A stretch of DNA of 64,000 bases, taken from assembly GCF_963675165.1 (NCBI RefSeq), contig NC_087392.1:1565001-1629000 (forward strand), read 5' to 3'. The translations under genes were made by a program, and so were the position numbers. This stretch comes from Halichondria panicea (Eukaryota; Porifera; Demospongiae; Suberitida; Halichondriidae). Below the pieces are notes generated by a model. It was not told the DNA's origin. It was given only the letters and a program-made list of their open reading frames with translations, and searched no databases. Below, piece after piece: positions 1 to 64,000 of the stretch; the first letter of the stretch is position 1; each line of letters begins with the position of its first letter.

Positions 1-3000
1 CGAGGAAGATAGGTGACACCTCCCCCTTGTCTGTGCGGGTCATGGGACTCTGACGGAAGCACCCATGCTCTGCAGTGAGGGCAAACACACGAGTGATCTG
101 GACACGCAGTTGATCTCTCTGCTTCTTCTTCTTGACATTTTTCTGCAAGGGAGGGGAAAATTCTCGCATGATCCAGAGCTGCTTCCAAGCAACTATTATA
201 CAGTAAGTATGCTATTATATCAATGACCACACTTACCGATTCTCCTAAAGCCTCGTGAATGTGTGGGTTCAACTCCTCAACCAAATCACTGCATTGTAAT
301 CAAATTAACATTATAATTATGTATAAAATGCATGCACAACACATAATGTGTGTCACAAGACTCTAGCATACACAGGCTAGAAATATGGAGTACAAAATAG
401 ATCTGCTGATCACATGACAGTCATGTGCTCACCCGAAGGCATTGGGATGGATGAGTCCTAGAGCAGTAATGGCCACTTCTCTGATCTCTCCCTCTGATCG
501 CACTAGGGGAACAACTTTGTGGAACAGGTTGCGAGCGTTGAGTGAGTGAGAGACACGACTGCCCATCCCCTCCAACACAGTACTGCAATGACAGATACAT
601 GTAATAAGCACAATGAGAACAAAATATAGACTCTGAAAACAGACTAAGTTCCATTTGCCTACTGTAATAATTACATACCGGCTTTCAGGTGTGTATGGGA
701 TATGTTCACTAGAGTATATGGAGCTTTTCAATTGATACTCAAGGTACAAGTACAAGTACAGTTGTATGCTCTACCAAGGACTGTGTACGTACTTATCCCC
801 TGAGGTTGACATGAGGGATGCCTGGAGGCTGGTGGAGGGCGGGGCAGTACACGACACAAACATGAGGTAGTTCCGCCAGAGAAACATCTCAGTGGAGCTG
901 ATAACTGGACGACGCCCCTTTATGGAGGGAGGGCGCTCCCCTTTCTCAGGAGCAACTCCACTGCAAGGGTATAAACCAATCACACACGATTCGAATACAA
1001 TTCACAACTTTAGATTAAAGCTCAAAGTTTAATATGTTTGTGGGTACAATTAGGATACACACACCATAGTGCTTACATGTACTAATTAGCTAATGAAGGT
1101 GTCAGCAGCAACTCACCCTGGGTCCAGTACAGCGTAAGCTTTGCCCATCCTCTGGAACATGTAGGGCCAGGCAATATGCACAGAAGCGGGGCACACCTCA
1201 GGAAGTAGGTGTGGCTCTAGGAGTCCAGCGAGACATTGTACCCATGCGTCCCTAAGACTGTCTCTACTACCACCCTGCTCTAGGAAACAAGACGAGCGAT
1301 CGGCCATCCACGACAAGTTGAGGCTTTGGTGGGATTGCCGGAGCTCCGTCTGAAATGATATGGACATACATGTACTGACACACATGATTATATACATAGA
1401 GACTGAACTTACCCTCTCCTTCTGTGTAATGGTCGCCAGGTAACGCTTTATGATAGTGGGAGTGGCTTTTTCAATCACATCCATGACTGTGGCACGTTCA
1501 GTCTGCAGGAGCATACAGTATATGCAGTATACATGTACGTCATGTACATAGGCGGTACGGTATGTAAGTATACTTGCAACAATGGCAGTGGTAATACTCT
1601 CCCTACCTGAACTTTGAGAGTCTCGTGTAGTACTCTGGTTTCCTTGAGCAGTGCCAGACTGAGTCGCCTAGTGACAGAGCGATAGCTGCACAGGGTCACG
1701 AGGGCACACCCCTCCACCCACGGCACACAGTAGTACTCCCCACCCCCACTAGCCCCGCCCTCCCCAGCACTGGTGGTGGTGGCGGGAGGGGTGGTAGTGT
1801 TGTCAGTCTGGAGGGAGAGGTGAAGAAATTAACTCACTGAGTGGCCGAGTTATATACAACAATGCACAGATGTTGGATCGTCACAGTTAATGGATTTGGA
1901 ATTGAATTTGGGGGGGGGGGGGGGGTAAATTTATAAGGCTCACCGGAGACTCAGTGGTGATGAGTGTCTTCCAGTGGGTGATCATCTGAATGAGCATCTT
2001 GAGGGCGGAGTCAAGAACAAGAGGACAGCTATCGGGGATATCACGTAGGATGAATCGTGAGAATATACGAGTTATATCGTGACGCCAGGCGGGGAAGTTG
2101 GTGATGATACTCTGTAGCGAGGAGAAGGTGGTTCGAACAAGTTCATGGTCAATGTGGATTGTGAATCTTGAGAGTAGGTCGATGAGGTCATCCCTGGACA
2201 TCCCCTCAGGCATGATCCTGGGGATGGCAGCCACACACGTCTTGAGCAGGTCTAGCTTGGGCTTCACAGGGCTACAGGTGGTGTGTTGCATGTAGGGTTA
2301 GGAGGAGTGCATGAAGTGCAGTTATTAGTACAGTGTACATGCAGTTATGGGCTATACAATCATGTTTATGCATGAATACACAAGAAAATAATGCGAGAGC
2401 TGTACATAATAGTACGTACAGTGTATATATATATATGGAGCTATGGAGCCTAGTACAGTGTGGATTAGACACAGCTGGTGTATAGGCATGGCGACTCACC
2501 CGAGGACCTCCTCCTCTGAGCGACCAGTGACAGCCAGGTTGGTAGCCAGGAATGACTTGCCTACACTGTGATCCAACGCTCGCAAGATGCAATCAAGAGC
2601 TCGCCGAACTCTGGGATATGAAAAGAACAGTATCATAATGAACATCTTCAAAACTCATCTAATTCAATATGCTATCTTTACATATGCACTTTGTGTGTCA
2701 ACAGTGAGTACTACCAGGAGCTTCATGTACTCTGGTAGTAGCTTCATGTACTCATACTACATGTACTCTGGTATATATACTACATGTACACATCCTTTCT
2801 GCACATGCATGTCTAGACAATGTACTGTCAGAACACCACGCTTACTGAGGGTATGTCTTTGCAATGCCAATCTTCTTGGCTGTGTGGTCGGTGATGGTGG
2901 TAGATAGGTACTTGGTCTTGACACGAGTGGGACCCCCAGAGGGGGGTGGGCCAGCATTGAGGGGGAGGGGGGGCTCACCCTCCTTCTTTTCTAGACCATC

Positions 3001-5105
3001 AGTGATCACAAGGAATGCTCGCAGACCAATCACCATTCGCTGCAAGGAATGGAAATACAGAAACTAATTAAAAATGCCTCAGATAAGATAGTTTTTCTCC
3101 CATACAGGTTCTTTTGACAACAGAGCTGATAACTCCATTAGGTAGAGTGGTGGTATACATGTAGCTATAGACACTTAAGCATTGCTTGGCAAATATTAAT
3201 GGTTGCCAAACACACCTGCACTTGAGCTGGCAGACTAATAGCTAGCACCTGTTATAGTCTCACTACATGTACACATTACAACAAGCTGTACCTATAGCTA
3301 CGTACATAGCTAGGCCTATATATATAGTTCTCACTTCTGGGTTGATGGTGGATCTTGTCCGACCCATGTTGAGCAGGTCTAGAATCTCACCCATGGCGTA
3401 ATCCAGTCTCTCCTACACATGTATGCAGATGGTGACTACTATGCACGTGTAATCATTATGGTATGGTTACCTTGGCAATGAATTGAATGAGCTTGACAAA
3501 GATGTTGAGAGGTGTGTCTTTAGGTTGCACTCCCCTCTGGCCTCGGGGAAACAGAACGTCTGCGATGTAAGTTAGCCGCCTATGTGGTAGCGTGTGTGTG
3601 TGTGTGGGGGGGGAGAGGTGATTGTGTATGAGTGGGCGGAGGTGTGTGCTTACTTCTGTTGGGTGACGTTGTTCTCCCCCTTGAAGCGAACCATGTACAC
3701 CCTGCATAGGGACATACAGTATACATTACATACGATAGGTACTTAGTGCAGTAATGATCCTTACCAAACAAGCCGATTCAATGACTCTAAAGCTGTCCTC
3801 TGCAATTTATTATCTGCTTTCTACAGTGAAAACAAAAAAGGTGGAAAAATCGGTTTACAATAAGGAAATACATCAATAAGCTACATTTGTACAACGAAAT
3901 CTCAATACGCTTGAAATGAGTAGTCCAAACCGCTACATGTACTGGCTGACTGCTGCATGTACATGTAAGTACTCACCCGGATGTTGGGGACTACCACTTG
4001 AGAGAGAAAAGTGTACCAGTGGTTGAGGAAGAAATGCTGCTCGCTGATGGCCAGGAGGACCGTTACCAGGGGAATGTATGCCTGCAGTGTAGGGGGGGGG
4101 AACAAATTGTTTACACTCTAGATCAGATACACGTACACATGCAGCTACTGTACACATGTGTGGGTGCTAGAAATATTTTCAGCATGTATATACCAGCCTG
4201 TACAATGTACGTAGAGTACTGTTCCATTCGGAATTTACTATATGAATAAATTCCTTACTGTCACAACATTGTCAACAGAGCATGTCACAGCCAGCTACCT
4301 AAAGCACTTCTGTTAATTCCAATACAGACACAGTTATCTTATGGACCTTATGGACCACCCCACCTCCCATACTGACTCACAGCGCTATGTCGCACTTTCT
4401 TGGCTTGCTCGAAGCAGTGGTTGAAGAGCATGCTTACAAACTTCTTGATGACAGGAAGAGAGGTCTCAAATTTGATGACAGCTGCTACTGGGAGGAGTAT
4501 CTCCACCAGGAGAGCACTCATGGCATGCTTGATCTTATCTCTGCTCTCCAGGAAGTAAACAGCACACTCCTATATACAGGAAGGGCAATATTTAAAGAAC
4601 ACAGAAACTAAGTATTCAGCTTGTACTCAGCTTGTACTTGGTGGAGGAATAGTTATGCAAATACTTCTTTACTTCTTTTGTTTCTAGAGAGCTGCTTCAT
4701 TGTCATAATGGGCACATACACCTGCCTCTCTCTTTACCCTAGCTCTATTCTAAACCCACACGCACACACAAGTAGCTGATAGCTGTGTATACCACACACA
4801 CACACAGGTCACCACATGTATGCCTCCCCCCCATACACACAAACCACACTCCAAACCAACCCACCTGTAGGAAGCTGAACCATTGTTCTAGATGGTCCAC
4901 AGGGAACATCTTAACTCTTATGAAACTCATTCCCTCGATAATGCTGATGATTGCAGTTGGGCTGTTCTGGGGGTCTTTGATTTCCACAAAAAACTTCTTT
5001 CTCACGGAATGGAATCGGGACTGGGAGAGAACTCCGATCACCTCAGCGTAGAGGTCTGCAATTTTCTTCATGTTGTGGATATTGGGGTTGGTGAAGTTGG
5101 TACGG

Positions 5106-5140
<35 letters not shown>

Positions 5141-5630
5141 GCATCGAAGTGTGAACCTATCACAATCAACAAACAACAAACAATCACACACTAATAACAC
5201 TATGCGTGTTATTTATGAATGTAACAATAACACGCAGTTTAGTTTCAAACTACGTACATTTACTTTAAATATCAAACATTATCTGTCTAATACAAAAACA
5301 TCACCGATAAACTATACCACAAGGCAAAATAGAAAACATTCTTTTCTTTGTACAGTACCACATAATTATAACAACTGCTTTGTGTTAACAGTAGTCTCCA
5401 TGGACTCACTCACCTTTCCTTCAGGGCCTCTTGCAGCTTGAAGTGTTTGAAGGCATAGTCCTCGATAGTGTGGATGAATGACTCTGGCACAGGGTGGACT
5501 GTCAGCTTGCTCAGTACTTCTATCAGGACCATGCAGAAAATGAAATCAATGGCCAGTTCCTGTCTTTCAACAAGGTAGCCCTTATCTCGGCTGTTAGGAG
5601 GGTAGGCGGAGTCCAGAGTGTCTCTGTGTG

Positions 5631-5665
<35 letters not shown>

Positions 5666-6644
5666 AGAGGGGGGGGGGGGTGAAGAGAATGCATGAGTTG
5701 ATATGATGCTGTGGTTTAAGAGAGTCCTGTTAAGTTTGAGGGAGACAGAGGGAGTCAGTGGATGTGGGGGTGTTGTTACAGCAGAGTTGACCAAACGCAT
5801 TGCATTGGGTTTCATGTGGTATATTGGACATTCATCCCACACATATATTTTAGGCTATAGCTAGTAAACAACTATTAAATAAATATTACTGAGCATGCAC
5901 ACCACAATACACAGAGAAACTGTGTACTTGGTACAACATTCCTCGTTAATTAGACTCCAAATTGACAACTTTTGGCACTAGAATTTATTAGTTACAATAT
6001 TTCCTTAGAGTGTGTGCTGTACGTGAATATCGTTTATCTTACCCTGAGGACACCGATGTGTTGCTACGGCATTGTTGGATCTACAAGAAAATGATAAACA
6101 ATTGACAGATAAACTGAAAGAGATAACCGTACGGTACCTGCATGTCTCTCCATTTAAAGATGGACGTCAAGATTGACCTCAGGCAGAAATGGGCAACTTC
6201 ATTGAGCGCATTCAGCAGCTGTATATATACAGATATTGCAAACCATAATAAGTTGTAAGAGAGGAATGATTTTAAGAACGTACCTGGTCAAAGTGAGGGT
6301 CTTCACCTTTCTGTAGCGCCTTCCCAAGCGGGAAATCCTATGGAAACATCGTTATAAATATTTAATACATAATACTTGAACTAGACGTCTAGTAGTTCAT
6401 GTGCATTTGAATCTACAACGTACGTCTCCATGAGTATCTTACATATATAATACCCAGTGGTGAATTTGGTGACGTATTTGGGATCTAGGTACGTTGTACT
6501 CACAAATGGCTGAGTAGAAATATTCTGAAGTTTCCTCTCACTGAGTGCTACGAATTCAGCAAATAGCTTCTTGAGAACAAACTCTCCAGCAGACATGGAG
6601 CTCTCTCTTTCAACAACCGGGCTGGGCCCCTCTACACTTGCCAT
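1..6644 (-). CDS. FRY: Furry homologue, N-terminal part (runs off left edge)
   Basis: Multi-exon gene whose start codon is the ATG complementary to 6642-6644. Translated exons match the Furry/FRY-like family in order: [14 protein letters not shown] near the N-terminus (6505-6644), [19 protein letters not shown] (about 5420-5622), [15 protein letters not shown] (about 4867-5107), a segment with [12 protein letters not shown] (about 3980-4080), [17 protein letters not shown] (about 3470-3580), [12 protein letters not shown] (about 2860-3040), [17 protein letters not shown] (about 1944-2272), then exons leading to GLIHPNAFG near 435. Furry proteins are about 3000-residue HEAT/armadillo-like scaffolds that bind and activate NDR/LATS kinases and control cell shape and chromosome alignment. 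Only roughly the first third is here. Introns are short, and several acceptors sit at the end of CA runs (5107, 5622). The family call rests on many colinear conserved blocks. FRY and FRYL cannot be separated for an invertebrate. Confidence 0.93.
5107..5140 (+). repeat. (TG)n microsatellite abutting a Furry splice acceptor
   Basis: On the minus strand this is a CA run ending in ACACAG directly before the exon encoding [21 protein letters not shown]. Confidence 0.85.
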
Positions 6645-6779
6645 GTTCTCGTGTTAATGCTATGTTGTTTAATTACTATTTTGCTTTGCTGTTTTTGCAA
6701 GTGGGTGGAGCTCTATGGTGATCGATCAAAGAGGACATCCTGTATAAGTGGGCGTAGTCTAGACCACTAGATCAAAAGA

Positions 6780-7181
6780 AGAGTTGCAGAAAAGCTGTTA
6801 AAAATCTTTGAGCCATATTAAATAGCTTGTAAAAGCTGTGCACTGCGACAGTTGCTGCATAAGAATTGGAGTAAGAACATCGAGGACATGGCGTGGTGTT
6901 AGAAGCTAGCAAGATCACCTCAAAGACTCCCCTTGAAGACAGAAGACCCGATCGCCCATGGCACCAGGACACGGCCTAGTAGTAGCAACCCAGCAGACTA
7001 ACGGAACGACATATAATCCAGGACTCCTCTCTCTGAGCTCACCTCTGCAAAAATCTCAGGTAGGCTACAAATGAAAGAACTAGTTATAATCTAGCCCTAG
7101 TTAGCTAGCTGGCTTATCAATTTGTGCCTAGTGAATCAGTGTGTCCTTTGATGTACGTACGTGTACTATTTTCTCCTTCAG
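6780..7181 (+). promoter_or_regulatory. Probable 5' UTR exon and first intron of the cyclin gene; divergent promoter with Furry
   Basis: The Furry start (6644) and the cyclin start (7197) point away from each other. A good donor (CAG followed by GTAGGC) near 7058 and an acceptor (TTCAG) at 7177-7181 suggest a non-coding first exon, then the coding exon at 7182. The shared promoter would lie at about 6645-6800. No TATA box was identified. The limits are inferred from splice signals only. Confidence 0.45.
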
Positions 7182-7196
7182 GTTGATCAGCTGACG

Positions 7197-9899
7197 ATGT
7201 CAACAGTGTTGGAGACACGGCTGCATGCAGCGTTGGCAACAGAGCAACACGCACCTCCTCCTACACAGATCTACTATCAGGAGGTATGTGAGTGTGTGTT
7301 GTTGTTGTGCGAAGATTTTTACTTCACGATATTAAAACATACAACCTCATAATGTAGCTTATGTTTGGATAACATCTACTGTTTCCCAGCTGCATAAAAC
7401 ACTGAAGCATTTCCAAAATTAAAGTTTTATTTGCTAGGGTAATTCCTAGGTAATTCTGTGAGAAGAAATTCCTTGATTGCATACGTGGTGATAGAGTGGT
7501 TAGCCTAACTACTGTTTGTGGGCATAAAGTTTCATTTCTTTAATATTATAAGTTGTTTGTTGTTTCTACTATCGCATATGTCCTATACATAATGCTTGCT
7601 AAGTGATCCGTTTCTGCTCTGGGTATTCGCAACACATTCCTACAAGTAGTTTGCTGTTGTTAGTTTGCGATGATAAAGGAAATCAAGGGTGCAAAGGAGT
7701 GCGCTATTATCTAAACAATCTCCACACTGTAGTATTCCCATAGTCCCACTACATGACTGTACCTACTTATGATGAAGTAGTGTATAGACTTTAGACTACT
7801 CTGAGTCACAGGTCAGCTGTTTTCTTTGTTCCCCCTCACTGAGAAGCTGTATATAGATGAGAAGCTGTAGATTTTTGCTGATCTGGTCAGGTATAGTGGT
7901 TGCATGGCTGGTGAGCTGATTGCATCAGAACATTGTTACCTTATTCTAAAACCACCCCAATGATTATTATCGCATGTCCACCCCTCACATTAATTTCACA
8001 CACCCATCACAACAACAGGAGAGTGACTCGGAATTTGTGAACTCGTACGACAGAGATGAGATGGTGAGATGGCTGTGTCTACTGACACACGACCTCCATT
8101 ACCGACTAGAGGTATTCTTCAGAGCTACCAATCTCTTGGATACTTTCCTCTCTCTGGTCAAGGTGAGCGTCTGATGTGGTTACTGATTGCTTTTATGTGG
8201 CTTTAGTTGTGATGGTTCTAAGGCTGCATGTTTCAGCATGGTGTTTCAGCATGCATGTTTCAACATGTTTCAGCGTGATGAGTGCATGTTTCAGCATGAT
8301 GAGTGCACTGATTGGTGTCCTTAATGTGTTCACCAGGTGTTATCTTAAGCTAGAGTGTTGTAGGTATTGAAAGTGGACATAATATGCATTAGTTAGCAGA
8401 CATTGACGCCACATTGTGATGTTTAATGGTACATTGATGCTTAATGGTACATTGAGGCATGTACAGTATTTCCAGAATTATGTCAGAACGCCCGTCGTGT
8501 AAACTATCATTTCTACCCCCACACGCACTCATGCAGGTTAGGCCCAAGTATTTGCAATGTGTGACTGCAACATGCTTCTATATTGGAGCTAAGCTGGAGG
8601 AAAAAGCTGAGGTCAGCTGGCATTGTGTGTGTATTATCAGCTGTTTTCATGTTCAAACTTGTAGTATCGTAAACACTTTATTGTAGCCTTTATTGTGATT
8701 CGAAAGCTAATAGTATCTGTGCTATTGAAACGAGACAGTTGTTATGTGATCCTGTAATGGTGCTGTTTCACAACAATGCCTCAAAGAAACGCTCACAATA
8801 CATCTCTTGTCTGCATGTTTTCACAGTGTACCTATGTGTGCATTCCGTATGTCATGTTTGAAAGTTTTTCTTTTCCAGGCTCTCCAGTCGCTGTTGGAGG
8901 TGTTAGTACAAGGCTATGGCTGTGAGTTCTCTCAGAGGGACATTCAGAGAATGGAGCTGATTGTCATGCAGAAACTCGACTTCAAACTGACTAACTACAC
9001 TCCTCATGACTTCCTCAAAATGGTGGGTTTACAACTGCACACACACATTTCCTGTGGTAAATTAAGAGACAAAAATACATCCCCAAGTTAACTTTGTTAG
9101 CTGTTTTTGGGTGGCTTTTGTCTAATAAGCATATTTATGACATCTCTTTTTGGCCATTATGACAATGTACACAACTTCAAACGTATCTATTAATACCATG
9201 TCCCCCCTCTACAGTTTCACTTGGTGGGTGTGACAGAGGGCTCCCTCTCACTGCCCGGCTGCCTCTCCCCCGAACAGCACCTCTGTCATACCTCCCTCTG
9301 TCTTGAGGCCATTGTCACTAACCACACTCTCATGAAGTTCAGGGTACGTGCATGAGCTCTTTGTTTAATTGTGTGCCTCCTTTATTAGGATTGAATATTT
9401 CATGTGACGTAGTACATTACCTTTAATTCTACATTGTACATCATGCATGGGTATGCAGATCAAGTTGCCAACTAATAGTTTATTTTCCAAGAACCCACGA
9501 TCCCCCTTAATTTATATTAATCTTTGAACTCCTTAAGGGTATCATAGTTTCTCCCCCGTACAGCCCTCTCTGTTAGCCCTAGCCGTCCTCGGCTGTGACC
9601 TCAAGCTCCTCGGCTGTGATTGGCTAACAGCTGTTGTCACGCTTCAGTCCCTCTCCAAGATCCAAGGCCGTGAGCTCTCTGTCTGTTATGAGTCTGTCCT
9701 GTCCGAGTACTCGTCGGTGGCTCTCCAATACCCCCTCCTAGTGACCCCCTACAGTGCCCCTGTGGTCGAACCCCCCAGGGAGGGAACACAAGAGACGTCA
9801 TCGTTCAATCTCTGTACTCGAACCGATCTCGAAGATTTGCCACCTGCCAGTGTGGGCAAGCACCTCGTTCCCAAGAAGACGCTGATTGCTGCTCAGTGA
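7197..9899 (+). CDS. Cyclin I/G-like protein (single cyclin box)
   Basis: Six coding exons with consensus splice sites (7197-7283, 8019-8162, 8537-8611, 8879-9022, 9215-9343, 9564-9899) sum to 915 nt, a 304-residue protein in one frame. The cyclin box runs from RDEMVRWLCLLTHDL through FFRATNLLDTFLSLVKV, RPKYLQCVTATCFYIGAKL and RMELIVMQKLDFKL. The stretch after it (TPHDFLKMFHLVGV, NHTLMKFRPSLLALAVL) resembles cyclin I, with cyclin G the nearest alternative. These atypical cyclins act in cell-cycle arrest, differentiation and p53/CDK5-linked responses. The first ATG gives a short N-terminus with no destruction box visible. There is no second cyclin fold, only a Pro-rich tail. The final exon ends in a TGA at 9897-9899. 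The family call is firm; I versus G is less sure. Confidence 0.88.
8226..8308 (+). repeat. Short imperfect minisatellite in cyclin intron
   Basis: Four to five degenerate tandem copies built on CATGTTTCAGCATG, some with a GATGAGTG insertion. It lies within the intron between the exons ending at 8162 and starting at 8537 and has no coding potential of note. Confidence 0.7.
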
Positions 9900-10453
9900 T
9901 GTGTGACCTCTCACAATTTGTTTGCTTCTACTCGAGTTTTAGATACATGTATACCTGTAGTGCACATCATGTGCTCTTGTTGACTGTTTCCATAGTATCA
10001 CTTGTATTACTATAGCTATATCACATGTAACCTATGCATGCCTAATCACAGAGCATACAATTCTCGTCCCAACGACCCAATAAACTCCCTCAAAATCATA
10101 TACCATTGATTGTGTGCATTTACCGTTCATTTTGTGTGTGGATGTATAATTATGTCAGCACATGTAACAGGTGTCTGTATTTATGTCAGGTATAAATCCG
10201 TTATTTTTATACTCGTATTTGCTTTGGTAGTTTACTAAACGTTTATTTTTAACCCCACGTTACGTACATGTACATCTCACCTAGTGTGCACATGCAGTTT
10301 GTGTTCATTTCTGATCAGATCAAATTAATAATTATAAATTATTATGCTCAACAGAATTGATGATGAAAATGATTGATTTGAACACAACATGTGAATATAA
10401 TATGATATGATAGGATGGATGGTGCATTAAAAATGAAAAACAAATGTTCAAAT
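9900..10453. other. Convergent intergenic region with polyadenylation signal
   Basis: This is the tail-to-tail spacer between the cyclin gene and BRCA2. It contains an AATAAA at 10079-10084 suited to the cyclin 3' UTR, and it is AT-rich with TACATGTA-type palindromes. No open frame or RNA gene was recognised. Confidence 0.7.
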
Positions 10454-13400
10454 TCAAAAGTCCAATGGTATTTGGAGAGTTTTCAAATAGTCTGTCATGT
10501 CTTCCTGCACAGGAATAAGAATGGGACATAATAAAATTATAGGGAATGTAGAGGCTCTTTACATTTATACATGTACATGTAGGCTAAGCTTTTACCTTGA
10601 ACAGGCAATACAGAGCAACATAGACAAGGGAATGTTTGAGGATTGCTTCACTCACTGGTAAGGCTGCTCTCAGTTGGTCCATTGCCGTGCAGAGGTGTTG
10701 GTCAGTGGGGCGGTGGGAGAACACGGTCATGTCCCTCACTGTTACTGTGGGAACGTTGTGGGTGTGGTCCAGCCCTCGGTAGGTCAAGTTGGTCACTGCT
10801 AGGAGTGCTCCGGGCTGAATGACATCTTGGAGGAAGTGGGCCTGAGTGGTGTGGGTGGGTGGAAGCATGTGTACGTGGGAGGGAGTGTACATTCTTTGAA
10901 TTCGTAGCTGGTATACCTACAGTTACTTAGCTAGCTAGTGAGTCGGACAACCATACAACAATGTACTTACCTCTAAACCATCCCAAATTTTAACGAGCAA
11001 CAACCTCCTCTCACTGTCGGCAAGAAACACACTGTCCAGTTGTTGTTTAGCACCCTCCTCCAAGCCATGTGACATCACATGACCAGAGGTAATACAAGCA
11101 ACGACACCCACAATGTCCAGCTCTCCATGTGGTAGTTGGCAATCGCTGCCCTCCTTGTGAAGGTATGAGATAGAACAACACCTTCGTGGGGTGTACAAAG
11201 CCAGTGCCTGAGGGCTCGCAGAGGGCAAAGGTCGATAGACAGTGGACCTTGTGGCAGTGAGTTGGAGATGGTGGAATTTTGATCTACAAATAACAAATAA
11301 AATTGTTGACAGGCACAAACAGAGAGCAGAACAAGACAGTACAGTAGCAGTGCTATGGGTAAAGGAAAATGTGCATATTACATGTACATGTCACTGCCAG
11401 GGAACAGTGAAGTCAACAACGTACCTTAGTGCGAGTGTATTGAGGTTGGTGATTCTGACGGCACTCCCCTCTTTGAGAACACCATACAGACTCTCATCAG
11501 GTCTCCACACTGATAACACGCAATCCACCCTCTCATACCCCCCACACGGCACCACCCTGAGACAAAATCTTAGTCAAAAATTATCTAGCAAATTATAGAA
11601 AAAGCTGAAAGTTTACTAACTAGTCCTGTAGTTACAGATTTAACGCTACACATTTAGATCTCCTTACGAGCTACAAAATGCAACTAAAATTAGTTCGTAG
11701 GACTTAAGTTATAGGCAGTCAAAGAATTCTACATCACACCCACCTAACTTTCAAGAGGGGCGTGACCGAGCGTTGCTGTGGCAACTGTTCCTCGGCCTCT
11801 TGTATGGCTTGTCTGATCCTCTCCTGGAGCTGGCCCTGTCGTCTCTCCACTAGACTCTGATGGTAGCTTTCCAACAAGGTTCGCTGAGTGGTGCTCAGCA
11901 GTTCCTACACAAGCACATGACTGACTGTAATACAAGTACATCACATGTAGCATTATGACGACTGTTATACAAGTTCATGTATATAGCGTGCACACAAGTA
12001 TCTTTAAGGTTCACAGAATGCGTAATACACAGCTATAGGCTACATGTATATAAGTGGTTTTGTCATCAGAATGATGGCTTACTTGAAAGGCCGCTGGGTC
12101 AGGAGCATTAGTGAGTGCAGTGTGAATCTCCTCTCCATCTTGCAGCTGCTTTATCTGTAGAGTGTTGAGTCGCCGTGACCTCCGACGACCACCACTCCCT
12201 GTGTCTGTGAACATTAATACACATTATACAGTAATAATACTAGACTGATACGTTTGTACGGTGCTGTATCAACAATGTAGAGAAAACAAAAACAGCAACT
12301 TTTAGTTAGCAGCATACGTACATGTAGCTACAAGGCAATGAAGGCATGTAACTATAAGTATTATACTTTCTTTAGCAATTAATCCACCATTTTAATATAA
12401 TTATGTCCATACACTCGCCTTCCTTGGATATTTCAATTTCAAACTTTGTTTGCACTCGAGAGCAGATCTCTTCAATCCTTCTCTGTCTCTTCTTTTCAAA
12501 ACTACCAGCCATTTTCCTCTCCTGTCTCTCGCTTCTGAACACACCCTTGGCTCCCTCTCTCTTCTCAAAGAACAACAGTGGGTAGACCCTGCTGATCACC
12601 ACTTCTGTACATCCCACTAACCCTCCGTCGGGGTACACAGCTGAGAGGGGGATGGGGTACGAATGGGGCGTGGCCTGATATCCCAGTTTAGCGTACCAAC
12701 GGGCACGACGAGTCGAGTTGGTGGAGATCTTGAGAGAACATGATTGCGGCACTTCGAGGGGGTGGCAGGGAGAATTGAGGCCAGTCAGTTCAGCTCCAAA
12801 TATGAGTAGTTTTGTACCTATCGAAATTTTGCGATTCTTAATCATGTGCTTCAGTGGGCGATCGATAATGCAGGGCAACGTATACCAACCATCAGTTAGA
12901 TCAATACAAGAATGGCCATGCTTAGTCTCTCCATTTCCATTCCCATGTCCATTGTCGGCTAGTGACTGCTCAATCCCCTCGTGGTTGATACTTGCAATAC
13001 AAAGAACCATTCTCCGAGAAGCCAGATCATCGTGCTCACAGATCTTGCGAAGAGCACACCTCTCAGCCTGATCAATCTCTCGATCATACCGATACTTGAG
13101 TTGCAACAACAACCAGTCAGGAGTCAAGCACCACCCAGCAAACAGACGGGGATAGGATACTTCCATTGCTGCCAACTTCCACACAAGCTGTTTATAGTGA
13201 CAGGAGAACCATTCGAAGCTTATTAGACACTCGTCCACACCAGGCGATCGCCGAAAACCGTCCCAGAATTCGTTCAATCCGACCACTCCTCGATTCAAAG
13301 CCAGTTGCACTCCATCTCCCACACATACAGTGGATCCACGTAACACAGAGTTGCTGAAGAATCGATTGCCTTGGAATTGATACTGAAGTGCACTTGCGAA

Positions 13401-16400
13401 TGAAACAGAAACAGTGCTACTGTGGATTCCCAGAGAGAGAAGCTCACGCACAGAGTGTCTACCCGGTGGTCTATGGTGGATGGCAGACCGTAGACTAATA
13501 CGTTTGTATTCTGATCTTACTGAGAGGAGAGTCCCAGACATAGGTCTCGTCGAGGTGGGGGGAGTGTGGGTTAGTGTTTCCTCTTGTCGATTGGGAGTTA
13601 CTTTTTCAGTTTCTTGTTCTTTCTTACTAGTAGACTCGTGTATAGTGATGTCGTTACAATCCATCTCCAAACTGTCGTTGAGTAAGTCGTGAGCAACTTC
13701 AGCTGTCAAAATACCATTACCATTCTCTCCAGCCGTCTCTTTTGCCAACGTCTTGCCATCTTCAGGAGTGGGTGATCTCATTGACGAAACCTCCCGACTG
13801 ATGTAGCCAGAATCCTCTTTTTTATTGCCCCCTTCAGAGGTGACCTTTGTCCCCTCGTCCAGTAGCAGCTGTTGAGATTCCTCCATGGCAAACACTTGGC
13901 TCAAGGTGATGTGTAGAGAGTCCAGGGTGGGGTCATCATCAGGTTTAGAAGACTGGTAATCTGGCAAAGTAGTGGGTGTGTGTACTATTGAAGTACCAAT
14001 AGAAGCAGGCTTTAATAACCGTTCTTTTTGATTTTCCATAAACTTGGGACCATCATTTGATTTCGGTTGAGCCACAGTTTCTCCTGTTTGAATCCTTTGA
14101 GCGCTTTTTGACTTCTGAGCACCGATGGAGCCCTTCCATACTGGCTGAACAACATTCTTAGACCTTCCAGAGCCCAGGGGAGTGGTTGTCACGTTGCTTG
14201 TTCTCGAAACAATACCAGAATCGGATCTAGTTCGACCGTCACCGTCCCGATGATGATGGGTGGGGTCTGAGAGTTGGTGTCTTGTTCGATGGGGGGTGGT
14301 GTAGAGACGCTGCTGGTGTGAGGAGATGAAGTAAGAGCCGTCCTCTTTAAGGTAGGTCTGTGTGGGGACGAGGGGTCTGTGACAGTGTGTGGGGTGACGA
14401 TCTTGTATGGAACCTGGAGAGAGAAAGTATCTGCATGAATACAAGTATCACGCATATAACAAATGGAGTGTGTTGAATATTTTTAAAGGGGGGGGGGGGG
14501 GTATCAACTTTAAGTTCACTGAACTGACCTTCTGGTGTTGAGACGATACCTCTCTTTGATGACCCCAATCTCCTCTGAGGTTGACCGAACGTGGCAGGCT
14601 TCCTGGCAACACTCTGCTCACCACTCTTGAATATGGGCTTATACTTGGTAGTGGGTGTGGTATCAGCAGACGACTGTCCAACACTTCTCACATTCTTGAG
14701 AGGAGGTTGGAAAGTAGAAGTACTGGGCACATCGACTAACGACGTCTTTAGTGTCATGTTCTTTAGAGGCTGAGTTGACAACTTATTCGAGACAGGATGG
14801 TCACGGTCTAGTGTAGCTTTGGCTGCTTGCAAATGCTCTGTAGAGATGTCCACATTCTGACCACTGGCTGTTTGGAGACCAGGGAAAGAGGTACTTGATC
14901 TTATAGTGCACTGTTGTGATGTGGCACAGTCGAGTGTTGCTTTGGCAGCTCGAATAGATTCTTCGGAAAGAGTCACTTTTTTACCACTGGCTGTTTGAAG
15001 ACCACCGAAACTAGATTGCAGAGTGTTTCTTGCTGCTTGGAGTGAATTTTCTGACATCTCAATTTGTTTGCCACTTGCTGTTTGCAATCCTACCGGCCAT
15101 TGAATTTGTGAGTTTGTTTCTCCGCCTAATGTTCTTTTAGCCGCTTGGAGAGATTCTTTAGATACTTCAACCTTTTTCCCACTAGCTGTTTGAAGGCCTG
15201 GAAAACTTCTCTCTTTGAAATCACTTTTCAGCTTATTTACTGGGATATTCTCAGAGACTGGAGTCTGCTCTGTGATTTCTTTGTCAAAGTTAGAAAATTT
15301 AAGGCGAACAGCTTCCAATGCTTGTTGTGACACGTCCACCTTCCTCCCGCCAGCAGTCATGAATCCAGTGAACCCTGTCATCTTTGATGTGCTCCCTCCA
15401 GGAGGTGTGTCGGGTACGCTCTCTTCAGTTTGCATGACTTTTGGAGAGGGTGTCTGAACCTTGACCTCTGGTCTATTAGTAAGATTTTCGATATCAACAT
15501 CATCAAACCCTTGATTAGTAGTAATGCTGTTCACACACAAAGTCTGGTTATCAGCTCCTTCATGGGCAGGTTCATCAATGGGGGAGTCCCTGTCATTACC
15601 ACACTCGCTCATTTCCACAGGGACAGTCGGCTGTTGAGACTCTTGCACATACAGAGTGGTGTCCATGTCCTCAGTGTTGTTAGGCCCCTCAGGCAATGGT
15701 GGGTAGGAGGAGCTTGGGCTATTGGATTCCAATTCAGCATGCTCAGTGGTAGTAGCTGAGGATTCTTGAGGTGGTATGTTTACCTCCTCTATCTTTGGTG
15801 AGCTTTCTTCTTTGTTGTCAGCTTGTGACAGTACAGAGGAGTCCATATTATCAATCATACTCTTTGTAAACTCATCCCTCACGGTTGATAGGCTGCTCAG
15901 GTCTAGTTTAGAGGGGTGATCGGACGAGAAAGTAGCTTCCAGATCAGATAATCGGATTCCGATACTCAAGTTGGCGTCTGGAGATTGTGGATCGAAAACA
16001 GGTTCCTTCTCCTGTGATTCAGATTTTGCCTGGCTAATGCCCACAAGCCTCTTTACAGCATCAGGTGTTTCAGGTAGCAGAGGGTCGGCCGAGGAATCAC
16101 GTTTAGGGGAGGTGTCTCGCTTTGGAGGGTCTTCATTGACAAAACTGCCCTCGTCCACAGAGAAGTCCAAAAACTGTTTGACCACCTGAGGTAAAAAATT
16201 GCATACATTTATTAAACCAAGAACAGACAGAAAAACACAGAGTTTAAATTTGATTGTACTACGTCGGTTTATACAATATGCTCTGTACATGTACCTACAC
16301 ACACAATGAGAAAATACTGGGTATATGCTCACCTGAGTGTTAAAGTAGCAGCCAGTAGACACATCCATTACATCAGCTTCATCACAATCTTCATCGTTCT

Positions 16401-19400
16401 CATCCTCTGACTTAACCAGCACTGGGGGGTCTCCTTCAGGTGCAGTGGCCGCCAAACGAGGGGGCTTCTTGGAATCAATTTGAGTGAAACAGTACAGATG
16501 CTCCACCTCTAGTGCTGAGAGGCAGCTGGTGTAGTCAGTCTCTTTAGTGTCGATCTCACATGGGTCCTTTTCCTCACTAAGTATTTGCTTTGCTTTTTGC
16601 AAAGAGTCTCTTCTCACGGATATTGCTGATCCTCCGCCTGTTTTGAATCCAGTTTCCATGGCAATGATCGGAGCAGGCGTGTCTAATTTGTCACTAACAT
16701 TATCTTCGCTGCTGTTAATGATTGACTTGGCCCTCGCTATTGCAGCTGAGCTCACTTTAATGCCTTTACCAGACGCAGTTTGGAAACCGACAGCAGAGAA
16801 TTGTTCTGACGAAGAACGTGATGTGTGGGGAAGTGGCGAGTGTGTCTCTTCAGATTTAGCATTCTCCAACAAGTCCACAGGAACAGTGAGTCCTTTACCA
16901 GCTGCTGTCTGGAACCCAGTCATCTCTCGTACACCCAAGATCTTGGTAGAAACAGTTTCGAATCTTGTTCCTATTGATCTTTCTTCCGTTCCAGATACTG
17001 AAGTTATGTCTGGTGATTCAATTCCATTCTCTTTGTCACTAGCCAAAAGCCTTCTTGCTTTCATCAAAGAGGTGTGAGAGGTTGAGAGCTTCGATCCACT
17101 GGCTGTGCTGAATCCTGTCTCCACCTTTTGCTCCTTTGTTTTGACGTTGGGGGTAGAGTTTGAAATTGGCTTGACACCGAATTTCTTGAGTATCCGAGAG
17201 AGAGAAGCTTGTTCCTCGGCTTTCGAGACACTGGCAGCTGAGCGAGGAGCTTTGAAAAGTTTGGGTTTAGGCTTGGTTGGTTTTGAAGTAGAGGGAGTTT
17301 GAAACTGATTACTAGTAGTCAATGACGACGTTTTAATAAGTGAAGGGGTTGTAAATTTATTAGCATTCTTGATCGATGTATTTGAAATTGTCGTTAAAGT
17401 GTTGGCCAATGGAGTGCTTATGACTTTTTTATCATCTGCTGGAGACTGTTCATATTCAAGCTCTTCACCAATCAATTGCTTGGCTTTGTCCAGAGCTGTT
17501 GCTGATATGGCTATCAACCCACCAGAGGCTGTCTTGAAGCCAACAAATCTACAGGGAGAGATTGGAAACAAAATAAAAAGGGAAGTGGGGTTGAGAGTTA
17601 ATAATGTGGTTCTAGGAGTTCAGAATAGAAGTAACTAGGTATACCTTGTATCAGGTGCTGTTGACATCTCAGGAGGCTCATTAGAATCCTTTATTGTGTG
17701 TACACTGCCAGCAAAGGATCGTCGCATACCAGACACCTTTGTTAGTGATGGCTTGGAGAGAGACTGTGGCATTGCAGAATCAAACTGTTGAGCTTTAGCA
17801 GGAGGTGTTTCTTGCACAGCAAAGACGGGCTCCATAGGAGGGAGTGGTTTGACACAATCATCATTAATATCCATTATTGTATCTTGCTTTGTAGACGAAA
17901 CAGTAACTTTTGCTTGTTTATCAAATCTCACATCTTGTTCACCTACAAGCATTTGTTCCTCTTGAGATACAGAGTGTTGTTGTGCTTCTTGTGTTTTTGT
18001 TTCAGTCTGAGACGTGATACAATCTTTCTCGTCATTCACAACAGATTCATCCACAGATAGAACAGTTGGTTCCATTGCATCCACTTCAGAAACATAGTTT
18101 TCTTTGGTGTTACTACTACCACGGGGGGACGGGGGCAAAGAGTCATTTCTCTCCTCTCTCCTTTCTTCAAATGTGCTTTCAACACGAGCTCTCTTTAAAA
18201 GTGGGGACAAAGATTCAGCATTGACTGCAGGTGGAGTATTGATGGGGACACTGGCTTCTCGTTTGGACTGTTTGAATCGAATTCGTTTACGCACTGGCTT
18301 GTTGAACTGCTGCTTACTAGGATAAGAAAATGCTTTAGTTGTTAATCTCTTTCGTTTAGTCGCAGGCTGTTTCATCTCAGGGGTAGGTGATTGGCGACTG
18401 ATTGTCTTGGCGTCAGGCGTTCTAGTAATTTTCTCCTCATTTGGCTGAGATTTATCTGCCTCCATATTGTCTCGGTGACAGAACTCTTCCACTTGAGTAT
18501 CACAACGTTTTTGATAGTTATTGTTTTTGGTACAAAATCTCGACTCCAATTGACTCCTACTCATAAATAATACATCGAATACATCTTCATCTCCTACTGT
18601 GGGTGTGGCCACCGTTGACGCCATCAGAGGAGTGGCTGCCTCACACACGATTGTTGCAGGGGCCAGAGGGGTAGTGGACAAGGGGGGACCAGCTGTAGAA
18701 TGATTATAAACAGTGCATAGAGGAAAACAAAACTAACTCTACCTGGTGTATGAGGGTGGAGTGGAGTACTGTGGACTGGAGGCTGTGAGAGAGCTGCTGG
18801 TGTCATTAAAAGCATTTCCGAAGATGTTACCCTCTTGTTCCAGACTGATTGCTCCATACATTGATCGAGTTCAATAGGTGATTGATTAGCAGGGGCTGGT
18901 AAGTTGGGGGTGAATATTTCAGGACTGTCGAATAGTTCCTGGCTGCATGCCTCCTCTTGTTCTGCTTGTTCCTTGAGAGGGCTTTCAAAGAGTGAGACAG
19001 TAGCTACAGTTGAGTCTGCTTTCGGGGAGGTGGTCATGTGATTATTAGCAGAGGTGAGCATACGACTGGGTCCAACTGATCCGAGTGTGGGTGAGGAGCA
19101 GGGACTTTCAGTTGATGGGGTGGTTAGTCGAGGAAATAATGTTCGAATCACAGGCTGTACATGTAAGGAAGAAAAATTAAAGGTTTAGAGCTACAAAACT
19201 CAAAAGCTAAGTACCTTGTTTTTGTTATTTAAGAATCTCTTCCTTGTCAGTTTCTCTTCCTTTGTGCTACTGCCCTCGCTCACAGACCCATCAGTGCACT
19301 CCTCCTCAGTGGTGGTTATTTCACTGGTTGTTGATAGGAGACTGCTAACGAGCAGGGGTTTCCCCTTGAGTGTTGAGTGATTGAGTGGCGTGGCCATTGA

Positions 19401-19828
19401 GAAGGACCACCCACCGGCACTACTAGTGTCGGAGTCCAGCTCAAGCGTCTGAAGACTCGTCACCTAAAGAGCCATGGAATACAGCGCAGTGTCAGTGAGA
19501 ATGGACCTCTGAACAAGCATGCTACTTATCATTTTAGTGAACTTGAGTAGATGGGACCTCACCTTCCTGAGCTGTAGCGGTGTGCAGGGGATGGGAACAC
19601 TCTTGGGTGGAGAGTCATGATGCATACACGTGTGAGAGGAGCCATGTAGGGCACGATGGAGACAAAATAGGGGAGGGTCTGGATGGTCTGCCCGGGGGAG
19701 GAGAAGAAATATATTGTGGGTGTGGATGTCATTTTAAAACACAAATGGTATGTGGCCCCTCACGCATATGTACCTTCTAGGAGCTTCAGGAAAATGGAGC
19801 CCATCTCTTCATTCTCACTTGCATCCAT
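10454..19828 (-). CDS. BRCA2: BRCA2 homologue with ten BRC repeats and complete OB-fold DNA-binding domain
   Basis: Homologous-recombination mediator that loads RAD51 on single-stranded DNA. The start ATG is at 19826-19828 (MDASENEEMGSIFLKLLEG, like the short first coding exon of BRCA2). Exons include 19774-19828, 19563-19687, 19215-19463, 18743-19154, 17645-18692, about 16333-17548, about 14529-16187, 12419-14413, 12083-12212 and smaller C-terminal ones. Ten BRC-type motifs of the form (F/G)xTAxGxxxxxS lie between 17548 and 14780. The large exon 12419-14413 encodes the helical domain and OB1 (WKLAAMEVSYPRLFAGWCL, LLQLKYRYDREIDQAE, ISTNSTRRARWYAKLGY) and the start of OB2 and tower. QIKQLQDGEEIHTALTNAPDP (12083-12212) is tower sequence, and the exons near 11.7, 11.4, 11.0-11.3 and 10.6-10.9 kb complete OB2 and OB3. 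A last exon, 10454-10504, adds 16 residues. No WF-containing PALB2-type motif and no long C-terminal RAD51 region are visible. The intron after 12419 uses a GC donor. Confidence 0.96.
14780..17548 (-). other. BRC repeat array of BRCA2 (ten units)
   Basis: In protein order the cores are GFKTASGGLIAIS, GFSTASGSKLSTS, GFQTAAGKGLTVP, GFQTASGKGIKVS, GFKTGGGSAISVR, GFMTAGGRKVDVS, GLQTASGKKVEVS, GLQTASGKQIEMS, GLQTASGKKVTLS and GLQTASGQNVDIS. Each is followed by the (L/I)xxA(K/R) half that completes a RAD51-binding BRC unit. The last four are closely spaced (about 14.8-15.2 kb) and much alike, pointing to local duplication. The first position of the FxxA-like motif is Phe in six units and Leu in the last four. 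Confidence 0.93.
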
Positions 19829-20196
19829 CTGCAGCACAACACCACAGTGCTGAGATCAACCACTGTCTAACCACTCATTTACTTCAGCTGCATCGTCATG
19901 CATGATTAAATTCAGACATCTTGATGGATTTTCTTGCGGTGGAAGAACACGCCTTCCTTGATGTAGACTGTGGGATTCCCCTTAGAACAGGGAAAATCCC
20001 AACATCAATCCGCGGTTTTACGTAGAAGGTAGTGAAGCAGTTGTCTAGTGAAACTAGGGGAAAGGTCGTCTAGTCAAGTCCAACCAGTACGTGTTAGAAC
20101 AGGGGGCGTGTCAAAACAGAGGACAGTATTATCTGCTGTGCTCAAGCAAATGCAGACGTTTGGTTTCCACTGCACTGAGCTAGCTAGCTAAGAAGA
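19829..20196. promoter_or_regulatory. Divergent BRCA2/NEK1 promoter region
   Basis: Only 368 bp separate the start codons of BRCA2 (-) and the NEK1-like kinase (+), so transcription must start within this interval for both. No TATA box was recognised. The arrangement fits a bidirectional promoter, which is inferred from gene orientation alone. Confidence 0.65.
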
Positions 20197-26066
<5,870 letters not shown>

Positions 26067-26244
26067 CTGTTATTGATCTTATGGCAACCCGCTCACTTGA
26101 ACTGACAATTGTTTCACAAACACACAATAGCTAATAATTATAAGAACAAGAATTATAAGAACAAAAATGTAATAATTAATACTTATAGTATCACACATTA
26201 TGTCACATCATTATAGATCCAAACACTATTGTAAGAAAGTATGT

Positions 26245-28326
26245 TCAAAAAACAAATACTTGTTTCAAGTGACTGCACACGTACACAAATCCGTCTTGGT
26301 CAATGGTTATCCCCTCAGGCTGTGAGAGGTATCCCTCCCCAAAAGTAGATACAAACTGGCCTGTCTGTGTAAACACTGACACTCGATTGTTCCCGCTGTC
26401 TGTTACATAGAGATATTCGGCATAAGTTTGGATGGATATGGGTTGCTGTAGTTTTCCAGGAGTGTTTCCCATCTCACTAATAGCTCGTATGGGTGTGAGG
26501 GGGGAAGGCGGCTTGACATTGAAAATTTTCTTGTCAAATACTTGAATTCGATGATTGTCAGAGTCAGCGATGAACACTTCACCACTTGCGTCGTTCGGGG
26601 TTATACCAAGGGGCAGTTGAAATTGGCCCGGTTTGGACCCTCTCTTACCGATGGTACTCTTGCTGCTCTTGAGATTCAGGTTTGTATCGTACACCATAAT
26701 CTTGTGATGCTGAGAATCGCACACGCAAACAAGATTGCTCTTTACAACACATATTCCATGGGGGAACTCGAGTTGCTGGTCTCTGTTTGGAGTGGTAGAT
26801 AGCAAATGCTGGCCATCTCGATCGAGCTTGTGCAGCAAATTGTCCCCAGTTGTGGTGACATAAATGTTGGAATCCCGATCGATGGCTACATTGTTTGGTT
26901 TGTTCAAGTCCTTGGCAAGAATTTTGACTCGGTGGAAATTTTTGTCGTACATGAGGATTTGATCTCCCTCATTCTCACAAACTAGTAGGTATCCGTCTAA
27001 GCATGTGAGCCCGCTTGGATGCTTTAGTCGAGGAATAAGGCTAATGGGCACATTTAATTTCTGTGGTGGCATTTGAATAAACACATCTCTTGGACTGCCT
27101 AAAATGTGAAAGCCGTTCACCTTGATTACAAGTATGTGACGCCCACGATTCTTGGGAGTGAACTGCACAAGATAGTGTCCTGGCCTGGTGCAAGTAGTGC
27201 TTAATAGAGACATGCTGACATCACGCAAACAGAGAAGTTCAACTGAGATTGTTTGCTCGTCGACACAATCAACTCCTTTAGAATCACACACCTTAATGAG
27301 CATTCTAATCTCCTGACCAACCCATGCATTTCGTATTCCTTCTTTTTGGAAGGTACATTTAGAAGCCAAAGCTTGCTTACCACTGCAGAGATAGAACTGC
27401 TTACTGCTTAGGGCTACAGAATCAGGAGTAGCTGTACACAGGTATGTGTCAGCAGAAGTGACCGGATTGAGTGGCATTTGTTCAGCTTTCACGGTGAGCT
27501 GCTTGATTTGTTTCTCGAGTTTTTTCATTCGAAACACGACATCAAGATCGTTAAGTTTCTCCACAGCATCTTCGACTGTACAAATGCATTCCGACAATTC
27601 AATGTGCGTCTTGCTAAGCATTTGCTCTCTAGCAACAACATTAGTTGTTTTTTGGGTAGTGATGGATGACAATTTAGAGTGCAAATTTCTTCGTTTTTCA
27701 GTCAGCTTTTGAACTTGTCTGTCCACTTCAGTGTCGATATCTTTTCCAATCAGCAATTGTTGCCTTAAAATATCTGCCTTGGTCCCTTCAATTTTTATAA
27801 GAGCCTGAAAGAGAGGCTTTTGAAGAGATTTTGCTGGCTCTACTGACTCATTTAGAACTTTTTTAAGCCTTATAGCCGCCTTGGCAATGTAGTCGTACTG
27901 ATGTCCATTGTGAGTGGTGGTTGCTATCAGACAATCTCTACATAGCACTTCTTCACATTCGTGGCAGTATATTGCTAGCTCTTGGCCAGAGTGAGTTTGG
28001 CAATGCTTGGGAGTCTCCTGGTCTGAAAGGTCTGCTAATCGTACCTCGTGCATAGAATCATGTAAATCTATCAGTCTCCTGATATGAAATGCAGTCGGAA
28101 AAGAGCCGATATCCCCATTTCGGATATGAGAAATTTTGCGACATTCTGGACATGTTGCGTCTTCGTCGTTTCCTTGAGTGGCAAGACCAGACAGGCAGGG
28201 GTCTCGACAGTAGATATGTCCACAAGCAAGAATCTTTGGGTCTTTAAAGACGTTCAGGCACAAAGGACATGTGATTTCTCCCTCCAGCCCATCCTTAGTT
28301 TGATAAAAGCTGACTCTATCAGCCAT
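26245..28326 (-). CDS. TRIM-NHL protein (RING, B-box, coiled coil, filamin, NHL), intronless
   Basis: A single 693-residue open frame starting at 28326. A RING finger is near residues 20-62 (CPLCLNVF, CGHIYC, CPECRK). A B-box 2 is at about 108-150 (CQTHSGQ, YCHECEEVLCRDC, HNGHQYDYI). It is followed by a helical region with LEKQIKQLTVKAEQ, a filamin-type Ig domain (GRHILVIKVNGFHILGSP) and about five to six NHL repeats to the end (FPHGICVVKSNLVCVCDSQ, EVFIADSDNHRIQVFD, YLYVTDSGNNRVSVF). This is the TRIM2/TRIM3/TRIM71 architecture: RING-dependent ubiquitin ligases, some of which bind RNA through NHL. The lack of introns beside intron-rich neighbours suggests an old retrocopy or a lineage-expanded TRIM set. 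It is tail-to-tail with NEK1, 178 bp apart. Confidence 0.93.
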   Translation of the reverse strand: MADRVSFYQTKDGLEGEITCPLCLNVFKDPKILACGHIYCRDPCLSGLATQGNDEDATCPECRKISHIRNGDIGSFPTAFHIRRLIDLHDSMHEVRLADLSDQETPKHCQTHSGQELAIYCHECEEVLCRDCLIATTTHNGHQYDYIAKAAIRLKKVLNESVEPAKSLQKPLFQALIKIEGTKADILRQQLLIGKDIDTEVDRQVQKLTEKRRNLHSKLSSITTQKTTNVVAREQMLSKTHIELSECICTVEDAVEKLNDLDVVFRMKKLEKQIKQLTVKAEQMPLNPVTSADTYLCTATPDSVALSSKQFYLCSGKQALASKCTFQKEGIRNAWVGQEIRMLIKVCDSKGVDCVDEQTISVELLCLRDVSMSLLSTTCTRPGHYLVQFTPKNRGRHILVIKVNGFHILGSPRDVFIQMPPQKLNVPISLIPRLKHPSGLTCLDGYLLVCENEGDQILMYDKNFHRVKILAKDLNKPNNVAIDRDSNIYVTTTGDNLLHKLDRDGQHLLSTTPNRDQQLEFPHGICVVKSNLVCVCDSQHHKIMVYDTNLNLKSSKSTIGKRGSKPGQFQLPLGITPNDASGEVFIADSDNHRIQVFDKKIFNVKPPSPLTPIRAISEMGNTPGKLQQPISIQTYAEYLYVTDSGNNRVSVFTQTGQFVSTFGEGYLSQPEGITIDQDGFVYVCSHLKQVFVF

Positions 28327-29736
28327 TATTTATGATATGATTATAGATGTATAGGTAGATCTAATGCAGTCACTCTCAATTAAATAGTCTCTCATTGCGC
28401 ATGCCATTGTGTGGCTATCTTACACATGCGCAGTGAAGTAGACAGACTACTGTGCAAGTTTCTGCACAACGTTTTTTTAGATTGTGATCTAGATATACTA
28501 CCACTACAGAACTGTGAAGTTAAAGTGTTTTTAGTGTTTGAAAATGAGAAGAACGAAGCTTTGAGAAGCTGCTGATTATATCGAACGAAATCGGAGAAAT
28601 ATGAAGCCGATCGAATAATTATCTTCACCGATTCCAGTGATCGAGTTCAAGAATTGTCAAGAAAAGGCATCCCATGAGGTAAGGTAATTACAGTAGATAT
28701 GCTAGTTATTTCTAACCTAAAAATTCAACCTGATCGTCTCTAGACTACAGACATCGTATAAACATAATTATAATTTATAACATAAATATGATGAAGGAGA
28801 CGACATTGATACCATGAAGAAAGACTAGAAGACTATGAAAACAGAAAATATACAACATGCAAATTTAAGTTTTTACAAAGTGCATTGAGGGGATATTGGG
28901 GACTCTAATCACTCTATATATATACACCCAATGCATTGATGCCATTACTTTTGATGGGGATATTGGGGACTCTATACTAGGCCTGAGCTATTCAATCAAT
29001 AATTTATTTTGCCTATTATTCAAATCTTTTATTCTCACTTTCCTTCCCTATTATTCAAGAAACTCTCACCTATTATTCAAGTTTTTTGTCTAACACTTAG
29101 AAAAATTGGAAAAATAAACAATGTAATAGCATGAACAATAGATAAATTTGTCCTATATAGATCCTTTCTTCCTACAGTGGATTGCAATCTTTGTGAGATT
29201 TGATGCTTGAGGCAAGGCTTGAGGGCTTTGAAGGCTTCAAATTAGATGATCTTGCTGTTATGGTTGTATTGGAGCCATTCTGTGCATGCGCAATAGTATT
29301 TTGCGGTTAATTTTGGTATTTTTGGCTATTATTCAACATTTCCAAGATGCTGCCTATTATTCAAAGTATAATTAGCTCAGGCCCACTCTATACCCAAGCT
29401 GCATTGATGCTATTTGATGGGGATATTGGGAACATTTCTTTCAGGACTTTGACAAAATGTCATGCCATGAACACTGGTCTATATACGTACCTGCAAGAAT
29501 CCCAAAAATAAATAATAATTAACCCTATAGCGTCGTCCCCACGCTGATTTTTCTTTACTAGCACTCCACCATAGAAAAATCGACCTGGTGATGAGGCTAT
29601 GTGAAGTACATGAACTTTATTTATTTTACTTGTCAAAATAATTTTAGAGGAAGAACGATTTTTGACAAAGTGCATGCGCACATACACATACATCTAAGTT
29701 TCTAGGACACAAATAATTACAACATTAATTAGGCAA
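28327..29736. other. Intergenic region with MITE and a repeated GGGGATATTGGG phrase
   Basis: No credible gene was found. A phrase containing GATGGGGATATTGGGGA recurs near 28885, 28954 and 29417. A 407-bp inverted-terminal-repeat element interrupts it at 28978-29384. The rest is AT-rich. Confidence 0.7.
28978..29384. mobile_element. hAT-like MITE, 407 bp, with 9-bp target-site duplication
   Basis: The left end contains GGCCTGAGCTA and the right end its complement TAGCTCAGGCC. Both sides are flanked by ACTCTATAC (28969-28977 and 29385-29393). The interior is AT-rich with many TATTATTCAA repeats and no open frame. A non-autonomous hAT is the best fit to the 8-9-bp duplication; the superfamily is inferred. 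Confidence 0.7.
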
Positions 29737-30627
29737 TTAAGAAATAGCTCTAGTCAGTTTTATGGGAAAGTTCTCCGTCACAAGATGGTCATCTTGAAAT
29801 ATGACGACAATATTGATTTCAAATTCCACCTTGAAACTAGAAGTAGACAGGGAAGGACATGTGAATAGCCTCGGAAACACCATATAGATAGGAATCTTCA
29901 TCCCTCGACAAACATCGCCATCTGCTAGCTGTATGTTCTGGATTTCAGTTGGATCTCGAGCATACCCCTCTGCACAGCCACATGTTTCAACACGGACAAG
30001 TTGTAGCTCAATGGATCGAATGATAGCCTCCGATCTCTCCACGATCACCTCCCCTAAGAACGGCTTTGTGATGCTGCAATTGACAGTTTGAATCGTTCCA
30101 GTTACTAGAAAGTCGGGAATTCGTGCTCGATCCTTGACATTCTCCAACGACTGAGGGGTGACCGTGAATTCGACAGGCTTTTCTTCTCCTCTCTCTGACT
30201 CAACATACTCAACAATAAACTCGGACACTTTCTGAAGGTCTTTATTGAGAATTGAGCGCTTCATTTCGGCTTTCAAACTGTACATGATGTTCACAAAAAC
30301 TCCATGGTACGTTTCGTATAACTTTTTCCCACCTTTCGCTTTGAGAGGAAGCTCGAAAGGAACTTCTGTAGTGCCGTGAGGAAACTTTCCAGGCTTCACC
30401 AAGTCGATACTGTAGCTAACCAGTTGGATCGGTTTCAGTGAGTTGTAGAAAGCCTCAAAGACGCCAACACTCTTAGCACTGAGTTGCAAGGTAACCACTC
30501 CCTCCATGGTAAGTGTCACTCCATTGTGACTGAGGTCTCCCTTGCTAGTAACCTCCAAGACACCTTTGACAACATCCCCGTCCTTGTAGACCTTGCTAGC
30601 CTTCTTTAACTTGATGTCTAAAGACAT
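29737..30627 (-). CDS. VPS26C: VPS26C (DSCR3), Retriever complex subunit
   Basis: An intronless 296-residue arrestin-fold protein, full length for the family (about 297 in human). Long near-identical blocks include LQLSAKSVGVFEAFYNSLKP, LYETYHGVFVNI, LQLVRVETCGCAEGYARD, TEIQNIQLADGDVCRGMKIP and YMVFPRLFTCP. With VPS35L and VPS29 it forms Retriever, which recycles SNX17 cargo from endosomes. The ATG at 30625-30627 gives MSLDIKLKKASKVYKDGD, aligned to the family start. It is head-to-head with FHIP1, start codons 364 bp apart. Confidence 0.97.
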   Translation of the reverse strand: MSLDIKLKKASKVYKDGDVVKGVLEVTSKGDLSHNGVTLTMEGVVTLQLSAKSVGVFEAFYNSLKPIQLVSYSIDLVKPGKFPHGTTEVPFELPLKAKGGKKLYETYHGVFVNIMYSLKAEMKRSILNKDLQKVSEFIVEYVESERGEEKPVEFTVTPQSLENVKDRARIPDFLVTGTIQTVNCSITKPFLGEVIVERSEAIIRSIELQLVRVETCGCAEGYARDPTEIQNIQLADGDVCRGMKIPIYMVFPRLFTCPSLSTSSFKVEFEINIVVIFQDDHLVTENFPIKLTRAIS

Positions 30628-30991
30628 GACTGCTGCTTGAGCTTCTCCACAAAGATTTTACCAGCCACACCCCCTTTTCATATCATATGACACTCGGCCT
30701 AATTGAACGGAAAGCAAGGAGTGAGAGTAATATCAACATCCATGTGTGTGTGAAAGAATGATTGATCTAACCACTAAGCATAAGCTATAAGCTGGCTAGA
30801 GCTGTTTGAGCTAGGTGGCGAGTATAAACTGAAGGATCTACTATTTTTGAAGCTCAAGCAATTGATTGGCAAGCTGCAAATCTTCTAAAGAAGCTGTGAA
30901 CAAGTCGTTACTGAACTGATATGTTTCCCCCTAGCCCTAGCCCTAGCCCTGACTGGATTAATTGAGTGCTGAACACTAAGCAATATAGGTA
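30628..30991. promoter_or_regulatory. Divergent VPS26C/FHIP1 promoter region
   Basis: A 364-bp interval between opposing start codons. It contains a short telomere-like run of CCCTAG units near 30932-30950 just upstream of FHIP1. No other element was recognised. Confidence 0.55.
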
Positions 30992-33900
30992 ATGTCTACT
31001 TCAAAACTACCCAGCACTGGATCACTGAACCCGTTTGATGACACCGACGATGAAGAGGATCCAGAGGTGTCGGAAATCACTTGGTCTGCCGACGATGATG
31101 GTGGTGTTGATCACGAGCCTGCTCATGTTACACTGTTGAAGCGATACTGTCTAGCCATTGAAGAGCTCACTCAGAGCAAGGCCCTCAATCCCTTCGCTCT
31201 GGAAGAACTGAGAGACAATTTGATGAACATACAGAAGCTACTGTCGAAAGATAGACCTGAGTCACAGGGTCAAGTTGGATCATGCCTCAAATATCTACTA
31301 AACGAGAATATCATTGAGAGTGTGTATATGTTCAGTACGAGACAAAGAGAGTATTCAAAGGAGGTCAAAATATATCTACTGGATTTCTTCACGGAAGTGT
31401 TTGCTCGATCGCAACAACCACTCTTAATTCACCAACAGATCCTTCGACCTGTGAACAAGCTCCTGAGAGCGTGTGAGGGGACCAAGGACCCCCAGCTGAC
31501 GAGCTCTCTCATCCCCCTTCTCCATCAGATTTGCATACTTGTGCAGGAGAATCAGTCTCTGTTGGACCTCTTCTTTGTCGAGTCCAACGTCCATATGCAG
31601 TCGCGGTTCCTTGTGTTGACGTCTCTCATTCCTCACATGCACGATATGGGGGACGTGGGTAATCGAGCGAGGGATGCTCTGCTGCTCTGTCTCTCTCTGG
31701 CTGACCAACTCTCAGGGACCAACCTTTGTCGGTTCATTGCTACTGACTGCAACTTTTGTCAGGTGAGTATTCTCAAATGTATAACTGACATGATCAAGTG
31801 ACATGATCAAGTTGTTCATTAGAGCTTTGAAGTAATAATAATAATGCTATCAAATAGTTATTGTGACTTTGTTGGTGTTCATATTTTGAATTTCTACAGG
31901 TTCTCGCTACTGGGTTGAGTGGACTCTACAGTGAGCTGCCCACCTCACGAGTAATCTCATTGGACGACTGGCAGTCCCCCCTCCATGTGATAGAGGAGAC
32001 TGTGCCTGAGTTGACGAGGTTCACACAAACACTCGGCTTTTGCAACTCTGTACTACAGGTACTGTACCAGACGTTTATCAATTGACTAGACACGACTGCC
32101 ACACCACAGTAGCTAGGAGAGGCCATAACTTGATAACTTAAGTCTAGAGAGTTCAATTTCAATAGCTATCTAGAGTTTGGTGCAAAATAATTGTGTTTAA
32201 GATCTATGGATAGGCCAAAATGTACCAACTCTGAACTAGTTAATAAACTTTCCCTTTTTTGTGTCCATTGTGTGTATAATTATACCTGTACAATGTATTA
32301 AGTGAGAGTACGTATTCCTTTGCATAGATGGCCCCTACAGTGATTTGTGAGACTGTTCTCTCGCTCGTCAGGAATGGGTTCCTAAATCAAGTCATGGGGT
32401 CAGCTCTGTTACAGGTTAGTGTAATTATACTTGCTGCTGTATTTGTATGACGAGTTTGTACACACGATAAATACGTATCTCTGAAAAGACTGCCTTTACC
32501 ATGTCTTCTCTTTTCAGCGTTCTGAAATTGCAGTGATATTTGCCACTGGCTATCTGACAGTGTTTTTCAGACATATCTCTGACGTGGCTCTAATGAGGGA
32601 GTTCCTGTGCTTTGTGATGATGAGTAAGCATGATGGCCGATCCATTCTAAACTCTCTCCTGCAAAACATATCTTCTTCAAACCACAAGGTACGGTATGGT
32701 TCAGTATTACTATACACTCACATGAGCTTCAATGTAGATTGAATGTGTTGTTGATTGCATTAGCATTGCTAGCTTTGTAAGTAATATAACTTTACTTTGT
32801 GACATTTTTCATTGCAGCTGTGTGGTGTCACTTTGGAGCTATTTTATGTTCTGCTAAGCCTCAACTGTGAGGATGTGCTCTTGGAGCTGGTGCTAAAGTA
32901 AGTTTAGTGTCTGGTATATCCAACCTTATGTTCATTACCACTTTTATTGTCCTTCTAGGTACCTAGTCCCAGGGCACCATGTGATGCCCAATCAGCTTGC
33001 CATTGTCGGGTCACCTGACCTCTACTCTCAGGCTGCCAGACGCTTCCTTCAACTCATCCCCACGGCTTGTATCAATGCTGAGAGAATGTTCCTCGATTCT
33101 ATCCAACGGCCGATCACCCCTCCCCCAAACACTGAGGACACACCCCCTCCTATCTTCACCTCATCTCCCCTACCGGGGCAGACACCTATCAAACGTCCCA
33201 CGCCCACACACGTATCTCAGGGAACCCCCCTAAACAATACAGCAGTGGGCACTCCCAGTCTGAATCCGTTTGATGCTCCACATAGTGGGCGGAGTCGCAG
33301 TGGCAGTGACGCAAGTACTAGCAGTCTAGTCAGTATCAGCTCTTCCTCTGCTCAGCAAACCACACCCAGTAGAATCACAACCACACCCACAATGAAACCT
33401 CTCTCTTCTCTCAATGGAGTCGATGAAGAACGAAAATCTGTCGGGATCGGTAAATATTCTTCTACGAAATCGAATGGACTTACTTTTCAATTCGAGTACG
33501 TAAACCCGGAAGTGGCTTATCTCAAGAATATGATGGTTGCTAGGGATACTATCTTGCAGTGTGCCACCTGCTGTCACTGTTGGTCTAGTCCCTATGACAA
33601 GTGTATCATCTCGAAAGAAGCTTTGGCCCAGGAGTTAGAAAACGAACCACCACCTGTTAAGAAATCACTAGAAATGGAGGACGTGGCCATAAGAGTTCGA
33701 GTGACAAGTGAAGGAGACGGAGAAGAAGACAATTTCGATTTTGGACGATTTCGTTCACGAGCTACTACTGTTTCTGCTCAGCCCAGAAATGTACGGGCTA
33801 ACAATTTGAGGCCTAAAAGAGAACTGGAAGAAAATACTGCCATTTCCAAGTCCACTGATCAAGCTCATGATGAGTCTCCGAGTGTCTCCCCTACAAACCG

Positions 33901-34900
33901 AAGAAGGAGAGCCACAGTGAAGGACAGGACGTCACCTCGACTGGCTAGGAAGCAATTTGGAAATACATTTGAAGACAAAATCGGCTTATTCATGAAAATT
34001 GTTTTGGAAAAACTGTTTGATATGCTTCAGTTACCACCATCTGTGAATGTTCTGCTGACGAGGCTTATCAGTCGATTGGCCGAGTACCCTCAGCCCCTCC
34101 TCCGGTCACTCCTACTCAACCACCACCTGGTACTGCGCTCTGGGATCCCTAACCTCCTTTATGTGAGTTGTATCATGCATACAGTGTACTGACATTGTAT
34201 GTGTACTGACATTGTATGTGTACTGACATTGTATGTGTACTGACATTGTATGTTATAGTGCATGCTACACAGTTTCAATAGTTTGCTTTTCAGGCCTTGC
34301 AAGAAATAAACTTCTCTGTATACTGTAAGCATTTGTACATACATGTACCAGTACTGTGTTACAAGTATAATCAGGAGGGCATGCATGGTATAATATTATA
34401 TACAGCATTGATTATGTCCTTGTGTTTTGCAGGTTCTACAAACTGTCAAGACCACCATCGATAGCTACTCTAGAACTCAAGACGGGTTTGAGAAGAGGTT
34501 GGGACGTGCACGCAAGACAATGATCTATCGAGCACAAGTTAGAAACTCTCAAATTGAACCCTCAGCTGCCCAACAAATTGTGTCGAGACTTCTCAGACAA
34601 AGCTCTCGTATTGACATGGGCCTGGAACTACCTCCCCTCGATGGTGGCCCCTCGCCCAGCAGGAAGAGGACTCCGGAGATACCTGACCAATCAGATGATC
34701 TACAGCCTGTGTCTCGGAGTAGAGCACGCACTGACGGAGCCTCACTGAAATCAAGCGTTCGTGTGAAGAAAAAGAAAGTGCCAACGGATACACTATTTGC
34801 AATTGTCATTTTCGATGAGTTTCTTAAAGAGCTGGCAGCTTTATCACAAGAACATTCTGTTTTGAACCCATCATCTTATCTACTATTGCACCGATCTTAA
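30992..34900 (+). CDS. FHIP1: FHIP1 (FAM160A) homologue, FHF complex subunit
   Basis: Seven exons (30992-31762, 31900-32058, 32328-32414, 32518-32688, 32818-32897, 32959-34162, 34433-34900) sum to 2940 nt, 979 residues, in one continuous frame. The N-terminal half is the helical FHIP domain (ALNPFALEELRDNLMNIQKLL, DLFFVESNVHMQSRF, VTLELLYVLLSLN-type helices). A low-complexity Ser/Thr/Pro linker rich in TPP and RSRSGSD follows. The C-terminal block has VNVLLTRLISRLAEYPQPLL and then RARKTMIYRA. FHIP proteins join FTS and Hook adaptors to link early endosomes to dynein. The N-terminus has two NPFD/NPFA motifs (SLNPFDDTDD, ALNPFALEE) and the linker a third (SLNPFDAP), which could bind EH domains. 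A poly(A) signal lies near 34980. Confidence 0.9.
34186..34256 (+). repeat. 18-bp tandem repeat in FHIP1 intron
   Basis: Four near-perfect copies of an 18-bp unit (GTACTGACATTGTATGTG) just after the donor at 34163. Confidence 0.9.
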
Positions 34901-35078
34901 AATTTTTATTTGTAGGAATTCATAATTAATTTTGTTCTTTTATCCGTGTGTTTGCATGCAACAGCTCATGCTTTCCCTCAATAAAAATGTTGTGTAGTGC
35001 ATGAACAAGAAAAGTGTAATATCATAATATAGAATGGGTGGCAAGTATAAATGTTAGAAGAGCATTTAAAGTTTAGTT

Positions 35079-35657
<579 letters not shown>

Positions 35658-35738
35658 GATTCTCAATTATTTCTCTCACACTGAATTTCCAATTGATGCC
35701 CATTTATTCTAAAAACAGCCCACCAGAATCTGAGCAGT

Positions 35739-36219
35739 ATGAGTGGAAGAGGTCCAGCTTTCTCCAAGAGTACGATGGTTGTGAGTGGCCTAGTGGTCCT
35801 CATAGGACTGACTGTCTTTCCAACTGTCATTCTTCCCAGGGTAAACCCAGGATATTACAGTGAGTAGCAATAATTAACTATACATGCATACCCATTTGTT
35901 ATAAAAACTGCAGCATGGCAACTTATAGGAGCACTGATCAGTAAGAATACAGTTATGTGCATCTTAATTCTTTTTCCTGTGTAGGAGAAAAACAAAAAGT
36001 TATACGAGACAAGATGTCCCTGGAGCAGACACAGCCTGGAGGTAATCACAGCGTACTTGTAATATTAAATCATTATACGTGTATATACTGCATGCTATAT
36101 AAATTATAGTGGAAGCAATTTAATGGTCGACTTGTATATTTTACATCTATATCCATGCAGGGATGAAGGTATGGAGCGACCCCTTTGAAAGAAAGGAGGA
36201 CAATGGCAAGAAGTCTTAA
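35739..36219 (+). CDS. SMIM20: SMIM20 (MITRAC7) homologue
   Basis: Three exons (35739-35859, 35985-36041, 36161-36219) encode 78 residues. A single membrane segment (VVSGLVVLIGLTVFPTVILP) is followed by the family hallmark near the C-terminus, GMKVWSDPFERK, like the end of human SMIM20. SMIM20 is a mitochondrial inner-membrane protein that stabilises newly made COX1 during cytochrome c oxidase assembly. The gene is too small for routine ORF calls but the splice phases fit exactly. A degenerate copy of exons 2 and 3 lies at 43905-44182. Confidence 0.88.
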
Positions 36220-36412
36220 CATTATTCTAGCTTTAATATCACTTTCAATTTATGTTTCAAACACAATGTTAATCTTATACTACGTGTACATCTTTGTATT
36301 AAAGTGCATACAATTACAAAAGACACCGATGGGATGGGTTAACAGAGTCTTAGCTTGATGATGTGAACACAACACACACACACACACACAAACAAGCTAT
36401 GGTACAGTTAGT
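36220..36412 (+). other. SMIM20 3' region, duplicated at about 44183-44403
   Basis: Non-coding. It contains a phrase with TTTCAAACACAATGTTAATC that recurs near 44212, showing that the 43.9-44.6 kb block is a copy of 35.98-36.64 kb. The copy has extra indels. Confidence 0.8.
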
Positions 36413-36637
36413 TTATGATTCCTCGGCAACTGTATCATCATCTTCGTCCCCCATGAAGCCCAGTCCCTCTTGTAGCCCCACTCTAGCGTAATCATCCGTG
36501 TCTATAGACTTGCAGAAGTTGATGGCATAGCGAAGCTTCTCCTCCAGCACTGGTTTGCATGAGTAGCGTGGGATCTTGAGGTGGAAGAAGCAAGTGTAGG
36601 ACTCGGGCAGGTAGTAGTCAGGGGGGTGGTATTTGTC
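36413..36637 (-). pseudogene. Duplicate HERC2 terminal (HECT C-lobe) exon
   Basis: It encodes [20 protein letters not shown] and onward to the same stop as the real HERC2 terminal exon at 44404-44634, with about 97% nucleotide identity (some six differences over 218 bp). The catalytic cysteine (ESYTC) is intact, but FFLLK has become FFHLK. The six bases GTTCTG after the real acceptor are missing. A CA run now supplies CACACAG directly before GAC, so the frame would still be preserved if spliced to the upstream HERC2 exon. It is isolated from other HERC2 exons by about 8 kb. It is most likely a relic, although use as an alternative last exon is possible. Confidence 0.8.
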
Positions 36638-37336
36638 CTGTGTGTGTGTGTGTGTGGGGTGTGAATTTGCATGTGCAGTAAAAGTTATCATAACTGTGGA
36701 ATCTGCCAACTCAACACAGTAACAATTTAATGCTAAATTTTGTAGTAAAGTACACACGTAGCAAGGGGACCTGCCTGTTTCTTAGAGACTCAAACGTTTT
36801 ATTCTTAAAACATTTATCATAGCGGGCGCTATAATTTGGCGAGCTGGCTATATAGGGCTAGGCTATAGTTACACTTCACTTCAATTTATTTTCTCAATAG
36901 AAAAGTTCAGCTACTTTTCTTTGTGAGTGTGCTAATCATCAGGACAACTGATATGAAAAACGAGTGACAATAAATACAGAAACACAGGAAGTCAGGAAGT
37001 CAGACTGAAAATCAGCCAAAAAAACAATGCACATGTGTTTCTAGTTACTATCAAAGTTTAGAACTGCCTGCCTAGTCAACGTGCTGGCTCGTGCTGTCAG
37101 CTGACTAAACTTTGATAGTAACTATACACATGCATTGTCATGTTTTTTCGTCTGATTTGCAGTTTGGTTGTTATGACTTCCTGATTTCCTGTGTTTTCTA
37201 TATTTATATAGTCACTCATTTGGAGAAATTGTCAGTGCAGTGTAACTATAGCCTAGCACTATACACACAGCCAGCACGCAGCTTTTTCCAAAAGTACTCG
37301 ACTGCATAAGTTTGCATCCAGTTGCTAAAGAGAAAA
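36638..37336. repeat. Large imperfect inverted repeat upstream of the 7TM gene
   Basis: Between about 36850 and 37265 the two halves are reverse complements with gaps. Matching blocks include GCTAGGCTATAGTTACACT (left 36858; complement near 37255), AAACACAGGAAGTCAGGAAG (left about 36983; complement near 37195) and TAGTTACTATCAAAGTTTAG (left about 37042; complement near 37120). The right arm abuts the promoter and 5' UTR of the gene at 37337. It could be a foldback element or an inverted remnant of a sister gene promoter. Confidence 0.7.
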
Positions 37337-38933
37337 ATGAAGCTATATCAAGCATTTGCAGTTTTCCTCGTACTGATAGGTACAGGTAGTTGTACAGATT
37401 TGTGCAGCGAGTATGGTCAGTTCAAAAGGTGTAAGCAGATTATCGATACGTTTGAAGAAGCCTTAATCAAGGAAGAATCAAACATTTTTGCACTCAATCA
37501 ACTTTTTTTCTCAAGCAACCGATATCCAGCGTCCGACGCCGTGGTTAGTTATCATATTATCGTGTCTGGACAAGATGAGAATTCAACCGATGGGAATTCA
37601 ACATTTTTTGGTGTCAGAGGCTGGTGCAATAACGCTGCATACACAATAGCAAGTCCTTTTATGATTGAGACACTCTTTACGGGACCCATTGCCTATCATA
37701 AAGAAGTAAATCATCAGATGTTAATGCCAAGTATCCTACACCTAAACATAACAGGACACAACTTTAGTGCAGATGAAATCGATTATGCACTCGACTATAT
37801 CACACCTTGGGTAAGTTTTTTTACAAATTTACTTTACAATGTCATGCATTCTATTTCTACAAATGCAGCTTAAATTGTATACAAAAGAAGCACAGTCAGG
37901 TCATATAACTTACAAGGATGAAGAGAAAGCATATATGTGTGATGCCTACTCATTTAACTGGAGTTTAACAGCGATTACAATTACTATAACTATAGCAGCA
38001 ATTTTCATGTCGTGCAAGGTGCTGCAATTTTTGCTGAAAGCCGAATCAAAACGACCTGAGGTAAACAGGGCGGTGTTCTTTTCTTTTGGAATTGTAGCTT
38101 TTTTTGTCAACATTGCTGATGTCTGTTTTCTTGTGCATGCAGTATATATCGAATGCATCGAAATAAACGATGAGAAAAGAATAACAGACCATACTGTTCT
38201 AAGTCATGTGGTAATTAAAGTATTGGAGCTAGTTGTTGGCGTTGTTGGCATTGCCGTATTTATTCTCGTTTTTTTTATTGGTCTCTGCTGCTCAAAAGAT
38301 CTTCCACAACCACACCTACATGTGTGCACATCACCTTCAAGCTCAGCAACAAAATATTGCTGTTTCGCTTACAAATGTGCTTCCTTCTTTTTTTTCTCTA
38401 ATTTCTTCTACTTCGCATATATGGTTGGTCTAAACGTACTGCCAACATTTTTGATGCTGTTCATTATGCCAATCGAAACACTATCTGTACTGGTCTTCTA
38501 TGTGTCACTGTTGTCCAGTTGTGTAATGGTAATGACCAACATCACATACGAAATTGATAGTGAGATCCATAAAAGCGCTGAGGCGCGGGATAATACAAAA
38601 AAATGTATTACCATCATTTTTTCAGCTATCAGTTACTTTTCAGTACTAATTTCCATTGTTTTGCTTGTGGTGGTATTTCTGTTTATATTGGCTGAAACCA
38701 CAAATAGTAATACACCATATCTTGCTACAGTTATAATATCTCTTTGCTCCACAATACTCGCCGTACTGGGTGGCTGTTTCACCCAGTATATATTGTCAGA
38801 GAAGGACAAAAGTGACAAGGAATCTGGTAGTCACCCACAAACATCATCAGAGAAGGACAAAAGTGACGAGGAATCTGGTAGTCAAGATACCTCTACAGCT
38901 ACAGAAAACACCCCTCTTGTGAATAGAAGTTAG
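37337..38933 (+). CDS. Orphan seven-transmembrane protein with N-terminal ectodomain (copy A)
   Basis: Two exons (37337-37810 and 37869-38933) give 512 residues. The ATG at 37337 is chosen because it begins a clean signal peptide ([20 protein letters not shown]). An ectodomain of about 140 residues follows, with NIT/NST glycosylation sites and the family signature ALDYITPW ending exon 1. Exon 2 starts LKLYT and contains about seven hydrophobic segments, the best conserved being [17 protein letters not shown] and [19 protein letters not shown]. The cytoplasmic tail holds two copies of a 17-residue acidic repeat with SEKDKSDKESGS. The tail ends TENTPLVNRS, a weak ExxxL(L/V) sorting-type motif. 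I do not recognise the family. Membrane topology is clear; receptor function is inference. Sister copies are at 54111, 57285 and 59371. Confidence 0.85.
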
Positions 38934-39090
38934 AGAAAAACTTAGTTGAGACACTTAACTTGAACACACGCTAAACTTTTTTGTTGAATTACGTTATATG
39001 TACGTATGTATATACCAATAAGCACTAGCTGCACTATGTTACATGATTTTATCGGACATAAAACCTATCATAATGCATCTGTACATGTAC

Positions 39091-39972
39091 CTGTGTCTTG
39101 GGTGTATCCCTGGCACTAGCTCCATTTCTGAGATGAGTCCAGTTCAGTTATTCTGTTCTGGGAAGTCCACACACACGTCAGTGCCATTCCAGTTAATGGA
39201 GCAGACCACACCCACACTCTGAAAAGTATCCACAATCCATTGTAGCAATCATAACACCAAAGACGTATTTAGAAAGGCACATGATTTACTGGTGCTATAA
39301 ACTATTCACACCCACACACTCACTTTGGAGTGATGACGGCTCTCTTGCCGCGAACCTTGTCCCCTGGTTTGAAGGAGAGCACTCCGGGCGCTTCAATGTC
39401 CCCCAGCAGCTCGCAGTGACAAAACCTCACCCAGTAAGTGCCACCCTTCTGCTGCCAGTTGGCCTGCACATTCAGGTATTGGAGGCCATCACTGTCAACT
39501 TTGATGAGGGGGCTAGGAGTGAGCTATAGGGGGGCGTGGTATATGTGATATGTGACTATAGGGGGGTACGTGATATGTATGGGATATGTGACTAATAGTA
39601 TAGAGGGAATGACACTGCAATACTCAGCACAATGCAGCACAGAGATTTGTAAGAGTATGTGTGGGAGTCAGCAAAATCATTGTTGTACCGAACAAACACA
39701 CACAATATTCATTAATCTGATTGACAAAAGAAGAGTGCACAAACAGCAATGATCTAATACTCAATTGGGTCACCTGATAGAGCAACTAACAATGGTAATT
39801 GTACATGTATACATTCACCTACCTTCTCATGACACGGCTGATATCCCCGAGGCGCACCTCCTCATAGCCCTCACAGCAGCGCACCATCATGCCCATACTG
39901 ATACTGTCTCTCACACAGCGGGCATACTCACTGGAGAAATCCTTACGACTCTTGAAGCTCTTATCATCTGCT
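39091..39972 (-). pseudogene. HERC2 CPH-region exon relic, copy 1
   Basis: Three exons homologous to 61325-62259 of HERC2. The exon at 39091-39221 carries TGA (complement of 39144-39146) where HERC2 has the Trp of NNWTG, and it lacks the start of the exon (YKWGSVTHQ). The second (39325-39500) encodes the [20 protein letters not shown] segment, with its acceptor changed from CAG to AAG. The third (39829-39972) encodes [20 protein letters not shown]. It cannot encode a functional module. Confidence 0.9.
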
Positions 39973-40094
39973 AATTAGGAGAGAGAAACAGTAGATAGAG
40001 GCATCTCGAACAAACTTACCCCAATACTATCTACATGTAACCCTATTGTTGCCTCACGGCTTTTGACCTCTGAGATCAAACGAATAGCAGTGCC

Positions 40095-40607
40095 ATGCAG
40101 TATATGGCATATTGTAGGGCCAATATATGGCATGTTGCACTGGGACAAAGTGACCTTTTTGAGACCAAAGACCACCCTCCACCCAATGATTCAAATCATT
40201 GCTTTTATAGTGACATGCTGAATGAGACATTTGTGATTCTTGTGGGAAATTTACTAGACAACATGTGCATGCATGGTTTCGAAGCAGTTACTATACAATA
40301 TTGTAATTCCAGCCACCAAAAACAGAAAAAACTACCAAATTATTATTATTCTTTCGTATCTATGCCGCAAGTGGTTTCTATGCTGGTTTCTATAGGCAGA
40401 AAATTTTGCAAAAAAATTGCATTGTCAGAGAAGGACAAAAGTGACAAGGAATCTGGTAGTCACCAACAAACATTGTCAGAGAAGGACAAAAGTGACGAGG
40501 AATCTGGTAGTCACCAACAAACATCGTCAGAAAAGGACAAAAGTGACAAGGAATCTGGTAGTCAAGATACCTCTACAGCTACAGAAAAAACCCACCTCTT
40601 GGTGTGA
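40095..40607 (+). pseudogene. Chimeric ORF: unknown sequence fused to 7TM acidic tail (unit 1)
   Basis: A 170-residue open frame whose last third is the 7TM C-terminal tail (three SEKDKSDKESGS-type repeats, ending EKTHLLV), joined at an ATTGTCAGAG junction to unrelated sequence (LVGNLLDNMCMHG). There is no signal peptide or membrane bundle. It is probably a truncated gene fragment, though the open frame is retained in the next unit. Confidence 0.65.
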
Positions 40608-40797
40608 GTTGTCTTGTTTGAGACATTCAATAGAAGTTAGAAAAAAACTTAGTTGAGACACTTAACTTGAACACACGCTAAACTTTTTTGTTGAATTACG
40701 TTATACGTACGTATACATGTACCAATAAGCACTAGCTGCACTATGTTACATGATTTTATCGGACATAAAACCTATCATAATGCATCTGTACATGTAC

Positions 40798-41680
40798 CTG
40801 TGTCTTGGGTGTATCCCTGGCACTAGCTCCATTTCTGAGATGAGTCCAGTTCAGTTATTCTGTTCTGGGAAGTCCACACACACGTCAGTGCCATTCCAGT
40901 TAATGGAGCAGACCACACCCACACTCTGAAAAGTATCCACAATCCATTGTAGCAATCATAACACCAAAGACGTATTTAGAAAGGCACATGATTTACTGGT
41001 GCTATAAACTATTCACACCCACACACTCACTTTGGAGTGATGACGGCTCTCTTGACGCGAACCTTGTCCCCTGGTTTGAAGGAGAGCACTCCGGGCGCTT
41101 CAATGTCCCCCAGCAGCTCGCAGTGACAAAACCTCACCCAGTAAGTGCCACCCTTCTGCTGCCAGTTGGCCTGCACATTCAGGTCTTGGAGGCCATCACT
41201 GTCAACTTTGATGAGGGGGCTAGGAGTGAGCTATAGGGGGGCGTGGTATATGTGATATGTGACTATAGGGGGGTACGTGATATGTATGGGATATGTGACT
41301 AATAGTATAGAGAGAATGACACTGCAATACTCAGCACAATGCAGCACAGAGATTTGTAAGAGTATGTGTGGGAGTCAGCAAAATCATTGTTGTACCGAAC
41401 AAACACACACAATATTCATTAATCTGATTGACAAAAGAAGAGTGCACAAACAGCAATGATCTAATACTCAATTGGGTCACCTGATAGAGCAACTAACAAT
41501 GGTAATTGTACATGTATACATGCACCTACCTTCTCATGACACGGCTGATATCCCCGAGGCGCACCTCCTCATAGCCCTCACAGCAGCGCACCATCATGCC
41601 CATACTGATACTGTCTCTCACATAGCGGGCATACTCACTGGAGAAATCCTTACGACTCTTGAAGCTCTTGTCATCTGCTA
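40798..41680 (-). pseudogene. HERC2 CPH-region exon relic, copy 2
   Basis: Same three exons as copy 1, with the same TGA (complement of 40851-40853), the same truncation and the same altered acceptor. Unlike copies 1 and 3 it keeps DKVRVKRA as in HERC2 (they have DKVRGKRA). Confidence 0.9.
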
Positions 41681-41796
41681 AGGAGAGAGAAACAGTAGAT
41701 AGAGACATCTCGAACAAACTTACCCCAATACTATCTACATGTAACCTCTATTGTTGCCTCACGGCTTTTGACCTCTGAGATCAAACGAATATAGCA

Positions 41797-42357
41797 GTGC
41801 CATGCAGTATATGGCGTATTGTAGGGCCAATATATGGCATGTTGCACTGGGACAAAGTGACCTTTTTGAGACTGAAGACCACTCTTCACCCAATGATTCG
41901 CTTTTATAGTGACATGCTGAATGAGACATTTGTGATTCTTGTGGGAAATTTACTAGACAACATGTGCATGCATGGTTTCGAAGCAGTTACTATACAATAT
42001 TGTAATTCCAGCCACCAAAAACAGAAAAAACTACCAAATTATTATTATTTTTTCGTATCTATGCCGCAAGTGGTTTCTATGCTGGTTTCTATAGGCAGAA
42101 AATTTTGCAAAAAAATTGCATTGTCAGAGAAGGACAAAAGTGACAAGGAATCTGGTAGTCACCAACAAACATTGTCAGAGAAGGACAAAAGTGACGAGGA
42201 ATCTGGTAGTCACCAACAAACATTGTCAGAGAAGGACAAAAGTGACGAGGAATCTGGTAGTCACCAACAAACATTGTCAGAGAAGGACAAAAGTGACAAG
42301 GAATCTGGTAGTCAAGATACCTCTACAGCTAGAGAAAAAACCCACCTCTTGGTGTGA
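41797..42357 (+). pseudogene. Chimeric ORF with 7TM acidic tail (unit 2)
   Basis: A 186-residue counterpart of the ORF at 40095-40607 with four acidic repeats rather than three, again ending EKTHLLV. The start differs because of small indels, which argues against a conserved protein. Confidence 0.65.
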
Positions 42358-42540
42358 GTTGTCTTGTTTGAGACATTCAATAGAAGTTAGAGAAAAACTT
42401 AGTTGAGACACTTAACTTGAACACACGCTAAACTTTTTTGTTGAATTACGTTATACGTACGTATACATGTACCAATAAGCACTAGCTGCACTATGTTACA
42501 TGATTTTATCGGACATAAAACCTATCATAATGCATCTGTA

Positions 42541-43870
42541 CATGTACCTGTGTCTTGGGTGTATCCCTGGCACTAGCTCCATTTCTGAGATGAGTCCAGT
42601 TCAGTTATTCTGTTCTGGGAAGTCCACACACACGTCAGTGCCATTCCAGTTAATGGAGCAGACCACACCCACACTCTGAAAAGTATCCACAATCCATTGT
42701 AGCAATCATAACACCAAAGACGTATTTAGAAAGGCACATGATTTACTGGTGCTATAAACTATTCACACCCACACACTCACTTTGGAGTGATGACGGCTCT
42801 CTTGCCGCGAACCTTGTCCCCTGGTTTGAAGGAGAGCACTTCGGGCGCTTCAATGTCCCCCAGCAGCTCGCAGTGACAAAACCTCACCCAGTAAGTGCCA
42901 CCCTTCTGCTGCCAGTTGGCCTGCACATTCAGGTCTTGGAGACCATCACTGTCAACCTGGATGAGGGGACTATAGGAGTGAGCTAGGGTGGTTGCATTGT
43001 GGAACATAATTATGACTAATACAAATGACACTGCAATACTCAGCACAATGCAGCACAGAGATTTGTATGAGTATGTGTAGGAGTCAGCAAAATCATTGTT
43101 GTACCGAACAAACACACACAATATTCATGACAAAGAGTGCACAAACGCAATGACCTAATACTTGGGTCAAATCACCTGATAAAACAACTAACAATGGTAC
43201 ATGTACTTGTACACCTACCTTCATGATACGTCCGATGTCCCCGAGGCGCACCTCCTTATAGCCCTCACAGCAGCGCACCATCATGCCCATACTGATGCAG
43301 TCTCTCACATAGCGGGCATACTCATCACCACTGGAGAAATCCTCACGACTCTTGAAGCTCTTGTCATCTGCTAAGGATAGAGAAACAGTAGACAGAGGCA
43401 TCTTGAACAAACCTACCCCAGTAATCTGACCCCTAGAAAACACTAGCAAATACAATGTTAAAGTAATACCAAGGATGTACGCCTTTGGTATTACATTATG
43501 TGTACATGCAGCTATAATTATACCTGTACACAGTAACTGATAACAATCTGAGAACATAATGGTCATACTCGATAACACATTCGGCCCTCAGGGTCGTCTG
43601 AGTTGCCACTGGAATCAGATGAGCTATCGTACACCATCACAGCGTCTCCTCACTCCTCGCTGACCTCCTCTGTTGCCGTGGTAATAGGAGGTTGGGTCGG
43701 TGGTGGTGGTGGTGGTGGTGTATCCTTGGTGTTGGACTCTAGGTCTGGTACCACTGATGTTAGTGTGCATGGTCCAGCCATGCAGGCTACGAGTCGCTCC
43801 AAGCTGCTGCTCTGGATCTCCTGTGGAGTGGAATGAGGTGGTGAGGAGGAATCAACATCAGCAAACACAC
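42541..43870 (-). pseudogene. HERC2 CPH-region exon relic, copy 3, with acidic/Pro-rich exon
   Basis: The three exons again, with the shared TGA (complement of 42601-42603), plus the next upstream HERC2 exon (about 43585-43855) that is also seen at 63844-64000. That exon has an 11-bp loss near its 3' end, has lost its donor, and carries TGA where HERC2 has AGA (EVSEE followed by stop, near 43648-43650). This unit is more diverged than copies 1 and 2 but retains the CAG acceptor of exon two. Confidence 0.88.
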
Positions 43871-43904
43871 ACAAACAGCTTAATTTACCTTGTGTACGAG
43901 ATGA

Positions 43905-44182
43905 AAAAAAGTTATACGAGACTAAGATGTCCCTGGAGCAAATTAATACAGCCTGGTATCAATGTGTCATTCATGGGATGTAACAAGTGCATGCATATGC
44001 ATTGTATACGTACTTGTACATGCTTGTAATATACACTAGCTATATTATTATATCATGCTATTATAATTATGTTGTACATAAAATTATTATGATCTCAGTA
44101 ATCCATCAGAGTATTGTGCAGGGATCATGAGGTATGGAGCGACCCCTTTGAAAGAAAGGAATGGCAAAGCAAAAAGTCTTAA
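43905..44182 (+). pseudogene. SMIM20 exons 2-3 relic
   Basis: Near-identical stretches GTTATACGAGAC and GGTATGGAGCGACCCC match SMIM20 exons 2 and 3 (35985-36041 and 36161-36219). Indels break the frame, exon 1 is absent and the exon 3 start is altered. It marks the right-hand junction of the segmental duplication. Confidence 0.88.
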
Positions 44183-44403
44183 CATTATTCATATCACTTT
44201 CAATTTATGTTTCAAACACAATGTTAATCTTACTACATGTACATCTTTGTATTAAAGTGCATACAATTAGAAACATGATGAATTTACAAACATGTACAAA
44301 AGACAACGATGGGATGGGTTAACAATTAAAATTTTAATTAAGAGAATCTTAGCTTGATGATGTGAACACAACACACACACACATAAACAAGGGTACAGTT
44401 AGT

Positions 44404-47400
44404 TTATGATTCCTCGGCAACTGTATCATCATCTTCGTCCCCCATGAAGCCCAGTCCCTCTTGTAGCCCCACTCTAGCGTAATCATCTGTGTCGATAGAC
44501 TTGCAGAAGTTGATGGCATAGCGAAGCTTCTCCTCCAGCACTGGTTTGCACGAGTAGCGTGGGATCTTAAGAAGGAAGAAGCAAGTGTAGGACTCGGGCA
44601 GGTAGTAGTCAGGGGGGTGGTATTTGTCCAGAACCTGTGATGGAAACAAGAAGTAGGTATGGCTGAGAGTGTGTTGAGTATGTGTGTGAGCAATCGCCTA
44701 TTTAGGGAACAAAAGAAGGTGTTTCGTACAGTATGTATGTAGGTAAGTATAGGCAATTTGTAGAACAATGATTAAGTATTACATTTTAAGTATTTATACT
44801 AACCTGAAGAACGAAATCTCTTCCTCTGAAGTCGGCAGCTGTTCTGGGAAGCCTCGTCCGTCCCCACACAAACCTCAGGAACAGAGACCTTTCACTTTGA
44901 TTGAAATTTTCCATCACCTCCCAGAACCAGCGAACCAGAGATGCCGTCGCATCAATCCCCTTGTACGTTGTGACAGACTTGAGCAGCTGTATGGATATCT
45001 CGGTGCTACCACACACCATAGTTTCAAGTTCTGGCCCAGTGAACAGAGAGAGGAGTGGAACAGGGATCACTTTAGCCATTCCTTCTCTCATTGCTTGGAT
45101 CTGAGCATCATATTCGTGCAGACGAAGATGCATAGAGAGACGAACATATTCTTCACTGTTTTCGGGTGTCACGTGAGTCCAGGAGTGATGTAATCGAACT
45201 TCGTAGCCAGTTGCACTTGGTGCTGTGAACTCAATGCCGGAGAATGTTTCAGGGTTGTCTCTAATGAAGAGCAAACCTTGGACGTAGTCACTATCGATCT
45301 CAGAGAGGTCTGCAAGGGTTAGCGGAAGTCCAACAAGTTGTTTCCAAACAGGCGGGGCAAGGTTCAAATTTATTGGTGAGCCGGATCGAACAGCGATTCC
45401 CATTAGAGCTCCGAGGAATCTGAACATGTTGGTGTGTATATGAGAGTTGGCGGCAGGGTTAATAATGAAGCAATCACGATTGACTCCAGCGTCATCTCGT
45501 CCATTGGGAGTCTGCATGAGTAGCGGGACTGATCCGTTTTGGAGTTCATCACACATTTCAGCGATGGACTCAGAGTAGCCTCCTCCACAATCATCGACAC
45601 TCTCTCCTACAAACTTGACCTTCCAGATTCTGTGAGGAAGGAGGAGGTCTTCACTGCCCACAATACTCCACTTGGAGCACATCTGACCAAATACAGAATT
45701 CAGTCCCTCGGGACCTGCCAGGCCTCCTCTCGTTCGTGACCTCTTGACTTGGACACGGTTGAGCTCGATGACTGGTCCATGCTGTTTGCCTTGAGTCATA
45801 GTGGCCTTGATGACGCGTTTGAAGGCATTTTCCTAAGAGGTGGAGATACAATAATTATGGTTAATACAGTATAATCACCGCAATAAAACACTGTGATATA
45901 GTAAGTCATTACAGTGAGCTACAAAACAAAGTTGTACGCGCTATTTACTTTTGCATTGGATAGGAGAATGCATCTGAGTTTCTCAAATCCTTCGAAGGTT
46001 CCATCGTGTACTCCAAATAGAGCGAGACTCTTGCAGAAGAGGTGTGAGAACTGGTGTAACAGGATCAACCGGTTTCTGAGGACAGGCATTGAAATGCCTT
46101 GTAGATGGTTGAACTCCATGGGAACCTTGTCTGGCAGCTGACACACTATCTTGCGGCGTATGGAAGACCAGGCCACACTGTGAGCAGAGCCACACGTCAC
46201 ATGATCAATGTGGACCTCATCAGGAATACGGAGCTCCTGTATAGGAAGGGCATGTACATGTATAAAGCATGATCTGATCTAGTGTAGCATCTTTTCGAGT
46301 TTGAAATCTCTTCTATGATCACAAAAGCTTGGATCACCAACCCCTTAAGTACTTGAAAAATTGCTAAATGAAATGAAATTGCTACTCACATGAGGTTCTC
46401 TGCAGGCTACAGTGGTATCATTGCCAATCTGTCCCTCATCATTGTCACCCCAGGTGAAGGCTTTCCCATCCTCTGTACACACCACACAGTGCAGAGACCC
46501 ACACGCCAAGTCAACCACATTCTTGTACGCCAGAGGACCAAGGACACGCTTGGGAGTACGCTGGTGGGAATCATCGCCATGACCGAGACGGAAGTAGTCC
46601 CCTTTGCCCCTGTGATATAATTAGAATCACAGTAATGTCAGTACAGTAGATACAGTTAGGAGGGGCTAAGGATAGCTACAGCATGAGCTGTTCTTAAGAT
46701 ACATGGATACTTATAACAGTAAGTACACTGGAGGTTATTTGCATAGATTTAGACTTCACACAGCTATATAATACAGACATACGTACCATGTATAGACGTG
46801 GCCTTTGTTGGTGAGGGCAACAGAGAACTGAGATCCACACATCAACTTCATGACCCCCTTCCCATGAAGTGAGTCGATCTTTTTGGGGACCTTACAGCCG
46901 CCATTTTCATCTCGGCCGAGCTTCCCATAGTCCCCGTCCCCCCAAGAGTAGACATGGTCACTGCGAGTACCACACAGGGATTGGGCGTCACCACTGCCCA
47001 GCGCCAGACATGTCACATGCTCTCCCTTCAGTGCCATCACCTATACATATGGATGCAATGGACAACAACGTAATTGTATGTGTACAAGACAAGGTTTAGA
47101 ATAGAAACATTCGAATCTACGTGGTAAAGATTGTCAAGGAATTAAAGCTTATTTGACATTGCAGAATTATCTTACAAGCCCCTGAGCATTCTAGGTGACA
47201 TGTGCATGTACCGTAAGGAGTAAATACTAAAAAAAATGCTGACCTGTTTTGGTCTGTACTGTGGCTCATGATCGTTGTGACCTAGTCTGCCATATCTCCC
47301 TTTGCCCCAGGTGTACAGAGTGCCATCGTCAAGGATACAGCCACTGTGAGAGGCCCCACACGCCACCTCCACCACCTTCTTACCCTTCAGAGACTCTATC

Positions 47401-50400
47401 AGCTGAGGGGAGTCACAGTTACTGCAGGGAGACAATAGAGGAATTGTGAACACTGCTAAATTACATGTATCCAGCAAATAAAATTTAAAATGCAAATGTA
47501 TTGGAGGCCCAGTACCAATGACATTCTAGATACCGAGAAAATGTTTACAATGTAGGAAGTTAGTAGATGTATAGAATCGCCAAATAAAATACTAAGGTAT
47601 TTGGAAGAAACATGATTTTGTAAATGAGACAACGTACACTGTTCCTCCGAGTCCCAGTTTCCCATCATCCCCCTCTCCCCAGGCATAGACCACCCCCTCG
47701 TCAGTGAGGGCCAGACAATGCTTGCCTCCAGAGTGAACGGCCAGCTTCTTCACCACAACCCCTCGAGTAGCCAGAGAGGAGATTAGGGTCGGGTTGGCTA
47801 CGTTTTCCAGGCTACCAGTACCAAGACGACCATAGGCACCATAACCAGATGCGTAAACCTACAGACAATAATAATGCTCATTATAATGTCTTTTAACCCT
47901 AAGGTCACTAAAAAGATAAATCTACAAATTACAATTGCAACCGATACTACTACAGCTCGATCTGTACCTTTCCATCTGTTGTGACAGCAAAGAGTGTTTG
48001 CTCTCCCCCTACAAGCTGGAGTGGTGAGAGCTCAGAGAAGTTATCTAGCAGACGAGGGAGTTTCACTTTGTTCCCCTCAACGCCCCCCAACTGACCGCGA
48101 TGGTTGTGACCCCATCCGTAGATGGATATCGTGTTTGTTAGAGGAATGTTCCAGTCCTTCGGGTACCTGCAATGAGCATATGATGTAGGTACTGCTTGGT
48201 GTACACTGTATTATAATACTTCCCAGGTTTGTGATTCAAACATCCCCCCCCCCCCGTAGCAACATATAATTGATTTTACTCTACATGTAGTTCTGACATT
48301 ACCTCTGTTTCCACAGGAGCAGCTGTTTGTCGTGCTCGTATTTGAACAGCTCGTGATTTTCATGCTCTTTGCTCTCCTCTTCAGTAGAGGCCTTGAGAGA
48401 CCCAATCCTATCATGCACCTCAAGAAGGCACCTGTATAAACAACACACAGGTCACCTTGACAACTAGGACATACATGTACGTTCACTGTACTGCATGTAC
48501 GTAAATTTTCAAACAGTACTCAACATGAAGGCACACTTATGAATCTGTTGGAGAAGCTAAAAACTACAATGCATGTTCATAATTATTATAACAGCTATGT
48601 AACTGAATAGCTTACTTGGCTGGGATTGGTGTTCTGTTCTGCAGTGACTTTGCCATGCGAGCAGCCAGACAGTACTGGTTGAACCATGTCCACTTGGTGA
48701 CGTCCTTACAGCAGTCCATTGTGTCCAGCTCCACATCACTCGACAGGCCAACCACAGACTAAGAAAATTAGTAGCGTCTGATTTTGGAACACTCTATATC
48801 TAACTCATAATTATTATCATGCAAACAATGCTGATACATAAAAGTACCACAAACAAAGGCATTATAGCTGCATACAGTACCTGTAGGAAAGGGCTGTGTA
48901 GAAGTTGTGACCCTCCTGTGACGTGGGATACCTCAAAGTTGTACTGTTTGTGGAGGGCCTCAGGCATGCCCTTTACCAGAGACATCAATGAGGACATGCT
49001 ACCACCAGACTAGAGAAAAAGAGAAAGAGAGAGTGACATAAAAATAATTGAAGACAAACTACATAGCAGCCGAAAACAGTAGTGCACAAATCATACAATT
49101 TCAGCAACAACTGGCTAACAGTAAACACAAAGTAAGTACAAAAGGATTACAGCGAGAGTAGCTAAGACAATAGTCACCTGTTTGAGTTGCTTGAGTGGAC
49201 AGCAAGTGCCCCTGGCCCCCACACACAGCTGCTTGCTCACACACGAGTTGAAGAGCTTCCTCAGTTGTTGAATGGCCCACATTCTCTGCTGGGCATCAAG
49301 CATGTTCATCTGAGCACAAGAGGCAAGGGCAGAGCCAAGACGCATAATGGAGTCCTTACTGCGACTACGACCTAGTTGGAAATCAAGGAGACTTGTCACG
49401 AGATCAATGGACGGTCGTGATTGAAGGGCCCGATCGGAGAGAAGGTTGCCTCCTGATGACTTCTTAGGCATGAGGGGGTGGACAGTGAATCTGAAGCCCC
49501 ACCCATTCACAGAGCCATCACTCTTGAATGCCCATGATAGTTCGTCACCGACGATTCGAATATCCTGCGACCAATCAACCGCCTCTCTCCCCGAGCGTAC
49601 ATTGCTGACTGTCCCACTTCCGTCTTTAATAACCAGCACATCGTGTCTTCTCTCTGTTGAACATCGGGTGTCAAAGTTCACGATAAGAGCCTCAGCCCCT
49701 GGGATGCGACACGTATTCGATAGTGTGGCATCATCGGGGTAAGGATGAGGGCTCTCCTGGATGATAGGCTGAGGGGACTCACTGAGTTGAGGCTCACGAG
49801 AGACGTCTTCCAGCTCACTGATACACAGCTCCATCAGCATACTAGCCACCTGAGGAGAAACGATGACACCAAGATCAATGTTAGCACACATAATTATACA
49901 TGTATTGTACCACACGTGCATGCTGCAGTATACTGCACAATGCCTTACAGTACATGTACATGTAACTAAAACTCAAATTGATAATAATAATTTCACAACA
50001 ACGTACACGTACATGTATCAAACCATAATATTAATTCGAGACTATCACTAATCATATGATCAACGTACCTCTGCATTAGACTTCCCCATGGGCGTGAGCA
50101 CAGCCCCCAGTGTCTCCTTGCCCTTCTCACCCACTCTATTGGCCACAGCTAGTTTGAGCAGGTCCACCATTACCCGAGCATCCTCCACTGTCAGTAGTCG
50201 CGTAAAATCATCCAGACCAGACGGAATATGAACTTTCTTTTTAGGTACTTCTGCCGAGAGTTCACTTGTTTTAGACTCTGTGGACATGGGGAGGACTCTT
50301 GTAATTTCCACGACATCATGTTGATCAGTCGGCTTGTCCTCCTCCCTCTCCTGGGCGGCACTGGCCACGCCCCCTAACGAGCTCACAATAGCGTCCCTGG

Positions 50401-53400
50401 CGTAGGCAATTTGCAGTGCAGTGAGTACATGTGCCAGTGACTCCTGTTGTTTGGAGGGTGTGGTCAGTGAGAGAATGATCTTTGTGAGTGAAGGTCGTTT
50501 GAGTTCATCCTGTATGTGTGTGTCTTCCGTTGACTTGCGAATCATGAGGGAGGTGCCTAGTGAGTCTTGAGTAGTGCTGAAAGATATAGGAGTGAACTCT
50601 CCAGCATTTTGAGGCATGCCGGTAGCAAAGGCTATGCTGTGAGAGGAGCCACATGCTATCTTTGTGATTCGGTGGTCTTTGAGTAGTATGACTTGCTGTG
50701 GTTTACGATTGCTGATGGTGTTACCGTTGCCTTGTTGTCCGTGTTCATTGTCCCCCCAGGCATACACCTGCAGTACAAGCAGACAACAGCTTTAGAAGTA
50801 AGGAACACACGCAATGCAAATATACAGATACTTGTAAATCTTATAACATAAACACGCTGCATGTACATAGGATTTCAGTTGTACGTTATCCGTTGGTAAT
50901 GGCAAAAGGGCACCCATTCTATCAGCTAATCAGAACAAATGAGGTGCATTTTGCTAACCACTACTCACCTCTCCGTTCTCAGTGAGTGCCAGAATGTGCA
51001 GTGAACCGACTGCTACCTGCACCACCTTCTTAGTGAGGGACTCCACCAGCTGAGGCTCCCTCACATGAGCCGTGCTGTCTGTGCCCAGGCGATAGTAGTC
51101 ACCCTTGCCCCTGTAACAACAAGAGAATCAAGACTTTAATGACTGTTTGAATTCATCAATATAATAGGTGTTGCATTACAATCTACGGTTAAGTTGTGGG
51201 CAGTCAAAGATACATCTTCACTTTACCAAACATGTGATTTGCACTCACCATGTGTACACCTTTCCTTCCTTGGTGAGCAGGACAGAGAACTGACTGCCAC
51301 ACTCCAACTGAGATATTCCCCCCTCTAAGGTAAAGTTCTTGACCATGGAAGGACTCTTTGAACCCTTGAGTTCACCCTTGCCAAGTTTCCCATAGCTACC
51401 GTCCCCCCAACTCCACAGTGATCCATTCTCTGTGGCAGCCAGAGTTTGAGCATCTCTAGAGCCACACGCCACACACGCCATACGCAACTTCTCAAGCTCA
51501 CGAACCTATACAGCAATACACGAACGGAACTGTCTCAATGCACGAGTGATCAGTGAGCGAAGAGCAAGTACTTAAGTAGAGAGGTACATGCACTACAAGG
51601 TAGGCAGAGCAAAACTCTAATTTTGAGCGTTTTATTCCCTTAGGTGAGACTAACCAGTTTAGGCTTTGGCTGGTTGGCCTTGTCTCCGTGACCCAGTCTC
51701 CCATGAGCACCCTGTCCCCACGTGTACAGCTCTCCGTTTGATGTAATGGCTGCAGAGTAGTTGCTGCCACACGATATCTCCTTGACGTGCTTGCCTTGGA
51801 GACTCTGGATCATCTTGGGACGATCGTAACTCCTGGAGAGAGAAAAGAAAGGCCGTACATGACATACATTTTGGTGTAAAAACATATTAGGCTAAACCGA
51901 GAAACAACCAAAAGATTGGAGATATCTAATATTATTTTTATGTACATGTAGGCCCCTTCGTTTCGAATCAGCTCTGTAACTAAAATAACAAAAATTATGA
52001 TTTTATGAAAGCTTTATCTAACGCTACATGAAGAAAATCGTGCTTAAAAACACATCACCACGTACTTGTTGTCTCCCAGTCCCAGCTGCCCGTACTCTCC
52101 GTCACCCCAGGAGAAAACTTTGCCATCTGCAGTGAGGGCCATTGCATGTCTCCCTCCTGTGCTAACTGCCACCTTCCTCACAACATAGGTTGTCAGGTCA
52201 CCAATGATCTTAGGGACAGCTACATCAGTCAGTCCCCCCACTCCCAGGCGGCCATTGGTGCCCTCCCCACTGGCATACACCTTCCCATCTTGAGAGACTA
52301 TGAAGAGAGTTTTAGAGCCTCCAACGAGTTGAATTGGGTGGAGCTTGGCTAGAGCATGGCTCTCATATGGACTCTTCACCTGTGAGGAGGGAGAATTATA
52401 CCAACTAGAACTGACTTATTATTTTGATGATGCTTAATAGTAAACAAAGTTGAAGTCAAAGCTCGATCGATCTGTTACACAGCTTAATCAGTCCGAACTA
52501 CATGTACTAAAGTACATGTAACTAGAGCATTACACATGTGCATACCTTAGAGTCTGAGTTTCCACTGCCTAGCTGAGTTCGATCGTTGAGGCCCCACACA
52601 AACACTTTATTAGAGTGACTGTCTGCCCCGCCCTCCATCTTCCTCCGTTGCTTGCGGACTAGACCACTCTCTTTGGATTCTGATTCGTCGACAGTGAGGA
52701 AGGAGAAGCTAGCCGCCACCTCGTCTTCATTCATGTCCACGCGTCCAATCACACTTACTCCGTGGATCTTGACATCAATGCCATCACTCTTGCAAGACCG
52801 GACCACTATCTCCATGATAGAGTAGAACTGGGTGGGGGAAATGCAGTTAGCTGATGTGAACTATGGGATATATACACAGCTCAGCATACAGCACAATAAA
52901 GGTACAGTACAGTACACAATTAGTCAAGTGTGCTCAAAGTTTAGTACTACATGTACATGGCGGTGATACTTGAAATTCAACTTGCACACATGTAGAGTAG
53001 TACAGGGTACATGCTCTTCAAGGTAGGAACACCATTACTACACCCTCCTCCTCTTACCTCAGTGAGTCCACTGACGAGGATACACTCTCTGCAAGTGGAG
53101 GAGACTGAAACTTGCTTAATCTCCTTGAGTAATCCGATGCTGTTCCCTGCCAGCACTGCCACCACACTGGGCATGTAGCTACTGTCACTCTGCTCAACCT
53201 GCACAGAATACATAGAAGATCATTAAAAAAATATATATAACAGTATAAAATGTTAGTGGCTAAAATTCATGGCCAACAAAACTATGGGCAACAAAATTAG
53301 ACAAATCAGGCCCAAATGTAACATTTTATATGCAATTCTCCTTCACTCTTCACCTGTATTGCCAGCTGCTCAATTAGGATGTTCCGTTGGAGCTCAAGTC

Positions 53401-53574
53401 GTACCCAGTGTTTGCCCTGAGGGCCACTGGACTGCCAGTAGGTGCTGTGGTTGCCATCGATGAGACGATATGTCTGGTTCTCGTTGCTAGAGACTGAGAG
53501 GTGACGCACAATCTGGTCCCAGTCCATCACCACTGAACCACCTCGCATCTTCTTCTTCTTACGTCTGTGTGTGG

Positions 53575-53623
<49 letters not shown>

Positions 53624-56600
53624 GGTGTGGGTGCATGTGTGTGTGTATGGGTAAAATTAGGTTGCTGTTCTCCAAGTAGAGCTGAACAGGCACACCACAC
53701 ACAAAACTGTGCATTGTATCCAAAGCAAGCACAGTAGTTACTAATTGTGCGTGATATATGGTACAAATTCCTTACTTGAGAGCCCTCTTGCGTGACCTTG
53801 GTGACCCCACGTAGACAGCTGCTTGTCCCTGATCATCGGTCCTCTCGAAGGCATGGTTGTGAGACTGTCCCTTGTAGAAGCAGTTCTGACAGAAATCAAA
53901 GTCAGCACACACCTGACAATGGTAGCGGACCCCCTCAATCGGGAACATACCACATCCATTGCATCTGTGCGTGGGGGGGGGGGGGGGCGATGAATAATTA
54001 CGATTGCACGTGCAGTACAAGTATTCACATAGCTGTGGAATCTGCCAACTCAACACAGTAAACATTGCCCAAGTTGGTTCAGTGTTAAATTACAAGTAAA
54101 AGTTGAAGCCATGAGAGTTCAGTGCTTGTTTTCTGCCATTAGCCTTTTGTTTCTTGGCAGTCAGTGTGCTGGCCAAGTAAGCTATTTTCGTGACTATGAG
54201 AGGAGACAGCAAGTGGTTGACACTTTTGAGAAAGCTTTAATAGCTAACTCCACTAACATCTTCATCCTACGAGACGCTCTTTTCCCAAGCAATGACTACC
54301 CATCAAGCAGTTTATACATTTTCTATCGCGTGCAATTACATGAAAATGTCACTTTTAATACGATAACACAATGGTGCAGGACCAGTGTTTTAGTACAGGC
54401 TAGCTCTTGGATGATGCTAACACTATCCTCTGGATTGATGGTCTATGTTCAAGGGGGAATTAACGAACATATATTATTTCCATCCTATATAGGACTGTCT
54501 CTGAACATTAGCAACAACAATATTGAAGGAGGATTCAATGAAACAGATATCAGATATGCTGTTCAATACATAACACCGTGGGTGAGTGTAACCAAATTAC
54601 ATGTACATGTTTACCTACCAATAATAAGAAATTAATGAACAAACTGCACACACACACACACACAGCTCCAGAGGTATGCAACTTTAGAGTCGGGAGAGAA
54701 AATATCACAGCAATTGCTTTCAAATAAGGACAAGGGATATTTGTGTCAACACAGTTCATTCAACCTACTTCTAGTGATACTCACTGCATGCATAGTACTA
54801 TGGATAGTTATATTGGCGATTGTGAAAATGTACCACGTATCAAAAATGGACGAGTTTGAGCAGAAGATGAACTTGTCGATTATTCTCTCAATAGGAATAA
54901 CAACTTTACTATTTAACATCACTGAGATTGTGTTGAACATCATCGTACTAGATATTTTTGTGAAGGCTCAACAACGTGCTTCTCCCGGCAGTAATACAAG
55001 TCTTCTTGACCAGCACACTAACACAAGGTGGCTAGCTATAATAGCTTCAATTGCCATTTTCATCATTACAGCGATAATAACACAAAGTTTGCTTTACTGT
55101 TGCAACAAGTCAACTAAACTACCTACTTTCTCCATCTGCTGCATCAAAATTAAATGGCTCTATCCATTCATTATTGCAAGCTTTTTTACATTCGTCTTAA
55201 TAGAAGGAGCAAACATCACACCAGTGTTTCTGATGCTACTTAATGCACCACTGGTGACAATTTCCATATTAGTGTTCATTGTAACATATATTGGTGCCAC
55301 TGTACTATGGTTTTCCTTCTATATTCTCAGTAGATTTCAAGGTGAAACATGGACAAAAGAATCGTTTCTTGGATTTACTTCTTCAATAGTGCTTCTATTA
55401 GTAACAGGTGTTCTCACATGGATTTACATGGTAACTCTATTTACAGCCACAAGAGAAGAGAGTCCTGATCTGGTAACTTACGCTGTTACGCTAATCCCAT
55501 CAATTCTCTCTATAATTGTTGGATACAAAGCAAAGGAGAAACTATTCAAATACAAAACGACAGGAACCAACAAAGAAGAAGAACATGATAGTGAGATTGC
55601 GACAGAAAACAATGAAGAAGGAGAACAACAACAACATAGTGAGATTAATATAGAATATAATGACAGTGAACAGCTGTATGTACGTTTCCCAGAGACCGTG
55701 ATTTAAAACTTTTATTCTTTAATTGCTGACTACACTATATAATTGCGAGCACTATAACTTATCTAGACTGGAATTGCACTATAGATTTTACCTTGTACGA
55801 CATAATGAATTGTGTGGAACTGCATGGAACTTAATGAAAGCACCGCGAGTGCTGATGCCTCGGTGGAAGCTAAAGCTACTATAGCAATACTTTTATTCAC
55901 ACATTTAAACATTTTTGCATACATTTTGCTGCATGCATGCAGAATCACAGAGAAACTCATAGAGTGGGTAATTATCGATCATGATTGTTGTTAAAAAAAC
56001 GATCGATGCCAAAAGTCCAAGTCGAAAATGAACAAGTGGCTAAATGCAGTACGTTGGCCCTTTCTACACAGGCTAACGTACTGCATTTAGCCACTTGTGA
56101 AAATGAATGGCTGCATCAGCAGAGCCTTGCAGCCCTCTTCTCACTCTTGCAGCTACCAATAGCTAGCGTTCTAGTGCAGAGCTAACTACTAAGTAGAGTA
56201 GCAACACTCTGTGGACAAGTTTTTCTACGAACTCTTCTGAAAAGGCTGCAATGGCATTCCAAGTAAGTAAAACTAGGCATAACTCAAGAACAAAGCATTA
56301 TTTTGCAAATCCACGAATGAAAACATGACTAGAAGCCTATAGAAACTCTTACTTGCACTTCACTCTTACATACACTTCATTGGTCGCTTGAGCAGCTGTA
56401 GCAGTCTACACACACACACAAACACACTACCGTATGCCTCGCTTGCGCATGTGCACCGAGGCATAATGAGTGTCACTATTAACCCTTTACCTGTGCATTT
56501 ACCTATACATCATTTGCTACACCTAAAATCACGTGTGTAGGATATACCACACCTAAGAGGAGGATATGCACCCATATATCCTCCATTACCGTGGTTACTC

Positions 56601-59600
56601 CGAGGCGAATGTAACCATGGTAGCGGAGGATATATGGGATGCATATCCTCCAAGTAGGTGTGGCATATCTGACTTATATACCATGTGACCACAGCACTAT
56701 AAATAAAAGGACCTCCCCCTAGCAACAATTAATTCAATCCACGATGCAGACTGCAAAAAAGAACAAGACTATGCCGGATTTTGCAGCCGTCAAAGAGCTA
56801 GTTGAGCAACACGTCGACTCCTACAGATGCTGAAGAGCTTCCTTGGTCCAAGCGTTGACCATTCGACGTCCCTTACTGGAGTTGCAAGCTTTTCTTGTAT
56901 CCAAACCCACGCCCATGGACCCATCCATGGAAGCTTAGCCATCCTGTTGGAGAGCACCTTCTGTGTTTCTACCGTCACTTTGAGTGTTAGTACCGTCAAG
57001 CATGGCTCTTTTCTCTTTACTTACTTTCTTGAACAAAATAATGAAATAAATAAATTGAAAAACTGTGCATGCCTGGGGCTGTATGCTAATATTCTATATC
57101 CTACAGCTGTTGACCAATGAGATCAATTAGTGGTGATGTAAGTGTGGTATAAGTATAGTTACCGAGAATCAATAGATATGAATAACCAAATAAAATTCAT
57201 CATCACTTGACAACTAAATTTAATCAGTACGTGCACTAAAAGTAAACAAGTTGCATCCATCTAGCCAGTTACTAAAGAGAAAAAATGAAGCTATATCAAG
57301 CATTTGCTGTCTTCATTGTACTGATAGGTACAGGTAGTAGTACAGATGTGTGCAGCAATTTTCTTGAGTTCAGAAGATGTGAGCAGATTATCGATATGTT
57401 TGAAGAAGCCTTAATCAAGGAAGAATCAAACATATTTGCCCTCAATGATATTTTTTTCCCAAGCAACCGACATCCGGCTTCCAACTTCATGGTTGGATAT
57501 TTAATTATCAGACCTGGACAAGATGAGAATTCAACCCTAAAATTACATATCAGAAGCTGGTGCACAAGCACTTCATACACAATAGCAAGCCCTCTTATGC
57601 TTCAAACACTCTTTACAGGACTAACCTATATCTGTCATATGTCAGTAAGTCGTCAGCTTATAATGCCAAGCAACCTATTCCTAAACATAACTGATCACAA
57701 CTTCAGTGAAAAGGAAATTGATTATACACTTGACTATGCACTTGACTATATCACACCTTGGGTAAGTTCATATTTACTTTTTTCTCGTACAAAGTCATGT
57801 ACGTGTTCTATTTTTACAAATTCAGCTTAAACTTTATACAAGGAAAGAAGCACAGTCAGGTGAAATATCTTACAAGGATGAAGATAAAGGATATATGTGT
57901 GATACTGTCTCTTTTAGCTGGGTTTTAATGGTGTTTACGGTGATTGTGACTATCACAGCAATTTGCATATTGTGCAAGGTGTTGTATTTTTTGCTGAACA
58001 CTAAATCTAAACAAGCTGATGTAAACAGGGCAGTTTTTTTCTCTATGGGATTTGTAGTTTTCTCTGTCAACATTTTGGATATCATTGTCCTTGCGCATGA
58101 AGCGCACATTTACATCATTCAGGAAGTAAAAATTGATGAGAAATATAGGCCAATGTTCCAAAATCCAGCAGAAGATTTGACCTTTCCTTTGGGTCATAGG
58201 ATAGTAAAAGTATCGCAAGTAGTTGTTGGGATTTTTGTGTTTGGTATAGGAGGGTTCATTGGATGTTGTTGCTCAACTTCCCTTCCAAAAGCACTAAACT
58301 TTTGTCATTGCTTTTGTACCTCCAATTGTGCTTATTTCCTATGTTTTGCTAACCTCTTCTACTTCGCATATATGGTCGGTCTAAACGTACTGCCAACATT
58401 TTTGATGCTGTTCATTACACCAATCGAAACGCTATCTGTTCTGGTATTCTTTGTGTCACTGCTGTCCAGTGGTGTGATGTTCATGACCATCATCATATTC
58501 CAAATTGAGATCCACAAGAAAATGAATGGGGAAAAGAAAAAGACGAAACTATGTGCAACAATCGTTTCAGCTTTCATTTACTTCTTAGTGCTAATTTCCA
58601 TTGTTATACTCATGATTGTATTTCTATTTATATTGGCTTCAGTCAAAACTAATAATACATCGTATCTTGCTCCTGTTATACTATCGTTTGGCTCCACAAT
58701 ACTCTCGATATTGGGTGGCTATGTTACTATGCGAATACTGTCAAAGAAAAACAACACACAGAACAGTAATGAGTCAGAAATGGAATCTGGTACGGAAATG
58801 AGTGAGAGAACGACAAAGGAAGACAGTGATGACGGAGAAGATACAGAGGAGAAGCCACTCTTGCAAAACGAGTCATCCTTATGAGACATTTTATGACTTT
58901 TCGTGTATTAAATGGACACATTGTTACTTTATGTACGTACGTCATACCACCTTAAGAATAAAACCATTTGTACTGCCACGTCATGCACTGTCAGCTATGA
59001 ATAGGGGCAAGAGTTCATGATAGAGTACACAATATAATGACTATGAATATCTTACACCACAAAAGTCCTTTGTAAACACCCCTATAAACATTAAGGCATA
59101 GTTTATAAACGTTGCAGTTCACAGTATTTTGGTGCTTCTATAATTATATTGATCTACTTCAAGCTGTCACATTGCAGAGCTTGTGATCTACATTATTCAC
59201 TTTGTGTCACTACCAAACCCTTTACCCTCATTTACCTATACATTTTCTATACATAAAATCACATGTAGTTACCGAGAAGCAATTGGTATGAATAACCAAA
59301 TAAAATTCATCATCAAAATGCTGATTTAAACAAGTTTGCATCCTATCTAGCCAGTTGCTAAAGAGAAAACATGAAGCTATATCAAGCATTTGCAGTTTTC
59401 ATTGTACTAATATAGGCACGGGTAGTTGTACAGATTTGTGCAGCGAGTATGGTCAGTTTAAAAGGTGTGAGCAGATTATCGATACGTTTAAAGAAGCCTT
59501 AATCAAGGAAGAATCAAACATATTTGCCCTCAACAATATTTTTTTCCTGGGCAACCGATATCCAGTGTCCAACTTTGTGGTTAGATATCATATTATTGTG

Positions 59601-62600
59601 CCTGGACAAGATGAGAACTCAACCTTTTTTGGTGTCAGAGGCTGGTGCAAGAGCGCTGTAACACAATAGCAAGCCCTGTTATGATCGTGACGCTCTTTAC
59701 GGGGCTAACTATCTTCTATCATAAGGAAGTAAATCGTCAGAGTTTAATGCCAAGCATCCTACTCCTAAACATAACCAAACACAACTACAGTGAAGAGGAA
59801 ATCGATTATGCACTCGACTATATCACACCTTGGGTAAGTTCTTACGTATTTACTTTTTACTTTTAAGTTGTCATGCATTCTATTTCTACAAATGCAGCTT
59901 AAATTGTATACAAAAAAAGAAGCACAGTCAGGTCATATAACTTACACGGATGAAGAGAAAGGATACAAGTGTGATGTCTTCTCTTTTAGCTGGGGTCTAA
60001 CAGCGATTACAGTTACTATAACTATAGCAGCAATTTGCATGACGTGCAAGGTGCTGTATTTCTTGCTAAAAGCCGAATCTAAACCAGCTGATGTAAACAG
60101 GGCGGTGTTCTTCTCTTTTGGAATTATAACTTTCCTTGTCAACATTGCTGATGTCGGTTTTCTTGTGTATGTAGTATATGTTTACATTTCCGTATACACG
60201 CAATTCGTTCAGAATGAATCAAACCATGAGAAAAGTGGAACAGACCCTTCGACTGTTCTGAATCATGTGCTAGTTAAAGTATTTGAGCTAAGCGTTGGCA
60301 TTCTCGTATTTGGTATTGGGGGAGCCATCACTAGCTGCTGCTCACCTTTTCTTCCACAACCAGAGCTACATGTTACATGTAACTTTTGTACCTCCAAACG
60401 TGTTTATTTTCTACATTTTGCTAACTTCTTCTACTTCACATATATGGTTGGTCTAAAAGTATTGCCAACATTTTTGATACTGTTAATTGCACCAATCGAA
60501 ACGATATCTGTACTGATCTTCTTTGTGTCACTGCTGTCCAGTTGTGTGATGGTAGTGACCATCGTCATACTCCGAAGTGAGATACATACATTGAAGAAAA
60601 GGGTTGAGGCGAGGAATAAAATTGAACTATGTCAAACAATTTGTTCAGCTTCCATTTACTTTTTGGCACTAATTTCCATTGTTTTGCTCGTAGTGGTATT
60701 TCTGAAGGTATTGGCCGCCACCACAAATAGTAATGCACCATATCTTGCTACAGTTATACTATCCTTGGGTTCCACAATACTCACCATACTGGGTGGCTAT
60801 TTAACCACGCAAATATTGTCAAAAGAGAACACACAAAAAAGTGACTTGGAATCTGGTACGGAAATGATTGATACGGTAAATGAAGATACAGCTGGGACCT
60901 CTACAGAGAATGGAACCCCAGCTGCAGAAAAGAATGGAGAAGAGAATGGAGAAGATGATGAAGCCACCGCATTCTTGGGGGGGAAAAAAAAATGTCGAAA
61001 GTACTCTTAACTTGAACACTTGAATGTTAACACCAGTGCACTATTATAATTGTTACAGTACATGATGTTTTCACAGGTAGATTTGTTTGTGATTTCACTG
61101 TTAAGCTCATTTTGCTGGTATTAGCTCAAGTTGTGAAATTAATCTTATTCATAACGTTTCGCAAGTGGTTTTAATGAGATTCATTGCAATAGGCGAGTAC
61201 ACATTTTGCGATTTTACTCTCATTTGCAGAAATAGCAGAAATTAATACTCGCGAAAATATGTCACCTTAGGTAACCTGATGTGGGCACTGAAAACCAATG
61301 AGATTATTAAGAGGTGTACAGTACCTGTGTCTTGGGTGTATTCCTGGCACTAGCTCCATCTCAGAGATGAGTCCAGTCCAGTTATTCTGTTCTGGGAAGT
61401 CCACACACACGTCTGTCCCGTTCCGGTTGATGGAGCAAACCACACCCACACTCTGATGAGTCACCGAGCCCCACTTGTATCTATGACAGATTACATAAGC
61501 CACAAAACAGTTGTACATACATGTACAGTATGTCACAGGCAGCAGTTAAGGCATGGAGGGCTCTAGCTCACAATAGTCTAGTGAACTCAGTGTGGTCAAT
61601 CCATTGTGGCTACATCAGCACCATTGCAAAACAGCTGAAAAATATTCACTCCCACCCCCCCTCACTTTGGAGTGATGACGGCTCTCTTGACGCGAACCTT
61701 GTCCCCTGGTTTGAAGGAGAGCACTCCGGAGGCTTCAATGTCCCCCAGCAGCTCACAGTGACAGAACCTCACCCAGTAAGTGCTCCCCTTCTGCTGCCAG
61801 TTGGCCTGTACATTCAGGTCTTGGAGGCTATCACTGTCAACCTGGATGAGGTAGTGGGGTAGGTATGATTATGTTCAGTGACAACTGCAATACTCAGCAA
61901 AACACAGCAGGTGTTAGTGGAGTAAGCAAAATCATACCAAACATACAATATTCATTGCTCAATTGACACTAAAGAGTGCACCAACAACATTATACCTAAA
62001 TAACTAGGCAACTCGGCACAAAAACAAATTGGCCAAATGTCCAAATGTCGCACATAATTATAATATAGATGGCTTCAATTAGAAACATGACACAATGGTA
62101 CACCTACCTTCATGACACGTCCGATGTCCCCGAGGCGCACCTCCTCATAGCCCTCACAGCAGCGCACCATCATGCCCATACTGATACTGTCTCTCACATA
62201 GTGGGCATACTCATCACCACTGGAGAAATCCTCGCGACTCTTGAAGCTCTTGTCATCTGCTAAGGAGAAAGAAACAGTGAATACAACCATTTAAACACAC
62301 TTACTCCTATGGGGGGTGATCAGTGCCAAAACCTCCAGTTCTTTTTATTTAGTACTAAAATTATTTGCATGGTAAAGTTCTACATACAAATGACACGCTC
62401 TCTCTTATTTGCATGTGAAGTTCTACATACAAATGATACTCTCATTTGCATGGTGAAGTTCTACATACAAATGACACGCATTTGCATGGTGAAGTTCTAC
62501 TACATACAAATGATACTCTTATTTGCATGGTGAAGTTCTACATACAAATGATACTCTTATTTGCATGGTGAAGTTCTACATACAAATGATACTCTTATTT

Positions 62601-64000
62601 GCATGGTGAAGTTCTACATACAAATGATACTCTTATTTGCATGGTGAAGTTCTACATACGATGAAAGTTCTACATACAAATGAGAAGTTCTACATACAAA
62701 TAACGCTGCATGGCAAATGATAAGCTTTGTTAGTTTTACAATGACATGTACACTCTCATATATATTTGCATTAACTTAAAACCACTCCCTTTTTCATCTG
62801 TAAGGAAGGGCTCGGATGAAAAAGGGAAGGTTGGAATACAATTAGAACAAACCACTACATAATGTGTGGGTGTTTATTCAGCTTTGATCCCAGACCGTCA
62901 GAAATGTATTTTATACTCGAGGCTATATAGCAACAGAAATAGTACATGCGTGAGTGGTGGCACGCGAGTTGTTAGGACGTTAACATTGTGGGAGCGTGAC
63001 ATTCTTCACGCATGCCCCTATAGGACAACTGTAAATTTATAGTGGCATATTGAAGGAGGACACAATTAACATTATAGTATAGACGGACATTTTAATTAAC
63101 ATATCAACTACGTGTTGGACACGCCCGCTCATGTGGCAATCCTTTTTGGTCACATAAGTGGGCGTGTCCAATAACGGAGTTAAAAAAAATTACTCTCTCC
63201 CCTGAGCCTTTTCTTAGGTGAAAAGGGGAGTAGCAAATGCGAGAGTATCTTTTGTATGTAGAGCTTCACCATGCAAATGAGAGTATCATTTGTATGTAGA
63301 ACTTCACCATGCAAATGAAAGTATCATTTGTATGTAGAACTTCACCATGCAAATGAGAGTATCATTTGTATGTAGAACTTCACCATGCAAATGAAAGTAT
63401 CATTTGTATGTAGAACTTCACCATGCAAATGAGAGTATCATTTGTATGTAGAACTTCACCATGCAAATGAGAGTATCATTGTATGTAGAACTTCACCATG
63501 CAAATAAGAGAGAGCGCGTCATTTGTATGTAGAACTTCACTATGCAAATGAGAGTATCATTTGTGTGTAGAACTTCACATGCAAATAAGAGAGAGCGCGT
63601 CATTTGTATGTAGAACTTCACTATGCAAATGATTTTAGTACTAAATAAAAAAGCTGGAGGTTTTGGCACTGATCACCCCCCATATACTCCAGTACTAAAA
63701 TAGAATCTAACCTCTAGAAAACACTAGCAAATACATAATGTTGGAAGTAATAAATGATGTGTACATGCAGCTAGCTGCATGTATCTGTACACAGTTACCG
63801 GAAAAACCTGAGAACACTGATGGTCATACTTGATAACACTCACCCTCAGGGTCAGTCTCCCCCTGGTCTGAGCTGCCACTGGAATCAGATGAGCTCTCGT
63901 ACACCATCACAGCGTCTCCTCTCTCCTCGCTGACCTCCTCTGTTGTCGTGATAATAGGAGGTTGGGCCGGTGGTGGTGGTAGTGGTGGGGTATCCTTGGT
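44404..64000 (-). CDS. HERC2: HERC2 giant E3 ubiquitin ligase, C-terminal half (runs off right edge)
   Basis: More than 20 exons, in protein order from high to low coordinate. An acidic/Pro-rich exon is at 63844-64000 and beyond. The CPH (Cul7/PARC/HERC2) module is at 62108-62259, 61666-61841 and 61325-61480 ([48 protein letters not shown]). A ZZ finger is at about 53776-53964 ([19 protein letters not shown]). The DOC domain spans about 52545-53566. The second RCC1 propeller is at 50.06-52.38 kb. A helical middle region (49.2-50.6 and 48.3-49.0 kb) is followed by the third RCC1 propeller (46.2-48.17 kb). HECT is at about 44806-45835 ([29 protein letters not shown]), ending in the exon 44404-44634 with catalytic Cys in [15 protein letters not shown]2 acts in DNA-damage signalling and centrosome and ubiquitin control. 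The window covers roughly residues 2500 to the end of a ~4800-residue protein. Confidence 0.96.
53572..53646 (+). repeat. (TG)n microsatellite at a HERC2 splice acceptor
   Basis: Read on the minus strand, a CA/CCCA run ends in CACAG next to the DOC-domain exon (53352-53564). Confidence 0.8.
54111..55706 (+). CDS. Orphan seven-transmembrane protein (copy B, most diverged)
   Basis: Exons 54111-54581 and 54666-55706 encode 503 residues. A signal peptide ([20 protein letters not shown]) is followed by an ectodomain sharing [28 protein letters not shown] and YAVQYITPW with the other copies. It has the same phase-0 intron right after TPW. Exon 2 starts [12 protein letters not shown] and has about seven hydrophobic helices ([41 protein letters not shown]-type segment [14 protein letters not shown] and others). 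The tail is acidic ([19 protein letters not shown]). The intron acceptor is the end of a CA run. Family unrecognised; conserved gene structure supports common descent with copies A, C and D. Confidence 0.85.
56032..56098. repeat. Near-perfect 28-bp-arm hairpin
   Basis: The left arm ACAAGTGGCTAAATGCAGTA and onward pairs with the right arm with a single mismatch over 28 bp and a loop of about 11 bases. It may be a small RNA precursor or a tiny foldback; the sequence alone does not decide. Confidence 0.75.
56541..56669. mobile_element. Palindromic MITE-like element
   Basis: Arms of about 57 bp beginning GATATACCACACCTA and ending TAGGTGTGGCATATC pair with roughly 90% identity around a loop of about 12 bases. 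No target-site duplication was identified with confidence. Confidence 0.6.
57285..58884 (+). CDS. Orphan seven-transmembrane protein (copy C)
   Basis: Exons 57285-57761 and 57826-58884 encode 511 residues, closely similar to copy A (signal peptide [54 protein letters not shown]). A short in-frame duplication near the exon end repeats DY(T/A)LDY before ITPW. The tail has no 51-bp minisatellite; instead it is Asn/Ser/Glu-rich and ends [13 protein letters not shown], with an exact (D/E)xxxL(L/I) sorting-type motif. The 5' flank from about 57159 matches copy D. Probably a functional gene. Ligand and partner unknown. Confidence 0.86.
58885..59370. other. Spacer between copies C and D
   Basis: Non-coding. 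The last 120 bp (from about 59268, with ATGAATAACCAAATAAAATT) repeats the copy C upstream flank and probably carries the promoter. Confidence 0.6.
59371..61010 (+). pseudogene. Orphan seven-transmembrane gene with broken first exon (copy D)
   Basis: Exon 1 (59371-59833) is homologous to copies A and C but has a 2-bp gain within the signal peptide (around 59410-59417, giving TAG) and a net 1-bp loss near 59658. No single frame therefore covers it. Exon 2 (59898-61010) is fully open and conserves all the membrane segments ([32 protein letters not shown]). The tail is acidic and ends in a run of Gly/Lys codons (GGKKK) over a G7A9 homopolymer. The two lesions could be real or assembly errors. An intact exon 2 suggests recent inactivation. 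Confidence 0.75.
62308..63684. mobile_element. 1377-bp foldback element with octamer-rich tandem repeats
   Basis: The ends are inverted (left TATGGGGGGTGATCAGTGCC; right its exact complement). They continue as CTCCAG/CTGGAG and TTTAGTACTAAA, and are flanked by TACTCC on both sides (62302-62307 and 63685-63690). The left arm (62350-62650) has about eight direct copies of a roughly 38-bp unit with ATTTGCATGGTGAAGTTCTA. The right arm (63260-63630) has about ten inverted copies. No open frame was found. It lies in a HERC2 intron. Large terminal inverted repeats built of tandem units are typical of Foldback-type DNA elements. Confidence 0.82.
63114..63175. repeat. Hairpin in the centre of the foldback element
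   Basis: GGACACGCCCGCTCATGTG pairs with CACATAAGTGGGCGTGTCC around a short loop with two mismatches. It may be a smaller MITE nested within, or part of the spacer. Confidence 0.6.

What the first reader, a model, noticed from the sequence alone, without database searches (positions are those of the whole stretch)
37337..61010. Unrecognised 7TM protein family, three copies nested antisense in one HERC2 intron
Four paralogues (37337, 54111, 57285, 59371) share a signal peptide, a glycosylated ectodomain ending ITPW, one phase-0 intron at exactly that point, about seven helices with the best block [13 protein letters not shown], and an acidic tail. I cannot assign the sequence to any GPCR class. 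Copy B is diverged while A, C and D are close, so the family is both old and still expanding. Intron position, topology and copy number are seen; the receptor role is inferred.
Basis: partly seen in the sequence, partly recalled or inferred. Interest (0 to 1): 0.78.

Follow-up and report, generated by a model that had tools for sequence, protein, structure and literature searches.

The report
Divergent arm of unnamed seven-helix receptor-like superfamily
The cluster is a real, fast-evolving family of probable seven-helix membrane proteins copied along with part of the HERC2 gene, and it is one branch of a larger, scattered family in the same animal genome that matches no known receptor class in the databases searched.

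Summary
The genes are real, with corrections. Copies A, B and C are intact two-exon genes; copy D has a broken first exon. Genome searches add two members just beyond the window, B' and E. HERC2's 3' half is tandemly duplicated (44117-55821 matches 64351-76006 at 96.7%). B, C and D lie between the truncated HERC2 copy and the longer HERC2 gene, not in a working intron; B' and E lie between two exons of the longer gene.

The family is not alone. At least 36 ectodomain loci on eight contigs, cluster included, belong to one superfamily. Full-length profile comparison gives 97.75% probability, with reversed decoys below 1%. The intron has the same place and phase, and the cluster is one clade. No Pfam model passes its cut-off and no GPCR appears in the PDB.

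Best reading: an arm of an unassigned N-outside seven-helix receptor-like superfamily, possibly the "Hi-GOLD" group, which I could not test. Structure prediction failed (pLDDT 36 and 43). Receptor function and phylum are inference.

The parts
37337..37810 (+). Gene A exon 1: hydrophobic leader and ectodomain ending ITPW
37869..38933 (+). Gene A exon 2: seven hydrophobic stretches and acidic tail with 17-aa repeats
54111..54581 (+). Gene B exon 1 (divergent subfamily)
   Evidence: 97% identical to B' just outside the window
54666..55706 (+). Gene B exon 2
   Evidence: 96% identical to B'
57285..57761 (+). Gene C exon 1
57826..58884 (+). Gene C exon 2
59371..59833 (+). Copy D exon 1, reading frame broken in two places
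   Evidence: genome search finds it only as two separate pieces
59898..61010 (+). Copy D exon 2, open reading frame
44117..55821 (.). Duplicated unit: HERC2 3' half (- strand) plus gene B (+ strand); 96.7% identical to a second unit that begins 351 bp past the window end
44786..45799 (-). HECT-domain frame of the truncated HERC2 copy
   Evidence: Pfam HECT 1.5e-50
36156..36638 (-). Remnant of the HERC2 last-exon region beside gene A (third unit)
   Evidence: 84% identical to 44117-44629
38792..43423 (+). Three tandem copies of about 1.7 kb of gene A's 3' end, with tail repeats

Best explanation
Genes A-D are the in-window part of a six-member clade (A, B, C, D, B', E) within a larger two-exon superfamily in this genome. 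Exon 1 encodes a leader and a roughly 130-residue ectodomain with N-glycosylation sites. Exon 2 encodes seven membrane helices and a tail. The protein most likely sits in the plasma membrane with its N-terminus outside: the ectodomain meets an external ligand, and the helix bundle, with a very short, proline-bearing turn between helices 4 and 5, passes the signal to basic inner loops. The cluster grew because the genes lie antisense to HERC2, between exons of its 3' part, and were copied with that part by tandem segmental duplication, after which the copies diverged. Shown: gene structure, homology, duplication, constraint on coding sequence in most pairs. Partly shown: seven helices and orientation (hydropathy and charge). 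Inferred: surface location, ligand sensing, signalling route.
For: Homology (hhalign, one template at a time): cluster ectodomain against relatives E1 89% (E 2.1e-6; reversed decoys 0.1%), membrane exon against S1 82% (E 1.1e-5; decoys 0.8%); full length against S1+S2+S3 97.75%, E 1.3e-12, decoy 0.8%, and 4 of 4 reversed full-length decoys below 1%. Same phase-0 intron: both splice sites seen in 12 of 16 relatives examined, with an invariant T two codons before it in the 14 ectodomains aligned. The cluster is one clade, support 100/100. Seven hydrophobic stretches in 6 of 6 members; inner loops hold 9-12 K+R against 1-6 outside in 6 of 6. The low-confidence model also shows seven long helices. 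Nonsynonymous change below synonymous in exon 2 of A-C, C-D, C-E, A-E and B-B' (p 5e-7 to 0.043). Duplication.
Against: Membrane exon alone against S2 (3.0%) and S3 (0.2%) does not beat a reversed decoy (3.4%, 0.8%), and S1 against S2 membrane exons gives only 1.7%; the link to S2 rests on the ectodomain, the intron and the pooled profile. Cluster full length against S2 alone is 29.5% and S3 alone 8.3%. Hydropathy gives 5-8 stretches, not always 7, in 11 relatives. Both AlphaFold models are poor and the fold search found 0 of 117 matches at E <= 0.001. Exon 2 of A-D and D-E and exon 1 of A-C and B-B' do not differ significantly from neutral, and the ectodomain is not consistently the faster exon, which does not favour a ligand-driven arms race. 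No expression data. The tree warns of long branches.
Confidence: 0.58

Rival explanations
1. The superfamily is an animal branch of the recently named 'Hidden GOLD' (Hi-GOLD) group: GOLD-type ectodomain directly followed by seven helices, perhaps working in membrane traffic rather than in signalling.
For: Same layout (ectodomain next to seven helices), and Hi-GOLD is reported in sponges, ctenophores, placozoans, cnidarians, holothurians and cephalochordates (PMC12716839, passages).
Against: Profiles of the ectodomain and of the membrane part list no GOLD or GOST protein in the PDB at E <= 10. The low-confidence ectodomain model mixes helices with strands, whereas GOLD is a beta sandwich (recalled). 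The Hi-GOLD sequences are in a supplement I could not open, so direct comparison was impossible.
Confidence: 0.25
2. Seven-helix proteins that are not receptors: enzymes, carriers or adhesion proteins with a glycosylated ectodomain.
For: No similarity to a GPCR class in Pfam or the PDB. The S2 relatives keep invariant histidines and aspartates in the membrane part, as membrane enzymes can; an LDI-like acidic spot is also seen in A, C, D and E.
Against: The helix-4 histidines of S2 are not kept in the cluster; expansion into arrays of fast-changing copies fits a recognition role somewhat better (inference).
Confidence: 0.2
3. Mostly decaying duplicates carried along by HERC2 duplication, with little function.
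For: D's exon 1 is broken; A-D exon 2 has Ka/Ks 0.92; fragments of gene A's 3' end at 40095-40607 and 41797-42357; several relatives carry stops.
Against: A, B, C, B' and E are intact over about 500-520 codons with conserved splice sites; A-C exon 2 is constrained (p 5e-7).
Confidence: 0.1

Closest known systems
Hi-GOLD group (Garcia De Las Bayonas and King 2025, PMC12716839)
   Same: Ectodomain directly before seven helices; reported in early animals (passages)
   Different: GOLD fold not shown here; sequence comparison not possible with the tools
GOST proteins (GPR107/108, TMEM87, TMEM145, GPR180, Wntless)
   Same: Ectodomain then seven helices
   Different: No profile match in the PDB, where a TMEM87A structure is published (PMC9711517, listing; I did not check that its chain is in the copy); no Pfam match
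Class C GPCRs (ANF_receptor + 7tm_3)
   Same: Ectodomain plus seven helices; clustered copies exist in the same genome on C4
   Different: Pfam finds 7tm_3 at 1e-28 or better in the three C4 proteins scanned and not in the family; profile comparison 0.17%, at the decoy level of 0.12%
Receptors listed for the sponge Amphimedon queenslandica (PMC4302439)
   Same: Seven-helix proteins of an early animal
   Different: That list was collected with Pfam GPCR models (passages and section 5); today's Pfam does not detect the members scanned here, so such proteins would probably not have been counted

Membership tests
GPCR (Pfam GPCR clan families) | Match to a 7tm or related GPCR profile | tested here: not met
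   No such model listed at E <= 10 for 7 cluster exon products, 4 more and 10 relatives' products; HMMER's filters drop most matches above about 0.1
GPCR (Pfam GPCR clan families) | Seven helices, N-terminus outside | tested here: inconclusive
   Hydropathy 7 in 6 of 6 cluster members and positive-inside balance; model of low confidence
GPCR (Pfam GPCR clan families) | Coupling to G proteins | not testable with these tools
   No expression or assay data
Class A GPCR | Second outer loop with a cysteine bridged to helix 3 (feature recalled) | tested here: not met
   Only 2-7 residues between hydropathy windows 4 and 5 in 6 of 6 cluster members, none a cysteine by eye; helix ends are approximate
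Class C GPCR | 7tm_3 and ANF_receptor domains | tested here: not met
Hi-GOLD / GOST | GOLD-fold ectodomain | tested here: inconclusive
   Model pLDDT 36; no PDB profile hit to a GOLD protein
Hi-GOLD / GOST | Sequence clustering with Hi-GOLD members | not testable with these tools
   Sequences lie in a supplement; supplement look-ups not available
The superfamily defined here | Homologous ectodomain and membrane exon joined at the same phase-0 intron | tested here: met

The most novel reading that the evidence does not exclude
An undescribed class of animal seven-helix receptors, unrelated to every GPCR class, with its own mixed-fold ectodomain and a helix 4-5 tight-turn signature, expanded into several fast-evolving gene arrays that serve an early animal as chemical or microbial sensors.
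Probability: 0.22. Interest if true: 0.75.

Novelty: new variant of a known kind. Interest (0 to 1): 0.47.

Why it matters
The Amphimedon receptor survey collected candidates with known GPCR profiles (PMC4302439), so a family without a profile stays unseen. At least 36 ectodomain loci in one 131 Mb genome, broken copies and fragments included, would be of the same order as the 33 Glutamate-class receptors listed for Amphimedon (same paper). If these are sensors, they would be a missing part of how a simple animal reads its surroundings. The HERC2 part is a neat but ordinary example of a nested gene family spreading by copying of its host gene.

Tried and rejected
Class C GPCR kinship: three weak C4 hits (E 0.13-0.63) proved to be true class C receptors, but profile comparison is at decoy level. 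Pfam's hits for the family (FAM163 6.6e-4, DUF6114, EOS1, Claudin_2 and others) are all below their curated cut-offs and differ from copy to copy, so rejected. Fold search with the poor exon-2 model gave unrelated proteins, best E 0.45 (50 of 117 rows shown): meaningless. Scans for relatives in bacterial/archaeal genomes (S2 profile) and viral contigs (both profiles) confirmed none; these collections are not made of animals, so this says little. Paper searches (7 of 10 allowed) showed no description of this superfamily in the capped listings; papers opened: PMC12716839 (outline, passages, section 15) and PMC4302439 (passages, section 5).

Full report
WHAT IS THERE. The window is contig C16, 1565001-1629000, of an unnamed 131 Mb genome of 39 contigs. 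Copies A (37337-38933), B (54111-55706) and C (57285-58884) each splice with one phase-0 intron of 58, 84 and 64 bp into open frames of 512, 503 and 511 codons. Exon 1 ends ...ITPW just before GTAAGT or GTGAGT; exon 2 opens with LKLY or LQRY. Copy D (59371-61010) keeps the splice sites and an open exon 2, but its exon 1 is broken by two frame-changing length differences; genome search finds that exon only as two pieces. Whether this is decay or an assembly fault is not known.

THE CLUSTER IS LARGER. Searches of the whole genome with C exon 2, B exon 2, C exon 1 and B exon 1 find six members, all on C16: the four in the window plus B' (96% to B in exon 2) and E (61% and 55% to C over its two matched stretches). 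These counts are lower bounds by the tool's own note. Beyond these, the B exon 2 query gives only three weak class C receptor hits at E 0.13-0.63, and B's exon 1 gives one hit on C17 at E 0.065.

THE HERC2 SETTING. Aligning the window plus the 29.5 kb that follow against themselves (matches of at least 150 bp at E <= 1e-20 listed) shows 44117-55821 matching 64351-76006 at 96.7% over 11.8 kb. The unit holds the 3' half of a HERC2-like gene on the minus strand and gene B on the plus strand. Pfam finds HECT and RCC1 in window frames, ZZ in the second unit's frame, and a UBA-like match below its cut-off (19.9 bits against 22.4) in the next frame upstream. The ZZ exon is also readable in the window, just before gene B. 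Further matches run to 63685-64158 = 80154-80632 and stop before that UBA-like frame (L021 7270-7638, about 80770-81138 in joined coordinates). So the window's HERC2 half shows no 5' continuation of its own, while the second unit runs on into more HERC2-like exons (the 5' end was not traced). B, C and D lie between the truncated copy and the 3' end of the longer gene. B' and E lie between its UBA-like and ZZ frames, with no other HERC2 frame of 100 codons listed between. A third unit has left a remnant of HERC2's last-exon region (36156-36638, 84%) beside gene A. The name HERC2 rests on the domain order and recall.

THE KEY RESULT: NOT AN ORPHAN. The weak C17 hit lies in a frame (L041) with a membrane exon 3.5 kb downstream. 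That ectodomain finds 30 matches at E <= 1 on seven contigs (C17, C11, C14, C15, C3, C6, C5), and an S2-type ectodomain finds 30 at E <= 0.1, partly the same places. Counting ectodomain places at E <= 1e-3 by hand over searches gives 36 loci on eight contigs: C3 11, C17 7, C16 6, C11 4, C6 3, C5 2, C14 2, C15 1. This includes broken copies and fragments, leaves out weaker true members such as L059, and is a lower bound since only best candidates are scored. Besides these, exon-2 searches show further places on C5 and C17.

PROFILE TESTS. I compared the cluster with three groups of relatives. Membrane exons: S1 five (C17 two, C11, C14, C15), S2 six (C3 five, C11 one), S3 one (C17). Ectodomains: E1 seven, E2 eight, E3 three. 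Ectodomain: against E1 89.4% (E 2.1e-6), E3 38.9%, E2 19.8%; five reversed decoys 0.10-0.27%. Membrane exon: against S1 81.9% (E 1.1e-5; decoys 0.8%), but against S2 3.0% (decoys 3.4% and 0.2%) and S3 0.2% (decoy 0.8%), that is, nothing. Full length (A, B, C, B', E against joined relatives): S1 94.9%, S2 29.5%, S3 8.3%, S1+S3 97.3% (E 2.5e-11), S1+S2+S3 97.75% (E 1.3e-12); four reversed decoys 0.25-0.79%. Class C receptors of the same genome as a control: 0.17% against decoy 0.12%. The S1 and S2 groups are tied to each other by their ectodomains (96.7%, decoy 0.1%), not by the membrane exon alone (1.7%).

SHARED GENE STRUCTURE. Looking only for in-frame sites in 16 relatives, a donor ending the ectodomain was seen in 14 (not L058, L066) and an acceptor opening the membrane exon in 14 of the 14 for which that exon was given; both in 12. 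The exon junction reads IT-PW in the cluster, LT-xN in S1, MT-VN in S3 and LT-QR in S2, with T invariant in the 14 ectodomains aligned; exon 2 opens with L/M-x-x-[YFL]-x. The same intron at the same point in the same phase is evidence largely independent of the scores. A maximum-likelihood tree of 18 rows puts the cluster (6), S1 (5) and S2 (6) each on one side of a branch with 97-100% support, with a warning on long branches.

TOPOLOGY AND LIKELY WORKING. Hydropathy gives seven stretches in 6 of 6 cluster members; in 11 relatives it gives 5 to 8, some of these cut by the end of the locus. In 6 of 6 cluster members the loops that would be inside hold 9-12 K+R and those outside 1-6. The connection between stretches 4 and 5 is 2-7 residues in the cluster and carries a proline motif: P-I-E-T in A, C, D and E, P-L-V-T in B, P-V-E-T/S in S1, P-V-A-T in S3, P-x-H-A/T in S2. 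This leaves little room for the helix 3 to outer loop 2 bridge of class A receptors (recalled feature). AlphaFold gave seven long helices for exon 2 but at pLDDT 42.6, pTM 0.24, and no usable model for exon 1 (pLDDT 36.2). I commit to an N-outside seven-helix receptor-like protein; my own estimates are homology about 0.93, seven helices about 0.85 and receptor role about 0.6.

SELECTION. Exon 2 Ka/Ks: A-C 0.49, C-D 0.57, C-E 0.60, A-E 0.69, D-E 0.78, A-D 0.92, B-B' 0.44. Fisher tests support constraint for A-C (5e-7), C-D (6e-5), C-E (6e-4), A-E (0.013) and B-B' (0.043), not for D-E (0.096) or A-D (0.6). Exon 1: A-C 0.77 (p 0.38), A-E 0.57 (0.023), C-E 0.54 (0.015); B-B' has no synonymous and five nonsynonymous changes (p 0.59). 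Synonymous change between B and the others is saturated. So the copies code for protein and evolve fast; the ectodomain is the looser exon in one of three pairs only (A-C).

WHAT IS KNOWN. No Pfam model passes its cut-off for 11 cluster and 10 relatives' exon products. Profiles of the membrane part and the ectodomain meet no GPCR in the PDB at E <= 10. The Amphimedon receptor survey (PMC4302439, passages and section 5) gathered candidates by Pfam GPCR models. That is the most likely place where this superfamily is already on record.

VERDICT. A real, mostly intact, fast-evolving gene family, rightly called unassigned, but wrongly seen as isolated and as three copies in a HERC2 intron.

Noticed in passing
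38792-43423: Three tandem copies of about 1.7 kb of gene A's 3' end, with 51-bp (17-aa) acidic tail repeats; two open frames (40095-40607, 41797-42357) carry the tail on other sequence.
   Followed up: partly
62334-63651: Two arrays of a 38-bp unit in opposite orientation, the unit containing ATTTGCAT, about 600-1000 bp between the arms.
   Followed up: no
12372-19151, minus strand: Long open frames with repeated GFQTASGKGI-like motifs, which look like the BRC repeats of BRCA2 (recalled).
   Followed up: no
26245-28326, minus strand: Uninterrupted 693-aa frame that looks like a TRIM-NHL protein (recalled).
   Followed up: no
29737-30627, minus strand: 296-aa frame that looks like an arrestin/VPS26-type protein (recalled).
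   Followed up: no
44117-55821 and 64351-76006 (the second past the window end, joined coordinates): HERC2's 3' half exists twice in tandem at 96.7% identity; alternative 3' ends from one promoter are possible but untested.
   Followed up: partly
L023 861-7402 and L024 2753-6769: Cluster of class C receptor frames on contig C4; the three longest, scanned with Pfam, have ANF_receptor plus 7tm_3 in one uninterrupted frame.
   Followed up: partly
L045 2061-3464 (+) and L046 11-1327 (-): Some S1 relatives carry simple tandem repeats inside the coding exon (TQPAVD-like, PSDDAV-like), which vary loop length.
   Followed up: no
L070 3-620 (+): Frame that looks like the end of a Copia-type retroelement polyprotein beside a superfamily fragment on C5 (recalled).
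   Followed up: no
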